From positions 3,100,001-3,164,000 of the forward strand of contig NZ_CP048834.1 of the NCBI RefSeq assembly GCF_012971745.1: DNA of 64,000 nt. Reading direction: 5' to 3'. The stretch's first letter is position 1. Each line of letters begins with the position of its first letter. The stretch comes from Starkeya sp. ORNL1 (GTDB taxonomy: Bacteria > Pseudomonadota > Alphaproteobacteria > Rhizobiales > Xanthobacteraceae). Below, one piece after another: positions 1 through 64,000 of this stretch. A program made the translations under genes and the position numbers. The notes under the pieces were generated by a model that saw only the letters and a list, made by a program, of their open reading frames with translations, made no database searches and was not told where the DNA came from.

Positions 1-1082
1 TGCTGCTTGCGCAGAACATCCAGTTCCTTGATCGACACGGCGTCGTAGGTCCGTCCTCGCGCGATCACGGCGGAGAGCCGCGGGTCGGCGAGAGGCCCAA
101 TCTTATCAAGGGCGTCGCCGATAAACGCCGCGAGATAGACGTGCCAATGGCGGACCCAACCGTCGGCAATAGCGCGGGTCCAGCCGAGGTTCAAATAGCT
201 GACCACGGCCCCGGCCCGCTCCAGGGACGCGGCCACTTCGGAAAGGCGCGAGCGCACTTCGGGTTGAACAGCGAAGAATCCCAGGTCGTCGCTCACCGCG
301 ATCCTTAGCCCCTTGACGCCGGCGCCAGGGTCCAGGCTCGGAAGATCGGGAATAAAGGTCCTGGGATCGGATGGCGTCGATCCACACACCAGTGGCAGGC
401 TATACGTAAGGTCAGCGACCGTCCGCGTCAGTAATCCATGGTGCTGGATGTCGTCGACGAAGGAAGGCTGGTCGTCGAGCGGGATGCGGCCCGCCGCCGG
501 CTTTATTCCGACGAGGCCCGTGCAGGCCGCCGGAATGCGAACCGAACCGCCCATGTCGGTGCCTTCGGCGACAGCGACGCAACCGGTCGCGACCGCTACC
601 GCCGATCCTCCCGACGATCCGCCCGGCGTTCGTTCATCGTTCCACGGATTCCGCGTGACCCCGTGCAGCGGGCTATCGCAGAAACTGCTCGATGCGCATT
701 CGGAGAGCGTGGTCTTCCCGAGAATCAGGGCGTCGGCATGGCGGAAGCGCTGCACCACGACGGCATCGGACCGCGCGATATTTTCGGCAAAGGCATAAGA
801 GCCGAAGCGATTGCCAAGACCCTTGACCGGGGTGCAGTCCTTGATGGCGACCGGCACGCCGGCAAGCGCGCCGAGTCGCTCGCCTGTGGCGCGGCGGCGG
901 TCGATATGGCGCGCCGCCGCCCGCATGCCTTCGGCATCGATCTGCGCGAAGCAGTTCAGTTCCGCCTGAACCTCGATAGAGCGAGCAATCGCAGCCTCCG
1001 CGATATCGATCGCACGCGCCTCTCCATTTCGCACGGCGGCAGCGATTGTGGAGACGGGAGACCAAGGCCCTATTTCGCTCAC
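1..1082 (-). CDS. Amidase signature family hydrolase (C-terminus outside window)
   Basis: The first 360 residues of an amidase-signature enzyme are visible; the gene runs off the left edge. Such enzymes hydrolyse carboxamides or ureides through a Ser-cisSer-Lys triad. The triad is present: Lys in AIKD (about residue 81), cis-Ser in GGSSGGS (154-160) and nucleophile Ser in GTDMGGS (about 180). The start is GTG at 1082 with AAGGA about 7 nt upstream. It belongs to the catabolic locus (decarboxylase, importer, M24 peptidase) and may cleave an amide substrate or intermediate. The family is clear; the substrate cannot be read from sequence. The long plus-strand open frames over this gene are antisense shadows. 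Confidence 0.9.
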   Translation of the reverse strand, partial: MSEIGPWSPVSTIAAAVRNGEARAIDIAEAAIARSIEVQAELNCFAQIDAEGMRAAARHIDRRRATGERLGALAGVPVAIKDCTPVKGLGNRFGSYAFAENIARSDAVVVQRFRHADALILGKTTLSECASSSFCDSPLHGVTRNPWNDERTPGGSSGGSAVAVATGCVAVAEGTDMGGSVRIPAACTGLVGIKPAAGRIPLDDQPSFVDDIQHHGLLTRTVADLTYSLPLVCGSTPSDPRTFIPDLPSLDPGAGVKGLRIAVSDDLGFFAVQPEVRSRLSEVAASLERAGAVVSYLNLGWTRAIADGWVRHWHVYLAAFIGDALDKIGPLADPRLSAVIARGRTYDAVSIKELDVLRKQ

Positions 1083-1189
1083 GATGTTTCCTTCAAGACA
1101 GACTTGCCATTTTTCAGGTATTTCGTCCGGCGCGCACGACCATATGGCTCCGCGATAAAGCAAGTGCGAAGACAAGCGCCCATACCGGT

Positions 1190-1567
1190 CTATGCTGTCA
1201 CGGCTTTCCGGAAGGTGTCCTTACGCGCAATCTTCCCATCCTTGAATCGGAGCAGATCGACACCCCTGACGGTGACGAACACGCCGTCGGCTCGCGTGCC
1301 GCGAAACGTCCATTCGCTGAAGCCTTGGTCGCCGCACACGACGTGCTGGGCTTCCTCCCATCGGGAATCCGGGAATGCCTCCCAGATTGCTGCGAAGGCA
1401 CGCTTAACCGAATCGAACCCGGAATAGCGCTCGCCGAACGCGTGCTTGCCGGCAGCGGCCTCGAACACGCAGTCTTCGGCAAACAACGCCATCAGCCTTT
1501 CGATTCTGTGCGAGTTCCACGCGTCGCAATGTAGTTCCATCAGCCGCAGATTATCGGTTGCATCCAT
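1190..1567 (-). CDS. NTF2-like / SnoaL-type small protein
   Basis: A 125-residue protein with the compact alpha+beta cone pattern of the NTF2/SnoaL superfamily: an N-terminal helix (CDAWNSH..RLMALFAEDCVFE), a central aromatic-rich part (IWEAFPDSRWEE) and a final strand ending in LRFKDGKIARKDTF. Members act as small isomerases, cyclases or dehydratases, or only bind ligands, so the reaction is unknown. It lies between the amidase and the PLP enzyme on the same strand and is probably co-transcribed with them. It starts with MDATDNL and has the usual family length. Confidence 0.8.
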   Translation of the reverse strand: MDATDNLRLMELHCDAWNSHRIERLMALFAEDCVFEAAAGKHAFGERYSGFDSVKRAFAAIWEAFPDSRWEEAQHVVCGDQGFSEWTFRGTRADGVFVTVRGVDLLRFKDGKIARKDTFRKAVTA

Positions 1568-1627
1568 GACATATACTTCTCACAAACCCTTGATCGGCAA
1601 GTTAGTTTTGCAGTCGGCAACCCGAAT

Positions 1628-2839
1628 TCAACGAGCACGGGACTCGGCAACGCTTTCTCGGAGGCTCTCGAGGTATGCATCGACGACGGGAGCCTGATGC
1701 AACGTGATCATGCCCATATGCACCGCGCGGGGCGTCGTCATCGTCCGCACGAACCAGCCCCGCCGCGTCATCGCGGAGACGATTGCGTCGAGAGGAGCGT
1801 CGGCGGAGCGCCAGGCGAGGACGGGCAGATCCGGATCGCCGACGACCTCGATACCCTCAATGGCTTCAAGCCCATCCCTGAGTCGGCCAAAAGCCTCCAG
1901 TATCTGCCTGGCGATTCGGACATAACCGTCATGGCCCAGATAGCGCATCACCGCCCATGCAGCGGCGATGGGAGCTGCCGACCGCGTGCCGGCGAGGCCG
2001 CTCGATGCGTAGGAGCCGATTGGCCAGTCGTCGAACGTGAAGACGTAGGAGGGCCGCCAGCAGGAATGCCGGAACAGCGCCGCGGACGCGCCTTTGGCGC
2101 CGAAGCCGTATTTGTGGATATCCGCCGAGATCGACCGCACGCCGTCGATGCTGAAATCGAACGGCGGAATGGTCGCGCCGGCCGCTCGCGCAAACGGGGC
2201 GAACAGCGCGCCGACACAGGCATCGACATGCACCCAGAGATTTGTCTCGATCGCGAGCGCCGCGATCTCCGGGATGGGATCGACGACGCCGTGGCCGAAT
2301 TGCGGCGCGGAGCCGGCGACCAGGATTGTGCGCGCGCAGATCTGCCGGCGCATCGCCTCGACGTCGGCGCGAAGGTCCGCGCGGAGCGGCGTGCGGACCA
2401 CTTCGATGCCGAGGAGGCCGCCAGCCTTGTCGAAGGCGGGATGAGCGCTACGGGGTACGACGACCTTCGGGATCGCGAGGTCGGGCCGACGTGTTCTGGA
2501 CCAATCGCGGGCCGCTTTCAGGCAGAAAAGTATGCTCTCGCTGCCGCTCGCCGTCAGGCAGCCATCGGCCATCGGCCCCGCCTCGACCAGGTCGAGCAGC
2601 CAGGCGACAACATCCGTCTGCAGTCGCTCGACGCTCGGAAAGGCCGCGACCCCATGGGCGTTCTCGGAGAAGAACAGGTCGGCGGCCTGCCGGGCCACCT
2701 CCAGCACATCATCGCCGCCGAACTGGACGTAGAAATTGGTCTTTCCGCTGCGCCAGTCGACATCGCGGGCCTTGGCCTGCTTCAACTCGTCGAGGACGGT
2801 CTCCCGCGGCCGTCCGGTTTCAGGAAATGGCGGTCGCAT
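1628..2839 (-). CDS. PLP-dependent group II decarboxylase / sphingosine-1-phosphate lyase-like enzyme
   Basis: A 403-residue fold-type I PLP enzyme. TASGSES (about 97-103) matches the phosphate-binding segment, HVDACVG (about 204-210) carries the Asp that pairs with the pyridine nitrogen, and DIHKYGFGAKG (about 240-250) holds the Schiff-base lysine. This arrangement is typical of the glutamate-decarboxylase/sphingosine-phosphate-lyase group, which act on amino acids, amines or aldehyde-forming lyase substrates. ATG at 2839 is preferred, with AAGGA 9 nt upstream; GTG at 2842 is possible. It is divergent from the ABC importer across a shared regulatory gap with a LacI-type palindrome, so it probably metabolises the imported compound. 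Confidence 0.85.
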   Translation of the reverse strand: MRPPFPETGRPRETVLDELKQAKARDVDWRSGKTNFYVQFGGDDVLEVARQAADLFFSENAHGVAAFPSVERLQTDVVAWLLDLVEAGPMADGCLTASGSESILFCLKAARDWSRTRRPDLAIPKVVVPRSAHPAFDKAGGLLGIEVVRTPLRADLRADVEAMRRQICARTILVAGSAPQFGHGVVDPIPEIAALAIETNLWVHVDACVGALFAPFARAAGATIPPFDFSIDGVRSISADIHKYGFGAKGASAALFRHSCWRPSYVFTFDDWPIGSYASSGLAGTRSAAPIAAAWAVMRYLGHDGYVRIARQILEAFGRLRDGLEAIEGIEVVGDPDLPVLAWRSADAPLDAIVSAMTRRGWFVRTMTTPRAVHMGMITLHQAPVVDAYLESLRESVAESRAR

Positions 2840-2890
2840 CACATGCGGTCCTTCCCATGGCGCCTCACTCGGCTCCCCGTGATTTTCACT

Positions 2891-2908
2891 TGAAGTAACG
2901 TTTCTGCA
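2891..2908. promoter_or_regulatory. Candidate LacI-family operator (divergent promoter)
   Basis: The core GTAACGTTTC (2895-2904) differs by one base from the perfect GAAACGTTTC palindrome seen at 4230 and 9575. It lies in the gap between the divergent PLP enzyme and importer ATPase genes. The central CG and AACGTT are typical of LacI/GalR sites. Assignment to the regulator at 8518-9519 is inferred from motif sharing. Confidence 0.6.
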
Positions 2909-3094
2909 TGTGAGATGATGATGTCCGCGCTGTCAAGGAGCGTCCGGGAATGACCGCCCAATCTCACCGGCCGACGACTGCCGCGGCGCCGTTGCGGGTG
3001 TTCGGCATCGGCGGCCGGTCTGGCGCATCGCACACGCTCGTTGCATGGCGCGACCGCGGACGTCCGGCATGAGGGAAAGGAACTGGAAAAGCCC

Positions 3095-4201
3095 ATGACT
3101 GCATCGTCGAGCAAGGCAGCCGAGGTTCGTTTCGTCGCTGTCGCCAAGCAGTACGGGGTTGGCCCGGTCGCGATCGAGAACCTCGATCTCACCATCCGCC
3201 GCGGGGAGTTCATCACCCTGCTCGGCCCGAGCGGCTCGGGCAAGACGACGGCGCTCAATCTGCTTGCCGGCTTTCAGGAGCCGACGCGCGGACAGATCCT
3301 CATCGACGGCGAGGATGTCAGCCGGGTTCCGGCGCACAAGAGGAATATCGGCCTCGTATTCCAACACTACGCGCTGTTCCCGCACATGACCGTGCGCGAG
3401 AACATCGCCTATCCGCTGAAGCAACGACGCGTCCCGAAGGCGGAGATGGCACGTCGGATCGACGACGTGCTGCGCATGGTCTCGCTTGAGGCGTTTGCGG
3501 AGCGGATGCCCCGCCAGCTCTCCGGAGGCCAACAGCAGCGCGTCGCCGTCGCGCGCGCAATCGTCTTCGAGCCGCGCCTCCTGCTGATGGACGAGCCGCT
3601 CGGTGCGCTCGACCGGAAGCTCAGGGAAACCGTGCAACTCGAACTCAAGCGCATCCATCGCGAACTCGGCGCGACGATCGTGTTCGTCACTCACGATCAA
3701 GAGGAGGCGCTGGTGATGTCGGACCGGATCGCCGTCTTCAATGCCGGGCGGATCCAGCAGGTGGGAACGGCGGAGGAACTCTACGACTTCCCGCAAACCC
3801 AGTTCGTCGCTCAGTTCCTGGGAGAATCCAACTGCTGGGCCGGCGAGATCGAGAACCGCTCGGGCAACATCACCGTGGTATCGGGCGCGGGCTGGAAGGT
3901 CGCGGGGAGCACGACGGCGCAAACGCCCTCGTCCGGCCGGGGCGCCATCGTCGTCCGGCCCGAACGATGCCGGGTGGTACCGCACGGAGAGAGTCCCGGA
4001 GAATGTAATGCGGTACCCGGACGGTTACGCGAGGTCGTGTATCTCGGCTCCCTCCGCAAGCTCGTGGTGGACCTTGATGCAGGCGGTACCGCAGTCGTGA
4101 CCTGCCCCCCTGAAGCGGCGATCCCGTCGGATCCGGCGGTGAACGTGACTTTCCCGATTTCGGCGGCACGGGCGGTCCCGGCGCATACGCCATCTGCTTG
4201 A
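3095..4201 (+). CDS. ABC importer ATPase, spermidine/putrescine (PotA) type
   Basis: A 368-residue ATPase energising uptake with the two permeases encoded downstream. Walker A GPSGSGKT (44-51), Q-loop VFQHYALFP (88-96), signature LSGGQQQR (142-149), Walker B LLLMDE (162-167) and switch VTHDQEE are intact. About 120 residues after the nucleotide-binding domain form the TOBE regulatory part typical of PotA/FbpC proteins. ATG at 3095 is chosen because the conserved domain begins just after it; an in-frame upstream start at 3041 would add an unlikely leader. The binding protein starts 88 bp downstream behind its own operator. Substrate is not determined. Confidence 0.92.
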
Positions 4202-4205
4202 CAAT

Positions 4206-4240
4206 GAAAAAACGTTCCTTCACGTTGCTGAAACGTTTCT
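4206..4240. promoter_or_regulatory. Candidate LacI-family operator upstream of binding-protein gene
   Basis: GAAACGTTTC at 4230-4239 is a perfect 10-bp palindrome 50 bp before the binding-protein ATG. A weaker AAAACGTTCC lies 19 bp upstream (about 4208-4217), so the site may be double. The binding-protein gene is probably controlled separately from the ATPase gene before it. This is the second of three such sites in the catabolic locus. Confidence 0.65.
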
Positions 4241-4289
4241 GCGTCGGCCGTCTTCGGTTTTCAAGGCGCACAATAAAGGGGAACTTCAG

Positions 4290-5330
4290 ATGAAAATGAC
4301 CCTCCGCGTGCAATCCTCCGGTCTCGCGCTGATCACCGCGCTCGCCCTCGCCTCGCCCGTGGTCGCCGCAAGCTCCCTTCCTGATCTGAAGGGCAAGAGC
4401 TTCGTGTTCGCCGGCTTTGGCGGCGACCTGCAGAAGAACCAGGACGCCGCATGGCTGCAGCCCTTCGCGGCCGCCACCGGCGTCAAGATCGAGCAGACCG
4501 ACGCGCCGGATCTGGCGAAGATCCAGACTCAGCAGGAAGCCAAGAACGTCGGTGTCGATGTCGTCGAGATCGAGTCCAGCACCGTGGACGCCAATTGCGG
4601 GGCGGTGTTCAAGCAGGTCGAAATCGACCGCTCGCAGCTCAGCCCGACCTACGACACCAACAAATGTGGCGTTCCCGTCGTCAAATTCTCGTACGTGCTG
4701 GCCTACAACGCCAAGAAGTATCCGACGCCACCGACGAGCGTGGCCGATTTCTTCGATGTGAAGAAATTTCCGGGCCAGCGGGCGGCCCGCACCGGCGCCA
4801 ATGTCGGCATGGTCGAGGCCGCGCTGCTGGCCGACGGCGTCAAGCCGGCGCAGGTCTATCCGATCGACGTCGACCGGGCGATCAAGAAGATTGAGACGGT
4901 GAAGGACTCCATCATCCTGAAGGACACGTTCGCGCCGCTGCAGGACGGGCTCGCCAATGGCGAATTCGACATGGTGTTGCTGCCGAATGGCCGGGCCTTC
5001 AACGCATCGAAGACCAATCCGGACATCAAGGCCGTCTTCGTCGGAGCGGTGACGCTCTACGACAATCTCGCCATCCCGACCGGAGCGAAGAACGAGGCCG
5101 CAGCGAAGGCCTTCCTGCAGTATACCGCCACCCACGGCACGCAGCTCGAGCTGGCGAAGCGCTTTCCCTATGGCGTCGGCACCAAGGGAGAGGCGCCGAA
5201 GCTCGACGATAAGGCGAAGGGCTTCTATCCCGACAGCTTCACCGACCAGTTGCTGATCCAGGACGCGAAGTGGTGGGGAGCCAACGAGGCGGCGGTCGGC
5301 GAGCGCCTCACCTCGGTGTTCGCGCAATAG
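4290..5330 (+). CDS. ABC importer periplasmic substrate-binding protein (PotD-like)
   Basis: A 346-residue extracellular solute-binding protein of the spermidine/putrescine class. An N-terminal signal peptide of about 26 residues (hydrophobic LALITALALASPVVAA, cleavage after an AxA-like site) precedes the mature protein. The mature part opens with the strand KSFVFAGFGGDLQKNQDAAW typical of family 1/8 binding proteins. It captures the ligand in the periplasm and hands it to the permease pair. The RBS AAAGGGGA is about 7 nt before ATG. Two cysteines (VDANCG and NKCG) could form a disulfide. The polyamine assignment rests only on family resemblance. Confidence 0.9.
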   Translation: MKMTLRVQSSGLALITALALASPVVAASSLPDLKGKSFVFAGFGGDLQKNQDAAWLQPFAAATGVKIEQTDAPDLAKIQTQQEAKNVGVDVVEIESSTVDANCGAVFKQVEIDRSQLSPTYDTNKCGVPVVKFSYVLAYNAKKYPTPPTSVADFFDVKKFPGQRAARTGANVGMVEAALLADGVKPAQVYPIDVDRAIKKIETVKDSIILKDTFAPLQDGLANGEFDMVLLPNGRAFNASKTNPDIKAVFVGAVTLYDNLAIPTGAKNEAAAKAFLQYTATHGTQLELAKRFPYGVGTKGEAPKLDDKAKGFYPDSFTDQLLIQDAKWWGANEAAVGERLTSVFAQ

Positions 5331-5352
5331 CCCCAAGCGGAAGGGGGATGGC

Positions 5353-6246
5353 ATGAGCCGGACGGACAGTCGCGCATCGATGACGGCGTCGGACGTGCCC
5401 CGCAAACGGGGCCGTGTCGAGCATTGGTGGCTGATCGCCCTGCCGGTTCTCGCCTTCCTGGCCGTCTTCTTCGTCTATCCGTCCGCAACCATCCTGTTTC
5501 GGACATTCACCAAGTTCGATCCGCCGCAGACGGGCGGGCTGGACAATCTAGTGTGGTTCTTCAGCCGGGATGCGAACCGGACGATCCTGGTGCGCACCTT
5601 CCTCGTCGCGGGCCTCAGCACGATCCTCACCAGCCTGCTCGCCTTTCCCTATGCCTATCTGATGACGCGGGTCCAGCCATCGGTGCGCACGCTCATGCTG
5701 GGCATTGTGCTGGTCTCCATGTTCTTCGGGATTCTCCTGCGCAACTTCGCATGGGTGGTGTTGCTCCAGGTTCAGGGCCCGCTGAACGACGTCATCGAGA
5801 TGCTCGGCTTCGAGCGGCAGCGCTTCCTCGGCACGATGCCCGCCGTGTTGATGGGCATGACGCACGTGCTGTTCCCCTACATGGTGCTGCCGCTCTATGC
5901 GGTGCTTCGCGGCATCGACACGCGCCTTGTGCTGGCCGCCGAGAGCCTCGGGGCCACGCCGCGGCGCGCTTTCTGGCAGATCTACATCCCGCTCTCGCTG
6001 CCAGGATTCTTTGCTGGCGCATTGCTCGTCTTCGTGCTCGCGCTCGGCTTCTTCATCACGCCGGCGGTGCTCGGCTCGCCGCAGCAGTCGCTGATCTCGC
6101 AGCTGATGTACGCCCAGTTCTACCGCCAGGCCGCGTTCGGAAGGGCCGGCGCCATGGCCATCGTCCTGTTGGCCGCAACCGTTCTCGTCCTTCTGCTGGC
6201 GCGCGCGCTGTCACGCAGGAGCCGGGCCTATGAGGCGGCGCCATGA
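5353..6246 (+). CDS. ABC importer permease, PotB type
   Basis: A 297-residue inner-membrane permease with about six transmembrane segments, beginning with LIALPVLAFLAVFFVYPSA. The EAA coupling loop is visible as ESLGATPRRAFWQIYIPLSLPG (about 197-218) and contacts the ATPase. It starts 22 bp after the binding-protein gene with a strong GGAAGGGGG ribosome-binding site. Its TGA overlaps the next ATG (ATGA), indicating translational coupling with the second permease. It is the first of a heterodimeric pair. Confidence 0.92.
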   Translation: MSRTDSRASMTASDVPRKRGRVEHWWLIALPVLAFLAVFFVYPSATILFRTFTKFDPPQTGGLDNLVWFFSRDANRTILVRTFLVAGLSTILTSLLAFPYAYLMTRVQPSVRTLMLGIVLVSMFFGILLRNFAWVVLLQVQGPLNDVIEMLGFERQRFLGTMPAVLMGMTHVLFPYMVLPLYAVLRGIDTRLVLAAESLGATPRRAFWQIYIPLSLPGFFAGALLVFVLALGFFITPAVLGSPQQSLISQLMYAQFYRQAAFGRAGAMAIVLLAATVLVLLLARALSRRSRAYEAAP

Positions 6247-7067
6247 GCGATCGATCGGAAAAGCGGTTCTCGACCCCTCTCCTCGGCGTCGCCTGTTGCG
6301 TCATCGCGATCTGGCTCATCCTTCCCCTCACCGTGATCGTGCCCATCAGCTTCAGCGCGGAGGACAGCTTCGCCTTCCCGCCGCGATCCTGGACCCTCGA
6401 TCGCTACGCCAGCCTCGCGACCCCGCAATGGACGCAGGCGCTGTTCAACAGCCTCGCCATCGCCATCCTCGTCTCCCTGGTCTGCGCGGTTCTCGGCACG
6501 CTGGCCGCGTTCGGCATCATCCGCAGCCGGTCCCGGCTGATGGAACTGCTGCGACTGCTGATCCTGGCGCCCCAGGTGGTCCCGATCATCATCGTCGGAC
6601 TGGGCATATACCTCGTATTCCTAGGCTGGCACATCACCGGAACGATCACGGGCTTCGTGCTCGCTCACGCGACGCTGGCGCTGCCCTTCGTCGTCATTCC
6701 TGTCGCGGCCTCCCTGCAGACCTATGACAGAAGCCTCGAACGGGCGTCGGCGAGCCTCGGAGCCGGCCCGCTCGCCACCTTTTTCCAAGTGACGTTTCCC
6801 ATCATCCGCCCGGCCATACTGAGCGGAACCATCCTCGCCTTTCTCGGCTCCTTCGACGAGCTGGTGCTCGCGCTCTTCCTGCAATCCCCCTCGCTCGTGA
6901 CGCTTCCGGTCCTGCTTTACCGGCGCATGACGGACACCATCGATCCGACCATCGCGGCGGTCGCAACGATCCAACTCGGCTTCGTCATCGCCTGCGTGAT
7001 CGCCGCGCTGGCGGTGGAACGGCGCCGCGCCGCCGCCGCCGATGGGAAAGGCGTGCAGGAGCCATGA
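6243..7067 (+). CDS. ABC importer permease, PotC type
   Basis: A 274-residue inner-membrane permease, partner of the preceding PotB-like protein. It has six predicted membrane spans and the EAA loop ERASASLGAGPLATFFQVTFP (about 161-181). FDELVLALFLQSP near the C-terminus is a conserved PotC-type segment. It overlaps both neighbours by four bases (ATGA junctions), so the permeases and the M24 peptidase are translated as one coupled block. Confidence 0.92.
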   Translation: MSDRSEKRFSTPLLGVACCVIAIWLILPLTVIVPISFSAEDSFAFPPRSWTLDRYASLATPQWTQALFNSLAIAILVSLVCAVLGTLAAFGIIRSRSRLMELLRLLILAPQVVPIIIVGLGIYLVFLGWHITGTITGFVLAHATLALPFVVIPVAASLQTYDRSLERASASLGAGPLATFFQVTFPIIRPAILSGTILAFLGSFDELVLALFLQSPSLVTLPVLLYRRMTDTIDPTIAAVATIQLGFVIACVIAALAVERRRAAAADGKGVQEP

Positions 7068-8344
7068 ACCAGGTCCATGGAGGCAGTGCCTTGATAAAAG
7101 CCGAACGCCGATCGAGCCAAACGCCGGTCGCCGCGCGTCCGACCTCGCTGCCGCGCCCGGGCAATGCCGAGTTTACCGAGCGTCAGGCGCGAGCGCTCGA
7201 TGCCGCCCGGCGGGAAGGGCTCGACGGGCTCATCGTCTGGGGCCGCGGCTCGACCAATTCCGACGGCTGCCAGGACCTGCTCTACCTCGCCAACCATATG
7301 TCCGCCGTCAGCCATATTCCCGATAGCGAGGCACATCGCGCCCGCGGGCACGCGGCGCTCGTGCTCGCGCACGGCCGGGATCCGGTGCTGGTCACCGATT
7401 CCTACGACATCGATCGGGCGGAGGTGCCCGTTTCCGATGTCCGCCTTTCGACCTTCGTCGACCGCGACGCGGCCCGCGTCGCCACCGAGCTCGGGCTGCG
7501 CGGGGGCCGTGTGGGACTGGCCGGTCAGACCGGGCTGCTGCACAGCGCCGCTACATGCATTGCAACCGAACTCGGCGGCTCGACGGTCCTGGTCCCCGCG
7601 GACCACATCCTGACCGCGCTTCGGCTGTTCAAGAGCGCGCACGAGGTCGCGCTGCTGCGCGAGGCGTCGCGCATCGGCTGCGACTGGATGGAGGTGATGC
7701 TGGAGGCTTCGCAGCCGGGCCGAACCGAGGGCGAGATCGTCGGCGATGGCCTGCGCTTCCTCGCTGCCAGTGGGGGATGGGCATACGACGTCGCCGTCGC
7801 CAGCGGCCCAGTGGCGCATCGCTACCGTCATCGCCAGGCGCTGCCGACTTGGGACAGCACGCGCCGCCTGCAGCCCGGCGACATGCTGCATTTCGACCTC
7901 TGGGGCCCCGTCGCGCACGGCTATTATTGCGACCTCACCCGGTCGACGGTCGTCGGCGCCCGCGCGACCGCCGCCCAGGAGCGGGTGCTGGAGGATTCCA
8001 TCGCGATCGTCGAGAGCGTGATCGCCGAGATCGAACCCGGACGCCGTCTCGCCGACCTCCACGCCGCAGGCGCGCAGGCCATGGCGAGGCGCGGAGGCGG
8101 CGCGTCCGGCTTCTCGGCGATGATTCCCTTCTTCGGGCATTCGCTGGGCCTCGACTGCGAAAGCCCCTTCATCACCTCCTCGGCGCAGGAGATCATCGGG
8201 CCCGGCATGGTGCTGGCGATCGAGTGCTTCCTGGGCGGAGAGGCCGGCGAAGGAGCCGGCTTCGAACATGTCGTCCATATCGGCGAGACCGGAATCGAGA
8301 TCATCACGTCGGCGGCAGCGGAGCGCCCCTGGGCGAGGGGGTGA
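7064..8344 (+). CDS. M24-family metallopeptidase (Xaa-Pro aminopeptidase / creatinase-like)
   Basis: A 426-residue pita-bread-fold enzyme. All five metal ligands are visible: Asp278 (HFDLWG), Asp290 (CDLTRS), His359 (FGHSLG), Glu387 (AIECFL) and Glu401 (GFEHVV), so it should be a dinuclear metallohydrolase, unlike metal-free creatinases. The N-terminal 190 residues form the creatinase/prolidase-type accessory domain. ATGA overlap with the permease gene suggests that it acts on the imported solute, for example a proline-containing dipeptide or similar amide. The last codons lie 60 bp before a RIME-like repeat. Confidence 0.88.
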   Translation: MNQVHGGSALIKAERRSSQTPVAARPTSLPRPGNAEFTERQARALDAARREGLDGLIVWGRGSTNSDGCQDLLYLANHMSAVSHIPDSEAHRARGHAALVLAHGRDPVLVTDSYDIDRAEVPVSDVRLSTFVDRDAARVATELGLRGGRVGLAGQTGLLHSAATCIATELGGSTVLVPADHILTALRLFKSAHEVALLREASRIGCDWMEVMLEASQPGRTEGEIVGDGLRFLAASGGWAYDVAVASGPVAHRYRHRQALPTWDSTRRLQPGDMLHFDLWGPVAHGYYCDLTRSTVVGARATAAQERVLEDSIAIVESVIAEIEPGRRLADLHAAGAQAMARRGGGASGFSAMIPFFGHSLGLDCESPFITSSAQEIIGPGMVLAIECFLGGEAGEGAGFEHVVHIGETGIEIITSAAAERPWARG

Positions 8345-8404
8345 GCCTCCCACTGCCGGCCTGCGCCCCATCGCGAAAATTCTTCAACTTTTGCGGAAGA
8401 TGGC

Positions 8405-8521
8405 CTGGAGCCCTTATCGTTCGGATGGAACATCGGAACGATAAGAAAGTGCTCTAGATTCAATAGACTGGAGCAATTCCTCTTCGATCAGACGATCCCA
8501 TCTGATCGGGATATGCTCTAG
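8405..8521. repeat. RIME-like palindromic intergenic repeat, copy A
   Basis: This 117-bp element is the reverse complement of the 118-bp element at 11035-11152, with roughly 90% identity by eye. Each copy holds two hairpins, one built on GATCAGATG...CATCTGATC and one on CGTTCGGATG...CATCCGAACG, and ends in CTAGAG/CTCTAG. Size and double-palindrome structure resemble Rhizobium RIME elements. The right end supplies the TAG stop codon of lacI (8518-8520), so the repeat overlaps the gene. Confidence 0.85.
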
Positions 8522-9519
8522 GCGCTGACCTCGGGAGCCGACGGCCGAACCACGGTCTCCATGGGAATGGTCCCGCTTTTCACCTCGATCTTGCCCCTGA
8601 TAAGTCCCAGCAGCGCGGCGGCGGCGAGGTCGGCCAGGACGCCGGGATGCTGGCGGACCGCGGAGATAGGCGGTGACGTCTGGTCGAGTTCAGGTCCGTC
8701 CGAGGCGGACAGCAGCCTCACATCGTCGGGCACGCGCAGTTTACGCTCCTTGAGCGAAGCGAGGATGCGCAGCGCCAGTCGGTCGACCTGGGCGATCAGG
8801 GCGCCGGCGCCACCGTCCAGCGCCCGGCCGACCGCCGCATCGACCTGCCGGCTCTCCAGGCCCTCGCAATGATGGATGTCGATGGGCGATCGATGATCGC
8901 GCGCCCATTGCCTTGCCCCGTTGAGCGCGTCGGCGACGTAGCTCTTCTTCGGGCCGACAGTGATGAATGCGAGTGGCGTACCGGGCGCGACGGTGCGCTC
9001 CAGCAGGCGCGAGATGCCGGTCTCGTTGTCGTCATCGACCCAGAACAGCGCCTTCCGGCCAAGGTCCCGGCCGATGGTGACGTAGCGAACCTTTCGCTTC
9101 TCGAAGAAGCTCAGGACCGGATCGTTCTCGAGAGGATCCACCACGATGGCGCCGTCGAGCGGGATCTTCAGCTTCCCCAGCAGGTCGACGCTGTGCGGAA
9201 GCAACACCGGCGCAAGCCCCTCCGCAAGGATTGCCTGGCTCGCATGGGTGACGATCGCCGCCCAATAGCCGACATCGGTCAATATGGCATTGCCCGCGGC
9301 GGGCGCGATGCAGATCCCGACCATGCCGAGCCCGCCTTCGCGCAACCCCAGCGCGATCGCGCTCGGCCGGTAGTTCAGCTTCTCCGCGACGGCCTTGACC
9401 TTCAGGCGGGTCGGCTCGGGCAGTCGGCCCTTGCCCGACAGGGCGTCCGACACCGTCGTCACCGACACACCCGCGGCGGCGGCCACGTCCCTGATCGTCG
9501 TTCTGCGCTTGCCGGACAT
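8518..9519 (-). CDS. LacI-family transcriptional regulator
   Basis: A 333-residue repressor. The N-terminal helix-turn-helix TIRDVAAAAGVSVTTVSDALSG and hinge-helix region (PSAIALGLREG) precede a periplasmic-binding-protein-like effector domain. The start at 9519 fits family length and places the HTH seven residues in. ATG at 9564 would add 15 residues, and a longer frame to 9744 is implausible. No start has a convincing ribosome-binding site. A perfect 18-bp palindrome lies just upstream, so autoregulation is likely, and matching palindromes occur at the importer and PLP enzyme promoters. The effector is presumably the imported solute or a derivative. Confidence 0.9.
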   Translation of the reverse strand: MSGKRRTTIRDVAAAAGVSVTTVSDALSGKGRLPEPTRLKVKAVAEKLNYRPSAIALGLREGGLGMVGICIAPAAGNAILTDVGYWAAIVTHASQAILAEGLAPVLLPHSVDLLGKLKIPLDGAIVVDPLENDPVLSFFEKRKVRYVTIGRDLGRKALFWVDDDNETGISRLLERTVAPGTPLAFITVGPKKSYVADALNGARQWARDHRSPIDIHHCEGLESRQVDAAVGRALDGGAGALIAQVDRLALRILASLKERKLRVPDDVRLLSASDGPELDQTSPPISAVRQHPGVLADLAAAALLGLIRGKIEVKSGTIPMETVVRPSAPEVSA

Positions 9520-9570
9520 GAACGGGAAGTAGCAGGCGCCAGACTCCTTGTCGAGGCGGCTCATCTCTGC

Positions 9571-9588
9571 AGAAGAAACGTTTCTTCT
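9571..9588. promoter_or_regulatory. LacI-family operator, perfect 18-bp palindrome
   Basis: AGAAGAAACGTTTCTTCT is an exact 18-bp inverted repeat with the central CG typical of LacI/GalR operators. It lies between lacI (minus) and the class III aminotransferase (plus), close to the lacI start. Its GAAACGTTTC core recurs at 4230 and, with one change, at 2895. Confidence 0.8.
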
Positions 9589-9761
9589 TGCGCTTCTGCC
9601 AAAGCTCGTGCCAGGATGGCGTGGTCCGGCACGGCGCCATGCAATTAGCCGCGGTGATGATCGCCCGCTGCCCGGATCAGCCGTCGCGAACGGGTGGCGG
9701 GCCGTTGGCAACCGCCGTTTCGCGCGCACCCGGTCGCGAACCAAAGACCAGGAGCGGTCAC

Positions 9762-11015
9762 TTGTCGTCTCATGCTTCGACCTTGATGCCGCGCCCCTTC
9801 GCCGAGAGCTTTGTCGGGCCGCGCGGCCACAGCCTGCTCCCCGGCGGGTTCGGCAAGGCCATGACGGCGGTCGGTCCCTGGTCCCCGCTGGCCGCGCGCG
9901 GCGAGGGCTGGCTGCTGTGGGACGAGGAAGGCTGCGAACTCCTCGACTTCCACGGCAACTTCACCGTGAACGTGCACGGCAACGCGCATCCCTCGATCGT
10001 GGCGGCGGTCCAGGCGGCGACTGCGAAGGGGCTGTCTTTCGGGCTCCCCAATCGCGGCGAGACCGAACATGCGCGCCGGCTGGTCGAGTGCCTGCCCGGG
10101 CTCGACCAGGTGCGCTACACGAACTCCGGGACAGAAGCGACGCAGCTCGCAGTCCGCCTGGCTCGGGCGCACACCGGGCGCTCGGGCGTGATTGTCACCG
10201 AAGGCGCCTATCATGGCTGGGGCGAGGCGGTGCTTCCGACCCTCGGCGCGCGCGCCGAACGGGGTATTCCGGCCGGCATGCGCACCGAGACTGTGATGGT
10301 GGCGTTCGACGACGCGACCGGGCTCGAAGCGGTCGTGGAGAGCGCGCCGGAGCGCTTCGCCGCCATCATGCTCGATCTGCTGCCGAACCGCGTGGGGATG
10401 ATCCCGCCTGGCGACGCCTTTGTGGAGACGGCCAGCCGATTGTGCCGCCGTTACGGCATGGCACTCGTCGTCGACGAGATCATCAGCTTCCGGCTCGCCA
10501 AAGGTGGCTTGACGGCGTCACGCAACGTCGACGCCGACCTCGTCTGCCTCGGCAAGATGATCGGCGGCGGGCTGCCGATAGGCGCCCTCGTCGGCAAGCC
10601 GGAATGGATGGGCGGGCTTGATCCGTCGAGCGCCAGCGGCCTCGAACATGGCGGTACGTTTTCGGCCAACCCGCTGAGCATGGTGGCGGGGATCGCAGCT
10701 CTCGACCTTCTCGACGAGGCCGCGCTCGGTCGCATTGCTGCGCTCGGCTGCCGGTTCCGCGAGCAACTCATCGAGCCGCTCGGGCGGCGTGGGTGGGAGC
10801 CCCGAGGGCAAGGTTCGCTGTCCCGGCTTTACCCATCCTTCGCGCGTGGCAGCGCAGAAGTGGGCGAACTTCAGCGGCGGCTATGGTGGGAGCTCTACGG
10901 CCGCGGCGTCCTCGTCGCCAAACACGGCGTCGCGGCCATCAGCACCGTGATGCACGACGACGTCATCGATCGCGCCGCTGACCGCGTCGTCGACGCGATC
11001 AATGCGCTCTCATGA
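9762..11015 (+). CDS. Class III aminotransferase, glutamate-1-semialdehyde aminomutase-like
   Basis: A PLP-dependent aminotransferase of about 417 residues. TNSGTEAT is the phosphate-binding motif, VVDEIISFR holds the Asp that contacts the PLP ring, and CLGKMIGGGLPIGA carries the Schiff-base lysine. EHGGTFSANPLS is diagnostic of the GSA-aminomutase branch. As this locus is catabolic and away from haem genes, a role in degrading an amino compound is more likely than tetrapyrrole synthesis. TTG at 9762 has AGGAG 7 nt upstream and is preferred; ATG at 9786 has none. It is divergent from lacI across its operator. Confidence 0.85.
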   Translation: MSSHASTLMPRPFAESFVGPRGHSLLPGGFGKAMTAVGPWSPLAARGEGWLLWDEEGCELLDFHGNFTVNVHGNAHPSIVAAVQAATAKGLSFGLPNRGETEHARRLVECLPGLDQVRYTNSGTEATQLAVRLARAHTGRSGVIVTEGAYHGWGEAVLPTLGARAERGIPAGMRTETVMVAFDDATGLEAVVESAPERFAAIMLDLLPNRVGMIPPGDAFVETASRLCRRYGMALVVDEIISFRLAKGGLTASRNVDADLVCLGKMIGGGLPIGALVGKPEWMGGLDPSSASGLEHGGTFSANPLSMVAGIAALDLLDEAALGRIAALGCRFREQLIEPLGRRGWEPRGQGSLSRLYPSFARGSAEVGELQRRLWWELYGRGVLVAKHGVAAISTVMHDDVIDRAADRVVDAINALS

Positions 11016-11034
11016 TCGGGACGGTGCGCCAGAG

Positions 11035-11152
11035 CTAGAGCATTTCCCGATCAGATGGAATCATCTGATCGAAGAGGAATTGCTCCAGTCTATTGAATCT
11101 AGAGCACTTTCTTGTCGTTCGGATGTTTCCATCCGAACGGAAAGGGCTCTAG
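11035..11152. repeat. RIME-like palindromic intergenic repeat, copy B
   Basis: A 118-bp element between the aminotransferase and alpha-hydroxy-acid dehydrogenase genes, bounded by CTAGAG and CTCTAG. It contains two internal hairpins and is inverted relative to copy A at 8405-8521. The two copies bracket lacI and the aminotransferase. It could act as a bidirectional mRNA-stabilising or terminating structure. Confidence 0.85.
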
Positions 11153-11184
11153 CGGGCATGCTGAACTGATCGGATATCTGCACA

Positions 11185-12330
11185 ATGCCTGTCGTGACAT
11201 GCATCGAAGACCTGCGAAAGCTCGCGGAACGGCGCGTCCCCCGCATGTTCTACGACTATGCAGACAGCGGCTCCTGGACGGAGAGCACGTATCGGTCCAA
11301 CGAGGCCGATTTCAGGGGGATACTTCTACGCCAGCGCGTCGCGGTTAATCTTGAGAATCGCAGCACGCAGGTGAGCATGGCGGGTCAGACCGCGAAGATG
11401 CCCGTTGCGATCGCTCCAGTCGGGCTGATGGGAATGCAGCACAGCGATGGTGAAATACTCACTGCGCGCGCCGCGGAAAAATTCGGAATCCCGTTCACCC
11501 TGTCGACGATGAGCATCTGCTCCATCGAAGACATCGCCGAGGCAACGACCGCCCCCTTCTGGTTTCAGCTCTACATGATGCGCGATCGCGACGCGATGAC
11601 CCGCATGATCGGCCGCTGCAAGGCCGCCGGATGCTCTGCCCTTGTGCTGACGCTGGACCTGCAAGTTCCGGGGCAGCGCCACAAGGATCTCAGAAACGGT
11701 TTGACTGTTCCACCGAAGCCGACCTTGGCGACGCTCATCGATCTGGCGACCAAGGCTCGCTGGTGCTGGAACATGTCGCGCACGAAACGGCGCAGCTTCG
11801 GAAACCTGGTCGGTCACGTGCAGGCGGTCAGCAATATGCGCTCGCTCTCCGCGTGGTCGACCGAACAGTTCGATCCCCGCGTGTCGTGGCAGGATGTCGA
11901 CTGGGTGCGCCGCCAATGGAACGGCAAGCTGATCCTCAAGGGCATCATGGATGTGGAGGATGCGAAGCTGGCCGCAGCCCATGGCGCCGATGCTATCGTC
12001 GTCAGCAACCATGGCGGTCGTGTCCTCGACAGCGCGCCTTCGACGATCCGTGCGCTACCGCCGATCGCCGAGGCTGTCGGCTCGACGACGGAGGTCTGGA
12101 TGGACGGCGGAATTCGTACCGGACAGGATATTCTCAAGGCCTGGGCGCTCGGCGCGCGCGGCACCCTAATAGGTCGCGCAGCCGTCTACGGATTGGGTGC
12201 GCTGGGAGAGGCCGGTGTCACAAAGGCACTCCAGATGCTGCACAAGGAGTTAGACGTCACCATGGCGCACTGCGGGCACACCCGCCTTGCCAGCGTCGAC
12301 CGCTCGATCCTGGTGCCAGGAACATACTGA
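11185..12330 (+). CDS. FMN-dependent alpha-hydroxy-acid dehydrogenase (LldD-like)
   Basis: A 381-residue TIM-barrel flavoprotein of the L-lactate dehydrogenase/glycolate oxidase family, which oxidises L-2-hydroxy acids to 2-oxo acids. Visible landmarks are the N-terminal FYDYADSGSW, LSTMSICSIE, LILKGIM (Lys near FMN N1), IVVSNHGGR with the catalytic His and following Arg, and WMDGGIRTGQDILKA in the FMN phosphate site. Length is normal. It follows RIME copy B with no good ribosome-binding site, and stands alone. Physiological substrate (lactate or another hydroxy acid) is undetermined. Its 3' end abuts an integrase remnant on the other strand. Confidence 0.9.
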   Translation: MPVVTCIEDLRKLAERRVPRMFYDYADSGSWTESTYRSNEADFRGILLRQRVAVNLENRSTQVSMAGQTAKMPVAIAPVGLMGMQHSDGEILTARAAEKFGIPFTLSTMSICSIEDIAEATTAPFWFQLYMMRDRDAMTRMIGRCKAAGCSALVLTLDLQVPGQRHKDLRNGLTVPPKPTLATLIDLATKARWCWNMSRTKRRSFGNLVGHVQAVSNMRSLSAWSTEQFDPRVSWQDVDWVRRQWNGKLILKGIMDVEDAKLAAAHGADAIVVSNHGGRVLDSAPSTIRALPPIAEAVGSTTEVWMDGGIRTGQDILKAWALGARGTLIGRAAVYGLGALGEAGVTKALQMLHKELDVTMAHCGHTRLASVDRSILVPGTY

Positions 12331-12351
12331 AGGTTCGAGAAGAGGACGGTG

Positions 12352-12672
12352 GTGCTCTATGATAGAGTTTCTGAATCCTGCGGGCTGCCGCTCGTCATCG
12401 CGTCGGACGATAGGGCCTACTCCCTGCCGCACCAGCTTCTCGGCTTCGTCACGCGCCCGGCGGGCATGGGCGAGGCTGACAGCGGGATAGCCGCCCGGAC
12501 CCATCTCACGCCGCTTGCCGCTCCACTGGAAAAAATACAGCCACCGACGCCGACCGGACCCCATCCCGACTTCGCCGTCGATGACGAGGTAGAGCCCGCC
12601 GCCGTCTGAATGCCGGCCGAACTCCATAAGCGCCGTGCCGGAGCCTTGGGGCCTAGACTGCCGGCCCCACAT
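12352..12672 (-). pseudogene. Truncated P4-type tyrosine integrase (arm-binding domain only)
   Basis: About 100 codons match the N-terminal arm-type DNA-binding domain of P4-like integrases: GRHSDGGGLYLVI, FFQWSGKRREMGPGGYPAVSLAHARRA and KLVRQGVGPIVRRDDER. The catalytic domain is absent; the frame runs instead into the antisense of lldD. The N-terminus is also atypical. It marks the left edge of the decayed mobile element and a deletion or recombination junction beside lldD. Confidence 0.75.
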
Positions 12673-12932
12673 CAGGCCCCCTTTTAGGATTGGGGTAGTT
12701 TGGGACGATTGGAGAGAGCGGAAGATGCTTGGAGGAGAATAGTCTAGGTATCTCAGTGGCTGCGTAGGATGCCGGGAGGCTGGGAGACAGCTATTTGGCG
12801 GAGGGAGCGTCCGCCTATTGATACAGCTAACCACCTGAAGTCGCTAAAGAATATTAATCATACATCTAACTACCCCACCGTAGACCCCACCCAGAGGGTG
12901 GGTTTGGGGCGAACCCGAGCGAACGTGAACGG
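12673..12932. other. Intergenic gap with a hairpin
   Basis: A 260-bp gap without a supported gene. It holds a 7-bp GC hairpin (CCCACCC-AGA-GGGTGGG, 12886-12902) just beyond the terminase small subunit stop; there is no T-run, so it is at best a weak terminator. I see no tRNA or recognisable att core here. Confidence 0.5.
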
Positions 12933-13505
12933 TCACTCGTCATCTTCATCGTCATGCTCAATCAAATGGGTGGGCACCGGCTGCAGTGCCGTCCCTTGGA
13001 CACTCATTATGAGCGCCGTCAGAGGGTTCTCCACCTGGCCTCGTAGGATGAGCTTTTCAGACAAGAGACCCAGATGCTTGGCGATCTTGTCCAGCGCGGT
13101 GTTTTTGTCCCACATCTTGATTTCGTGGACGTACTCAACCTCGCCGTCCCCGAGGCTGCGGGTCACCACCTTGACGCTCGCAACCGCTCCCGCGGTGTCT
13201 GCATCCAGCTCGTGGAGTTTCTTGAGTTTCCCGTCATGGGTGAAGAGCTTGCGGACATCGCTGAAGCCAATTCGCGCCAGCTCCGTCAGAGTGCGGTCAG
13301 CGTCAACGCGTGTCCTCAGCGATCGTTCTGAAATCTGAGCCTCAATAGCGGATGAAACCTTGTGATTCCTCAGCAAAACCGAGGCGGTCTGCTCAGCGGC
13401 GTTCGGCGAGTATCCGGCCCTGATAGCGGCCTGTTTCCCATTCCGATCCACGAGGTATTCATCGATGAATGCCCGGCGCTTCGGGGTGAGGTTACGGTTT
13501 GTCAC
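12933..13505 (-). CDS. Phage terminase small subunit (TerS)
   Basis: A 190-residue protein with the terminase-small-subunit pattern LTPKRRAFIDEYLVDRNGKQAAIRAGYS (about 6-33), an HTH used to recognise packaging sites, followed by AEQTASVLLRNHKVSSAIEAQ and an acidic C-terminus (EHDDEDDE). No large terminase subunit gene is present in the window, unusual for a prophage but normal for satellites that redirect a helper's packaging. GTG start with AGGA 8 nt upstream; it overlaps the upstream gene by 14 bp, so it is co-translated with it. Confidence 0.85.
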   Translation of the reverse strand: MTNRNLTPKRRAFIDEYLVDRNGKQAAIRAGYSPNAAEQTASVLLRNHKVSSAIEAQISERSLRTRVDADRTLTELARIGFSDVRKLFTHDGKLKKLHELDADTAGAVASVKVVTRSLGDGEVEYVHEIKMWDKNTALDKIAKHLGLLSEKLILRGQVENPLTALIMSVQGTALQPVPTHLIEHDDEDDE

Positions 13506-13872
13506 TGGACTGGTCCTGCGTTTTGGTCAGCGCCTCGAGGTAAAGCGCTGCGAGATTCAGGAATTTGGCGCTGTCCGCACCCAGATTAGCGCACTGAAGC
13601 GCGGCCAGTACCTCTGCCGACGCGCGAGGCAATCGGCCCTCGTACTCACAAATGGCGGCGCGTTCTTCGAATGCGGCTACATCCTCGGCGGACAGTTTGG
13701 GCGACGCGGTTCCCAATTGATCGGGTCCCCCTGCGCCAATCGTGACATTAGCGCCGATAGCCTCGGCGGAGTGCCGTTTGTGCCATGGCGCTCGCGCGCC
13801 AATGTCGGTTGTAGCCACCGTTTGCTGTGCGCTGGCTCGGAGCGAACGGGCGAGATCTCCCCACTTCCCCAT
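13492..13872 (-). CDS. Hypothetical mobile-element protein
   Basis: A 126-residue protein that I do not recognise. It has a basic N-terminus (WGDLARSLRASAQQ), a Gly/Ala-rich middle and a helical C-terminal half (LSAEDVAAFEERAAICEYEGRL...ALYLEAL). It overlaps the primase gene by ATGA at its start and the terS start at its end, so it belongs to the same translation-coupled operon. Position between primase and TerS suggests a phage or satellite accessory role; nothing more can be inferred. Confidence 0.6.
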   Translation of the reverse strand: MGKWGDLARSLRASAQQTVATTDIGARAPWHKRHSAEAIGANVTIGAGGPDQLGTASPKLSAEDVAAFEERAAICEYEGRLPRASAEVLAALQCANLGADSAKFLNLAALYLEALTKTQDQSSDKP

Positions 13873-16421
13873 CAGCGCGCACCGTGGAGCGCGGGGTTGA
13901 CTTCGTAGTTCTTCGCGGCCCTTCCCTTTCCGGGACCATTCCGCGTGGGGCGGGCGCGGACGATGCCAGCCTCCTCGAGGACAGCACAGGCGGCGTCCAT
14001 TGCTGCAGCGTCGTCAATGCCGCGTCCAATCTCGCGGCGGAGCGAACGAGCATTGAAGGAGCTCAGGCCCTTTTTCTTGAGCTCTCGAGCAACGGTCGTG
14101 GCATCGCGCTCGGCGACCGAGATGGTCGCGTCACCGAGAACGCGCTCCGCCATCGGCAGGAAGTACTCGTCCATCATCTCGATCGCGGTTGACACAGCGC
14201 GCTTGGAGATACCAGTCGGCGGGCTGGACACGCCGTCCCACGTTGCCCACCAGAGATGTTCGAGAACACAGGAAAGGCGGAGCACATGCCCCCGCGCCTT
14301 GCCCAGAGCACCCGCGAACACGCCGGTCGTTTCGCGCGCCCTCTCAGCGATTTCCTGCCCGAATTTTTCCAGCAGATCCACCGCTTCGCGTTCCAAGGCG
14401 ACCCGGACCGGTGCAGACTCTCCCGCCTCATTCAGTCCCATCGGCAGCTTCGACAGCCGCGTGATTACTGCGCGTGCCGCAGCTGCCGGCACCGTGTCAC
14501 GGGAAATCGAAAAGGTCGCCATAGGCTCAGGAAAGCACCACAGGCATCGGGCGACGAGGCCATCGTCAACGGATGTGAGGATAGCCGCGACCTTGTCAGG
14601 CTGAATTCCGCCCAGCACCCCGATCGAGAGGTGGTCGATCCGGATCGGAGCCGGGTGTTTGACCCGTTCGATCGAGTAGCTCCGCCCGCCGTACATCTCG
14701 AGCGCGAACGCTCGGTCTGTGCCCGCACTCCCGTAGCGGCCAAAGGAAGCGTACCAGCCATCAAGCTCGTCACGTGCCAACAACAGGCCGTTGGGCATGC
14801 CCGCGGCCATCAGCCCAAGTTTTTCGGTGGTGGCATCTCCGACCTTGATCTTCGGGCAAATCGGCTCGGAAGGCTCCTTCGCTTCGGGCGGCATGTCCGG
14901 AATGTCATTCCGCCTGCCTTCCTTCTCGCAGAGGCGAACTGTGGCTTCCCATTTTTCCTTGGCGCTGACAGCGATAATCTTCTTTGCCTCGTAATCACTG
15001 ACCCCCTGATCGTGGTTTTTGGCCATGAGCCGCTCGGCTTCCTCAAGCAAGCTGGTGACACCGCTCATCGCCGGGCTCTTGCCCGACGAGGGGGAGCCGA
15101 CGAGGACACACCAAAGGATTGGAGGCTCCCACCATCCGGCCCCCGCTTGCGGCCAGCGAGCATTGCCAAGCACGGCGGCGGCCAGGCTAAGCATCGAGAC
15201 CCCCACATAATCGAGGGGCGCGGAGGCACCCTTTGCCTGAAGCTCCGCCCAAGATTTCAACGGCGCGCCCAGCCAAACGGGGTCAAAGGTCGGAGGCGGG
15301 CGGCGGCCGTTGGAAAGAACCGAGAGATCGGGAGAATTCCAAGCTGACGTTGCCGCATCGGTGCCGTCGGTGCCAGCCAGTAGCCCCTCTGCCATCGTGT
15401 TGCCGAGCGCTGCGAGCGCCGGATCTTCGCGCTGATAGCCAAGGCTCTCCCGATCGATGCCGATCCACTCACATAGCCACTTCGCCGCCGTAATCGCATC
15501 GGGCGCTCCGCCGAAGTCCATGACCACGTTGATCGAGGTACTCGGGCTCTCCAGCCCGAAATCCCTGATGCCCTGCGGCGTGATGCCCAGGTCTTCCTGA
15601 AGGCTACGTCCGAGTTGCTTGGACGTGATCCGATAGCCGCCCGTGCTCGCCTGCCGTTTAGCGAAAGAGAACAGCACCGGCACCCAGGCGTCGAGGTTGG
15701 CGAGTGCGGCATCATTGACGTTTTGAAAGAAGTCGCCGCAATTCGCGGGCGGCGGCATCGTGACCGTCGAGGGATGCACCGGCTGCGGCAGTACCGTCGG
15801 CAAGGCCGCGGGCATGACCGGTGTCGGCTTAATGGCCTCGACGCGCGCCAGCAGGGCAGCGAGCATCTTCGGGGCTTGCAAGATCGACACGGGCGAGCCG
15901 TCGATCTGCGCCTGCGTGATCGTAAGATAGCGGCCGGAACTGTACATCTCTACCTGCGCATCGTGGCAGACGACAGCCCTGTCGATCACTCCTCTGGCCA
16001 GAATTCGGATGCCTCTGCCGGAAGGACTTACTTCTGAGTACGTTTCGGCGAAGCCGAGAATCGCTTTCAGCCATGGCACAATCTCGCCGGTTTGAGGATC
16101 CCGCACGTTGTCGAGGTCGATACCGATGATTCTCTGCTCTTTGAGGAGAACGAATCCGACGCCCGACAGGCCGCGCGATTTGGCGCACGCCGCCGCTTCT
16201 TCATAGGCACCCCACTGGTTGGGATCCGAAGTGCTTGCGAACAAGCCGTTGTGCGGGTTTATAGGCGGCTTAGTCGGCTTCTCGGAGCCGGCCCGCGTCA
16301 CATATTTCCACGCCACCCATTGCCGGTGTTGGCGCAGCTCGTCGAACGCCGACATGGGTTCGCCGTCGCCGGCGTAGAGCAGGTATTCTCGAAACTCAAA
16401 GTCAAAGCCGAGGTCAGCCAT
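13872..16421 (-). CDS. Primase/helicase-type replication protein (bifunctional DNA primase + DUF3987-like ATPase)
   Basis: An 849-residue protein. The N-terminal 200 residues resemble phage/satellite primase domains: WVAWKYV...KPTKPPINP, RGLSGVGFVL, IIGIDLDNVRDP with acidic metal-binding residues, and YSEVSPSGRGIRI. The middle carries a P-loop VGSPSSGKSPAMSG in a DUF3987-type helicase/ATPase context (LAAAVLGNARWPQAGAGWWEPPILWCVLV). It probably drives replication of the mobile element. ATG at 16421 is used; TTG at 16424 is adjacent. Downstream genes are coupled by ATGA. Intact length suggests recent function. Confidence 0.8.
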   Translation of the reverse strand: MADLGFDFEFREYLLYAGDGEPMSAFDELRQHRQWVAWKYVTRAGSEKPTKPPINPHNGLFASTSDPNQWGAYEEAAACAKSRGLSGVGFVLLKEQRIIGIDLDNVRDPQTGEIVPWLKAILGFAETYSEVSPSGRGIRILARGVIDRAVVCHDAQVEMYSSGRYLTITQAQIDGSPVSILQAPKMLAALLARVEAIKPTPVMPAALPTVLPQPVHPSTVTMPPPANCGDFFQNVNDAALANLDAWVPVLFSFAKRQASTGGYRITSKQLGRSLQEDLGITPQGIRDFGLESPSTSINVVMDFGGAPDAITAAKWLCEWIGIDRESLGYQREDPALAALGNTMAEGLLAGTDGTDAATSAWNSPDLSVLSNGRRPPPTFDPVWLGAPLKSWAELQAKGASAPLDYVGVSMLSLAAAVLGNARWPQAGAGWWEPPILWCVLVGSPSSGKSPAMSGVTSLLEEAERLMAKNHDQGVSDYEAKKIIAVSAKEKWEATVRLCEKEGRRNDIPDMPPEAKEPSEPICPKIKVGDATTEKLGLMAAGMPNGLLLARDELDGWYASFGRYGSAGTDRAFALEMYGGRSYSIERVKHPAPIRIDHLSIGVLGGIQPDKVAAILTSVDDGLVARCLWCFPEPMATFSISRDTVPAAAARAVITRLSKLPMGLNEAGESAPVRVALEREAVDLLEKFGQEIAERARETTGVFAGALGKARGHVLRLSCVLEHLWWATWDGVSSPPTGISKRAVSTAIEMMDEYFLPMAERVLGDATISVAERDATTVARELKKKGLSSFNARSLRREIGRGIDDAAAMDAACAVLEEAGIVRARPTRNGPGKGRAAKNYEVNPALHGAR

Positions 16422-16563
16422 CAAAGTAGCTCTTTGAAATGGGACAAAAGAATCGGGTCCACCGTTCGCTCAAAGGGCAGATCCGGTCGAAGACGTTTGG
16501 TTTTCACTTGGATTTCGTGATGTCCCCTGCAGAGCCTCCATTGCCGAGATCTTTTCAAGATTC

Positions 16564-16758
16564 TCAGCGCGCTTCGTTCCGCGACGGCAAACGAGTGGGT
16601 CGGCTTTTAATGTACGCTTCGAGGTCGCATGCAAGAATCAGGTTCTTGACGCCGAGCTTTCGCGCCGGAAGCTCGCCGGACTTCATGGCTTCGAACAAAG
16701 TGGTGCGACCAATGCCGGTCGCCTTCGAAGCTTCGGAGATCGTGTACGAGATTTGCAT
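16564..16758 (-). CDS. AlpA/excisionase-like HTH regulator
   Basis: A 64-residue winged-HTH protein: YTISEASKATGIGRTTLFEAMKSGELPARKLGVKNLI followed by DLEAYIKSRP, the standard layout of AlpA/Xis-type (MerR-like, helix-turn-helix 17) regulators. It normally activates element excision or replication genes. ATG at 16758 is chosen because GAGG lies about 6 nt upstream; a longer frame to 16878 lacks support. It is first in the operon with primase, hypothetical protein and TerS. Confidence 0.82.
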   Translation of the reverse strand: MQISYTISEASKATGIGRTTLFEAMKSGELPARKLGVKNLILACDLEAYIKSRPTRLPSRNEAR

Positions 16759-17346
16759 TTGAGCCTCACACCGCTGGATGGCGCTTCGCATTCGCGCGCG
16801 TTCGTAGGACTCTAAGGGCGCATAGAGGCTCCGGCAATATGCCGACAGTAAAATGGGTAATTTTACATAGACTTGCATTCTGCCTCCCCCCAGCCGTACG
16901 AGTATAAATTGCGATTTCCCAATATTAAATTTGGCCCGCTCCGGAGGACTCCGAAGGATCCGCTACTCGCTCGAAGGGGCATCTGCGGCGGCGCGTTATG
17001 CGCCTGACGTCATTCCCGGTGTAGGGGCGCCTCGCCGGCGCCTATCCGTCTGGCAAACGACACCGTAGTTTGAGTTTGACTCAAATCCACAGCAGGTAAC
17101 GGCTGTGCGTGCGCTGGTTTCCACAAGGATCAGCGCGATGAAGCAGGGATTTCGGCCCGCCGGGGCCCAATCGTGCAACCGGTCGGACTGATTACCTTTG
17201 AGCAGTAGGACGGCAGCAACCGTTGCGGCCAAGGGCGCGCGCAGTTTCTGCCGAAGTGCGTCCTCTCCAGCGCGGAGCGTCTGGTTCAAAAATTCTTCTG
17301 TACCATTCGCCGTAAGTCCGGCGGCCGCTGTGAGAGGATCGCGCGC
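16759..17346. other. Intergenic stretch, no supported gene
   Basis: A 588-bp gap upstream of the AlpA-like gene. The part near 16880-16930 is AT-rich and probably holds the element's early promoter. A 17-bp inverted repeat, TTTGAG-TTTGA-CTCAAA, lies at 17069-17085. Open frames here show no family pattern. Confidence 0.5.
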
Positions 17347-17568
17347 TTGCAATTGCTCCCAGGCACCGATGAGCAGTTCGACCAGTTGGTCAGTTCATCG
17401 CTGCTCCATCTGTGCGCGGCCGGCAAGCGCGAGCATGAACGGGGCTCCGTTGCCATGCGCGACTGGCATTACTGGATCCCGCTCATAGGTCTCCACACCG
17501 GTGCCCGGCTTGGCGAGATCGCGCAGATGCATGCGGCAGAAGTCCGCAAGCATTCCTGCCAACTATGA
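17347..17568 (+). pseudogene. Fragment of a second tyrosine integrase (core of catalytic domain)
   Basis: About 70 codons match phage integrases: DEQFDQLVSSSLL..CAAGKREHERGSV followed by RDWHYWIPLIGLHTGARLGEIAQM, where TGARLGEI contains the first catalytic Arg. The reading frame ends soon after (EVRKHSCQL), before the His-x-x-Arg and Tyr motifs, so it is inactive. It is a different integrase subfamily and opposite in strand from the remnant at 12.4 kb, and marks the right edge of the mobile-element zone. Confidence 0.7.
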
Positions 17569-17594
17569 TCACGAACTCGGCTCGTTAGGTAGAC

Positions 17595-17620
17595 AAAAAA
17601 AATTGCTGAACCGAGCAACC
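17595..17620 (-). terminator. Rho-independent terminator of the response-regulator gene
   Basis: Read on the minus strand: TTGCT-CGGTTC-AGCAA stem-loop followed directly by eight T. It lies just after the TAA of the NarL-type response regulator gene (stop at 17623). Confidence 0.7.
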
Positions 17621-17622
17621 GG

Positions 17623-18279
17623 TTATCGGCTCCTGTCGAGTAATTCTTGCGCCATGAGCGCCGCCACGGCACGATTTTTTGCTCCCAACACTCGCATGAC
17701 GGCCGCGGTATGGATTTTTACAGTTGCTTCTGAAATCTTAAGTTCTTGCGCAATTTCTCTGTTACTTTTTCCGATGGACAGCAACACCAAAACATCGTTC
17801 TGTCGTGGAGTTAAATTTGACATCTGAAATTTAATTAACTCAATATTTCTTCCAATCGAGAGTGGCGGCGATTTTTTGTCTGCAGATATAAGACGAGGTG
17901 TCACGTATATTTTTCCGCTCAGAATATAATTGATCCCCGATATGATCTCGTCTTCGGTCTCTCCTTTTGACATGTAGCCGTGCACGCCACAAGCGAGGCA
18001 CTCCAGAATATCGGTCCGGGATTCGGAAGCCGACAGAACAGCGACACGCATGCCGCCATGAGATTTACTGAGGCGAAGGAGATCTTCTCCCGAAAGCCGC
18101 CCGGGCAAGTGGAGATCAATGATGAGCAGATCAAAATTGGGAGTGCGTTCAATGCAAGCGAGAGCGGCCTCAAGCGACTCGGCCGCCTCCAGCGTCGCGT
18201 CAGAAAACGCGCGAAGCAGCGCTGCTTGCAAGCCCTTTCGATAAAGCCCGTGGTCGTCTGCTAGGAGAATGCGTGGCAT
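17623..18279 (-). CDS. NarL/FixJ-family response regulator
   Basis: A 218-residue two-domain regulator. The receiver domain has the acidic pair in LLADDHG (Asp8-Asp9), phosphoacceptor Asp55 in LLIIDLHLPG and Lys105 in GYMSKGE. The C-terminal LuxR-type HTH is LTPRQNDVLVLLSIGKSNREIAQELKISEATVKIHTAAVMRVLGAKNR (about 155-202). The gene is AT-richer than its neighbours and stands alone with its own terminator; no adjacent kinase is encoded. Its position beside the Crp/Fnr regulator, at the entry to the EPS locus, suggests but does not prove a link. Confidence 0.93.
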   Translation of the reverse strand: MPRILLADDHGLYRKGLQAALLRAFSDATLEAAESLEAALACIERTPNFDLLIIDLHLPGRLSGEDLLRLSKSHGGMRVAVLSASESRTDILECLACGVHGYMSKGETEDEIISGINYILSGKIYVTPRLISADKKSPPLSIGRNIELIKFQMSNLTPRQNDVLVLLSIGKSNREIAQELKISEATVKIHTAAVMRVLGAKNRAVAALMAQELLDRSR

Positions 18280-18424
18280 GGCGCCGCCCCAGCAAGCATC
18301 AGCGGATAGCTGCCGACCGAGCGAGATGCATCATGCCCTCTCCAACGTCCATCAGCACAACCTGCACAAGTGTTTGAAGATTCGGACAATGATCGCGCCA
18401 ACGGGGTGTTATCGGCTTACTGTA

Positions 18425-19087
18425 TCACGCAGTAGCGCCTTCCGACTGCGACGAGGCAATCCGAATTAACCGCGGAATGTCGATATAACAGATCGTTTTA
18501 CGAGTCGGCAAGTCGATTAATCCTTGTGCGCGAAATGTAGCGAGCGTCCGACAAGCAGTTTCTAACGTCATTCCAAGATAATCCGCGATATCGTTGCGCG
18601 GAATAACGACACGAAATGCATTTGAGCGCACAGTATCCCGCGGAAGATGTTCGCGGATCTGGAGCAAGAACCAAGCCATTCGGATCGTCGCACTATTTTT
18701 TCCCGTCGCCGCCAAGAGGCGGAGGGAAGCCAGGAGAGCCTGATCGGTCCCGCCCGGTTCGTCTGCGACAACATCCTCACGCGGTCGCAAGGTGCATCGC
18801 GTCAGTGTTTCAGCGGTGTAGCGCTGCAAGGCTGCAGGCGCGATGATGCTTCCGGGCCAAAAGAACGTCACGATTTGGCGAGTCCCATCGCTCCAAAGCC
18901 GAACTGCCCGGATCGCACCATCGATCACTTCGATGGCGTGGGGTTGGTGCTCGTCTTGCCAGAAAAGAACGACGTTGCCCGGAACGAGCCGAACTCGAGG
19001 ATCTCGAGCCGGTGGCCGGATCGGACTTTTCGTAGCTAAAAATCCAGAATAATTTGTGTGCTGTGAGTCATCGAGCGTTAGCAACAT
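18425..19087 (-). CDS. Crp/Fnr-family transcriptional regulator (FNR/FixK-like DNA-binding helix)
   Basis: A 220-residue regulator with an N-terminal cyclic-nucleotide-like beta-roll (RLVPGNVVLFWQDEHQPHAIEVIDGAIRAVRLWSDGTRQIV), a dimerisation helix (about 120-140) and a winged HTH (IPRNDIADYLGMTLETACRTLATFRAQGLI). The recognition helix keeps the Glu and Arg that in FNR read TTGA (E-x-x-x-R), with Cys where FNR has Ser. No N-terminal Fe-S cysteine cluster is present. ATG at 19087 has GAGG 8 nt upstream; GTG at 19126 has none. FNR-type boxes recur through the EPS locus, making this the prime candidate to bind them. Confidence 0.88.
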   Translation of the reverse strand: MLLTLDDSQHTNYSGFLATKSPIRPPARDPRVRLVPGNVVLFWQDEHQPHAIEVIDGAIRAVRLWSDGTRQIVTFFWPGSIIAPAALQRYTAETLTRCTLRPREDVVADEPGGTDQALLASLRLLAATGKNSATIRMAWFLLQIREHLPRDTVRSNAFRVVIPRNDIADYLGMTLETACRTLATFRAQGLIDLPTRKTICYIDIPRLIRIASSQSEGATA

Positions 19088-19174
19088 GTGACTAACCTCA
19101 TTGCCGCAACTGTCAAATCTCAACACCGCAAGAACTTATACTCCTCGCCGTGGCGGCTCTCAATTGAGCTTCCG

Positions 19175-19288
19175 AGCTACCCCTAAAGGGCTAACCTAAG
19201 GCTAAAGGGGTAGATCCTTAGGTCTAGACTATTGGGGTAGCTCTTTGGGGCTAGACTATAGCGTTAGCCTTTAGGGCTATACCACAGG
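19175..19288. repeat. Degenerate 27-bp tandem repeat array
   Basis: About four imperfect copies with a 27-bp period lie in the gap between the Crp/Fnr gene and asnB. The clearest two run 19207-19232 and 19234-19259 and differ at about 5 of 26 positions, both ending in CTAGACTAT. A third diverged copy begins at 19261. Each unit has GGGGTAG and its partial complement, so the array can also fold into hairpins. The rest of the 19.09-19.49 kb gap contains no supported gene. Confidence 0.75.
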
Positions 19289-19448
19289 TTGTAGCGGCCG
19301 AGCTCCTTAACGTGACATAGGAAATGGGTGGGTCGTCAGCGGCGCTCGCCTGCTACCGCGACGTGTTCCTCTGCTGAAAGCCGGTTTACGAAGACGTACG
19401 GGCGACGGATCGTGGAACGAGAGCCGTGGAGCTCGCGTCGGCACCGCC

Positions 19449-19656
19449 GCATTTCAATCTACGAGCTGTAGGCTGGGCCCTGAACGTGTTCGGTCACGCG
19501 TGAGCCGCTTGGAGTCGATGAGGCCCGCCGGCGCTCTTGGGGGCGTTCGCGTAGTGGCGGGACCAAGCGTCGAACATAAGCAGCCGCCAGAGAATCAAGC
19601 CAAAGCCTCTACCTCGGCTGGACCCGTGAAGCCCCAATATGCGCTCCACCCCTGGC
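19449..19656. repeat. Direct repeat (copy 1 of 2): asnB 3' end plus flank
   Basis: This stretch is nearly identical to 38711-38917. It covers the last about 53 codons of asnB and 45 bp beyond. The flanking ATCTACGAGCTGTAG matches the last codons and stop of the formyltransferase gene at the other copy, implying that asnB once stood convergent to that gene. Confidence 0.85.
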
Positions 19657-21410
19657 GCGTTCCAGTACTGACTTGCCCAGCTTTCTGGGGCGAGGAGCCG
19701 GTCTTGGACCATCACTCTGCCCACTGAGCTTCGGAACCAATCATCTAACGGTACACCGAAGCCGCGCTTTTGGGCCTGAAGGGTCGCTTCGGGAAGCAGC
19801 CGGGCGCCGAGCGCTCTGAGCGGAAGTTTCCCACGTGTGCGATGGAGAAGCGCCGAGCGCGGAAGCCGCGCTGCCCACTCGACCAGCCTGACATCCAGAA
19901 ACGGGGAACGAACCTCGATGGAATGTGCCATGGAGGCCCGGTCGACCTTCACCAGCACGTCATCCGGCAGATAAAGCCCGTAATCCAGCCGCTGCTGGCG
20001 CGTCGTTACGCCGGCACCGCTGCTTCTTTGCCATCTCGCCCACATCGGTCCACTCGCAATCCGCATGCTGGGCCGAAAGTCCGGATGAACGATTCCGTCC
20101 AATACCGGATCGTCCGGCATTTCGTCGAACGCGGCCGCACAGCCGTGGTCAGATAGGGCGAGCTTCGAGAGTCGGTATCGGGCGAGCGAGCCTTGTGGCA
20201 GAAGCCGGCTTGCCGTCCGAAGCGCGCCACCCACCCGTCCGGCGGCTTTGATCACGCCGGCACGGTTTACGGCCTCGATGTAGCGGCGATAGCCGGCGAA
20301 CGTCTCGTCGCCGCCATCTCCGGACAGGAACACCGTGGCGTGCCCGGCCGCCGCCTCGCACAGCGTGAAAAAGGGCAGCGCAGAGGGGTCGCCGAAGGGC
20401 TCGTCGAAAAACCAGGACAGACGGTCCACGTCGGCGAGCCCGCCGGACCGCTGCGGGACGATACGGTGCTGCAATCCCACATGGTTCGCAGTGACGGAGG
20501 CGAGCTTGCTCTCGTCCCAACCCTCCTCCGCAAAACCGATCGTGAGGGCAAGCGGCGCCACCTCAAACTTTCCCGCCATGGCGGCAACCAGCCCGCTATC
20601 CAGGCCGCCCGAGAGAAAAAGACCTACCGGAACGTCGCTTCGAAGGCGGATGCGGACAGCGTCGAGGAGCAGACTTTCGAGCTCCTCCAATTCCGCCGGT
20701 GTGATGAGCCGCCGCCCGGGATCGTCGTTGAGCACCAAGTTCCAGTAGGGCGTCGGATACGCAGCATCCGGCCGGTCTAGAGAACCCGAGAGAGCGTGGC
20801 CTGGCGATAGCTTGCTGTGGCCCTCGAATATGCAAGTCTCGCTCGGCAGATAGCCGAGCGCCAGGTATTGCGCGACGGCGTTGCCGTCGACGCTCGGATG
20901 GGCATTCGGCTCCGCGACAAGCGCCTTCAGCTCGGACGCGAAACGGAGGCAGCCATCAGTGGCCGTGTAATAGAGCGGCTTCACTCCCAGCCGGTCCCGA
21001 GCCAGCACGAAGCTGCGGGCCTCGGTGTCCACAAACGCGAGCGCGAACATTCCGTTCAGCAGCGGAAGCGCGTCCGCGCCAGACCGCATCAGCAGCCGAA
21101 GCAGAACCTCCGTGTCGGAACCACTTCGGAAGTGTTCTCCGGCGCGCTCCAAATCCTGGCGAAGTTCGAGATAGTTGTAGATCTCGCCGTTGAAGGCGAG
21201 CCAATAGCGCCCGTCCTCGCTTCGCATCGGCTGATGGCCCGACGGGCTGAGATCGAGAATGCTGAGACGCCGGAAGCCGAGCCCCCAGCCCTCCCCGCTC
21301 TCAATCCCGGCATCGTCGGGACCGCGATGACGCAGTTGTTCGACCATCCGTAGGGTGGCTTCATGCGCCCGCTGGGGACGTCGTCCGAACCATCCACAAA
21401 TGCCGCACAT
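19494..21410 (-). CDS. asnB: Asparagine synthase (glutamine-hydrolysing) family amidotransferase, EPS-associated
   Basis: A 638-residue protein. The start must give Met-Cys (MCGICGWFG), because Cys2 becomes the N-terminal nucleophile of the class II glutaminase; this fixes ATG at 21410. Glutaminase landmarks include HRGPDDAG and NGEIYNY; the synthetase domain has the PP-loop LFLSGGLDSGLVAA (SGGxDS) and FLSGDGGDETFAGYRRY. Members in polysaccharide loci amidate uronic acids or other carboxylates rather than making asparagine. It is the only intact one of three asnB pieces in the window; fragments of its 5' and 3' ends lie at 27.6 and 38.8 kb. Confidence 0.9.
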   Translation of the reverse strand: MCGICGWFGRRPQRAHEATLRMVEQLRHRGPDDAGIESGEGWGLGFRRLSILDLSPSGHQPMRSEDGRYWLAFNGEIYNYLELRQDLERAGEHFRSGSDTEVLLRLLMRSGADALPLLNGMFALAFVDTEARSFVLARDRLGVKPLYYTATDGCLRFASELKALVAEPNAHPSVDGNAVAQYLALGYLPSETCIFEGHSKLSPGHALSGSLDRPDAAYPTPYWNLVLNDDPGRRLITPAELEELESLLLDAVRIRLRSDVPVGLFLSGGLDSGLVAAMAGKFEVAPLALTIGFAEEGWDESKLASVTANHVGLQHRIVPQRSGGLADVDRLSWFFDEPFGDPSALPFFTLCEAAAGHATVFLSGDGGDETFAGYRRYIEAVNRAGVIKAAGRVGGALRTASRLLPQGSLARYRLSKLALSDHGCAAAFDEMPDDPVLDGIVHPDFRPSMRIASGPMWARWQRSSGAGVTTRQQRLDYGLYLPDDVLVKVDRASMAHSIEVRSPFLDVRLVEWAARLPRSALLHRTRGKLPLRALGARLLPEATLQAQKRGFGVPLDDWFRSSVGRVMVQDRLLAPESWASQYWNAPGVERILGLHGSSRGRGFGLILWRLLMFDAWSRHYANAPKSAGGPHRLQAAHA

Positions 21411-21588
21411 CGGTGATTGCCTCGATGTCTCCTGCCGACGCGCCACGCACGCCGATCGTCGGCACCTCTCAGTCTGGCGATCAGGCAGCCTCGATCGGGC
21501 AAGCAGGCGTCATGGACGGAGATATGGATATGACGCGCGTCAACTCTGCGGTCCGGAATCCCGTCAGTTTGGATGCCAACGCGCGCAA
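21362..21588. repeat. Direct repeat (copy 1 of 2): asnB 5' end and upstream region
   Basis: This stretch matches 27613-27838 with few differences. It contains the first 16 codons of asnB and about 178 bp upstream, which presumably include the asnB promoter. In both copies a plus-strand GT4 glycosyltransferase (here truncated) follows. Confidence 0.85.
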
Positions 21589-21603
21589 AAAGGTACCTAC
21601 CTG

Positions 21604-22014
21604 ATGCTGAACGCCGACGTTCTGACTGATCTCAGCCGACCGGACGACGTGTTGGCGATGCTCCGCGGCGCCAAGATAATGGTCAACACCTCGGATGCGG
21701 AAGGCTTTCCGAACGCTACGCTCGAAGCCTGGACTGTCGGCGTGCCCGTCCTGCCGCTGACGGTCGATCCGGGCGGCGTGTTCGAACGGCATGGGCTGGG
21801 CCTGTTGAGCAGCGCTGAAGCACAGCTGGCGCACGACTTGGGAACACTTGGCGGTGACGCCATGAACCGGGAAGCGGGGACGCGCGCGCTCGTCCATGTG
21901 GCCCCCCATCACGGCTTGGCAGTTATCCTAGACAGCCTGCTCGCCGCCGCGGACGCGCCTCGGCGTCGTGCACCGCACGGGACCTACGGGCGACCTCGGG
22001 AGGTTGCGCCGTGA
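21604..22014 (+). pseudogene. Truncated GT4 glycosyltransferase (C-terminal third)
   Basis: A 136-codon open frame covers only the C-terminal nucleotide-sugar-binding end of a GT4 enzyme: VLAMLRGAKIMVNTSDAEGFPNATLEAWTVGVPVLPLTVDPGG. It aligns with about residues 280-421 of the intact enzyme at 27904-29169, and both follow the same duplicated asnB upstream region. The N-terminal acceptor domain is missing, so it should be inactive. It overlaps the wzy start (CCGTGACG), which could preserve its translation for coupling. Confidence 0.75.
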
Positions 22015-23432
22015 CGGCCGGCACGTTGCGGCAATCGCTCGCGCATTTCGCGTTCTCAGTCGGCGTTGTCGGTCTCCTGTCGCTCGTTGCTCTGGGACTC
22101 GTGGTCCTGAAGGACCCCCTCGGTCCCATACTGGTCATCGGCGTGGCCATCGCGGCGACGATCGGCCTGCTGCTATTGCCAAACCCGCTCACCGCGACCC
22201 TGCTTGCCGCGTTCCTGCTCCTTCTGCCGCCTGGGGACCTTCGGGTGGAGGGGATCTACACGCTCGCCGCCAACTGCGCGGTCGCGGCGGCTCTTGGGGT
22301 CTGGCTCGTCCGGGCGCTGAACGCGACCGAGACGTTCAAATGGAACCCCACCTGCCTTCTCGTCGCGCTCTACATCGCGTGGGGGGTCGTGACGCTGCTC
22401 TGGGCGCCGGATCTCGTCGAAAGTCGCCGTAAGCTGATCGCCTGGACCTTCAGCCTGATCCTGCTTCTTCTGATCTGCAACCAGGTGAGGTCGCTGTCGG
22501 CCGTCGACCGCTTCATGCGGATGTTAGCCTTGATGGGCTGGCTCATGATCTTCTGCGGGACGTACACGGTGCTGTTCACCGATTTCGACTTTGAAACCCG
22601 ACTGAAAAGCTTCAACATCAATGAGAACACCTTGGGCGTCATGCTGATTGTCGCGCTCCCGGCGGTCATGTGGCCGGTTCTGCGAAGCGTCGGGCGCCGT
22701 AGGAGGTCCATGCTAGCCCTGGCGATAGCCTACATCCTGTGCGCCGTGTTGTTGATCGCACTGAGCGGTTCGCGGGGAGGCGCCATTTCCGTCAGTCTCC
22801 TGCTGTTGACGCTGCTGTTCTCCAAATCCACGCGAAAGTGGGCTTTCATCGGCGTCGCGCTCATCCTCTGCTTGTTCATCACCGCCCCGTTCCTCTTTGA
22901 GGTGCTCATTCAGAGGGCCACCGAAGAAGAGGGCGGCGAGTTCGGCGGGCGTCCTATGTTGTGGGAGGCGAGTCTGCTGTTCATGCGCGACAATCCGCTG
23001 ACGGGAGCCGGCATCGGAAACGGTCCCTTCGGGCTGCACCCATACATCGCGTCGCTGACGAGCTGGGAGAACGATCGATTGGATCTGCCCAGTCACCAGC
23101 CGTTCCTCGAGGTCGCTGTCGATACGGGTCTGGTCGGGCTGATCATCTACTTCTGTGTGATCGGATCAGCGATACTGGATTTCGCGCGGTCTCGCTCCTG
23201 CCGGTTGCTGTCTCCCTCCTGTCCGGACGGATACCACTTGGTCGTGATCGGAGCGACGGCGGCGTACGGGGCCACGTGGGTCAAGGCAGGAGGGCTGGAA
23301 AACCACGCTAGCCTCATCACGATCCTCGCCCTTCTCCTGATCCCGTCCTTGGTGCAGCAGGCCGCCGATCGAATCGCGCTGGAGGAACATCCCGGACTGG
23401 GGCTGTCGAGGCGTAGTCATGACCGCGGCTAG
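22011..23432 (+). CDS. O-antigen ligase/polymerase family membrane protein (Wzy-like)
   Basis: A 473-residue integral membrane protein with about 11-12 hydrophobic segments and a large periplasmic loop in the C-terminal half. The loop carries RPMLWEASLLFMRDNPLTGAGIGNGPF and a following SHQPFLEVAVDTGLVG, the pattern of the Wzy_C/O-antigen ligase family. It probably polymerises lipid-linked repeat units in the periplasm. GTG start has GGGAGG 7 nt upstream; it overlaps the flippase gene by 14 bp, so Wzy and Wzx are co-translated. Confidence 0.85.
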   Translation: MTAGTLRQSLAHFAFSVGVVGLLSLVALGLVVLKDPLGPILVIGVAIAATIGLLLLPNPLTATLLAAFLLLLPPGDLRVEGIYTLAANCAVAAALGVWLVRALNATETFKWNPTCLLVALYIAWGVVTLLWAPDLVESRRKLIAWTFSLILLLLICNQVRSLSAVDRFMRMLALMGWLMIFCGTYTVLFTDFDFETRLKSFNINENTLGVMLIVALPAVMWPVLRSVGRRRRSMLALAIAYILCAVLLIALSGSRGGAISVSLLLLTLLFSKSTRKWAFIGVALILCLFITAPFLFEVLIQRATEEEGGEFGGRPMLWEASLLFMRDNPLTGAGIGNGPFGLHPYIASLTSWENDRLDLPSHQPFLEVAVDTGLVGLIIYFCVIGSAILDFARSRSCRLLSPSCPDGYHLVVIGATAAYGATWVKAGGLENHASLITILALLLIPSLVQQAADRIALEEHPGLGLSRRSHDRG

Positions 23433-24993
23433 CGAGGGGACGATGACCTCGCGTGCAGCCTCCCTGCCGCCTGACGAGGCCAGCAGGCGTTTCGTAGTCA
23501 ACGTCGGCAGCAGCCTAGTCTACGCCGTGCTGAACACCGGCATAATGTTCTGGTACATCCCCTTCCTGCTGAAGCATCTCGGGGTGGCGGCCTACGGGAT
23601 GGTCCCTCTGACGTCCGCGTTTGTCATGTTCGCGGCTATCGTATGCGAGGGCGTGAACGGGGCGATCTACCGCAACCTGGCGATCGATCTTAACCGTGGA
23701 GATCTGTCCGCCGCGCAAAGAACGTTCAACAGCGCCGTGATATTGACGATCGCGGTCAGTTGCTTCCTGCTGATCCCGATCGTCCCGCTGGTTTGGCTCT
23801 TTCCCCAACTCTTCGAGGTGCCGCCGGACCTCGAGCGCGCGACGCGGTTCCTGATCGCGGGCTCCTTCTTCACCGCCCTGATATTTATCATCGGCAGCCC
23901 CTTCGACGCGTCGAGCCTGATCACTCACCGGTTCGACGTCCGCAACGCCGTTCGGTCCGCGGTCGCCTTGAGCAAGGTCGGGATCGTGGCCCTGTGCTTC
24001 CATGTCTGGCCGGCGAGCCTCGTGCACGTCGGACTCGGCGTGATCGCCTCCGCCCTCCTCGGCCTGGGCGGTTGCGTGATCGCGTGGCGGCGGCTGACGC
24101 CGCAGTTGCGCCTGCAACTCGGGGCTGTGGACCTCCACCGCTTCCGGCCGCTCTTGAATTTTGGCGTCTGGTCGGCGGTAAACACGGCCGGGATGCTGCT
24201 GCTCATGCAGGTCGACCTCCTCATGGTGAACGCATTGTTCGGCCCGACCATGACCGGTCGTTATGGCGCATTGCTAGCCTTCGCCGTGCTCATCCACACG
24301 CTGGCCGAGGTGGTTGTACCGATTTTCAACCCGGCGATCATGGCCCGCTACGCCATCGACGACTTCACGGGTCTGCGCTGGCTGCTGCAATCCGCCATCG
24401 GGCTTCTCGCCTTCGGGCTGGCCCTGCCGGTCGGGCTCCTCTGCGGGCTCGGCCGCCCGCTCCTGTCGTTGTGGCTCGGGCCGGACTTCGCCGAACTCGA
24501 CGCGCTCCTCGCCATCCTCGTGGCTCATCTGGCGGTGAATCTAGCGGGCCGGCCGCTCGCTTACCTCCTCAGCGCGCACAACAAGGTGAAGCAGCAGGGT
24601 TTGGTAACGCTGGCGCTCGGCGTCGTGAACATTGTGCTGGCGGTCACGCTCGCCCTCTGGGCCAAATGGGGCGTGCTCGGCATAGCGGCGGCGACCGCGA
24701 TCGTTTGGACCTTGAAGAATACGCTCTTCCTTCCCGTGTACGCCGCGCGCGTGCTCGGGTTGGTGTGGTGGGCGTTCCTGCCCCGCCTCGCGGGAGGAGC
24801 CGCGGCGGTGCTCGTGGTAGCGCTGGCCGGCAGGGCGCTCACCGCAATGTGGTCACCGCTTGATTGGATCGGTCTCGCGGCAATGGCCGGTGCGATATCG
24901 GCAGTTTACGCGATAACGCTCCTGGCTCTCGTCATCCGCCCCGACGATCGCAGGCTGATCTCGCGGCTCATATTTCGGAGGACACATGGCTAA
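23419..24993 (+). CDS. Polysaccharide flippase, Wzx/MATE-like
   Basis: A 524-residue membrane protein with 12-14 predicted spans, beginning VVNVGSSLVYAVLNTGIMFWYIPFLLKHLGVAAYGMV, a typical opening for MOP-superfamily exporters. FGVWSAVNTAGMLLLMQVDLLMVNALFGPTMTGRYGALLAF matches the mid-protein repeat. It should flip undecaprenyl-linked repeat units across the inner membrane. It overlaps the upstream wzy-like gene and the downstream CapK-like gene by 8-14 bp. Confidence 0.88.
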   Translation: MTAASEGTMTSRAASLPPDEASRRFVVNVGSSLVYAVLNTGIMFWYIPFLLKHLGVAAYGMVPLTSAFVMFAAIVCEGVNGAIYRNLAIDLNRGDLSAAQRTFNSAVILTIAVSCFLLIPIVPLVWLFPQLFEVPPDLERATRFLIAGSFFTALIFIIGSPFDASSLITHRFDVRNAVRSAVALSKVGIVALCFHVWPASLVHVGLGVIASALLGLGGCVIAWRRLTPQLRLQLGAVDLHRFRPLLNFGVWSAVNTAGMLLLMQVDLLMVNALFGPTMTGRYGALLAFAVLIHTLAEVVVPIFNPAIMARYAIDDFTGLRWLLQSAIGLLAFGLALPVGLLCGLGRPLLSLWLGPDFAELDALLAILVAHLAVNLAGRPLAYLLSAHNKVKQQGLVTLALGVVNIVLAVTLALWAKWGVLGIAAATAIVWTLKNTLFLPVYAARVLGLVWWAFLPRLAGGAAAVLVVALAGRALTAMWSPLDWIGLAAMAGAISAVYAITLLALVIRPDDRRLISRLIFRRTHG

Positions 24994-26440
24994 TTGGCGC
25001 CGACCCGTGCTGAAGTTGTACGACGAGCGCATCGCGAAGAGCCCGATCCCGCGATGCTGCACTCTGATCTCGGACTTCTACGCCCTGCCGGGCGAGACGA
25101 GGCGAAGCCTGCGGACGCAGCGCCTGACGCAACTGCTCTGGCACGCAGCTCGACGCGTGCCGCACTACCGAAAGCTGCTGGTCGATCGAGAGATCGTGCG
25201 GGGTGATGTCGTTGATCTTGACCGCTTCGGGGACGTGCCGCCCCTATCCAGAAGCGTCCTGCAGAACTCCTATGAGACGTTGAAGAGCGACGACTTGAGT
25301 TCGAGACATTGGTACAGGAACAGCTCCGGGGGAAGTACCGGTGAGCCCGTCGCCGTAATCCAGGACCAGGATTACAACGCGATGGGTATGGCCATGACCG
25401 AGACGCACTTCGCCTGGGTCGGAAGGAACTCCGGCGAGTCCATGATTAAGCTTTGGGGGTCAGATCGGGACGTGCTGCTCGGTACTCTGGGGTGGCGCAA
25501 CAAGTTGGGCGGTTTTATTCGCAATCATAGATGGGCGAACTCTTTTAAGATGGGCGAAACGGCGATGTTGCGCTATTTGGATTGGATCCGGCGACATCGT
25601 CCCGTTCTCATCGAGGCATACGCGGACAGCGCCTTCGAGCTTGCTCGCTTCGCGAATGCCCGCGGGATCGAGATTTCCGGCGTGAGGCACGTCATTACCG
25701 GCGCGGGCACGCTGCACCCGTTCATGAGAGACGAGATTTCGCGCGCGTTCGGCTGTCCAACGCTCAACAGATACGGGTGTCGCGAAGTTGGCGACATCGC
25801 CGGGGAGCGGGCCCCGAACGGCGGACTGGAGGTGTTTGACTACTGCAACCTCGTCGAGGTCGTGAAGGCTGACGGTCGGCCCTGCCAGGAAGGTGAGGAG
25901 GGCGACGTCCTCGTCACTAATCTCACGAATTTCGCGATGCCGCTCATCAGGTACAGACTCGGGGATCGCGCCGTGGTGAGCAAGTCCTCGGACGGTCCCT
26001 TAACGTTCGTCGAACGATTGCAGACGGTGTCGGGACGCTGGACGGACGCGTTTATCATGAGGGATGGGTCGACCGTACCGGGTTATTTCTTCGTTCATTT
26101 TCTCGCAGTCGTTCACGAGGCCGGTTGGCTTCGTAAGACGCAGATCGTGCAGCGCGACTACGACGACGTCGTCGTCAAGATGGTCGTGAAGACGGCTCCC
26201 GCGCAATCCGCTTTGGACGAGATCGTAGCCTCGCTTCGGATTTTGCTGGGCCATTCGTGCAGCATTAGCTTCGAGACGCTGCACGATATTCCCGCCCAGA
26301 AATCGGGAAAGTACAGCTACGTAGTTTCGCTTGTAAATCGACCAGAGGTCGCGCCGATCGTAGAAGTAGCGCTGAACCGTGGTGTAAACGGGAAGTCCCT
26401 GGGCAGCAGCGACCACGCACAGCCGCTCGACGCCAGATAG
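24986..26440 (+). CDS. CapK/PaaK-like adenylate-forming family protein with altered C-terminus
   Basis: A 484-residue member of the phenylacetate-CoA-ligase-like CapK family found in capsule loci. The P-loop-like [14 protein letters not shown] (about 110-123), [13 protein letters not shown] and [19 protein letters not shown] match ATP-binding and adenylation motifs. Its exact reaction in polysaccharide synthesis is unknown. The last about 32 residues, from about position 452, are read from an IS5-type transposase remnant in antisense (26342-26569), so the native end was replaced. It overlaps the wzx gene by 8 bp. Confidence 0.8.
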
Positions 26441-26569
26441 AGGATCGCGTTCATGAACTCCCGCAGATCCGTCGTCGGGGGCGGCCGATCGGTCTCGACT
26501 CGGGCAGGACACGGAAATCAGCGCCCATTCCCGATCGTTCAGATCGCTTGAATAGCGCAGCCCTCGGCG
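26342..26569 (-). pseudogene. IS5-family (IS402-like) transposase N-terminal remnant
   Basis: Frames on the minus strand give [19 protein letters not shown] and, after two frameshifts, [17 protein letters not shown], the DUF4096 N-terminal domain of IS402-type transposases. The DDE domain and both terminal repeats are missing. The remnant forms the current 3' end of the CapK-like gene. The gap 26570-26733 contains nothing else I can support. Confidence 0.75.
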
Positions 26570-26733
26570 TTTGATCTGAACCGAAGGCGTTTCGATCCGC
26601 GGGCGTTGCCATTCTTGGCCGCAAATGACCAAGGAGACGTTTAGCACAGATGCAGTTAATTCGAGAATCTGAATGCCGTTATATTCTCACAATTAAATGC
26701 CAATTCCGGTACTACACTGGCGCATTCTTACAT

Positions 26734-27444
26734 TTAACTTCTGCCAGGCGACAGCGGCTTCTCGATCCACGCCATGAGATGTGTTCGCAGCAGCGGCTGG
26801 CTGTTGAAGATTGGGTAGAGCAAGGGGCTGAGCCGGCACAGCAGACGCGCAAGTGGCGGCGCCAGCGTGACGCGCCGGGAGCTAATGCGAGCCGACGGGA
26901 AGACCCGTTGAATTCGCTTCAGCGGAACGCCTCGTACGTCAGGATTGCGAGGGTTGTTGAACGCGAAATCGTACCAGAGAACGGCGCCCCCAGGCTTGAG
27001 CCAGCTCCACATTATCGCGGCAAGTTCCTGCTGGAACTGATCATCGAGAATCGAGGAGAACACCGTGAACTGCAGCACCAGATCCTGGCTGGCTTCCTCG
27101 ATCGCGGCTGCTCGTCCATCGCCGGCGGAGAGTTTGACCGCGGGAGGGAGTTTTCGGCGGGCCTGCTCGACATGCTGCGGCAGAAGGTCAATCCCGGTGA
27201 GGTGTTCCGGCGAGAAGCCGAGCTGGAGCAATTCGGCGAGGACGTTTCCTTCCCCGCAACCGATCTCGGCGGCGCGCCGGTTGCTCAGATCGCTCCAGCC
27301 TCCGGATCGCAGCAGGTCCTGCATCGCGCAGCGGCGCTCCTTGAGCAACAGCCTCATTGCGGGCTGGCTCATTTCGTAGCGCGTCCCGTCTTTGCGGCGG
27401 GCGTAGCGCTGCCTGATCGCGTCGAGCTCCTCGTTTCCGGACAT
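26734..27444 (-). CDS. Class I SAM-dependent methyltransferase
   Basis: A 236-residue methyltransferase. Motif I is AAEIGCGEGNVLAEL (about 57-71), followed by LTGIDLLPQHVEQAR with the ribose-binding Asp, LSAGDGRAA, and ILDDQFQQELAAIMWSWLKPGGAVLWYDF. ATG at 27444 is chosen for the GAGAGG ribosome-binding site; longer frames lack support. An FNR-type box lies 121 bp upstream. It lies among glycosyltransferases and probably O-methylates a sugar of the EPS or its primer; the target is unknown. Confidence 0.85.
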   Translation of the reverse strand: MSGNEELDAIRQRYARRKDGTRYEMSQPAMRLLLKERRCAMQDLLRSGGWSDLSNRRAAEIGCGEGNVLAELLQLGFSPEHLTGIDLLPQHVEQARRKLPPAVKLSAGDGRAAAIEEASQDLVLQFTVFSSILDDQFQQELAAIMWSWLKPGGAVLWYDFAFNNPRNPDVRGVPLKRIQRVFPSARISSRRVTLAPPLARLLCRLSPLLYPIFNSQPLLRTHLMAWIEKPLSPGRS

Positions 27445-27564
27445 CAGCGTCCTCTCAAGGTGGAAACTGCACCGCCCCCGCGTCGCGTGTCGGTCAGTGA
27501 GACGGCTTCCTGGAGCGCAGCAGCCCCTACGCTCCTTGTCAGTAGATCGCAAAAGGGAAGCCGT

Positions 27565-27580
27565 CTTGACCGATGTCAAG
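27565..27580. promoter_or_regulatory. FNR/FixK-type box 1
   Basis: CTTGAC-CGAT-GTCAAG is a perfect 6+6 inverted repeat with the 4-bp spacer of the FNR family consensus TTGAT-N4-ATCAA. It is centred about 128 bp upstream of the methyltransferase start. Member of a family of seven such sites in the EPS locus. Confidence 0.75.
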
Positions 27581-27612
27581 ACCGCGAGCGGCATTCACGA
27601 CCCTGGCTTGAC

Positions 27613-27661
27613 CATGCGCCCCCTGAGGACGTCGTCCGAACCATCCGCAAATGCCGCACAT
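27613..27661 (-). pseudogene. asnB 5' remnant (16 codons)
   Basis: The first 16 codons of an asnB copy (MCGICGWFGRRPQ...) followed by an abrupt end. It is nearly identical to the start of the intact gene at 21410, and the upstream 177 bp (27662-27838) match 21411-21588. The flanking repeat precedes an intact GT4 gene, mirroring the first copy, where asnB is intact and the GT4 broken. Confidence 0.85.
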
Positions 27662-27838
27662 CGGTGATTGCCTTTATATTTCCTGAGACGCGCCACGCGG
27701 GCCGATCGTCTGCACCTCTCAGTCTGGCGATCAGGCAGCCTCGATCGGGCAAGCAGGCGTCATGGACGAAGATGTGGATATGACGCGCGTCAACTCTGCG
27801 GCGCGGAATCCCGTCAGTTTGGGTGCCGACGCGCGCAA
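27613..27838. repeat. Direct repeat (copy 2 of 2): asnB 5' end and upstream region
   Basis: Second copy of the 226-bp segment at 21362-21588, in the same orientation. Short open frames through it are conserved only as well as the DNA as a whole, so I read it as regulatory DNA. Confidence 0.85.
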
Positions 27839-27903
27839 TCATGCCAAACGGGGCATCGAACCCCGTCTGAGCACGCATTTGCGAGCCAGGAGCAGTCCGG
27901 ATC

Positions 27904-29169
27904 ATGCCCGAAGCCACGATTGCGTCCAGAGCTCCGGCCAGCCGAGCGACCGCCATGCGCAACTCCTCTGCGTCCGCGGAAACCGAGGGCGAATTCAAGT
28001 CCACCGATCGACGGATACGATGGTGCTTCTATTCGCCCGGCCACCGCTCCGTGAGAGTGTTAGGCGGCGATACGCGCATGTCGGGCGGCGCGGAGGCGCA
28101 AGTGGCTCATCTCGCGGCCGCCATGGCGCGGCTCGGACACGAGGTGAGCCTGATCTATGGCGATGGAGAGGGGCGCTCGCCGCCAACGACCATTGCAGGC
28201 GTTCTCTGTCTCGACGCCGCGCCCTCATGGCGCAGGCCTTCGAGCACGGCCCGGCTGTGGCGGGCATTGAAGGCCGTTTCGCCAACCGTTCTCTATGCGC
28301 GCCTGCCCGACGACTTTCTCTGGATGGTTGGGCTGATGAGCCGGCTCCGCAGCCAAACGCGCTTCGTGTACGCCCTCGCGCATGACGATCACTGCAAGCC
28401 CTGGTCCACCTACAGGCATCGACCTTGGCTTCATAATCCACTCTATGCGCTCGGGCTGCACAACGCGGATGCGATCGCGATCCAGCATGAGGGGCAACGG
28501 ACCCGGCTGTCGCATCGGCTACGAGGGCGAACCTTCCCTGTGCCGAACCTCCTGAGGTCGTTCGCTTCCCGGCCTCGACCCCTGGAGGACGCCCAGATCG
28601 ACGCCCTCTGGGTTGCGCAGATCCGCCCCGAGAAGCGCATCGATCGGTTCCTCGACCTCGCCGCATCGTGCCCGGATCTCCGTTTCAGCGTCGTTGGCGG
28701 CCTGGATCCGACCTTGCCCAGCGCGACGCGGTCGGATCTCGAACGCAAGATGTGCTCGCTGAGCAACGTCGACTTCCTGGGCCCGAGGCAAGCCACTGAA
28801 ATCATTGCGCTCCTCGAGGGCAGCAAGGTTCTGGTCAATACGTCCGACGCAGAAGGCTTTCCCAACACGATGCTGGAGGCTTGGAGCGTCGGCGTTCCGG
28901 TTTTGTCTTTCTCGGTTGACCCCGGACACGTGATCGAAACGCAGGGGTTGGGACGGGTCAGCAGGACGGCCGCGGGTTTGCTGAGCGATCTGCACGTGCT
29001 CACGAAGAACGGCATCCTGAACCGCGAAATGGGCGAACGCGCACTGGATTATGTGCGGCGCCGCCACAACGCGCCGACGGTCTGCGATATGCTGGAATCG
29101 GCAGCTCTAGGCCGGCCGGTGAGCGTCCCCCTCGACGGAGCCGCTCATTTGCAGGACGCAATGCCATGA
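27904..29169 (+). CDS. GT4-family glycosyltransferase
   Basis: A 421-residue retaining glycosyltransferase of GT-B fold. The acceptor domain opens with IRWCFYSPGHRSVRVLGGD and GGAEAQVAHLAAAMARLGHEVSLIYG; the donor domain has VAQIRPEKRIDRFLDLA and the E-x7-E-type motif in VLVNTSDAEGFPNTMLEAWSVGVPVLSF. ATG at 27904 has AGGAG 11 nt upstream; ATG at 27955 is possible. It heads an operon of overlapping genes to 32.9 kb. It is the intact counterpart of the truncated gene at 21604. Confidence 0.88.
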   Translation: MPEATIASRAPASRATAMRNSSASAETEGEFKSTDRRIRWCFYSPGHRSVRVLGGDTRMSGGAEAQVAHLAAAMARLGHEVSLIYGDGEGRSPPTTIAGVLCLDAAPSWRRPSSTARLWRALKAVSPTVLYARLPDDFLWMVGLMSRLRSQTRFVYALAHDDHCKPWSTYRHRPWLHNPLYALGLHNADAIAIQHEGQRTRLSHRLRGRTFPVPNLLRSFASRPRPLEDAQIDALWVAQIRPEKRIDRFLDLAASCPDLRFSVVGGLDPTLPSATRSDLERKMCSLSNVDFLGPRQATEIIALLEGSKVLVNTSDAEGFPNTMLEAWSVGVPVLSFSVDPGHVIETQGLGRVSRTAAGLLSDLHVLTKNGILNREMGERALDYVRRRHNAPTVCDMLESAALGRPVSVPLDGAAHLQDAMP

Positions 29170-29405
29170 GCGCCAGGACCTTGGCGGCGCGGGGCGCGAT
29201 GTTCGGCACTCTCGCAGCCGGGATTTTGTTGGCAGTCGTCATCGCCGCGTTCCTCCATCTCATGGAGCCGCGAGCGCATCTGTCGCTCGCCTCATTCGCG
29301 GCCGTGATCGCCCTCGCTTATGGCGCGTTCGCCTACTTCATCTTCATGACAAAGGCCGATCGCGAGCTGGTGTCGAGCGTCCTTGCGAGGAGGAACGCGT
29401 CATGA
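29166..29405 (+). CDS. Small membrane protein, two predicted spans
   Basis: A 79-residue protein with two hydrophobic segments (MFGTLAAGILLAVVIAAFLHLM at about 12-33 and ASFAAVIALAYGAFAYFIFM at about 42-61) separated by a short polar loop, and a basic C-terminus. I do not recognise a family. It overlaps both flanking glycosyltransferase genes by ATGA junctions, so it is certainly translated with them. It might anchor a peripheral glycosyltransferase at the membrane; that is a guess from context. Confidence 0.75.
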   Translation: MSARTLAARGAMFGTLAAGILLAVVIAAFLHLMEPRAHLSLASFAAVIALAYGAFAYFIFMTKADRELVSSVLARRNAS

Positions 29406-30628
29406 GTCCCGACCCGAGGACCCGAGTTCCGGGCCACGCCGCGCCGGTGCGACGCTTCCAGCTGCCGACATTGCGGGGCATAGCAATGCCGAGCGCGGCG
29501 GATATGCATTGCGAAAGCTCCGAGGGCCGGCCCGAGCCGGTCGCAGTGCTGATCGGCCAGCTGTCGCAAGGCGGCAGCGAACGCCAGCTCTTCATGTTTC
29601 TGACCCATTGCGATCGCACGCGCTGGGCTCCGGTTGTCTACGTGTCGGGCGAGCTCGGGTTCTGGGAAGAGCATATCCGCGCCCTCGGCATCCCGGTACG
29701 GCTCCTCACGGGTGGCCGGTTCGCGAAGATGCGCCAGCTTCGTGCGGCCTGTGCAGCTCAGGGCACGAGGTACTTCTTCTCGTGGTCGTCCTACACGAAC
29801 CCGTTCGGCCTGGCCCTTCTGGGCATGGGCGTTTGGCGCATCGGCTCCTTCCGGAACGCTCTGTTCGCCGATCTGCCCGCTCGCCTCAGGCCAGCTTGGG
29901 CCTGGGCGAGCCTTTCGGCGATATCCCTCGCCGTTTGCAACTCCAAGGAAACCTACGACGAGATCGCGCTGAGAAAAGCCGCGCGTCCCAAGCCGGTTTA
30001 CATTCCCAACGGCGTCGAGGCACCAGCGACCAATCAGATCGCCGTCTGGCGCGCGGCGTGGCGCGCGCGGCTCGGCATTGGAGATGACGTGGTCCTCGTG
30101 GTGGGCGTTGGCCGCCTCGTGAAGCAGAAGCGGTTCGATCGATTCATCGAGGTTATCGAGAGGGCGCGCAAGGAATTCCCCGTGGAGGCTGTTGTCGCTG
30201 GCAAAGATTTTGGCTGCCTTCGGGACCTTGAGCGCCAAGTCGCTCAGTCGAACTTGAATGAGGTGGTTCGATTCATCGGAGCGATCCCCGACGCCCGGGA
30301 ACTGATTTCTGCCGCGGACATCCTCTTGCTGTCATCCGACCACGAAGGCATGCCCAATGTTGTGCTGGAGGCCATGTCGGCGGGCGTGCCGACCGTCGTC
30401 ACCCGGGTTAACGCTGTGGCCGATCTGATCGAGCACGGAGAAACTGGCTTCATTGCAGATCACGACGCAGACGATCTCGCGCGGCATGTGGTTCGTCTGG
30501 CCACGCACTGCGGGCTTCGTCGCCACGTCGGCGAACGCGCACGTTCCGCCGTCATGCTCCGGTACGGTTCCCGCGCCATCGCCCATCAGCTTTGGGCGTT
30601 GTGCGGCGCTAGAGACACTGGGGCTTAA
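29402..30628 (+). CDS. GT4-family glycosyltransferase
   Basis: A 408-residue GT-B enzyme. VAVLIGQLSQGGSERQLFMFL is the characteristic N-terminal GGSE motif; VVLVVGVGRLVKQKRFDRFIEVIERA opens the donor domain, and LLLSSDHEGMPNVVLEAMSAGVPTVVTRV is the donor-binding E-x7-E motif. The first about 45 residues before the fold are unusual and the true start may be internal (Met 29 or 35). Acts on the cytoplasmic face to extend the lipid-linked unit. Confidence 0.87.
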   Translation: MSPDPRTRVPGHAAPVRRFQLPTLRGIAMPSAADMHCESSEGRPEPVAVLIGQLSQGGSERQLFMFLTHCDRTRWAPVVYVSGELGFWEEHIRALGIPVRLLTGGRFAKMRQLRAACAAQGTRYFFSWSSYTNPFGLALLGMGVWRIGSFRNALFADLPARLRPAWAWASLSAISLAVCNSKETYDEIALRKAARPKPVYIPNGVEAPATNQIAVWRAAWRARLGIGDDVVLVVGVGRLVKQKRFDRFIEVIERARKEFPVEAVVAGKDFGCLRDLERQVAQSNLNEVVRFIGAIPDARELISAADILLLSSDHEGMPNVVLEAMSAGVPTVVTRVNAVADLIEHGETGFIADHDADDLARHVVRLATHCGLRRHVGERARSAVMLRYGSRAIAHQLWALCGARDTGA

Positions 30629-30632
30629 CGAG

Positions 30633-31808
30633 ATGAGACTCGCCATCTTCGTTGATCAAGTGTTTTGGCTTGATGGCTCTCGGCTCTCCACCGACGAGTC
30701 CTACATCCTGTTTCCCGCCAGCTTCAAAGAGTTCGTCGATGAAATCGTCTTTATCGGCCGGCTCTCGCCAGCCGCCGGGCGAGCTCCTTATCCTCTGGAG
30801 GGAGGAAGATTTTCCCTATTCGCCATGCCGTTCTACAAAAATCTCTATCAGCTCTGGCGCAATGACCCCCGTGTATACTGGGAAATAGCGAAAGCTGCCC
30901 GCCAGCAAGCAAAGACCTGGGATGCGCTCCTGGTCTGCGGACCCCATCCGATCGGACACATCATCGCCCGGGCATGCATCGCGCTCGGCGTTCCCGTGTT
31001 GCCGATCGTGCGCCAGAACTTCATCGAACAGATGAGTGCTCATCGGGGCGTCAAGCGCCTAGCAGCCCTGGCGGCGGCCCGGATCCTGGAATGGGATTTT
31101 AGGCGCATCGCTCGCGACCGGACGGTATTCACGGTCGGCAAGGAGATGGCCGCCGAGTATGCCCCGTTGAGCGGCCGGGTTCACAACCACTTCCCGTGTC
31201 TGGTGGACAGCGCCCAGTTCGAGGTCTTCTCGAAGATGTCGGCAGGCTCCGATCCCACGCGTCTTATTAAGGTCTGCCGGCTGGCCCCCGAGAAGGGACA
31301 CAAGTATCTCTTCGCAGCGCTCGTCGAGCTGAACCAGCGCGGTCTGCGGTGTCACGTCGATATCGTCGGCACGGGGCCCATCGAGCAGGAATTGCGAGCG
31401 ATCCTCGCAAAACTCGGAATAACCGAGCAGGTCACATTTCACGGCTATGTTCCCTATGGCCCGTCCTTGTTCGATTTGTACCAAAAGGCAGGCGCCCTCG
31501 TTTTGTCGTCGACAACCGAGGGATTCCCTCAGGTCATCAATGAATCGCTCTCCATTGGGCTTCCGACGATCGCGACCAGAGTGGGAGGGATACCCTCCTT
31601 TCTGACGCACGGCGAAACCGCGCTCTTGGTTCCGCCCCGTGATCCATCGGCCCTCGCCAGCGCGATCGAAAGCTTCGTTCGCGATGCCGAATTGCGAGAG
31701 CGGCTCAGGAATCGTGGGCGCGCTCTGATGCGCGACAATACGCTCGAAGCCAATCGCGACCGAATCTTGGAGGGCGTCCGTGAGGAAATCGCTCGGCACA
31801 AAGCATAG
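30633..31808 (+). CDS. GT4-family glycosyltransferase
   Basis: A 391-residue GT-B enzyme starting MRLAIFVDQVFWLDGSRLSTDESYILFP. The donor domain begins LIKVCRLAPEKGHKYLFAALVEL and has FHGYVPYGPSLFDLYQKAGALVLSSTTEGFPQVINESLSIGLPTIATRVGGIP. The start at 30633 lies 4 bp after the previous stop; a longer frame inside the upstream gene is rejected. It overlaps the next gene by 29 bp. Substrates are unknown. Confidence 0.88.
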   Translation: MRLAIFVDQVFWLDGSRLSTDESYILFPASFKEFVDEIVFIGRLSPAAGRAPYPLEGGRFSLFAMPFYKNLYQLWRNDPRVYWEIAKAARQQAKTWDALLVCGPHPIGHIIARACIALGVPVLPIVRQNFIEQMSAHRGVKRLAALAAARILEWDFRRIARDRTVFTVGKEMAAEYAPLSGRVHNHFPCLVDSAQFEVFSKMSAGSDPTRLIKVCRLAPEKGHKYLFAALVELNQRGLRCHVDIVGTGPIEQELRAILAKLGITEQVTFHGYVPYGPSLFDLYQKAGALVLSSTTEGFPQVINESLSIGLPTIATRVGGIPSFLTHGETALLVPPRDPSALASAIESFVRDAELRERLRNRGRALMRDNTLEANRDRILEGVREEIARHKA

Positions 31809-32895
31809 CTATCGGTCAGCCCTCCAGGACTATCCCGGCGGGATCGTTCCGGCCCGCCCGACGGTTAGCCTGGTGGTTCCGACCCACAATGAAGCCTCGG
31901 GGCTGGAGCAACTCGTCAGCGACATCATCGCCCAGGATTACGATCGGATCGTCGAGATCTTCTTCGTCGATGGTTGCTCGATAGACGGAACGTACGAGAC
32001 CTTGTTCGCCCTGGGCGGTCGGAATCGGACGTTCCGCGTCTTGCGCAATAGTAAGGGGCAGACTGCAGCGGGCATCAATCTGGCCTTCGGCCAGGCGACC
32101 GGCGATGTGGTGATACGCCTCGACGCTCATGCCCGCTTCGAGCCTGACGTGGTTTGCAAGAGCGTGGAAAGCCTCTTGCGAACGGGGGCTGCGGGCGTGG
32201 GCGCGATCGCGCGTCCGGCCGAGAGTCGGACGCTCGTCGGTCGCGCCATCGTGAGTGCGCATAGAAGCCCGTTCGGGATCGGGGTTGCGAAGTTTCGCAA
32301 GGAGGGGGCCGAGGGCTGGACGGATACGGTCTGGAACGGTTGTTATTGGAGGCACGTCGTCGATCGGGTCGGGCCTCTGCGCGAAGATCTTCACCGGGCC
32401 GAAGACAATGATTTCAACGCCCGTGTTCGCGGCCTCGGCTACGGGCTCTATCTGTCTCCCGACATTCGCGCCCTCTATCAGCCACGGCATACGTTAGGGG
32501 GCTTGTGGCGACAGTATTTCGCCAATGGCGTGGGGGTCGCGCGGGCAGCCCTCAACAGCTCGGGAGCGGTGACGATGCGACACTTCGCGCCGCTCGGTCT
32601 GGTCCTGCTTGTGGGCCTGCCGGCATTGCTTTCGTTGGTTTCTCCGCCGGCGCTGCTCGTCGCAGAGACAGCCCTGCTCGGCTACGGGGCCGTCCTGCTC
32701 CTGTCCGTGCTGATTGCAGGGCGCAAAGAGCCGGCCCGTCACCTCGCGCTCCTTCCAGCGGTGCTGGCGACGCTCCATCTCAGCTATGGATTGGGGACGA
32801 GCTGGGGGTTCGTTCGGGGCGCGTTCGACCGAATGAGCCCGGGCAAGGGCACCCGCATCCCTGCAGGACAATCGCGTGAACGAGCGGGTCTGTAG
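31780..32895 (+). CDS. GT2-family glycosyltransferase, ExoA-like, with membrane C-terminus
   Basis: A 371-residue protein with an inverting GT-A domain: VSLVVPTHNEASGLEQLVSDI, FFVDGCSIDG, and VVIRLDAHARFEPD carrying the metal-binding DxD-like Asp, with AEDNDFNARVRGLGY as the catalytic ED region. Two to three C-terminal hydrophobic segments (LGLVLLVGLPALLSLVS onward) match ExoA-type succinoglycan glycosyltransferases. GTG start at 31780 overlaps the upstream gene, indicating coupling. Last gene of the operon from 27.9 kb. Confidence 0.87.
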   Translation: MRKSLGTKHSYRSALQDYPGGIVPARPTVSLVVPTHNEASGLEQLVSDIIAQDYDRIVEIFFVDGCSIDGTYETLFALGGRNRTFRVLRNSKGQTAAGINLAFGQATGDVVIRLDAHARFEPDVVCKSVESLLRTGAAGVGAIARPAESRTLVGRAIVSAHRSPFGIGVAKFRKEGAEGWTDTVWNGCYWRHVVDRVGPLREDLHRAEDNDFNARVRGLGYGLYLSPDIRALYQPRHTLGGLWRQYFANGVGVARAALNSSGAVTMRHFAPLGLVLLVGLPALLSLVSPPALLVAETALLGYGAVLLLSVLIAGRKEPARHLALLPAVLATLHLSYGLGTSWGFVRGAFDRMSPGKGTRIPAGQSRERAGL

Positions 32896-32954
32896 CGCGA
32901 CCGCGGCTGTTCGGCCCCCGACGAGCTCTGGCCGGCGGGACCGCGCCGGACCTT

Positions 32955-32970
32955 GTTGACGAGCGTCAAG
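32955..32970. promoter_or_regulatory. FNR/FixK-type box 2
   Basis: GTTGAC-GAGC-GTCAAG, centred about 72 bp before the beta-helix protein ATG. A class II activator position (-41.5) would put transcription start near 33004. Confidence 0.7.
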
Positions 32971-33034
32971 AGCCCCACCCGTCGGACATGCGACTGGCTG
33001 TCGGTGTGACAGGCAAGAACTTGGAGGCCCCAGC

Positions 33035-34405
33035 ATGAAGCGCCGCTACGTGCTATCGCGTCGTTCACTTATCCGAAGCGTGGGTACGGGACTACTGGCC
33101 TCCAGTGGTTTGGAGGCGTGCTCTGCCGTGAGCGCCAACGGTCGTGACAAGACATCCCACTACGTCGCGCCGACCGGTGACGACGTTGCTGGTGATGGAT
33201 CGATCGAGTCGCCTTGGGCGACCTTGCAAAGGGCCTATTCGGCCGCGCGGGCCGGTGCCACGATCCTCCTGCGCGGCGGGACCTACGATCTCACCGGCCC
33301 GTCCGGCATCCATCTCACCGGCCACTCCGGGACATCCAAAAATCCCATCACGATCCGGAACCACGCCGCCGAAGTCGTCGTCCTGAATGGTTCCGGCCTG
33401 GCCTCGGCCAGGGATAGCTTCAGCAGCCCGACCAATGCGGGTGGCTACGTAATATCGCTCTACAACGTGTCCAACATCATCATCAGAGGCCTGGACATCC
33501 GCAATGGACCCATGGGGGGCGTCATCCTCAATGGGGGACGCTCGCTCGCTGAAGGGTCGCACAGCAATATTTTTCAGGACCTCACAATCCATGGCAATGG
33601 CTGGAATGGATCGGAGGGCAAGGGCTTTTCGCTGTTCGGCTACGCGACCGACAATCTGCTGGTGAATTGCGATAGTTACTTCAACGCCGATCTCGCGCAG
33701 ACCAACGCGGACGGATATCAGATCAGCCCTTGGAGCCCGGCTTCGACGGGCAACGCCCTGAGAGGCTGCCGTGCCTGGCAGAACTCCGACGACGGCTTCG
33801 ATCTGTTCAACGTGAACGACAATACCCTGCCCTCGCCCGTCGTGCTGAGCCGCTGTTGGGCGTGGAGGAACGGCTTCCTTGCTGATGGATCGCAGGGCAA
33901 GGGCGAAGGGAACGGCTTCAAGCTGGGCGGTCAACGGCAAGCGGCCAAGGGCAACACCAGCGGAACCTCCGGCGGGCATACCGTGACCGACTGCTACGCC
34001 TGGAGCAACGTTCTGAACGGCTTCACGGATAATTCCGCGACGATCGCCAACTCGGTCGTAAACTGCACCGCCTACGACAATTGCCGCAGCACGGACGAGA
34101 ACGGACGCCCGTCGGAGACCTGGACATACGATTTCTACTTTCCGACGCCGGCAGGACACGTGCTGACGGGCAACGTCGCGTTTCAACCGGCTGGCCGAGA
34201 GGCGTGGGTTGCGGCCGAGAATACCGACCGAAACAACTCCTGGACGCAATCGCCTCCCGTGTCCTCGGCAAGCTTCGTCTCGCTCGCCGACGCTGCTGCG
34301 ACGGGTCGACGGATGGCGGACGGATCCTTGCCCGAAACGGCGTTTCTCCGGTTGGCCGCCGGGTCAAACCTGCGGAAGACGGGACCAGGCGCGGCTCCAT
34401 TGTAG
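33035..34405 (+). CDS. Exported parallel beta-helix protein, polysaccharide-lyase-like (Tat/lipoprotein candidate)
   Basis: A 456-residue protein. The N-terminus has a twin-arginine motif (SRRSLIR) and a hydrophobic stretch ending in the lipobox-like LEAC, so it is probably exported, perhaps as a lipoprotein. The body shows right-handed beta-helix repeats rich in Asn and Gly (NIIIRGLDIRNGPMGGVIL, GNALRGCRAWQNSDDGFDLF, GNGFKLGGQRQ), as in PL9-type pectate/exopolysaccharide lyases. It is a close relative of the RTX protein at 54069, which uses another route out. Likely role: trimming or degrading the EPS in the periplasm or at the surface. Confidence 0.82.
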   Translation: MKRRYVLSRRSLIRSVGTGLLASSGLEACSAVSANGRDKTSHYVAPTGDDVAGDGSIESPWATLQRAYSAARAGATILLRGGTYDLTGPSGIHLTGHSGTSKNPITIRNHAAEVVVLNGSGLASARDSFSSPTNAGGYVISLYNVSNIIIRGLDIRNGPMGGVILNGGRSLAEGSHSNIFQDLTIHGNGWNGSEGKGFSLFGYATDNLLVNCDSYFNADLAQTNADGYQISPWSPASTGNALRGCRAWQNSDDGFDLFNVNDNTLPSPVVLSRCWAWRNGFLADGSQGKGEGNGFKLGGQRQAAKGNTSGTSGGHTVTDCYAWSNVLNGFTDNSATIANSVVNCTAYDNCRSTDENGRPSETWTYDFYFPTPAGHVLTGNVAFQPAGREAWVAAENTDRNNSWTQSPPVSSASFVSLADAAATGRRMADGSLPETAFLRLAAGSNLRKTGPGAAPL

Positions 34406-34490
34406 TCGTCCGTGACGATCGGTGATCAGGCGCGCTGACGCGACATGGTTGGAGAGTTTGTGCCGGCGAGCTTAGTCCGGCTGAGGAGCG

Positions 34491-35519
34491 TCAAGTTTCC
34501 GTCCGTTCGGAGACGAGCGCGGAAACTTCTGCATAAAGGGTTTCGGCCGTCGCGGCGGGACTGAATGCGCGCGCCCGGACCCTGCCCTGCTCCGCCATGT
34601 AGTTCACTGCGGCTCGGTTCTCAGGATCGAGAATCCTGCCAATCGCCATTACGTATTCCTTTACCGTCCCATCTACGACAAGCGCGTTTTCACCGTCGCT
34701 CGCGTAATCGCGCACCCCGAGGGTGCCTACCACAATCGTAGGCTTGCCCATGTACATACTGTTCAAAAGCGTTTGCTGTCCGATCGATCGGCGCATTCCA
34801 CGCCGCAGTGGCACAATGACGGCACGCGCTGTCCGCATCAGACGGATGAACTCGGCATGCGATGTCCGGGTTCGCTTTGAAAGCACAAGCTCCACGTTTG
34901 ACGGAAGCGGGGTCGGGCTGGTCCACGCGGTCGCAAGCACAAAACGGGTTTGCGGAAAGCATCGAGCTGCTTCGACGAGCGGCAAATAATCCCGCCCGCT
35001 GTCCCCGCCTGCGAAAATATGCCCGCTGGTGGGCGCTTCCTCCCCCGCGAGCTCTTTGTCGGTGACGTGGTGGTAACAGAGGCACACACCGATCTTGCTG
35101 GCGCTAACCCCCCACAGACCCGCGAGGAGATCGCGGTCGTCCGCGGACCACACGACGTAACGGTCTATGCCGCGGTCGGCGAGACGGACGACAACCTTCT
35201 GGATGAACCGCCGCAGCCCGCGGGCGGGCTCCCAGATGTCGCCCCCGATAACGACCGGCGGGCGGTGACGCTTCCCGATCAGGCCGAGAAGAATGCAGGC
35301 GATCAAGTCGGGGTGAATCCGACCGGACGAGCCGTTGAGCAGCAACGCGGAGTACTTTCGTGAAGCTTTCAAGATCTCCCAAGTCGTCATCACCTCTTTC
35401 CAGAGCGGGGAGCGCGGGAGCGCGCGATCGAGTGTGCGGACACGCTCGCCCCAATCATGGAACCGCAGAGTCGAGGCAATCACGGGCGATACTTGCACGG
35501 CGAGGCCTTCAAAAGACAT
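34491..35519 (-). CDS. GT4-like glycosyltransferase, paralogue of the 39.05-kb gene
   Basis: A 342-residue protein. SGHIFAGGDSGRDYLPLVEAARCFPQTRFVLATAW opens the donor domain; RTRTSHAEFIRLMRTARAVIVPLRRGMRRSIGQQTLLNSMYMGKPTIV is the donor-binding part. The protein at 39054-40136 shares these segments almost word for word. The acceptor domain is shortened compared with typical GT4 enzymes. ATG at 35519 is chosen from alignment of the two; the open frame to 35951 is mostly antisense. An FNR-type box lies 78 bp upstream. Confidence 0.8.
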   Translation of the reverse strand: MSFEGLAVQVSPVIASTLRFHDWGERVRTLDRALPRSPLWKEVMTTWEILKASRKYSALLLNGSSGRIHPDLIACILLGLIGKRHRPPVVIGGDIWEPARGLRRFIQKVVVRLADRGIDRYVVWSADDRDLLAGLWGVSASKIGVCLCYHHVTDKELAGEEAPTSGHIFAGGDSGRDYLPLVEAARCFPQTRFVLATAWTSPTPLPSNVELVLSKRTRTSHAEFIRLMRTARAVIVPLRRGMRRSIGQQTLLNSMYMGKPTIVVGTLGVRDYASDGENALVVDGTVKEYVMAIGRILDPENRAAVNYMAEQGRVRARAFSPAATAETLYAEVSALVSERTET

Positions 35520-35596
35520 GGTCGCGGACTTCGGAAATCTATCACTATTTGGCGGCCGCAACTTGCAGAACATATCCCAGTAACGTGGGAGAAACA

Positions 35597-35612
35597 TTTG
35601 ACACCCGTCAAG
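35597..35612. promoter_or_regulatory. FNR/FixK-type box 3 (divergent gap)
   Basis: TTTGAC-ACCC-GTCAAG between the divergent glycosyltransferase (minus) and nucleotidyltransferase (plus) genes. It is centred about 85 bp from the minus-strand start and 150 bp from the plus-strand start, so it may serve either or both. Confidence 0.7.
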
Positions 35613-35753
35613 TCGGAACGCTCCGATCGCTGCGAAGCAGATCGAGTTCTCACTTCCGCAAATTTCATAATTGCCGGGGTTTGCAGGGCGCCCCTTACGG
35701 CGGTTAGGGCTTCCGGTTGGAGAACCCACCCGACCGCGAAGGAATGATCTACC

Positions 35754-36620
35754 GTGCACGATTCGAAGGAAAAAAGACCCGTGTCTGACGATCAAGCACC
35801 AGTTCCTGAGGTCATCGCTGTCGTTCCCTGCGCCGGGCACGCCACCCGCATCGCGCCTCTTCCCTGCAGCAAGGAACTGCTTCCGGTCGCCCTCGATCGT
35901 TCGACGGCGGAAGCGCCGCCGGTGAAGGTCGTTTCGAGTTACTTGCTTCACAAGCTCCGGACTGCCGGGATCCGCAGAGCTTTTCTTATCCTACGCAAGG
36001 GGAAGTGGGACATTCCCGATTACTATGGCGACGGCGCAGAGGTCGGAGTAAACCTCGCCTATCTCGTCGTGCGTCGAACATACGGGCCGCCGTACACAAT
36101 CGACGAGGCCTATCCGTTCATCCGCGGCGCCCGGATTGCGTTTGGATTCCCAGACATCCTCTTTGGACCCACTGACGCCTACGCCCGGGGCCTCGAGGCA
36201 TTGTCGCAAAGCCGAGCCGATCTGGTCCTTGGCCTGTTTCGTCCTCATGACGAAAGCGCTTCCGACCTCGTCGATATCGACAGCCGCGGACGCATCCGGA
36301 AACTATTGATCCAGCCGCACCACACCCGCCTGGTGTGGACTTGGATCTTTGCCGTCTGGACGCCGACGTTCACCGAGTTCATGCACGAGTATCTGACTGT
36401 TCCAAGGACCGCCGCACAGGACAGCGGAGCCGGCCTCGTTCATGAGCTGACGGTCGGACACGTGATCCAGGCAGCTATCCGGGCCGGCCTGCAAACGCAA
36501 AGTATCGCGTTCCCGGAGCATCGCTACCTCGACGTCGGCACCCCACAAGGGCTGGTGCGATTGGCGAGCTTGCATGGCCTTGCCGAATTCGGCGTGGATG
36601 CGCCTCTCGCGGCCGAATAG
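35754..36620 (+). CDS. Sugar-1-phosphate nucleotidyltransferase-like protein
   Basis: A 288-residue protein with the nucleotidyltransferase opening VIAVVPCAGHATRIAPLPCSKELLPV, where family members have GGxGTRLxPxTxxxxKxLLPV. The Lys-Glu-Leu-Leu-Pro part is kept but the glycine-rich loop reads CAGHATR, so activity should be tested. Later blocks include FGFPDILFGPTDAY and YLDVGTPQGL. GTG at 35754 follows AAGGA by 10 nt. Downstream lie an aminotransferase and a formyltransferase, possibly one amino-sugar pathway. Confidence 0.78.
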   Translation: MHDSKEKRPVSDDQAPVPEVIAVVPCAGHATRIAPLPCSKELLPVALDRSTAEAPPVKVVSSYLLHKLRTAGIRRAFLILRKGKWDIPDYYGDGAEVGVNLAYLVVRRTYGPPYTIDEAYPFIRGARIAFGFPDILFGPTDAYARGLEALSQSRADLVLGLFRPHDESASDLVDIDSRGRIRKLLIQPHHTRLVWTWIFAVWTPTFTEFMHEYLTVPRTAAQDSGAGLVHELTVGHVIQAAIRAGLQTQSIAFPEHRYLDVGTPQGLVRLASLHGLAEFGVDAPLAAE

Positions 36621-36697
36621 GCCGTCGCCGGCCGTTCACGAATCGGGGTTGAAGCGAGCGGCACGAGACAGCGGAGCGCGACCACGCCGTCCAGCGT

Positions 36698-36713
36698 CTT
36701 GATAGCGGTCAAG
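36698..36713. promoter_or_regulatory. FNR/FixK-type box 4
   Basis: CTTGAT-AGCG-GTCAAG, centred about 103 bp upstream of the class IV aminotransferase ATG. A class II position would place transcription start near 36747. Confidence 0.72.
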
Positions 36714-36808
36714 TCAGCCGCCCGGAGCGGCGGGAAGAATGAGCTTCGACAGCGGGGGCGAGCTCGAGCCGAGCTCTCATCGCGACCACGCGAGCGAGAT
36801 TGCACGCT

Positions 36809-37801
36809 ATGAAACTCCAGCGACCTCCCTTTGTATACATGAACGGCCGCCAGCGGCCTTGGGACGAAGCCGTCCTTCACGTCGGCTGCGAAGCCGTCAC
36901 GCGCGGCTTGACGGTGTTCGAGGGCCTCAAAGGATATCGCCAGCCCGATGCTTCCCTAGGCATCGTCCTCGTGCGACAGCACTATGAGCGGCTGGCGCGA
37001 TCTGCCCGCCTGCTTCACATTCCGTTCGAGACATGCTTCGAGGAATACGAGGCTGCGGCCTGCGGTCTCGTCGAGACGTTGCTGCAGCCGGATAAAGAGA
37101 TGTGGCTTCGCACTACCTTGTGCGTGACCGATGGATATTGGGGCGAGGATACCAAAGCCGATTTGATCATAACCGGGTATCAGACGGAGGCGACCGCGCC
37201 TGAGGCGATCCATCTCGGGGTCAGCACGTGGCGGCGTAGCGCGGATGCTTCCATGCCGGCACGGATCAAGACAGGTGCTAATTATCAGGTGGGCCGCCTC
37301 GCCCGCATCGAGGGTCGGCGCTGCGGCTGCACGGACATGGTGTTGCTGAACCAGTGGGGAAGAGTCGCGGAAACGACGGGCTCATGCATCGTCATGGTGC
37401 GGAACGGCACAGTGTATACGCCCCCGCCCAGCGAGGGCGCGCTCGAAAGCATTACCGTCGACGTCATCGAGTCGCTTGCGCGCTCGCTCGGAATCGATTT
37501 CGTGCGTCGGCCGATCGACCGCACCGAGTTGCTCGTTGCCGACGAGTTAGCGCTGTGCGGCACACTCGCCGAGATGGTGCCTGTCGCCACCATTGAGGGG
37601 CAGGCGCTGCGCTCCCCACCCACGCTGCTGCGGACCATCCAAGCTCGCTACTTTGCGGCCGTGCGAGGGCGTGAACCGCATCCCTCCGTGCAACTCACGC
37701 TCTCTCCCTCAACGTCGGGTGCGAACCATGCGGATCGTCCTCTTCATGAACAACTGGGGCGGCTGGCAGGTCGCGAAATGGCTTCGCAAGCAGCAGAATG
37801 A
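36809..37801 (+). CDS. Class IV aminotransferase (branched-chain aminotransferase-like)
   Basis: A 330-residue fold-type IV PLP enzyme. VTRGLTVFEGLKGYR, the PLP-Lys segment PARIKTGANYQVGRLARIEGR (about 150-170), AETTGSCIVMVRNG and LCGTLAEMVPVATIEGQ match branched-chain/D-amino-acid aminotransferases. In this context it may supply an amino acid that decorates the polymer, or act on a 2-oxo acid; a role in general metabolism is also possible. ATG at 36809 is used; TTG at 36800 is in frame. Its end overlaps the formyltransferase by 74 bp. Confidence 0.85.
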   Translation: MKLQRPPFVYMNGRQRPWDEAVLHVGCEAVTRGLTVFEGLKGYRQPDASLGIVLVRQHYERLARSARLLHIPFETCFEEYEAAACGLVETLLQPDKEMWLRTTLCVTDGYWGEDTKADLIITGYQTEATAPEAIHLGVSTWRRSADASMPARIKTGANYQVGRLARIEGRRCGCTDMVLLNQWGRVAETTGSCIVMVRNGTVYTPPPSEGALESITVDVIESLARSLGIDFVRRPIDRTELLVADELALCGTLAEMVPVATIEGQALRSPPTLLRTIQARYFAAVRGREPHPSVQLTLSPSTSGANHADRPLHEQLGRLAGREMASQAAE

Positions 37802-38735
37802 GATTGTCGGCCTCGTGGTCCAGCCCGAGTCCAACCAACGCTTTGCTGCCGAGATTTGCGAGGCCGTCAACTTGCCGGCAGACCAGATCTGGCGCGCTTC
37901 GGAACTCGGCGGTCGTCATTTTCTCGACGCTATCCGTAGCGCGAAGCCGCAGATCGGCGTCTCGGCCTGGTTCGGCTATGTGCTCAAGCCAGAGTTGCTC
38001 GAGCTGTTCAGCCATGGCTGCGTCAACCTCCACGCCGCCTATCTGCCTTGGAATCGCGGTTGGCACACCAATGTCTGGCCGATACTCGATGGATCGCCCG
38101 CCGGGGTCACGGTGCACTACATTGACCAGGGCGTCGATACCGGCGATCTGATCGCGCAGGCGTGCGTTCCTGTCACTGCCACCGACACGGGCGGCTCGCT
38201 CCATCGGAAGCTCACGCTCGCGCTCATCTCTCTCTTCGAGAGCATCTGGCCGGCGATCATCGGCGGCACGAATCGCAGGACTCCGCAGAATCACGCGCTT
38301 GCGACCTCACATAGGCGCCGCGACCTCGCCGAGCTCGATGAGATCGACCGAGCACGGACGTACCAGGCACGCGACTTGCTGAACCTATTGCGCGCGCGAA
38401 CCTACCCGCCGTATCCGGCGGCGTATGACATCGAGAGCGGCGAGCGGCGTTACCTTCGCGTCGCGCTTTCCGAAGACCGCGCCGCGACATCGGGAGCAGG
38501 TGGCGTGGAGATCGATCTCAATGGAAATTATGCAGCCGGGCACCTGATCGATCTTCTGTTGGACCGCGACGGACACGACCCATGGCCTGCGTGGTTTGCG
38601 AATGCCGTAAGCTGCATCCGAGTGCGCGCGGAAGTCGTAGGCGAACAGGCGATCGACACAAGTGCCGACCCGCCATGGATCAGCGCTTCCCACACCGCAG
38701 CTGGCACCCCCGCATGTGCAATCTACGAGCTGTAG
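37728..38735 (+). CDS. Formyltransferase family protein (N10-formyl-THF-dependent)
   Basis: A 335-residue protein with the formyltransferase fold: MRIVLFMNNWGGWQVAKWL, then VNLHAAYLPWNRGWHTNVWPI with the catalytic Asn and His, and QGVDTGDLI with the catalytic Asp. Relatives transfer formyl groups to amino sugars (ArnA- and WbtJ/VioF-type) or initiator tRNA; the EPS context favours an amino sugar. A C-terminal extension of about 130 residues is of unknown use. The last few codons and stop lie inside the repeat shared with the asnB flank at 19.45 kb. Confidence 0.82.
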   Translation: MRIVLFMNNWGGWQVAKWLRKQQNEIVGLVVQPESNQRFAAEICEAVNLPADQIWRASELGGRHFLDAIRSAKPQIGVSAWFGYVLKPELLELFSHGCVNLHAAYLPWNRGWHTNVWPILDGSPAGVTVHYIDQGVDTGDLIAQACVPVTATDTGGSLHRKLTLALISLFESIWPAIIGGTNRRTPQNHALATSHRRRDLAELDEIDRARTYQARDLLNLLRARTYPPYPAAYDIESGERRYLRVALSEDRAATSGAGGVEIDLNGNYAAGHLIDLLLDRDGHDPWPAWFANAVSCIRVRAEVVGEQAIDTSADPPWISASHTAAGTPACAIYEL

Positions 38736-38917
38736 GCTGGGCTCTGAGCGCGTTCGGTCACGCGTGAGCCGCTTGGTGTCGATGAGGCCTGCCAGCGCTC
38801 TTGGGGGCGTTCGCGTAATGGCGGGACCAGGCGTCGAACATTAGCAGCCGCCAGAGGATCAAGCCGAAGCCTCTACCTCGGCGGGACCCGTGAAGCCCCA
38901 ATATGCGCTCAACCCCC
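38711..38917. repeat. Direct repeat (copy 2 of 2): formyltransferase 3' end plus asnB 3' remnant
   Basis: Nearly identical to 19449-19656, same orientation. It starts within the last formyltransferase codons and ends where asnB homology stops. Confidence 0.85.
38758..38917 (-). pseudogene. asnB 3' remnant (about 53 codons)
   Basis: Minus-strand translation gives VERILGLHGS, GLILWRLLMFDAWSRHYANAPKSAG and a stop, matching the C-terminus of the intact AsnB at 19494. The frame is still open, indicating recent loss. Together with the 5' remnant at 27.6 kb it brackets an 11-kb glycosyltransferase-to-formyltransferase module. The rest of the gap to 39053 shows no gene. Confidence 0.85.
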
Positions 38918-39053
38918 GCTACAATACTTCAGAATATAACACTGCCGTTCAGATTATAGGCAAGATCTGAAATATCTGGTGTGGAGAACTTGGCTGTGGC
39001 TAGCATTACAGTTGCGGTCTTCGCGGTGTTCTGACTCGGTGGGCGTCCATGCC

Positions 39054-40136
39054 CTAGACGCGATCGGCATCATCTTGCGCGCAACTTTCCGAAAGCGAAT
39101 ACTTCCGCAGAACCAGTTCGGCCTGACGGCACAGATCCGCGGCAAGTCGATCGGAGGTGAACGAGGCGGCCCAGACGCGTCCTCGCTCCGCCATCGCGGC
39201 GACGTTCTCCTGGTTTTGGGGGTCAAGAAGCCACGTGAGCGCGCTGACATACCCAGACGTCGTCCCATCCACTACGAGCGCGTGCTCGCCGTCCTCGACG
39301 TGCTCCGAGATCCCCAGCGCGCGCGCGACCACGGTGGGCTTACCCAGGTACATGCTGTTGAGGTAGGTCTGCTGTCCGACCGAGCACTTCATCCCCTGTC
39401 GGAGAGGAACTACGGTGGCGCGTGCCGTGCGGAGCAGACGAATAAACTCGGCGTGCGACGTGCGGGTGCGTTTGGCGAGGACTATGTCGACATTCGGCGG
39501 CACGGGTTTCGAACTCGTCCAGGCTGTTGCCAGGATGAACCGCGTATCCGGAAACTGGCGCGTGGCCTCGACCAGAGGCGCATAATCGCGTCCGCTATCC
39601 CCGCCGGCGAAGATATGTCCTTCGTTCGGAGGGGGCGGTCCTTCGAGCTCCTGCGCGGACAGATGATAGTAGCACAAGGCTATCCCCACCTTGTCCGGGT
39701 CGATTCCCCACAAGGCGCAGAACGCCTCTTTGTCGTCCCGAGAGTAGACCACATACCGATCCACTGCCCGGTCTGCGAGACAAACTGCGAGCCTTTCAAC
39801 GAGCCCCCTGGGCCCCGTGCTCGGCTCCCACATGTCGCCGACGAGCATCAGCGCCGCTCGGTATCGCCGAGGAAGGAAGCCGAGGATGACACAGGCCAGA
39901 AGGTCGGGGTGGATGACGCCTGACGAGCTGTTCAGCACGAGAACCCGCGCGTGACGGGCAGAGCGCAGGATCCTCGCCAAGGTGGTCAGCTCCTTGTAGG
40001 GAGCATGAGGTCCGGATCGGGGATATGGCAGCTCCAGCGCGCGGATCCGGCCTTCCCACCCTGGGTACCACAGCGTCGACAAAAACCGATGCTTCTTCCT
40101 CTCCTTCGGAAGATCCGAGGCTGCGATCGACGACAT
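39054..40136 (-). CDS. GT4-like glycosyltransferase, paralogue of the 34.49-kb gene
   Basis: A 360-residue protein. Shared landmarks with its paralogue are LNSSSGVIHPDLLACVILGF, EGHIFAGGDSGRDYAPLVEATRQFPDTRFILATAW and KRTRTSHAEFIRLLRTARATVVPLRQGM.CSVGQQTYLNSMYLGKPTVVA. It begins at ATG 40136 with GGGAG about 8 nt upstream, 24 bp after the methyltransferase stop, so the two are one operon. Two such paralogues probably add similar sugars at different positions. Confidence 0.82.
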   Translation of the reverse strand: MSSIAASDLPKERKKHRFLSTLWYPGWEGRIRALELPYPRSGPHAPYKELTTLARILRSARHARVLVLNSSSGVIHPDLLACVILGFLPRRYRAALMLVGDMWEPSTGPRGLVERLAVCLADRAVDRYVVYSRDDKEAFCALWGIDPDKVGIALCYYHLSAQELEGPPPPNEGHIFAGGDSGRDYAPLVEATRQFPDTRFILATAWTSSKPVPPNVDIVLAKRTRTSHAEFIRLLRTARATVVPLRQGMKCSVGQQTYLNSMYLGKPTVVARALGISEHVEDGEHALVVDGTTSGYVSALTWLLDPQNQENVAAMAERGRVWAASFTSDRLAADLCRQAELVLRKYSLSESCAQDDADRV

Positions 40137-40153
40137 GCGGGCGCTCCCGTCTT

Positions 40154-40171
40154 AGGTCCATCAATGGACCT
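40154..40171. other. Intercistronic hairpin
   Basis: AGGTCCA-TCAA-TGGACCT is a 7-bp perfect stem with a 4-nt loop overlapping the methyltransferase stop codon, upstream of the glycosyltransferase start. There is no T-run; it may attenuate or stabilise the mRNA. Confidence 0.5.
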
Positions 40172-41042
40172 GCATACCGCCGTGCCGGTCCGTACCAACG
40201 CAATTCGTCGCGAGTGCCAGAGATGTCGCGCGCACGCCTTGCTTGGATTCCCAAGGCAGTTCACCAAGAGGCAGAAATCGGATGTCCTCGCACTCTGCCG
40301 TGATCCGCTCGGCCGCGACCACAGGCCCGGGCTCGATCGCCCCGTTCGGATAGAGAGGCCTGCCGTCCGGGTAGAAATCGTGGAGCAGAATCGTGCCGTT
40401 TGGGGTCAGGCAGTTCAGTGCCTGGGCAAACTCGCGATAGACAGCAGGCGCGGCGTGATCGCCGTCGAGGAAGATCAGGTCGAACCTGTCGTCGGTCTCC
40501 CGAAGGAACTCTGACGAAGGCCTTGTGATGAACGTCACCCGATCGGACAGGCCAGCGCGCGCGAGGCTCTCGCGCGGGGAATCGAGCCCGAGACGCGCGA
40601 AGGCCCCGAGTGCCGGATCGTTGACATCCGCGATGTCGACCGTGGTCAGATGCGCGCCAGGGCCCGAATTAGTTGCGAGTGAGCGGGCGATCGCCAAGGT
40701 CGACGCACCGATATGGGTGCCGATCTCGAGCACCCTTGCTGGCTTGAACGACGCGACCAACTGATAGAGCGCGCGTCGTTCCCCGGGACATATACCGCCA
40801 TCGATATCCGCGAACGGCATGACGTGGGAGAGCTGGCCTTCATCTCGAAGCCATTCGCTTGATATCGACGGGCTGGAGAGAGCCTGCATGAGGGAGCGAC
40901 GTGTCATTGTTCCGAGCCGCTCGGCATCGAACGCCTCCCCCGAAATTTTCGCTAGACGGAGGCGTTCACGTCGGATCTGGAGAGCCCCAAAAACACGGCG
41001 TGGGAGTATGATCTCGCCTGCTTGCTTGAGAAAGTTCATCAT
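40161..41042 (-). CDS. SAM-dependent methyltransferase (Methyltransf_24-like)
   Basis: A 293-residue protein. LVASFKPARVLEIGTHIGASTLAIARSL contains motif I; TTVDIAD carries the acidic ribose-binding residue; DRFDLIFLDGDHAAPAVYREFAQALNCLTPNGTILLHDFYP is typical of the Methyltransf_24 group seen in polysaccharide loci. ATG at 41042 is preferred; TTG at 41054 is in frame. A weak FNR-like half-match (CTTGAC-CGGG-GACAAT at 41144-41159) lies upstream. Precedes a glycosyltransferase in one operon. Confidence 0.83.
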   Translation of the reverse strand: MMNFLKQAGEIILPRRVFGALQIRRERLRLAKISGEAFDAERLGTMTRRSLMQALSSPSISSEWLRDEGQLSHVMPFADIDGGICPGERRALYQLVASFKPARVLEIGTHIGASTLAIARSLATNSGPGAHLTTVDIADVNDPALGAFARLGLDSPRESLARAGLSDRVTFITRPSSEFLRETDDRFDLIFLDGDHAAPAVYREFAQALNCLTPNGTILLHDFYPDGRPLYPNGAIEPGPVVAAERITAECEDIRFLPLGELPWESKQGVRATSLALATNCVGTDRHGGMQVH

Positions 41043-41449
41043 CTGATCGAACAACCTTGAATTGCGACATCGCCTTCCAAAGGCATGTCGCCGAGCTAGC
41101 GCATGTCGGTAGGAAAAGTTCTAGCGCTCCGGAACGGTGCATACTTGACCGGGGACAATAGCCGTCACTGGGCCTTGCACGTCGGTGAATTTGCAGGCGC
41201 GCATTCGGCTGCCGGCAGAAGCTCCAGCGCGAAGATTACCTTTTGGCGGGCGATTCCCTGCTTATGAGGACTGCGCGCGCGGAAAAAAGCGGAAGCGGGC
41301 CAATCGCCCCCGGTCACGACCGCTGTCATCTTCGTCGGCGGCGGCACAGTTTTCACAGGTCGCTGTGCGATGGCTGCCCTCAAATGGCAGCTGTTTACAT
41401 GCTCGCCAATTTACCTGATGCCGCGCCAGCGGCCACCGGCCGCCTCACT
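41043..41449. other. Intergenic gap
   Basis: A 407-bp gap between two minus-strand genes. It presumably carries the methyltransferase promoter. The degenerate FNR-like site at 41144-41159 has one good arm (CTTGAC) and one poor arm (GACAAT). I see no coding signal. Confidence 0.5.
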
Positions 41450-42199
41450 CTATTGGGTGACCCGCCGGATCGCCGTTCGAGCGTGTTTTGGTTCCGCAAT
41501 TTCACTCGCCCGGCTCCCATCTCGCTCCAAGGAAGCGGTCACCACATAGCGCAACCCAGCAGGCTCAAATACGAGGCGCGCCTCGTCGTTCGTAATGGCC
41601 TTCCCATGATCGCACAGGATCGTCATGCCAAACCCCCGCCTTTGGGTGGGAGTTGCGGGCGGGCCGCCGCGCTCCAGCCACTGCATGCGGAGACGTTCCG
41701 GAGCGTTTCCGTTCTTCCGGACGCTCCATGTCACCTGCACCCTTCCGCTCGGGCAATTTGAGGCCCCGCAGCACCTTAAGGCCCCGTATTTGATCGCGTT
41801 CGTCGCAAGCTCGTGAAGAATAATGGTAAAATTTTCCGCGCGCGTCCTCGAAAGCCTGACGGAAGGGCCAACTGCGGTGAATTGGTCCGCGCGGCAAAAC
41901 GGGGCGAGCGTGGCGTTGACGAGACGCTCGAGCGAGCAATTACCGTCCGGTTCCCGGTCAATTGCCGCGCCCACGGAAATGGCACGAATTCGACCTTCGA
42001 GGGCGCGGCGAAAATGCTCGACACTCTGGCTGCTTTCGGCCGTGAGGCTGATTACGGACAAGACGAGCGCCGGGTAATTCTGCAGCCTATGCAGCAGTTC
42101 CCTGTTCTCTCTCTCAAGCGCTTCCAGGCGACGCCGCAGATCGAACCTAGAGTAGTGAGAAGCGGTATCCTCGGGCCCGGTGATCTCAACGTCGGTCAT
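41450..42199 (-). CDS. HWE/HisKA_2-type sensor histidine kinase, no sensor domain
   Basis: A 249-residue kinase. The phosphoacceptor helix reads LERENRELLHRLQNYPALVLSVIS (His and Asn of the H-R-x-x-N motif), followed by the N-box LHELATNAIKYGAL and a G-box RRGFGMTIL. No PAS, GAF or membrane segment precedes the H-box, so input must come from a partner. The start at 42199 has GGAG 7 nt upstream. It may signal to the NarL-type response regulator at 17.6 kb or to unlinked partners; no cognate regulator is adjacent. Confidence 0.85.
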   Translation of the reverse strand: MTDVEITGPEDTASHYSRFDLRRRLEALERENRELLHRLQNYPALVLSVISLTAESSQSVEHFRRALEGRIRAISVGAAIDREPDGNCSLERLVNATLAPFCRADQFTAVGPSVRLSRTRAENFTIILHELATNAIKYGALRCCGASNCPSGRVQVTWSVRKNGNAPERLRMQWLERGGPPATPTQRRGFGMTILCDHGKAITNDEARLVFEPAGLRYVVTASLERDGSRASEIAEPKHARTAIRRVTQ

Positions 42200-42398
42200 G
42201 GCGGAGCTCCGCATGGAACACCCCCCAAACTGACAGCACACATCATAGTTCCGTACATTTTAACGCATTTTTGTGTGCGCTGGCGTACGTTTTTTGGGAG
42301 CCTCACGACTTTGTACATTGGCCTTGGCCGTGGCGCCTTCATTCATGAAAGCGTTGGCAAGGGCGCCGAAGGGCCTACTGATTCTGGAGCGCGGGGGC

Positions 42399-43670
42399 TC
42401 ATTGCCCTGCCGCAGTCTCGAGTAGATCGGGGCGAGCGACGACCTCGATCGCATCTCCCGGCAACAGGTCAGCATCTTCCGACACGGAGAGACGATCCCA
42501 TCCCTCCCCGCTCCTACGGATGATCGTGATTTCCGGGCGCGCTCCAGTGCTGGTGGCATCGGCGGCTATTATTCGTCCGAAGACCTGTAACTTCTGAGCC
42601 GCCGCTTCGAGCCTCGTTCTCAGCTCGGCGGCTCGCGCTTGTGACTCGTTCATGTCCCGCAGAACTTCCAAGCGGCGCTGCGTGTCGAGCTTTTCCAAGC
42701 GGAACAGGAGTTCCTCCCGCTGCTGTTTCACCTGGCTCAAAGTCGCTGTCGTCTGTAGGCGGCGGGTCGACGACAGCAAAAGTGCCCTTCGGGCCTCTGT
42801 CACTCGCGGGCTGATAAGACTGCCCGAACTGTAGAGCTTGTTAATCCGGTCCAGTTCGTCGATGTCGGATTGAAGGCCTTGCGCCTCCTGCTTCTCCTGG
42901 GTCGTCAACGTTTCAATCTGCTCGCCGGCGAGGCGCGCCGCGTTCTGCAAATGAACCTTCTCGTTTCTGTACTCGAGCAGCCGAATGTTCAGGTAGCTGG
43001 ATTCTATCCGGAGATATTCGCTCAATGTCGCAGCCGGTATAGGAGCATCCACGAGCCGTTGTTCCTTGATGTCCTCCGATCCCTCGAGCTCCGCCGTAAG
43101 CCGCCACGCGTGAACGTGTTCCTTGGCCAGGGCAAGGACAGTGGTACGGTATTCGCGGTCGACCTCTACGACCTCCACGCCCATCGTCGCCGAGCGCCCC
43201 CGGACCGTACTGACGCCGCCCGAAAGGGCAATCGCGTGTCTGACGGTCATCTGGGGTCGATAAGGGTGCTGGCCCGGTTGAAAGACGTCGCCGTTCACAT
43301 AGATCGGCCTGTATTCGACGACCGCCACGGCGACGTCGCCGGGCTGGATCAGCACGATGCGGTCGCGCCCGTCGGGTGTTGTCTGGCGAATGACTTTCGA
43401 AGCCAGTGCCATCTCGGCCCGAGCCTGAACGTCCGTGGACGTAGAGCCCGCCGCGACGATGGAGCCAACCATCGGAAGCGTGATCGTGCCGTCGAGTTGG
43501 ATTGGAGCGCGTTGTTTCAGGTCCGGCATGCCGGCAACGGTGATCTCGATGACGTCGCCGGGCGAGAGCAGATATTCCGCTCGGCACGGAACGGTCGCGC
43601 TGAGGAGCGCCAGCCCGATTGCGGCCAGGAGTGCCCCAGTTCGACCGCCGCGCATATATCGACGCATCAT
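42399..43670 (-). CDS. Outer-membrane polysaccharide export protein, ExoF-like (OPX family)
   Basis: A 423-residue periplasmic/outer-membrane export protein. A signal peptide (TGALLAAIGLALLSATVPCRA) is followed by the Poly_export domain (EYLLSPGDVIEITVAGMPDLKQRAPIQLDGTITLPMVG) and a SLBB-like part (VYVNGDV..PGQHPYRPQMTVRHAIALSGGV region). About 150 residues of coiled coil (LRIESSYLN...LEAAAQKL) then follow, which is characteristic of ExoF rather than Wza. It forms the exit pathway with the PCP at 47.7 kb. It is the last gene of a five-gene minus-strand operon. Confidence 0.88.
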   Translation of the reverse strand: MMRRYMRGGRTGALLAAIGLALLSATVPCRAEYLLSPGDVIEITVAGMPDLKQRAPIQLDGTITLPMVGSIVAAGSTSTDVQARAEMALASKVIRQTTPDGRDRIVLIQPGDVAVAVVEYRPIYVNGDVFQPGQHPYRPQMTVRHAIALSGGVSTVRGRSATMGVEVVEVDREYRTTVLALAKEHVHAWRLTAELEGSEDIKEQRLVDAPIPAATLSEYLRIESSYLNIRLLEYRNEKVHLQNAARLAGEQIETLTTQEKQEAQGLQSDIDELDRINKLYSSGSLISPRVTEARRALLLSSTRRLQTTATLSQVKQQREELLFRLEKLDTQRRLEVLRDMNESQARAAELRTRLEAAAQKLQVFGRIIAADATSTGARPEITIIRRSGEGWDRLSVSEDADLLPGDAIEVVARPDLLETAAGQ

Positions 43671-43746
43671 GTGAATGCCCCGGTTTGCGTGAGAAGCGGA
43701 CGTCGCGGAACATCGTCTTCTGAGACCCGCCCGGCATCCGCTCCGC

Positions 43747-44754
43747 TCACGTCATGAAATGGCTGTGCCGGCGCACTTGCCCCGCTGCCAGACGACCGCG
43801 CCACCATTCAATCGTTCGGTCGAGGCCCTCACGCAGGCTGACCTGCGCACCCCATCCTGTGGCGGCCGCGAAGCGGCTGCTATCGGCTAAGAGAGCGCGC
43901 ACCTCGGAGTTCACAGGGCGCATGCGGATGCTTTCCTGCTCCACAGTCTTGGAACTTCCACACAGTTCGAGAACGAGATCGATGACTTGAGCCACCGTCA
44001 CGGCCCTTTGGCTGCCCGCGTTGTAGGCCCGCCCGAACTCGAGGTTAGTCGCGAGGCCCGCACTCAAGAAGGCGCACACCGTGTCTTGGACGTAGGTGAG
44101 GTCTCGAACCGGCGTCGTATCTCCGACCCTCACAACCTCGCAACTCGGATCGAGCGCTTGCCGGATGAGCGTCGATATGAGCGCACGCTCGCTTTGGCGG
44201 GGGCCGAAGGTGTTAAATGGACGGAGCGTTACGACCGGTAGGCCGAATGATCGCGCGAAGGCCTCCGCCATCATGTCGGCTCCGATCTTGGAGGCCGAAT
44301 AGGGCGACTGTCCCTGTAGCGGGTGGTCCTCCGAGATCGGCATCCTGAGCGCGGTGCCGTAAACCTCGCTCGTCGAGGTGTGAACAATGCGCTCCGTTCC
44401 CAACCGACGGGCGGCTTCAAGCACGTTTAGTGTGCCTAAGACGTTTGTCTCGACGTAGGTCTGTGCCGCCGCATAGGAATGCGGAATGGCGATCAGCGCC
44501 GCGAGATGGAAGACGATGTCTTGGCCCGGCATGATCCGCCCGACGAAGGCCGCATCTCGAACGTCACCCCGCACGAGATCTAGGCGACCCCTGGCATCGT
44601 TCGGCACCTCGTCAAGCCAACCGTTACTGTCGAAGGAGTTGTACAGGGTCAGCGCGGTGACTTTGGCTCCTTGACTTGCAAGGGCCTCAGTCAGATGCGA
44701 GCCGATGAACCCGTCGGCCCCGGTGACCAAGACATTGATACCGTCATAGGTCAT
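43747..44754 (-). CDS. NAD-dependent 4,6-dehydratase, LegB-like extended SDR
   Basis: A 335-residue extended SDR. NVLVTGADGFIGSHLTEAL is the Rossmann motif, VFHLAALIAIPHSYAAAQTYVETNVLGTLNVLEAA and HTSTSEVYGTA..PISEDHPLQGQSPYSASKIGAD (catalytic Tyr-x3-Lys) closely match LegB-type sugar-nucleotide 4,6-dehydratases. It should make a 4-keto-6-deoxy intermediate for the adjacent DegT aminotransferase. No LegG, LegI or LegH is present here, so the end product is probably an amino-deoxy sugar, not a nonulosonate. It overlaps the sugar transferase stop by ATGA. Confidence 0.83.
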   Translation of the reverse strand: MTYDGINVLVTGADGFIGSHLTEALASQGAKVTALTLYNSFDSNGWLDEVPNDARGRLDLVRGDVRDAAFVGRIMPGQDIVFHLAALIAIPHSYAAAQTYVETNVLGTLNVLEAARRLGTERIVHTSTSEVYGTALRMPISEDHPLQGQSPYSASKIGADMMAEAFARSFGLPVVTLRPFNTFGPRQSERALISTLIRQALDPSCEVVRVGDTTPVRDLTYVQDTVCAFLSAGLATNLEFGRAYNAGSQRAVTVAQVIDLVLELCGSSKTVEQESIRMRPVNSEVRALLADSSRFAAATGWGAQVSLREGLDRTIEWWRGRLAAGQVRRHSHFMT

Positions 44755-45500
44755 CGCACGAGCCCTCCTCGCAAGACGGAGGCCTGCCTGGCGCTCGCGC
44801 TCGCGGCCCGAACCTGCGGCTCCTTGATTGCGCTCAGGCCGGCTTGCAGTGGTGGAACGTAACCGCCCACCGCCATGGCGCCTCGTAACACAATAATGAA
44901 ATCCCTCGCCAAGGTCCTGCTTTTGAAATACTCCAGATCGATACTCGCTTTCAACGGAAAGAGTACGGTCCTATAGAATATATCAGGTGCTACGTCGCCC
45001 GGGAATGCATCAGCTTCATTTCGAAATATGATTTGACAAGGGCCGATCAGGCCAGGCTTGAATCTCAACAACTCTTCCCAGCCGTTCTGAAAGCAATCAG
45101 CGAAAGCTAGGCTTTCTGGACGTGGCCCAACGATCGACATGTCTCCTCTCAGCACGTTCCAGAGTTGAGGCAACTCGTCGAGCTTCGTAGCCGCGAGAAT
45201 GCTTCCGACAAACGTGAGCCGAGGGTCCTTCTTAAGCGTCAGAGGGCTACCTGCGATCCCCGCATCGGCATGAAATTTTCTGAACTTGTACATGCAGAAG
45301 TGTCTGCCGCCTTTGCCGATCCGAACCTGGCAAAACAGGATCGGGCCTCTGGATTCGAGCCAAACCGCGGCTGCGACCAGCAGCAAGAGCGGCCCCAGAA
45401 ACAGCACGGCCACGCAGATCAGGCAGATGTCGAGCGCACGGCGCACACGTTCCGCGGCGGTCCCTAGGTCTTCATCCTCGGACAAGGTCGTTGCGATCAT
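44751..45500 (-). CDS. Undecaprenyl-phosphate sugar-1-phosphate transferase (ExoY/WcaJ-type)
   Basis: A 249-residue initiating enzyme. One membrane segment (CLICVAVLFLGPLLLLVAAAVWL) is followed by the bacterial sugar-transferase catalytic region: GPILFCQVRIGKGGRHFCMYKFRKF, LDELPQLWNVLRGDMSIVGPRPE and RFKPGLIGPCQI. It transfers a sugar phosphate to undecaprenyl phosphate to begin each repeat unit. ATG at 45500 has GAGGG 8 nt upstream. ATGA overlaps on both sides tie it to the DegT and LegB-like genes. Confidence 0.9.
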   Translation of the reverse strand: MIATTLSEDEDLGTAAERVRRALDICLICVAVLFLGPLLLLVAAAVWLESRGPILFCQVRIGKGGRHFCMYKFRKFHADAGIAGSPLTLKKDPRLTFVGSILAATKLDELPQLWNVLRGDMSIVGPRPESLAFADCFQNGWEELLRFKPGLIGPCQIIFRNEADAFPGDVAPDIFYRTVLFPLKASIDLEYFKSRTLARDFIIVLRGAMAVGGYVPPLQAGLSAIKEPQVRAASASARQASVLRGGLVR

Positions 45501-46705
45501 GACGACACCCTCACGGACAAGTTCGATGAAGCAGCGGCATGGAGGCTCTGAAAAGAGGCTGCTCCGGCAAATCCCGGCTCGGCCTCCAAAGCTTCGGCGA
45601 GACAGCACGTGACGGTCTCGACATCCGCGGCCTCCATACGTGGATGCAGCGGCAATGTGAGTTCGCGTGCTGTAAAATCCTCCGTCTTCGGTAGCGACAC
45701 GTTCGGATAGAGATCGCGGTAGTAGGAGAGACGGTGCGTCGGCGGATAATGGATGGTCGTCTGGATTCCAGCCTCACGCAGACGATCGATGACGTTCTGC
45801 CGTTCTACCGACCGCGGCAGCAGAACCGGCATGATATGGTGCACAGAGGCCCGTCCGGCATCGAACGGGACCGACACAATGGGGCATCGGGCTTCGATCG
45901 AGCGCCGATAGAACTGCGCAAGGTCTTTTCGCTTCGCGTTCCACCGCTGGACGTGACCGAGTTGAACAAGGCCGATTGCAGCCCTCAATTCGTCCAATCG
46001 ATAGTTGAAACCCAGCATCGTCACGTCATAGATCGGGTTTTTGCCCGACCGTCTTTGAAAGGTGCCGCTGGTCAGCCCATGCCCGCGTGCCCGTCGAATC
46101 CCGTCGCGAAGCTTCTCATCGCCGGCCAGGATCGCTCCACCCTCCGCCGTGGTCATGTTCTTGTTGCCGTAGAAGCTGAAGGCGGCCGCGACACCCAGGG
46201 TGCCGACCCCCGGGAGCACGGTGGCATGCGCCGCGTCCTCGACGATCAGTAAGCCACGTTCCGACGCGAACGCCTGCCATGGCTTGGGATCGATAAGGTA
46301 GCCGGCGAAGTGCACGAGGATGATCGCCTTCGTTCGACTGGTGCACTTCGCGGCCGCATCCTGCAGGCACATCAGCGGCGTATCCGTCGACTCAATATCG
46401 ACAAAAACCGGCTTCGCTCCGACATAGAGGACGCAATTCGCAGTCGCCACGAAGGTCAGCGCGGGCACGAGCACCTCGTCGCCCGGACCGATCCCAAGCG
46501 CGTGCAGGATCAAATGGAGGCCAGCCGTGCAGGAACTCACCGCCACGGCATCGTCGGCACCGTGCGCCTGGGCGAACGCCCGTTCGAAGGCGTTGACCCT
46601 GTCACCCATCGTGATCCAGCCGCTGTCGATGACCTCGGCCAGGGCAGCTTTCTCTTCCCATCCGAGCGTAGGCTCCGAGACAAGCAACATGGAATGATCT
46701 CGCAT
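45497..46705 (-). CDS. DegT/DnrJ/EryC1 aminotransferase (LegC-like)
   Basis: A 402-residue PLP aminotransferase for sugar nucleotides. It opens with VSEPTLGWEEKAALAEVIDSGWITMGDRVNAFE; AVSSCTAGLHLILHALGIGPGDEVLVPALTF is the PLP phosphate site, IVEDAAHA the ring-contacting Asp, and FSFYGNKNMTTAEGG the Schiff-base Lys. Likely aminates the 4-keto-6-deoxy sugar made by the neighbouring LegB-like enzyme. ATG at 46705 or 46690 may be the start. Its stop overlaps the sugar-transferase start (ATGA). Confidence 0.85.
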   Translation of the reverse strand: MRDHSMLLVSEPTLGWEEKAALAEVIDSGWITMGDRVNAFERAFAQAHGADDAVAVSSCTAGLHLILHALGIGPGDEVLVPALTFVATANCVLYVGAKPVFVDIESTDTPLMCLQDAAAKCTSRTKAIILVHFAGYLIDPKPWQAFASERGLLIVEDAAHATVLPGVGTLGVAAAFSFYGNKNMTTAEGGAILAGDEKLRDGIRRARGHGLTSGTFQRRSGKNPIYDVTMLGFNYRLDELRAAIGLVQLGHVQRWNAKRKDLAQFYRRSIEARCPIVSVPFDAGRASVHHIMPVLLPRSVERQNVIDRLREAGIQTTIHYPPTHRLSYYRDLYPNVSLPKTEDFTARELTLPLHPRMEAADVETVTCCLAEALEAEPGFAGAASFQSLHAAASSNLSVRVSS

Positions 46706-46740
46706 TTTTGGCGCGCGGGTTGCGGCAGCTGCGAGGACGG

Positions 46741-47457
46741 CTAGCCCGCCATCGCGACAATGGACGGCGCCCGCTCTTCCCACTTGATTTCCTGGGCGCT
46801 GTGAAAATCTTCGACCCGGCCGACATCGAGCCAGAGCCCCTCATGCTTGTAGACATGGATCGGCACGCCCTTGTCCAACAAGCAATGCGCAAGATCATCA
46901 AGTCCAAAGGCTATGCCTGACGGTATATATTTGATAATGTCCGGCTCCATGCAGTACACACCCATGCTGACGCAGTTCGAAAGCGTCGGCTTTTCTGTAA
47001 ATTTCGTAACGGTACCATCCTGATCTTCGATGATTCCGAAGTCCATCCGCGTGGAACGGGCAGTCGTCGCGATGGTCAGGAGGGCGCCGTGCTTTCGGTG
47101 GGTCATGGCGAGCGCATGCAGGCTGAGATCCGTGAGAATGTCGCCGTTCAACATCAGGAACGTGCTGTCCAGGGCCTCGCGCAACAGGGTGAGTGGCCCG
47201 ACAGTCCCGAGCGGCTCTATTTCTTGCGTATACTTGATGTTGATGCCCCACTGTTGTCCGTCACCGCAGAAACTCCTGATCAAATGACCGAGATATCCCG
47301 TGGTAATGTAGACGTCTTCCACGTTGTTCCGTCGGAGCCACTGCAGCAGAAGCTCCAGAACCGGCCGCGCGCCGATCGGCATGAGCGGTTTCGGAAGGAC
47401 CGAAGTGTAAGGCATCAGCCGTGTGCCCCTACCTCCTGCTTGAATGACAGCTTTCAC
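46741..47457 (-). CDS. Sugar-1-phosphate nucleotidyltransferase
   Basis: A 238-residue NDP-sugar synthase: MKAVIQAGGRGTRLMPYTSVLPKPLMPIGARPVLE is the full signature, LMLNGDILTDL has the metal-binding Asp, FTEKPT and LWLDVGRVEDF complete the family pattern. GTG start with an ideal GAGGAGG 5 nt upstream. First gene of the nucleotidyltransferase-DegT-sugar transferase-LegB-ExoF operon. In the Campylobacter legionaminate route a guanylyltransferase precedes LegB, so it could supply that substrate here; nucleotide preference is not readable. Confidence 0.87.
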   Translation of the reverse strand: MKAVIQAGGRGTRLMPYTSVLPKPLMPIGARPVLELLLQWLRRNNVEDVYITTGYLGHLIRSFCGDGQQWGINIKYTQEIEPLGTVGPLTLLREALDSTFLMLNGDILTDLSLHALAMTHRKHGALLTIATTARSTRMDFGIIEDQDGTVTKFTEKPTLSNCVSMGVYCMEPDIIKYIPSGIAFGLDDLAHCLLDKGVPIHVYKHEGLWLDVGRVEDFHSAQEIKWEERAPSIVAMAG

Positions 47458-47508
47458 TTGTGCCTCCTCTGATGTGACGCGACGTTATGTCCGGCAAAAT
47501 CTGCCCGT

Positions 47509-47524
47509 CTTGATCGCCATCAAG
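47509..47524. promoter_or_regulatory. FNR/FixK-type box 5 (divergent gap)
   Basis: CTTGAT-CGCC-ATCAAG is a perfect palindrome and exact match to the FNR consensus. It is centred about 60 bp before the nucleotidyltransferase start (minus) and 171 bp before the Wzz/ExoP-like start (plus). The minus-strand class II geometry would give a transcript starting near 47475. Confidence 0.8.
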
Positions 47525-47687
47525 TTGCATCGGATGAGCGCACGCTAGCGTTCGGTCGAGTGTTGCGTCTACGCTAGTGCGTCCTTCTGCTGGATGCGCA
47601 GGCAGAGGGTGCGGCGCTCACCATGTCGATGACTTACACCACAAGGTCTAGACGTCCTTTCCGCACGAGCAGAAAAGAGTCCATGTG

Positions 47688-49907
47688 ATGAGACTTGGTG
47701 CGACCGAGTTTATCTCAGCCGGTCGCTCCTCGGGAGCGGCCTTCTCGGAGCTTTCGGACGAAACGCCGCGCAATCGGGATGTCAAGATCCATAACATTTT
47801 AGCTCTCGTCTGGCGGCGCAAGGCGCTCATCGCCTATTTCGCACTTGCGGGAGCGCTCCTGACTGGCGTCGCGGCGTTCGTCTTGCCGCCGAAATACACC
47901 GCTACGTCACAATTCGTGATCGAGCCTACGCAGGCCCAGATCGCGGCCGGCGTGTTGGATGCAGTCGTCGACACTCATATCGCCACCATCACGTCGGATG
48001 CTCGCCTGCGCGCGGTGCTGGCGAGCCTGTCAGGTCTGCCGGAGTACGAGGCGACAGCGCCTTCGAGTTCAACCGAGTCCGAGCCTGCATTCGAGGCTCG
48101 CCTGCGCGAATGGCTGCTCGACGCCGTGGCGCAGCTCCGAGCGGCGGTCTCGACACCTCCAGTCAATCAGGTGCAGTCGGATGGCCCAATAGGGCTCGCG
48201 CCTCCCAGTCTCGACGAGGCGAAGCTCTCACTCCTGGTTCGGCAAGAGCGGCGCTCGAGCGTTGTTTCGATTAGCTACACGAGTCCCAACCCGGTCAGAG
48301 CCGCCCTGATCGCCAACCAGATCACCGCCTTTCATTTGAATACACTGTCGCAGCGCAAGCAGCTCGAGCTGGAAAATTCGAAGCAATGGTTGGATCAGCG
48401 CCTCGTCCAGGCGCAACTCGAGTCGGACGCCGCGGACGAGGCGCTGCGCGCCTACGCGTCGGTCCATGGAGCCGGCATCCCGGAGGGCGTGAAGGGAGAG
48501 CCGATCGCGGAGATCGTCCAACGGCTCGAGGGTGTCCGGAACGAGCTGGCGAAAAGGGAGGCTGAGTTGGAACGCGTCAGGAGTCTGCGGAGCGCGGAAG
48601 CGGGTGCGGACACCCTGATCGCCCCCCTGACTTCCCCGTCTCGGACCGCACGCGTCGCGCAGGACGCCCCCGTATCCGATGTGCCGGACACCACTGCGAC
48701 CGTGCCCCAGGGCATTTCGGAGTCGCGGCCGGCCCTGGCTCGAGGGGTCGAGGTCGAGGTGGAGCGGCTCGAGCACGACGTCGGCGTGCTGCGGATTCAG
48801 GCGCGCTCGCTCGCGGAACACGCCGCGTCGCTGCAGACCGTATCGGGATCTATCCTCGCCCAGCGGAAGGAGTTTCAAACCCTTGAACGAAGAGCCGCTT
48901 CGGCGGCGGACAGCGTCAAGGAGCTCAGCCGGCTCAGAGGAGAGTACAAGGATCCTCCCGCAACCGGAGTGCAGTTGCTTGCGCGTGCCTCCGTGCCCCT
49001 GCACCCGAGCTCGCTCAGTCCTTACCTCTATATCCCCGCTGCGGTCATAGCCTTCGCCGTGCTGGGCGGGGTAGCCGCTTCAACGCGAGAGCATTGGGAC
49101 CGGACGTTCCGGCAGCCCCGTGAAATCGAGAGCGTGCTGGGCGTTCCATGCATCGGTCTCATCCCCGATGCTCGTCGCTCGCCCAATCGGCTGCGCCGGC
49201 GCGCGCTCAAGGCCTTTGCCTATCGGAATGCGTTCGCGATTGGGACCGCGTGCGCCATGACGCTGGCCGTCACCAGGCACCGCAAGGAGGGCGGCAAGAT
49301 CATCCTCCTAACTTCAAGTCATCCCGCCGAGGGCACTACGGCGCTCGCGGAAGGACTCGCGTCCTGTCTCCGGAGCCTGCGGCAACGTGTTCTCCTCGTC
49401 AGCGCGGATGCCTCGCAAGAGCGCATTCATCCGACGCCGCCAGGCGGGACACCGAGTGGCCCCGACGAGGGTTTTACCGCCCCGTCCTATTCGGGCGAAC
49501 AAGACTTGGGTTTCGACCGCCTGAGCGTGACGGAACTCACTGGCGGTGACACGACATTGCTCGTTGGCGCGACGTTGATCGCAGGCCTGAAAGGGGTGCA
49601 GGAGCGTTACGACTATATTGTCATGGACGCCCCGGCGGTGTTCGTATCGCCCGGCGTTCCCGTACTCGCGAGCATGGCCGACGCGGTCCTCTTCGCGGTG
49701 AGATGGGGGAGTACGACCCGCGACGTTGCTGCGAACGCGTTGGCGTTGCTGAGGAAGCTGGCGACCATCGGAGGGGAGCCCCCGCCGAACGTTTTGGCCG
49801 TGCTGACCCTCGTCGACCTCAAGTCCTATGTGCGGTATCGGCCCGGAGATGCAGCCGAATTCTTGTACGACCATCGGACGAGACCGGAGGCCAAGTTGTT
49901 GTCCTAA
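47688..49907 (+). CDS. Polysaccharide co-polymerase, Wzz/ExoP-like with degenerate kinase P-loop
   Basis: A 739-residue inner-membrane protein. N-terminal Wzz domain (ILALVWRRKALIAYFALAGALLTGVAAFVLPPKYTATSQFVIEP), long periplasmic coiled coil, second span (LYIPAAVIAFAVLGGVAA, about 445-465) and a C-terminal BY-kinase-like domain. The Walker A position reads TSSHPAEGTTALAEGLA: the invariant Lys of EGKST is gone, and Walker A' is VLLVSADAS. Walker B (YDYIVMDAP) remains. The Tyr-rich tail is short. It probably controls chain length without normal kinase activity. ATG 47688 follows GTG 47685. Confidence 0.87.
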   Translation: MRLGATEFISAGRSSGAAFSELSDETPRNRDVKIHNILALVWRRKALIAYFALAGALLTGVAAFVLPPKYTATSQFVIEPTQAQIAAGVLDAVVDTHIATITSDARLRAVLASLSGLPEYEATAPSSSTESEPAFEARLREWLLDAVAQLRAAVSTPPVNQVQSDGPIGLAPPSLDEAKLSLLVRQERRSSVVSISYTSPNPVRAALIANQITAFHLNTLSQRKQLELENSKQWLDQRLVQAQLESDAADEALRAYASVHGAGIPEGVKGEPIAEIVQRLEGVRNELAKREAELERVRSLRSAEAGADTLIAPLTSPSRTARVAQDAPVSDVPDTTATVPQGISESRPALARGVEVEVERLEHDVGVLRIQARSLAEHAASLQTVSGSILAQRKEFQTLERRAASAADSVKELSRLRGEYKDPPATGVQLLARASVPLHPSSLSPYLYIPAAVIAFAVLGGVAASTREHWDRTFRQPREIESVLGVPCIGLIPDARRSPNRLRRRALKAFAYRNAFAIGTACAMTLAVTRHRKEGGKIILLTSSHPAEGTTALAEGLASCLRSLRQRVLLVSADASQERIHPTPPGGTPSGPDEGFTAPSYSGEQDLGFDRLSVTELTGGDTTLLVGATLIAGLKGVQERYDYIVMDAPAVFVSPGVPVLASMADAVLFAVRWGSTTRDVAANALALLRKLATIGGEPPPNVLAVLTLVDLKSYVRYRPGDAAEFLYDHRTRPEAKLLS

Positions 49908-49972
49908 TGCTTTCCTGACGCGCTCCGTCCGCGCTACGGGCTCCTTATTGGACGGTGAGCGGACGGAAACCC

Positions 49973-50833
49973 ATGTTCGCGACGATTTCTCAGATCGCGG
50001 CATTCGCAGCTGCGCCCTCTAACCTTCTTCCCGCGATCGGCCTGCTCGGCGTGCTCATCGCACTCGCTCGCCGGGGGCGTGGTGGCCTTTGGCTAGCCTG
50101 CCTAGGCATCGGCGGGACACTGATTGCTGGAATCCTGCCGATTGCCAATATAATGATCCGTCCACTAGAGGAGCGCTTTCCAAAGTATCAGGAAGACGGG
50201 CGCCCGATCGACGGCATCATCGTCTTGTCAGGCGCCGTGGACCTAGCGAAATCGCTTGATCGAGACGAGTTTTCTCTGAATGGGGCGGCCGAGAGGTTCG
50301 TGTATTTTCTGGAGATGGCCCGGCGCCATCCGGAGGCACGCCTGGTTTATACTGGGGGAGGCTTAGGTGATCCGTCGCGATCGGAAGCGCAACTGGCGGC
50401 CGAGCAGATGGAGAGGCTGGGATTGTCGACGGAACGCCTCCTCATCGAGACGGCGTCGCGGACGACTTGGGACAACGCGCGGAACACGAAAGCTCTTTTG
50501 GGTGCACGGGCGCAAGGTCGATGGGTTCTCATAACGTCCGCATGGCACATGCCGCGCGCAATGGGCTGCTTTCAGACGGTCGGGCTGGCGGTCATCCCTT
50601 ATCCGGTCGACTACCAGACCCGTGGACCAATGGATTCGCTTCGACCGTTCACCATCGTGGGACACGGCCTTCAGCGGCTGGATATGGCCGCCAAGGAGTG
50701 GCTTGGCTTGTTCGGGTATCGCATCTCTGGACGGACGCGTTCTTTTTTCCCGAGTCCGAACTTGATAGACTTCCCGCAACGCGACCTGGCGCCCGCAGCC
50801 ACGAGCGCTATCGCAGGGCGCGCGCCTTTGTAA
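49973..50833 (+). CDS. YdcF/SanA-family (DUF218) membrane-associated protein
   Basis: A 286-residue protein with two N-terminal hydrophobic segments and a DUF218 domain: GIIVLSGAVD, RLVYTGGGLGDPSRSEAQLAAEQMERLG, LIETASRTTWDNARNTKALL and WVLITSAWHMPRAMGCF. Family members influence envelope barrier function; the enzymatic role is unsettled. Presence within an EPS locus, directly after the co-polymerase, suggests a link to export or envelope maintenance. ATG at 49973 is preferred over GTG at 49955. Confidence 0.82.
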   Translation: MFATISQIAAFAAAPSNLLPAIGLLGVLIALARRGRGGLWLACLGIGGTLIAGILPIANIMIRPLEERFPKYQEDGRPIDGIIVLSGAVDLAKSLDRDEFSLNGAAERFVYFLEMARRHPEARLVYTGGGLGDPSRSEAQLAAEQMERLGLSTERLLIETASRTTWDNARNTKALLGARAQGRWVLITSAWHMPRAMGCFQTVGLAVIPYPVDYQTRGPMDSLRPFTIVGHGLQRLDMAAKEWLGLFGYRISGRTRSFFPSPNLIDFPQRDLAPAATSAIAGRAPL

Positions 50834-51144
50834 AATGAGGCCTCGGCGCTCGGTTATCGAGCCTTTCGGAAAGTGCCGTCGGATCTGGCCCGAACAGCGG
50901 CTAGCGCCTCGTAGTTAGAGACCGGGGGAGATCGCGCCGCAGGTGCGATTCACCGCCGTCGGCTGAACGCACTTTCAGTCACTGCTTCCCATCTTGATGC
51001 CGATCAAGTTGAAAGATGTGATGCGGTTAATCTCCCGAACGCTCTCAACCGCGCAAGCCGAACAATGAGGGATACACTCGCGACGAAGGGCAAGTAATAG
51101 TCCTTATGGTTCGAATCAGCTGAAAAACACTACGTGAGGCAGGC
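50834..51144. other. Intergenic region upstream of the AraC-family gene
   Basis: A 311-bp gap that becomes AT-rich toward the AraC-family start. It contains FNR-type box 6 (50993-51008). No gene is supported. Confidence 0.5.
50993..51008. promoter_or_regulatory. FNR/FixK-type box 6
   Basis: CTTGAT-GCCG-ATCAAG, a perfect palindrome, centred about 144 bp upstream of the AraC-family ATG. Confidence 0.78.
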
Positions 51145-52212
51145 ATGATTCGAGGGCAACTAGATACAACAACTGAATACACAAATAATCCCGATACTGA
51201 TGTATCAGCTGTAACGATGCTAGCGGCCAAAGAACTGGTCGCCAGTAGCATTGACCCTACGCCACTGCTCACGAAATCGCGGCTGCCATCCCCTCTTTCC
51301 AGCCACACGTTGTGGCGCGCCCCTGTTCGTAGTCAGTCGATCTTTCTTGATTTGGCCGCCGATGCCCTTAAGGACGATTTACTCGGCTTCCATCTTGCGC
51401 TGAGCTTTGATTTTCGGACACTTGGTTTTATTTATTACTTAATAGCTTCTGCTGAAAACCTTGGGGAAGCGCTCGCAAATGGGGAAGAATACTCAGCTTC
51501 CCTGAACGAACCGGTGCGGCTCCGAAGCGGCAGAACGAGCGGTGTGTCCGTCGAACTGAGTTACGAAGGTCTGGATCCGCATCCGGACCGCCATTTCTCG
51601 GAGTTCTGGATCACGGGCACGCTTAGGCTGTGCCGCGACTTCACGAGCCGCGAGTTGGTCCCGACCTCCGCGACCATGGCCCATCTGCGGGCAGGCAAAG
51701 TGCCTGAGATGGACCGCTATTTCGGTCGGGAGGTCGTCTTCGGCGCGGACAGGGACCTTCTCGAATTCGGAAAGGACGCGGGCGACCTCCCGCTCGTCAC
51801 TCACGATCCGTACCTGCATCAGCTTCTGAGGCGGCTGCAAAGCAGCGAGACCACGATGCGCGCTCCGGAGCCCGATTCCTTGCGGCTTCGCGTGGAAAAG
51901 GCGATCGCCGCACGTCTACGCTACGGGACGGCCACGGTCGACGCCGTCGCAAGGGACCTCGGAACGAGCGCACGCACCCTGACACGGAAGCTTGCAGAGG
52001 GTGGAATGAGCTTCAGCGGCATTCTCGACGGCGTGCGAGCCACCATCGCTGTTCGATACGTGCGAAACGACGAGCCCACCATGTCGCAGCTCGCCTGGCT
52101 GCTGGGCTATCGCGAGCCGAGCACCTTGGTCCGGGCATTCAAGCGATGGACGGGCAAAACGCCCACGGAGTTTCGGCGTGAGCTCCGGCGAGGCAGGTTC
52201 GACGACACCTGA
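51145..52212 (+). CDS. AraC-family transcriptional regulator (OruR/ArgR-type)
   Basis: A 355-residue regulator with an N-terminal effector-binding domain of the 'arabinose-binding' type (DALKDDLLGFHLALSFDFRTLGFIYYLIASAENLGEAL) and two C-terminal HTH motifs: ATVDAVARDLGTSARTLTRKLAEGG and TMSQLAWLLGYREPSTLVRAFKRWTGKTPTEFRRE. The 5' third is clearly AT-richer than its 3' end. Start has GAGG 5 nt upstream. Its own 3' end is repeated at 53490-53646 on the far side of fkbM. Regulated target unknown. Confidence 0.87.
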   Translation: MIRGQLDTTTEYTNNPDTDVSAVTMLAAKELVASSIDPTPLLTKSRLPSPLSSHTLWRAPVRSQSIFLDLAADALKDDLLGFHLALSFDFRTLGFIYYLIASAENLGEALANGEEYSASLNEPVRLRSGRTSGVSVELSYEGLDPHPDRHFSEFWITGTLRLCRDFTSRELVPTSATMAHLRAGKVPEMDRYFGREVVFGADRDLLEFGKDAGDLPLVTHDPYLHQLLRRLQSSETTMRAPEPDSLRLRVEKAIAARLRYGTATVDAVARDLGTSARTLTRKLAEGGMSFSGILDGVRATIAVRYVRNDEPTMSQLAWLLGYREPSTLVRAFKRWTGKTPTEFRRELRRGRFDDT

Positions 52213-52225
52213 CTCGGGGCGGCCG
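52069..52225. repeat. Direct repeat (copy 1 of 2): araC-type gene 3' end
   Basis: About 157 bp covering the second HTH coding segment and 13 bp past the stop, matched by 53490-53646 in the same orientation. The two copies flank the FkbM methyltransferase gene. Confidence 0.85.
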
Positions 52226-52389
52226 TCCGCTTCAGCGCCGGCAGCAACGGCGCAAGCAGCCGCCACTCCGCATCCGTTAAATCCGTTTGTATCTAGGTCC
52301 CGCGTGACTATGCTGCCAGCGGGTGGGTCCACACCGCTCATACCAAGATGGCCTGAACAACCCGCTGGAATCACGAGCGCCCCAGCAGC

Positions 52390-53187
52390 TCAACCCTTTC
52401 GAGACGGACTCTTAGGCCTCGCAAAGGCGACCATCCGTCCGCATGACCTGTCAGCAATAAAATCGAATCCTGAAGCCAGGATCGTGCGGATCACTGTCGA
52501 CACGCCGTCATCGCCGATGATGCTCGGATGCAACTCTCCGCACAGCACCCGGACCTCCGGCGGAATCGCGACATTGAAAATCTCGGCTTCCGCACCTTCG
52601 ACATCGAAGACCACAAACGTGGGACGGATCTCCCGAAGCAAACGTGACATGGAAATCATGGCGACCAGCTCAGACTTCGCGGCGCCTTCTCGACGATGAA
52701 CGGACGACGACAAATTATTCACGTTGAAGAAGAACTCTCGGCAGCCATCCTCCTGTCCAACCGCAATATTGTGGAGGTTTGGTTTCACGTCATTCGCCTC
52801 AAAGACGGATTTAATCGTCCCCAAGAGTTCGGGATTTGCCTCGAACGTATGGAGATTCCTGCTGTCGGAAAGCCGCTGCGCGATGAACGTCGACACGACC
52901 CCAAGGCCCGACCCGAGCTCCAGGACGATATCGTCAGGCCGGATCAAGTGCCTTATCGTTTCCATTTCGCCGCGCTCGTGCAGCCCTCGGTAGAAATCGC
53001 GTCGACGAGATCGAAGAACAGGCGATGATCCAAATGGAATGCGAATATTTTCATACATGTACATGTTTGGATTAAGAATGACAGAAACCGCATACCTTAC
53101 CTTAAACCTAAAGTAAGTTATGAGTTCTTGAAAAAATGTAAGATCATTCGCATCGCCGCGGCTCAATCCAACCGATCCTCGATCCAT
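52390..53187 (-). CDS. FkbM-family methyltransferase
   Basis: A 265-residue SAM methyltransferase of the FkbM type: IRPDDIVLELGSGLGVVSTFIAQRL (motif I), HTFEANPELLGTIKSVFEAN, LHNIAVGQEDG, and PTFVVFDVEGAEAEIF, the conserved DVEGAE motif. It probably O-methylates a sugar of the EPS. Its opposite strand and flanking direct repeats of the araC 3' end suggest it was inserted as a cassette. An FNR-type box lies about 116 bp upstream of its ATG. Confidence 0.87.
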   Translation of the reverse strand: MDRGSVGLSRGDANDLTFFQELITYFRFKVRYAVSVILNPNMYMYENIRIPFGSSPVLRSRRRDFYRGLHERGEMETIRHLIRPDDIVLELGSGLGVVSTFIAQRLSDSRNLHTFEANPELLGTIKSVFEANDVKPNLHNIAVGQEDGCREFFFNVNNLSSSVHRREGAAKSELVAMISMSRLLREIRPTFVVFDVEGAEAEIFNVAIPPEVRVLCGELHPSIIGDDGVSTVIRTILASGFDFIADRSCGRMVAFARPKSPSRKG

Positions 53188-53295
53188 GGCAGCATCTTTC
53201 TTAGTCGTTCTGCCTTCTGGCTCAAACGAAGGCTAGCGCGCCATTGGTCGTTGGCACACCACGCCCAAGGGGTCCCACGTCGGCTGCGTGGCCCT

Positions 53296-53311
53296 CTTGA
53301 TATCCGTCAAG
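53296..53311. promoter_or_regulatory. FNR/FixK-type box 7
   Basis: CTTGAT-ATCC-GTCAAG, centred about 116 bp upstream of the FkbM methyltransferase start. Confidence 0.72.
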
Positions 53312-53487
53312 AAGGGTTGGGGCTTTTCGCTCGACGCTCTCACCCCACCAGCGCCTCATTGCCGGCCGGCGACGGCGTGTTGCCCATTGGACACAACCTC
53401 GCTTGATTGACCGTGGGGGCCGGACCCTCCTGACAGTAGAGAACCGGCTCGTTCGGGAGGTCGCCGTGACCGATGCCCAAGCCTTTG

Positions 53488-53633
53488 ACGACGAACTCAC
53501 CATGTCGCAGCTCGCCTGGCTGCTGGGCTATCGCGAGCCGAGCACCTCGGTCCGGGCGTTCAAGCGATGCACAGGCAAGACGCCCTCGGAGCTTCGGAGT
53601 GAGCTCAGGCGAGGAAAGTTCGATGACACCTGA
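53488..53633 (+). pseudogene. AraC-family 3' remnant (second HTH only)
   Basis: Codons for TMSQLAWLLGYREPSTSVRAFKRCTGKTPSELRSELRRGKFDDT repeat the C-terminus of the intact AraC-family protein with few substitutions and the same stop. The effector domain and first HTH are missing, so it cannot bind DNA as a normal AraC protein. Lies in the direct repeat 53490-53646. Confidence 0.85.
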
Positions 53634-53646
53634 CTCGGGGGAGCCG
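53490..53646. repeat. Direct repeat (copy 2 of 2): araC-type gene 3' end
   Basis: Second copy of the 52069-52225 segment. The remaining gap 53647-54068 contains no supported gene and presumably the promoter of the RTX beta-helix gene. Confidence 0.8.
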
Positions 53647-54068
53647 CTGCGGCTGCACATTGGCGCGCTGCCCATTGGCGGGAAAAAGCAATGATTTGGC
53701 GGGCGAAGCTATGACGTGCCCGCCGCCTTTCACCTATACATAGTATCGCCGTGCCTTTGAGGCGTGCGAATCAGCACGCCGACAAAATAGGCATGACATG
53801 TGGGGCCTCGTTGCTCTGATGAAGCGGTATATAATCTGTGTGCCGCCTGAGTACGGCTTGGGGAAGCTGAAATGAACTCTGGATCAAGCTGCGGATTGTT
53901 TCCGTTCTCTGAAGTTTGACGGTAGCATCCGGATCGCCTCTGCGCGTTCTCCCTTCTCCAATCGTCGCATCTGCGTAATCCAGCCGCCGGCTAGCCACTT
54001 CGGCCGGTCCACGGCGGGGCCGTCTCTTCTTGAGCGGCTTCGCATGTCCACCCAGCGAAAGTGAGTTC

Positions 54069-55778
54069 ATGACAGTATACTACGTATCGCCGACCGGATC
54101 TGACAGCCAGACCGGAACCATCGGACAGCCGTTTGCATCCCTGCAATATGCTCATGACCTAGCGAAGCCAGGTGATACAATCTATCTCCGGGGCGGCGTA
54201 TACGCGCTCACCGAAGGCATCCAGCTGACCCGAGATGGTACAAGCGGGGCGCCGATTACGATCGCCAACTACCCGGGCGAGACGCCGATCCTGGATGGGT
54301 CCAGAATGACGTCGACTGACTATTACGGCCGCACCGGGGCTGGTGGCTGGGTGCTCGACGGCTCGAGCATCTCCTACAACCACATCGTCGGGCTGGAAAT
54401 TCGCGGCGGGCCGATGGGCGGCTTCGTGTTGCGGGATGAGTCGCACAACAACGTCATCGAGCGCCTCGACGTGCACGACAATGGCCGGGCTGGCTCAGAG
54501 GGCAAAGGCATTTCGTTGTACGGAGCCAGCTCGAACAACCTTTTCCTCAACAACGACTCCCATGACAATCATGACTTGGCGGGCGACAATGCCGACGGCT
54601 TCCAGGTCAGCACCAGCGGTGCCGGCAATGTCCTGCGCGGCAACCGCGCCTGGGGCAACTCCGACGATGGTTTCGACTTCTTCAATATCCAAAACGGCAC
54701 GCGGAATGCGCCGGTTCGGATAGAGGGCAACTGGGCATTCGACAACGGCTACGACGCGAACGGCCAACCTTCGGGCGATGGCAACGGGTTCAAGCTCGGC
54801 GGTATCCGGCAGGGCAGTGGCGGTTCCTCCGGCGGTCACATCGTCGTCGACAACGTCGCCTACGGAAACCTGTCGAGCGGTTTCGACGAGAATACTGGAA
54901 CCGGGATCACGCTGAGAGACAATACGGCTTACGACAACGGCACCTACAATTACGGCTTCTGGTCCGGGAAAAGCAGCCTCTACGACAACGCTGCGTTTGG
55001 TCATGGCGAAGTTGCGGTGTCCGGAACGGCATCGGGCAACTCGTGGAACGCCGGGGCGGCTCCCGTGAGCAACGACTTTGCGTCCCTGGAGGGCGGCTTG
55101 GGGCGCGCCGATCGTGGTGCCGATGGGTCGCTGCCTGTCACCCACGAGGGGGCGGCTCCCGGGACGCCTGACACCGGCAGTGCGCCGGCGCCTGCGGCTC
55201 CCGCTCCCTCGGAGCCGGTAGCCACGACACCACCGGCTCCCACTCATTCGGAGCCGGCACCAGCGCCGGCTCCGGTTGTTACAAAACTGTACGGCACGGA
55301 GCGGGCCGATTCGCTCAAAGGTACGGCCGGGAACGATTACATTCACGGCAACAGCGGCTCCGATCGCCTGGATGGCGGCGCCGGGAACGACGAGCTCCGT
55401 GGTGGAAGCGGCAATGATCGCCTGACGGGTGGTCTTGGTGCCGACCTCATGCACGGCGGCGACGGTCGAGACACCTTCGTGTTCAGGACTGCAAACGAGA
55501 GCGGCGTCGGCCCAGGTCATCACGACACCATACAATGGTTCCAGCAAGGGCTCGACACCCTCGATCTCCACTTGATCGATGCGAACACCGCGATTGCGGG
55601 GGATCAGGTGTTCAAATTCGCGGGTGAGACACATTCTGTCCAAGCCCACTCGATTTCATTTTTCCACGAAGGCGGCTCTACCATTATCCAGGGAGATATC
55701 AATGGAGACAGTACGGCTGACTTTCAGATCGAGTTGAACAGTAAACTGTCTCTCCATCGATCTGACTTCGCCCTCTGA
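54069..55778 (+). CDS. RTX-type parallel beta-helix protein, polysaccharide-lyase-like, type I secreted
   Basis: A 569-residue protein without signal peptide. Residues about 1-365 form a beta-helix of the PL9/DUF1565 kind (YYVSPTGSDSQTGTIGQPFASLQYA, GLEIRGGPMGGFVL, GNGFKLGGIRQ). An Ala/Pro/Thr linker follows (about 370-420). Then come RTX nonapeptides GGAGNDELRGGSGNDRL, which bind Ca2+, and a C-terminal secretion region (DGRDTFVF onward). Its exporter is encoded just downstream. By analogy with rhizobial PlyA/ExsH it may cleave the EPS outside the cell. It is a paralogue of the protein at 33035. Confidence 0.87.
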   Translation: MTVYYVSPTGSDSQTGTIGQPFASLQYAHDLAKPGDTIYLRGGVYALTEGIQLTRDGTSGAPITIANYPGETPILDGSRMTSTDYYGRTGAGGWVLDGSSISYNHIVGLEIRGGPMGGFVLRDESHNNVIERLDVHDNGRAGSEGKGISLYGASSNNLFLNNDSHDNHDLAGDNADGFQVSTSGAGNVLRGNRAWGNSDDGFDFFNIQNGTRNAPVRIEGNWAFDNGYDANGQPSGDGNGFKLGGIRQGSGGSSGGHIVVDNVAYGNLSSGFDENTGTGITLRDNTAYDNGTYNYGFWSGKSSLYDNAAFGHGEVAVSGTASGNSWNAGAAPVSNDFASLEGGLGRADRGADGSLPVTHEGAAPGTPDTGSAPAPAAPAPSEPVATTPPAPTHSEPAPAPAPVVTKLYGTERADSLKGTAGNDYIHGNSGSDRLDGGAGNDELRGGSGNDRLTGGLGADLMHGGDGRDTFVFRTANESGVGPGHHDTIQWFQQGLDTLDLHLIDANTAIAGDQVFKFAGETHSVQAHSISFFHEGGSTIIQGDINGDSTADFQIELNSKLSLHRSDFAL

Positions 55779-55798
55779 TCGGCGAATACCCTAGTCAG

Positions 55799-55828
55799 GC
55801 CAGGTCGACCTTCCCGAGTCGACCTGGC
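55799..55828. terminator. Strong hairpin after the RTX gene
   Basis: GCCAGGTCGAC-N8-GTCGACCTGGC is an 11-bp perfect stem 21 bp after the RTX stop. No clear T-run follows on either strand, so it may be an mRNA-stabilising structure or a Rho-independent terminator of the weak type. Confidence 0.6.
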
Positions 55829-56135
55829 ACACCAGATTTGCTCCCGCCGCTTATAATCGAGAGGTATTCGAACTGTCCGACTCCCCACCCCTTGGTAGGC
55901 CGGCTTTCTCCCTGGATTCTTGGCGAGAGCGAGGTGTCGTCGCGTTGAATGCCTGGAAGAAGACGCTTCTTTCCCGCGCGCTGGTTATCGCTTCAGGACT
56001 CGCGATCCGCGGCGTCGCTGCCCCCGAAGAAATGCGGTGAGTGTGCCGCGTTAGCCGATCCGGTCCGACCGCCGCCGTCTGATGTCGGTTCGCAAGGATC
56101 GGGATTCATGCGGTTAGTATAAGGGGTTCGGTGCA
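55829..56135. other. Intergenic gap upstream of the T1SS genes
   Basis: A 307-bp stretch. Around 55945 a short segment (TTGAATGCCTGG and following) resembles the code for LNAWEKVVLSW in the downstream T1SS gene (about 57530), which may be an eroded duplication. No other coding signal. Confidence 0.45.
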
Positions 56136-59100
56136 ATGAGTAACGAGAGCAGGATGCGCACGCGGGACGAGGCAGCCTACGGGCAGCGCTCCGCCGGAGC
56201 ACGGCCGTCCGCGGATGACCCGCTTGCCGAGTTGGCCCGGCTGGCCCGGCGGATCGGCCAAGAAGCCCCCTTCGCCGAATTCGTCTGCGAGAACGCCGAC
56301 GCCGGCGGCCCGCCTGCGCCCGCTCCACGCAGTTCGCGTCCCGCCGATCCGGCGCCGCGCTCCACCCATGCCGAGCCGGTTCGTCACGAGGCGCCGGCTC
56401 GTCATGAGCCTTCGCGCCCGGCGCCCGGCCCCTTCTCCGCGCTCGCCGCCGAAGGCGCCGCCGAGCCAATCCCGCGCCGGAGCGAGCTGCGTGGGCGCAC
56501 CGAGCCGCGCGACGACCAGGAGCCTCCGCGGCCCGCGAGCCGTCCCGTCCGCGAGCCTGAGGCGCCGCGGGCCGTCGAGCGCGCGCCGAGCGTCTCCGAC
56601 CGCGCCGAGGCGGCCGTCGCCGAGGCGCTCTTCGGCACGCCGGGATCCCCGCCCGCCCAGGCTCAGCCTGCATCGCGGACGCAGCCGGCCGCACCGGCGC
56701 CGCGCTCTACCCACGCGGAGCCGGCGCGTTCCGAGCCGGTACGCCACGAGCCGGCTCGTCACGAGGCGCCGGCTCGTCATGAGCTTTCGCGCCCGGCGCC
56801 CGGCCCCTTCTCCGCGCTCGCCGCCGAAATCTCTGCCGAGCCGATCCCGCGCCAGAGCGAGCCGCGTGGGCGCACCGAGCCGCGCGGCGACCAGGAGCCT
56901 CCCCGGCCCACGAGCCGTCCCGTCCGCGAGCCTGAGGCGCCCGCCGTCGAGCGCGGGCCGCACGTCTCCCACCGCGCCGAGGCGGCCGTCGCCGAGGCGC
57001 TCTTCGGCACGCCGGGATCCCCGCCCGCCCAGGCTCAGCCTGCATCGCGGACGCAGCCGGCCGCACCGGCGCCGCGCTCCACCCACGCGGAGCCGGCGCG
57101 TTCTGAGCCGGTGCGTCACCAGCCGGTCCGTCACGAGCCCGTTCGTCAGGAGGCGGTTCGTCACGAGACGCCGCCGGTTCGTCACGAGCCTTCGCGCCCG
57201 GCGCCAGGCCCCTTCTCCGCGCCCGCCGCCGAAATCTCTGCCGAACCGATCCCGCGCCAGAGCGAGCCGCGCGGCGACCAGGAACCTGCCCAGCCTACGA
57301 GGCGTCCCGTCCGCGAGCCTGAGGCGCAAGCCGTCGAACGCGGGTCGCGCGTCTCCGACCGCGCCGAGGCGGCCGTCGCTGAGGCGCTCTTCGCCGCGCC
57401 GGCATCCCAACCCGCCAAAGCTGAGCCTGCATCGCGGACGCAGCCGGCCGCACCGGCCCGCGACATCAGTGTGCGCGATGCGGCTGCGGGTCACGCCGCG
57501 CGAGCTTTCCACTTTCTGTTGAGGATGTGGTTGAACGCCTGGGAGAAGGTGGTTCTTTCCTGGCGAGCTTTCCGCGTTCTTTTGGGGACGCGGCTGGAGG
57601 GCATGTCGGCGGCTCCGATCTCGATGGCGACATTTGGAATCAGCGGCCGATCGGTTGCATCGCCGTCTCCGCTCACGGAGGCACTCCGCCGATGGCGCGG
57701 CGCGCTCGTCACGATCGCGATACTCAGCGGCATGTTGAACATCCTGACATTGGCCGGTTCGCTCTATATGCTTGAAATCTACGATCGCGTCCTGCCGAGC
57801 CGAAGCGTCCCGACCCTAATCGGCATCACTCTGCTCGTCGTGATGCTGTTCTTCTTCCACGCCTTCTTCGATATCCTCCGAGGCCGCCTCCTGTTGAGGA
57901 TTGGCGGCGCCCTCGACGAGGCGATGACTTCGAGAGTGTTTCGGGCCGTCCTGGCGGGTTCGTTGACTTCACGGTCGCCGGGGGAGAGCATGCAACCGGT
58001 GCGCGACCTGGATCAGGTGCGCGCATTCCTATCCGGCAGCGGCCCAGGGGCGCTGTTCGACCTGCCGTGGATGCCGCTCTATCTCGGCTTGTGCTTCCTG
58101 TTCCACTTCTGGATCGGTGCCACCGCTCTCGTCGGTACCATCATTCTCGTCGCCTTGACGGTTCTGACCGAGCGTCTTTCCCGTTCGCCAGCTAGGGCGG
58201 CGAGCGAGGCGGCCGCGCAAAGACTGCACGTGGCAGAAATCGGGTCCCGGAATGCCGAGACCGTCCAGGCGATGGGAATGGGTAGCGAGATGACGGGCCT
58301 GTGGACGGCTGTGAACGACGAGCACCGCCGTCATCAGCAACGCGCCGCGGAGGTCTCCAGCGGTTTCAGCGCCGGCGCGCGAGTGCTCCGCCTGCTGCTG
58401 CAATCCATGATGCTTGGTGTCGGAGCCTATCTCGTGATCAGGCAGGAAGCGACGGGCGGCATCATCGTGGCCAGCTCGATCCTCACCGCACGTGCTCTCG
58501 CGCCGGTCGACTTGGCGATCGGCAACTGGAGCGGGTTCGTCAAGGCTCGCCAAGGCTGGGCGCGCTTGACGGAGCTATTCGCCGCGCATCCGCCGGCGCC
58601 GCCGGCCTTGGCATTGCCTGGGCCCCGGGAATGCCTTGCGGTGGAGACCGCCTCGGCGACGCCACCCGGCGTGCAGCGCCTGACGGTCATCGACGTCGCC
58701 TTCTCTCTTCGGGCCGGGCAAGGCCTGGGTGTGATCGGACGCAGCGCCTCCGGAAAGTCGTCGTTGGCCCGCATGCTGGTCGGCATCTGGCAGCCGCTCC
58801 GAGGCACGGTCCGACTCGATGGATCGTCGATCCAGCACTGGCAAGCCGAGGCTTTGGGACGTCACGTCGGCTACCTGCCGCAGGAGGTCCAGCTCTTCTC
58901 GGGTACCGTGGCGGCGAATATCGCGCGTTTTCGCAGTGATGCGACGGCTGCCGAGATCGTCCGCGCCGCGACGGCGGCCGGCGTCCACGACATCATCCAG
59001 CGCCTTCCGAACGGCTACCAGACACAGATCGGCGACAGGGGCGCCGCCCTCTCGGCGGGGCAGCGGCAGCGGATCGCGTTGGCTCGTGCGCTGTACGGCG

Positions 59101-59393
59101 AACCCTTCCTGGTCGTTCTCGATGAGCCCAACTCGAACCTCGACGCCGATGGCGAGGAGGCTTTGACCGAAGCCATTCTCGGTGTGCGCGAGCGAGGCGG
59201 CATCGTCGTCGTCATTGCCCATCGACCGAGCGCATTCGCCGCTCTCGACCAGGCGATGGTCATGGCGGACGGCCGGATGCAAGCCTTCGGGCCGAAGGAA
59301 CAGGTCCTCTTCACCTCACTCAAGGCTGTGCCCAAATCCACCGAGGTACATGGTGGAGCGATGACGAAGCGGGGGAGCGCATCGCATGAGTGA
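56136..59393 (+). CDS. Type I secretion ABC transporter (PrtD-like) with a long repetitive N-terminal extension
   Basis: A 1085-residue protein. Residues about 65-460 are three tandem copies of a 124-129-residue Pro/Ala/Glu/Arg-rich unit with motifs such as RHEAPARHE, GPFSALAAE and RAEAAVAEALFGTPGSPPAQAQ. The normal T1SS exporter follows: membrane domain from about 525 (LNILTLAGSLYMLEIYDRVLPSRS), then the ATPase with Walker A GRSASGKSS (about 867), signature LSAGQRQR (about 970), Walker B FLVVLDEP and switch VVIAHRP. Typical PrtD proteins are about 570-600 residues. It should export the RTX protein encoded upstream. It overlaps the HlyD gene by 8 bp. Confidence 0.88.
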   Translation: MSNESRMRTRDEAAYGQRSAGARPSADDPLAELARLARRIGQEAPFAEFVCENADAGGPPAPAPRSSRPADPAPRSTHAEPVRHEAPARHEPSRPAPGPFSALAAEGAAEPIPRRSELRGRTEPRDDQEPPRPASRPVREPEAPRAVERAPSVSDRAEAAVAEALFGTPGSPPAQAQPASRTQPAAPAPRSTHAEPARSEPVRHEPARHEAPARHELSRPAPGPFSALAAEISAEPIPRQSEPRGRTEPRGDQEPPRPTSRPVREPEAPAVERGPHVSHRAEAAVAEALFGTPGSPPAQAQPASRTQPAAPAPRSTHAEPARSEPVRHQPVRHEPVRQEAVRHETPPVRHEPSRPAPGPFSAPAAEISAEPIPRQSEPRGDQEPAQPTRRPVREPEAQAVERGSRVSDRAEAAVAEALFAAPASQPAKAEPASRTQPAAPARDISVRDAAAGHAARAFHFLLRMWLNAWEKVVLSWRAFRVLLGTRLEGMSAAPISMATFGISGRSVASPSPLTEALRRWRGALVTIAILSGMLNILTLAGSLYMLEIYDRVLPSRSVPTLIGITLLVVMLFFFHAFFDILRGRLLLRIGGALDEAMTSRVFRAVLAGSLTSRSPGESMQPVRDLDQVRAFLSGSGPGALFDLPWMPLYLGLCFLFHFWIGATALVGTIILVALTVLTERLSRSPARAASEAAAQRLHVAEIGSRNAETVQAMGMGSEMTGLWTAVNDEHRRHQQRAAEVSSGFSAGARVLRLLLQSMMLGVGAYLVIRQEATGGIIVASSILTARALAPVDLAIGNWSGFVKARQGWARLTELFAAHPPAPPALALPGPRECLAVETASATPPGVQRLTVIDVAFSLRAGQGLGVIGRSASGKSSLARMLVGIWQPLRGTVRLDGSSIQHWQAEALGRHVGYLPQEVQLFSGTVAANIARFRSDATAAEIVRAATAAGVHDIIQRLPNGYQTQIGDRGAALSAGQRQRIALARALYGEPFLVVLDEPNSNLDADGEEALTEAILGVRERGGIVVVIAHRPSAFAALDQAMVMADGRMQAFGPKEQVLFTSLKAVPKSTEVHGGAMTKRGSASHE
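56356..57460 (+). repeat. Intragenic 372-387-bp tandem repeats
   Basis: Three in-frame copies within the T1SS gene; for example the FGTPGSPP codons begin near 56631 and 57003 (372 bp apart), and the third copy (FAAPASQP) near 57390. Copies 1 and 2 are nearly identical over long stretches, indicating recent amplification. GC is very high, which also produces long antisense open frames. Confidence 0.85.
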
Positions 59394-60693
59394 CGTCTCT
59401 CAGCGGACGGTCGCTTCGATCAACAGACTCCTTCTTGCCGCCGGCGCCGGCGTGGCTTTTTTTCTCATCGCTGTCGGCGGGTGGGCCGCGACGACTGAGT
59501 TCTCGGGTGCAGTCGTGGCTTCGGGCTCGCTCGTCGTGGAATCCGACGTGAAGAAGGTGCAGCATCTGACCGGGGGCGTGGTTCGCGAACTGCTTGTTGG
59601 CAATGGCGACCGGGTTTCGGCTGGGGACGTCGTGATCCGTCTGGACGAGACCGTGACTCAAGCCAGCCTTGCGATCGTGCAGAAGGCGCTGAACGAGGCG
59701 ATGGCGAGGCAAGCCCGCCTCCGCGCCGAACAAGAAGATGCCTCGGAGATCCTGTTCCCGGACGAATTGCTGTCTTTGGCCACCACGCCGGATGTGAAGG
59801 CACTAATGGACGGAGAGCTGAAGCTTCTCGGCATGCGCAAGGCCTCGCGCTCCGGGATAAAGTCTCAGTACACCGAACGGATCGGGCAACTCGGGGACCA
59901 GATCCAATCATATACGGAGCAGATTGCTGCGAAAGATCGCGAAATCGGGTTCATTCAGCAGGAGCTCGAAGGTGTACGAGACCTGCTTGCCAAGAAACTC
60001 GTTTCGGTCGGCCGCGCGAATGCACTGGAACGCGAAGGCGCACGCCTCAGCGGTGAGCGAGGATCTCTTGCTTCAGCAGTCGCTCAAACCAAGGGTAAGA
60101 TTACGGAGACTGAGCTCCAGATACTGCAGATCGACCAGGATTTTCGGACCGAAGTCGGCAAGGAACTCGCCGAGCTTCGAGGCAAGCTTTCGGAGCTGGT
60201 CGAGCGAAAGATCGCGGCTGAGGATCAACTCAAGAGGGTCGATATCCGGGCGCCTCGGGACGGGACGGTTCATCAGCTCGCCATCCACACGGTCGGGGGC
60301 GTTGTCGCACCCGGGGAAACCCTGATGCTGATCGTGCCGACATCCGAGCGGCTGGCGGTCGAGGCCAAGGTGGCACCCCAGGAGATCGAGCAGATCCACC
60401 AGGGGCAACACGCTATGTTGCGCTTTTCTGCCCTCAACCACAGCACCACGCCCGAGGTTGGTGGCGTGGTCTCGCTCGTGTCTGCCGACCTGACGGTTGA
60501 CCAGCGGTCGGGCCAAGGCTTCTACACGGTTCGGATCGCCGTCGCAGACGACGAGCTGGCACGGCTCAACGGGGCGAAGCTGACGCCGGGCATGCCAGTG
60601 GAAGTCTTCCTGCAGACGCAGCAGCGGACCGTCCTGACCTATTTTACCAAGCCCCTCGCGGACCAGGTCGCGCGCGCTTTCCGAGAAAGATGA
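59386..60693 (+). CDS. HlyD-family type I secretion membrane fusion protein
   Basis: A 435-residue adaptor protein. An N-terminal transmembrane helix (LLAAGAGVAFFLIAVGGWAAT) is followed by the lipoyl/barrel parts (GVVRELLVGNGDRVSAGDVVIRLDET), a coiled coil (about 150-285) and the C-terminal HlyD signature region (APRDGTVHQLAIHTVGGVVAPGETLMLIVP). It joins the inner-membrane ABC transporter to a TolC-like outer-membrane protein not encoded here. Overlap ATGAGTGA with the transporter gene shows a coupled pair. Confidence 0.92.
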   Translation: MSDVSQRTVASINRLLLAAGAGVAFFLIAVGGWAATTEFSGAVVASGSLVVESDVKKVQHLTGGVVRELLVGNGDRVSAGDVVIRLDETVTQASLAIVQKALNEAMARQARLRAEQEDASEILFPDELLSLATTPDVKALMDGELKLLGMRKASRSGIKSQYTERIGQLGDQIQSYTEQIAAKDREIGFIQQELEGVRDLLAKKLVSVGRANALEREGARLSGERGSLASAVAQTKGKITETELQILQIDQDFRTEVGKELAELRGKLSELVERKIAAEDQLKRVDIRAPRDGTVHQLAIHTVGGVVAPGETLMLIVPTSERLAVEAKVAPQEIEQIHQGQHAMLRFSALNHSTTPEVGGVVSLVSADLTVDQRSGQGFYTVRIAVADDELARLNGAKLTPGMPVEVFLQTQQRTVLTYFTKPLADQVARAFRER

Positions 60694-60976
60694 GCGCCGG
60701 CTTCACTCGCCCCGTGGGTGCCGGATGCCCAGACGGGCCGACTAGGCCGAACCGACGCTGGTCCACCAGACTTCGGGAGGCCGAGCCCGCGAAGTCCTGC
60801 GTCAGATGAGAGAAGTGCCGCGCCTTCGACGTCGGGCGCCCGGCGGGCCGCACTGAAATTTCGCCGGCTCGCGCCGGGGCCGTTCTTGATGGGCCTCAAC
60901 TCGGCGTCGAAGCGACGCTGCATGCTCCTCGTCATGCCTAGATTTTCCTAGGCTCCTTGCCGGTCGGAGCAGCGCC
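60694..60976. other. Intergenic gap upstream of rfbF
   Basis: A 283-bp GC-rich gap. It should contain the promoter of the rfbF operon, but I see no FNR-type box, clear -35/-10 or gene. Confidence 0.45.
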
Positions 60977-61831
60977 ATGAAAGTCGTCATCTTGGCAGGA
61001 GGCTATGGCACGCGCCTGAGCGAAGAGACCACCGTCGTCCCGAAGCCGCTTGTCGAGATCGGCGGGTACCCGATCCTCTGGCATATCATGAAGATCTATT
61101 CGCATTATGGGCTGAATGACTTCGTCATCTGCTGCGGGCACAAGGGCTCGCTTATCAAAGACTACTTTCGAAACTTCTTTCATCGAAACTGTGATTTTAC
61201 CATCGACCTCGCCGATAACACGTTGGTAACGCACCAATCCCCGCGCGAGCCCTGGCGTGTGACCGTCGTCGACACGGGCGAGAAGACGATGACCGGCGGC
61301 CGTTTGAAGCGGGTGCGTGAGCATCTTGGCGAGCAAACGTTCTGCCTGACCTACGGCGATGGCGTCGCCGACGTGAACATCCGCGACCTGATCGCCTTCC
61401 ACCACCAGCAGGGCGCGCTGGCGACCGTCACGGCCGTTCAGCTCCCGGGCCGCTGGGGTGCGCTGAATCTTTCCTCCGACCGACCGCGAGTCGTAGGCTT
61501 TCGGGAGAAGGACAGTGGCGACGGCCACACCATCAGCGGCGGGTTCTTCGTCGTCGAGCCCGATGCCCTCGACCTGATCGACGGAGAGGAGACGGTCTGG
61601 GAGCAGGAACCCATGCGCCGGCTCGTCGCCAACGATCAACTCGCGGTCTACCGGCACGAGGGATACTGGCAGAGCATGGACACCTTGCGAGACAAGGTTC
61701 TGCTCCAGGAGATCTGGGATTCGGGGCAACCGCCGTGGCGTGTCTGGCAGCGCCCCGAAACGCAGGCCAAACCGCGCAACGCCCCGAATCCTGGCCCCAG
61801 AATGACCACAGACATAGGCTCACGCCGATGA
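60977..61831 (+). CDS. rfbF: Glucose-1-phosphate cytidylyltransferase
   Basis: A 284-residue enzyme making CDP-glucose from CTP and glucose-1-phosphate. MKVVILAGGYGTRLSEETTVVPKPLVEIGGYPILWHIMKIYSHYG, FVICCGHKG, FCLTYGDGVADVNI (metal-binding Asp) and EGYWQSMDTLRDK are the RfbF hallmarks. Length slightly exceeds the usual about 257 residues through a C-terminal tail. First gene of the sugar operon that continues out of the window; the expected partner CDP-glucose 4,6-dehydratase (rfbG) is not seen here. Confidence 0.92.
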   Translation: MKVVILAGGYGTRLSEETTVVPKPLVEIGGYPILWHIMKIYSHYGLNDFVICCGHKGSLIKDYFRNFFHRNCDFTIDLADNTLVTHQSPREPWRVTVVDTGEKTMTGGRLKRVREHLGEQTFCLTYGDGVADVNIRDLIAFHHQQGALATVTAVQLPGRWGALNLSSDRPRVVGFREKDSGDGHTISGGFFVVEPDALDLIDGEETVWEQEPMRRLVANDQLAVYRHEGYWQSMDTLRDKVLLQEIWDSGQPPWRVWQRPETQAKPRNAPNPGPRMTTDIGSRR

Positions 61832-62883
61832 GAGTTCTTGTCACGGGTGCCGACGGTTACATTGGGGCCGTTCTCGGCGCCAGGCTGCTCGATCGAGGCC
61901 ACTACGTGGCTGGGCTCGATACCGGCTTTTATCGGCGCGGCTGGCTGTTCGAGGATGGCTTGACCCGGCCGTCCGTTCTCACGAAGGACTTGCGCGACAT
62001 TGGCCTGGAAGATCTCGCGGGCGTCGAGGCGGTCGTCCACCTCTCGGAGCTCTCGAACGATCCGCTCGGCGAGAACGATCCTTCGGTCACATTCGCAATC
62101 AATCACGAAGGCTCGGTTCGCCTCGCTCGCCTGTGCAAGGCGGCCGGGGTCGCCCGCTTCGTCTACGCATCGTCGTGCAGCATCTATGGCGCGGGCGGGA
62201 GCGAAGCCAAAACGGAGCTCTCGAGCCTTCATCCGCAGACGGCCTATGCGAGGTGCAAGATCCTCGTGGAGGAGGAAGTCCGCAAGCTTTCGGGCATCGA
62301 CTTCGTGCCGGTTTTCCTCCGCAACGCCACGGCTTTTGGCGCGAGCCCGCGCCAGCGCTTCGACCTCGTGCTGAACAACCTCGCGGCTTGGGCTCATGCC
62401 GCCGGTGAAATCCGGATGACGAGCGACGGCACGCCTTGGCGACCGCTGGTACATGTCGAGGATATTTGCTCGGCGGTTCTTTGCGCGCTGGAAGCGCCGC
62501 GAGAAGCCGTGGCCGGGGAAGCCTTCAACGTCGGCGATAACGACCAAAACTATACAGTGCGGGACATTGCCGAGATTGTCGGCGCCGCGTTCCCGAACTG
62601 CCGCGTCACCTACGGACCAGCGAGCGGGGACAATCGCAGTTACCGTGTCTGCTTCGACAAGATCAGGGAGCGCATGCCGCGATTCCGCTGCGCCTGGAGT
62701 GCCGAACGCGGGGCGCTTCAGTTGCGCTCTGTGTTCGAAAGAATTCAGTTGGATCTTGCAACGCTCAACGCGCCTCCGTTCACGCGTCTCGAGGAGCTCA
62801 AGCATCTCAGGCGGACGGGGCAGATCAATGAAGCCTTGCGCTGGACGACTGGGGCTGTTCGGCCCGAGTCGGTCGCCGCCTGA
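61828..62883 (+). CDS. NAD-dependent epimerase/dehydratase (extended SDR)
   Basis: A 351-residue extended SDR: VLVTGADGYIGAVLGARLLDRGHYVAGLD (cofactor motif), VVHLSELSNDPLGEN, YASSCSIYG, and the catalytic AYARCKILVEE (Tyr-x3-Lys). RPLVHVEDICSAVLCALEAP and EAFNVGD are also typical. It is of the type often found beside rfbF and C-methyltransferases and probably reduces, dehydrates or epimerises an NDP-sugar. Starts by ATGA overlap with rfbF; a longer frame to 61735 is rejected. Confidence 0.87.
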   Translation: MRVLVTGADGYIGAVLGARLLDRGHYVAGLDTGFYRRGWLFEDGLTRPSVLTKDLRDIGLEDLAGVEAVVHLSELSNDPLGENDPSVTFAINHEGSVRLARLCKAAGVARFVYASSCSIYGAGGSEAKTELSSLHPQTAYARCKILVEEEVRKLSGIDFVPVFLRNATAFGASPRQRFDLVLNNLAAWAHAAGEIRMTSDGTPWRPLVHVEDICSAVLCALEAPREAVAGEAFNVGDNDQNYTVRDIAEIVGAAFPNCRVTYGPASGDNRSYRVCFDKIRERMPRFRCAWSAERGALQLRSVFERIQLDLATLNAPPFTRLEELKHLRRTGQINEALRWTTGAVRPESVAA

Positions 62884-62895
62884 CGGAGTGCAGCA

Positions 62896-63462
62896 TTGAT
62901 CTTCTCGGCGACAGATCTGGAGGGCGTGATTGCGATCGATATCGAGATGCAACACGACAGTCGCGGCTACTTCGCGCGGACGATGTGTCGAGACGAGTTC
63001 ACGTCTCGGGGCCTGGTTGTCGACTACGCACAGGACAGTATGTCCTTCAACCAGATACGTGGAACCCTGCGAGGCCTGCATTACCAGAATGCTCCTTGCG
63101 CCGAGACGAAGATCGTCCGTTGCGTGCAGGGCGCGATCTACGACGTACTCGTCGACATGCGGCCCGGCTCGAAGACATATCTGGCCTGGCAGAGCTTCGA
63201 GCTCTCCGCTAGCAACGGCAAGGCTGTCTACGTTCCGGAAGGCCTTGCCCATGGGTTCCAGACGCTGGCAGACGCGACTGTCGTTCAGTATCGAATCTCG
63301 GCGCCTTACGCCGCGCACGCCGCCGCCGGGATCCGATACGACGACCCACTTATCGCGATCGCCTGGCCCGAGCCGGTGACCGCAATCTCCGAAAAAGACG
63401 CGTCCTGGCCGGATCTGGAGAGATACGGGGAGCGGCGTCCGCTGCGGGCGGTGCCGACTTAA
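62896..63462 (+). CDS. rfbC: dTDP-4-dehydrorhamnose 3,5-epimerase-family protein
   Basis: A 188-residue RmlC-like cupin. DSRGYFARTMCRDEF, SFNQIRGTLRGLHYQ (the catalytic His of GLHYQ), VRCVQGAIYDVLVDMRPGS and VPEGLAHGFQTL match the family. In an operon with RfbF it may epimerise a CDP- rather than dTDP-linked 4-ketosugar. TTG start with GGAG 7 nt upstream. Confidence 0.88.
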   Translation: MIFSATDLEGVIAIDIEMQHDSRGYFARTMCRDEFTSRGLVVDYAQDSMSFNQIRGTLRGLHYQNAPCAETKIVRCVQGAIYDVLVDMRPGSKTYLAWQSFELSASNGKAVYVPEGLAHGFQTLADATVVQYRISAPYAAHAAAGIRYDDPLIAIAWPEPVTAISEKDASWPDLERYGERRPLRAVPT

Positions 63463-63477
63463 CGGGAGACGAGAGAG

Positions 63478-64000
63478 ATGCTTGAAGCACTCGGTGTCAA
63501 AGCGGGGGGCCTCCCGAGGGTCGATGTCGGCACGACGATTTCGACCCTCCAACCCAAGAAGGGGTGCCGCTTCTGTGGGACAGCTCTCAAGCATGTGTTT
63601 GTCGATCTCGGAATGTCGCCGCTCGCCAACTCCTATCTGCGGCGCGACGATCTCGGCAAGCCCGAACGTTTCTTCCCGTTACGAGCGTATGTCTGTGCTG
63701 AATGCTTTCTTGTACAGCTGGAGGATTACGAGAGTCCCGAAACTATCTTCAGCGACTACGCGTATTTTTCGTCGTTCTCGAATTCATGGCTCGATCACGC
63801 CCGGCGCTATGTCCGCGACATCTCCGAACGGTTCGCCATAGGAGAGCAGAGCCAAGTCGTCGAGATTGCCAGCAACGACGGCTATCTGCTTCAATATTTC
63901 GTCGAGCGGAACGTGCCGGTCCTCGGCATCGAACCGGCCGGGAACGTCGCGGAGGCAGCGCGTCGACGTGGAGTTCCAACCCATGTGAAATTCTTCGGCC
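63478..64000 (+). CDS. C-methyltransferase, TylCIII/NovU-like (C-terminus outside window)
   Basis: The first 174 residues are visible. A zinc-binding N-terminal domain has CRFCG (about 30-34) and CAEC (about 73-76), followed by LGMSPLANSYL and YFSSFSNSWLDHARRYV, then the SAM motif VVEIASNDGYLLQYF (about 128-142) and VLGIEPAGNVAEAA. These mark the Methyltransf_13/23 sugar C-methyltransferases that act at C3 of 4-ketosugars (TylCIII, NovU). ATG at 63478 has GGGAGACGAGAG upstream. Predicts a 3-C-methyl branched sugar in the polymer. Confidence 0.87.
   Translation, partial: MLEALGVKAGGLPRVDVGTTISTLQPKKGCRFCGTALKHVFVDLGMSPLANSYLRRDDLGKPERFFPLRAYVCAECFLVQLEDYESPETIFSDYAYFSSFSNSWLDHARRYVRDISERFAIGEQSQVVEIASNDGYLLQYFVERNVPVLGIEPAGNVAEAARRRGVPTHVKFFG

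Follow-up and report, generated by a model that had tools for sequence, protein, structure and literature searches.

Among the Crp/Fnr-type proteins, FNR is an oxygen sensor that carries an N-terminal cysteine cluster plus a central cysteine, and the rhizobial FixK/FixK2 proteins have no Fe-S cluster. A TTGAY-N4-RTCAA core is typical of sites of the FNR/FixK type, and at class II Crp/Fnr promoters the box is centred at about −41.5, with the −10 element in a fixed register. Exopolysaccharide (EPS) genes are among the targets of Clp of Xanthomonas, a CRP-type global regulator that uses a CRP-type half-site. The EPS locus analysed here contains a set of FNR/FixK-like boxes and, at its left end, a gene for a Crp/Fnr-type regulator (18425..19126, minus strand; 233 aa as listed, start uncertain), which is the best candidate for the protein that would bind them. 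This regulator resembles Clp as a candidate Crp/Fnr protein acting on EPS genes, but the half-site differs, and the local protein is linked to one locus and has a cNMP domain that scores under the Pfam cut-off (cNMP_binding, 23.9 bits against 27.5). With FNR, FnrL and ANR it shares HTH similarity and the box core, whereas it lacks the N-terminal cysteine set and falls under the NCBIfam cut-offs for FnrL (44.1 bits against 300) and Fnr (41.5 against 228). Among solved structures, FixK/FixK2 (4i2o) comes closest to it, both in sequence and in fold; here too the FNR-type cysteine set is lacking, and the box core and −10 register are those found at this genome's fixN site at 2437326. It differs from FixK in scoring 77.1 bits against a cut-off of 300 (NCBIfam NF050806), in carrying ET[AV]CR instead of ETVSR, in having a shorter stretch before the dimer helix (an alignment gap), and in sitting in EPS loci, where its boxes have a different outer base. 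We read the local regulators as a FixK-related subfamily of EPS activators.

By Pfam and NCBIfam matches, the EPS locus with its boxes covers positions 19494..63999 of the window (the whole 64-kb stretch of DNA that was analysed) and extends past its end. Its genes encode an asparagine-synthase-like (AsnB-like) protein, Wzy, a Wzx-like protein, Wza and Wzc, together with several glycosyltransferases, an initiating sugar transferase, a DegT aminotransferase, nucleotidyltransferases, epimerases and a dTDP-sugar isomerase. The locus also encodes an AraC-type regulator, a type I secretion pair and two Pel9A-like beta-helix (lyase-like) proteins, one of them with RTX repeats. At its left end lie a NarL-type response regulator gene (17623-18279) and then the Crp/Fnr gene.

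The sequence-only reading of the window had named seven boxes of the 16-bp form CTTGAY-N4-RTCAAG (14-base core, TTGAY-N4-RTCAA) at 27565, 32955, 35597, 36698, 47509, 50993 and 53296, and all seven are indeed present. Variation at the left edge had been described as well: five of the seven are exact, and those at 32955 (G) and 35597 (T) deviate at the left outer base only. All had been called intergenic, and 7/7 lie outside genes according to a simple gene caller, based on hexamers, for which DNA stretches of the same genome served as training set, the box at 35597 just barely. For the TTGAY-N4-RTCAA form, the reading was also correct that the catabolic and mobile-element regions contain none, because the seven boxes are the sole matches to this core in the window. 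When up to two mismatches to the box are allowed, the window holds 14 matches against 5.84 expected.

The leftmost box, CTTGACCGATGTCAAG (27565..27580), precedes the methyltransferase gene (26734-27444, minus strand) by 121 bp and has no −10-like TANNNT in register; a near match, TACTGA, occurs at offset 21 on the minus side. Upstream of a lyase-like gene (33035-34405, plus strand) we find GTTGACGAGCGTCAAG (32955..32970), likewise without TANNNT in register. The box TTTGACACCCGTCAAG (35597..35612) separates a minus-strand GT gene, whose called start it overlaps by 1 base, from a divergent plus-strand nucleotidyltransferase-like gene; a longer alternative ORF (34491-35951) would span it. On its minus side a TANNNT stands at offset 23; it falls inside the GT gene as called, and for it to serve, that gene would have to begin further in. 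Next comes CTTGATAGCGGTCAAG (36698..36713), upstream of an aminotransferase gene (36809-37801, plus strand) and again with no TANNNT in register. The divergent promoter of the NTP-transferase (minus) and Wzc (plus) genes holds CTTGATCGCCATCAAG (47509..47524), which is flanked at offset 22 by a −10-like TAGCGT on the Wzc side (47546..47551, plus) and by TAACGT on the NTP-transferase side (47482..47487, minus). The AraC-type regulator gene (51145-52212, plus strand) is preceded by CTTGATGCCGATCAAG (50993..51008), with a −10-like TAATCT at offset 20 (51028..51033, plus), and CTTGATATCCGTCAAG (53296..53311), without TANNNT in register, lies between an FkbM-type methyltransferase gene (minus) and the RTX lyase-like gene (54030/54069-55778, plus). 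At the boxes the base immediately outside the 16-mer is A or T, a feature absent from the earlier reading.

A genome-wide scan found the core 24 times in 6.29 Mb (4 times for a reversed control), with 8 occurrences in 40 kb here, while in 20,000 random placements of the core the maximum was 5. The eighth of these sites lies at position 3166564 of contig C1, 2.5 kb beyond the window end. Of exact 16-mers the genome has 8, as compared to 2 for the reversed control; 5/8 are in this locus, and 20,000 random placements gave a best 26-kb count of 4 versus 5 here. Allowing one mismatch raises the genome-wide number to 48, against 31 for the reversed control, and one-mismatch matches outside the locus are therefore near chance level. 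Sites with up to one mismatch are intergenic in 8/8 cases in the locus versus 7/40 elsewhere.

To examine conservation we chose relatives by the regulator protein alone and then examined them for boxes. A scan of genome contigs retrieved close orthologs in Rhizobiales bacterium 2SD (85% identity), Bosea sp. BK604 (84%) and B. robiniae (70%). The EPS locus of BK604 contains three core boxes, of 14 core sites genome-wide, and these three are the only exact 16-mers among the matches listed for that genome, in which exact ones come first; the corresponding numbers of core boxes are four of 21 in 2SD and three of 13 in B. robiniae. Matching promoters carry the box in 4/4 genomes for the AraC gene and for the NTP-transferase/Wzc pair, both thus shared with B. 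robiniae, and in 3/4 for the first lyase gene (32955 here, 208237 in BK604, 338412 in 2SD). Across genomes the arms of matching boxes are kept, and their spacers and flanks have changed. The other 29 genomes of the genus look different: 28/29 have relatives of the regulator at just 27-34% identity and one has none at all, no close Wzc is found in any of them (matches, 22-32%), and each has 0-5 exact boxes, with at most two within 26 kb. Since regulator and EPS locus come as a pair within the genus, it is impossible to say there whether the boxes are linked to the one or to the other.

An order-wide search (397 genomes) yielded two further orthologs, in G403 (48%) and G275 (44%); one TAG flagged inside the G403 match in this search did not appear in a later profile match. 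What the loci of these two genomes have in common with the window, by BLAST, is chiefly a set of sugar-nucleotide, sugar-transferase and secretion genes. They carry six (G403) and four (G275) core boxes over 34 and 31 kb, respectively, all intergenic as called, with no further core site in 100 kb around the loci and with 52 and 30 core sites genome-wide. A family search of 391 genomes with a seven-member profile then gave 14 matches in nine genera, 11 of them new. In these 11 genomes we counted 63 core sites within 25 kb of the regulator (three more distant sites were dropped), whereas the density in control DNA (3 sites in 340 kb; 17 stretches, nine family genomes) would predict 4.7. As called, 53/63 of these sites are outside genes and 10/63 inside. 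Overall, 16/17 ortholog genomes (at least 42% identity) have at least three core boxes near the regulator, among EPS-type genes. The seventeenth, G681, has its ortholog near a Wza homolog, yet its contig, 67.5 kb in all, is devoid of core boxes; L034, whose contig has an equal length and which is probably the same MAG, has none in 20.6 kb. Orthologs thus occur in nine genera of one family and boxes in eight, and what looks like a private arrangement of regulator plus sites in the EPS cluster recurs in related bacteria.

The spacing between the boxes and −10-like elements provides an additional line of evidence. A TANNNT lies 20-23 bp behind the box, the predicted class II register, at 49/91 sites, and every one of the 16 box-bearing genomes has it at one site or more; the other 42/91 sites have no TANNNT in this register. 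In the first set of 28 sites, which comprises all core sites in the retrieved stretches (the non-core near sites 65859 and 93951 of B. robiniae being excluded), TANNNT is found at offset 20-23 on 23/56 sides, as compared to about 0.3 per offset elsewhere. In the second set of 63 sites it is found at offset 21 on 29/126 sides, with 0-3 at each other offset. The element is present on at least one side of 17/28 sites in the first set and 32/63 in the second. Conserved promoters follow the same pattern: box 47509 and its counterparts have TANNNT at offset 21-22 on 7/8 sides (four genomes), and the box upstream of the AraC gene has it at offset 20 in 3/4 genomes. In this genome the register is seen at 3/8 sites (4/16 sides), and 5/8 lack it on either side; at these the spacing may differ, the −10 element may be weaker, or the site may be inactive.

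The candidate regulator clearly belongs to the Crp/Fnr superfamily, with Pfam scores of 50.3 bits for HTH_Crp_2 (cut-off 27) and 37.6 for Crp (cut-off 21). An AlphaFold2 model (mean pLDDT 79.3, below 50 in residues 1-35) has a cNMP-like beta roll, its top matches being FixK2, FNR and CRP chains, of which FixK2 (4i2o) is nearest. The sequence contains four scattered cysteines, at 7, 111, 192 and 213, and no FNR-type N-terminal cluster, and its recognition helix reads E-x-x-C-R instead of the FixK-type E-x-x-S-R. All 14 profile matches, including the window protein (ETACR), carry the ET[AV]CR helix together with C111. The helix cysteine alone proved not to be diagnostic, as L060, L061 and L066 carry ET[LV]CR too; by BLAST, the surroundings of L060 and L066 match no EPS protein of the window except for a response-regulator match in L066. 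Upstream of the regulator gene in the window there is no box with up to three mismatches; B. robiniae has a single one-mismatch box about 100 bp upstream of its regulator gene, and we do not claim autoregulation.

The earlier proposal of a single Crp/Fnr-type protein in control of several transcripts here is well supported: the boxes cluster, lie between genes, are conserved, have −10-like elements at a set spacing and co-occur with the regulator. We consider it highly probable that the boxes are operators of the local Crp/Fnr protein, which would act as a locus-dedicated EPS activator apart from FixLJ-FixK; both binding and activation are what we infer from sites, enrichment, conservation, spacing and linkage in the sequence. 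As a dimer, the protein would bind an 18-bp palindrome, W-N-TTGAY-N4-RTCAA-N-W (N being mostly C in this species), at predicted operators that precede several EPS transcription units. At many of these units it may work with RNA polymerase as a class II activator, from a position about 41.5 bp ahead of the start; with its centre near −41.5, a box is expected to put the −10 element 21-22 bp past the box end. The one symmetric box at the NTP-transferase/Wzc promoter could serve both directions.

A chance cluster, or copies of one repeat element, would be an exceedingly improbable source of these boxes. One segment is present twice (89% over 201 bp), one copy holding site 2908806 and the other 3166564, but the seven window boxes have differing flanks and seven distinct spacers, the intergenic DNA of the locus (7.9 kb) has seven core sites where a first-order model predicts about 0.018, and boxes are conserved in the relatives. 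We also find it improbable that the local protein is a repressor of the EPS genes: Crp/Fnr proteins can repress, and the five own sites without a class II −10 would fit such a role, but the constant distance of about 21 bp from box to TANNNT is the register of an activator, with the box replacing the −35 element. The core is common to FixK, and the cell's own FixK could therefore also bind the EPS boxes. This genome has a FixK-like gene at 4124726-4125424 (its protein family-searched) adjoining apparent FixL and FixJ, about 1 Mb from the regulator gene, which lies in the EPS locus. Core sites outside the locus occur at an apparent cbb3-type operon, with the same −10 offset, near a superoxide-dismutase-like gene and in other places; FixL, FixJ and the genes next to these sites were named by reading translated starts. 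Ten Crp-type HTH matches exceed the cut-off in the genome, and inspection of seven of them (leaving out the regulator itself and two weak ones) recognised the E-x-x-S-R helix in two, FixK-like 4124735 and 4192152, the helix of FixK being ETVSR.

The boxes could thus be ordinary FixK/FNR sites through which the FixLJ-FixK circuit switches EPS by oxygen, the local Crp/Fnr gene being incidental. We regard this as unlikely, since the base outside the box separates the two groups: it is A or T on 16/16 sides at the EPS sites versus 5/20 at ten other intergenic core sites (the copy at 2908806 dropped), which mostly have G/C there. Counted by site, A/T stands on both sides in 8/8 versus 1/10 (p = 4×10−4, a value to be taken, like other p-values here, as a guide only, because neither the two sides of a single site nor equivalent sites in different relatives are independent observations). 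Five core sites called as coding, of which 2430858 lies at a gene start, were counted separately and have A/T on 4/10 sides. Furthermore, box clusters accompany the local regulator in nearly all ortholog genomes, and genus members with only distant Crp/Fnr relatives have few exact boxes. The assignment to FNR/FixK/ANR with an oxygen signal, as the sequence-only reading had it, is consequently not upheld, given the absence of an FNR-type cluster, the scores under the NCBIfam cut-offs, the E-x-x-C-R helix and the different outer base. An intermediate arrangement, in which binding is mainly by the local regulator, with FixK sharing some of the boxes and adding a secondary oxygen link, is less far-fetched though still doubtful; the same core, related recognition helices and the same class II register speak for it, and the difference in outer-base preference speaks against it.

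For the dedicated EPS activator that we favour, sequence offers some hints as to the signal. FNR-type Fe-S sensing is unlikely because the cysteines are missing, and cAMP is unlikely because the cNMP match is weak; thiol redox through C111/C192 is possible. More tentatively, the regulators may form an unrecognised EPS-dedicated Crp/Fnr subfamily in which C192/C111 thiol oxidation could switch binding and so gate EPS by redox. C111 and C192 are the only invariant cysteines among seven orthologs (four rows cut at the N-terminus), and the position of C192, in the DNA-reading helix, is a serine in FNR-type proteins. A co-inherited locus-specific activator that reads a distinct site dialect would account for the way EPS regulation survives differences in gene content and surroundings, and the serine-to-cysteine change in the recognition helix, together with the shifted operator, would make a test case for how two Crp/Fnr proteins separate their targets in one cell. 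As to the dialect itself, outer C..G is frequent in this species (13/16 sides) and was tried as a family-wide mark, but C stands at this position in no more than 24% of the second set's half-sites, and A/T outside the box is therefore the better mark, being found on 55/56 sides over six genomes in the first set and on 122/126 in the second.

Genes of phage type lie on both sides of the exopolysaccharide (EPS) locus: a terminase small subunit and a DUF3987 protein on one flank (12933-16421 of the window), and an integrase on the opposite flank (5384-6601 of L111, the host stretch around C1:3166564 on the genome contig). The genes flanking the EPS loci of Bosea sp. BK604, Rhizobiales bacterium 2SD and B. 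robiniae appear unlike those of the window, and together these observations indicate that the locus may be mobile between genomes. Within the locus, the gene for an RTX-tailed beta-helix lyase-like protein precedes the ABC and HlyD genes of a type I secretion system (54069-60693), which suggests that the lyase-like protein is an exported enzyme that cuts the EPS.

Upstream of the Crp/Fnr regulator gene, the minus strand carries a dense run of short CTA/TAG-rich repeats (window positions ~19170-19280), with units including TAGCCCTAAAGGCTA and CTACCCCTTTAG. In a comparison with the window, such repeats were mostly absent upstream of the regulator in BK604 and 2SD. One possibility is that the run serves as an array of sites for the adjoining NarL-type response regulator.

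The host genome holds one segment in two copies, at C1:3166564 and C1:2908806 (87-89% over 550 and 201 bp), each bearing the TTGAY-N4-RTCAA box. Since the C1:2908806 copy adjoins an acyltransferase gene ~220 kb away from the EPS locus, its site may be an additional target of the Crp/Fnr regulator.

Outside its EPS locus, strain 2SD has 7 core sites within 38 kb (contig C7:37112-75161). Several such sites also surround more distant FixK-like relatives, most with ETVSR, in many of the loci L035-L056 (Ensifer/Sinorhizobium and others). In the two of these inspected for genes, L039 and L049, the neighbours resemble universal stress proteins and similar, so that the surroundings read like an FNR-type stress island.
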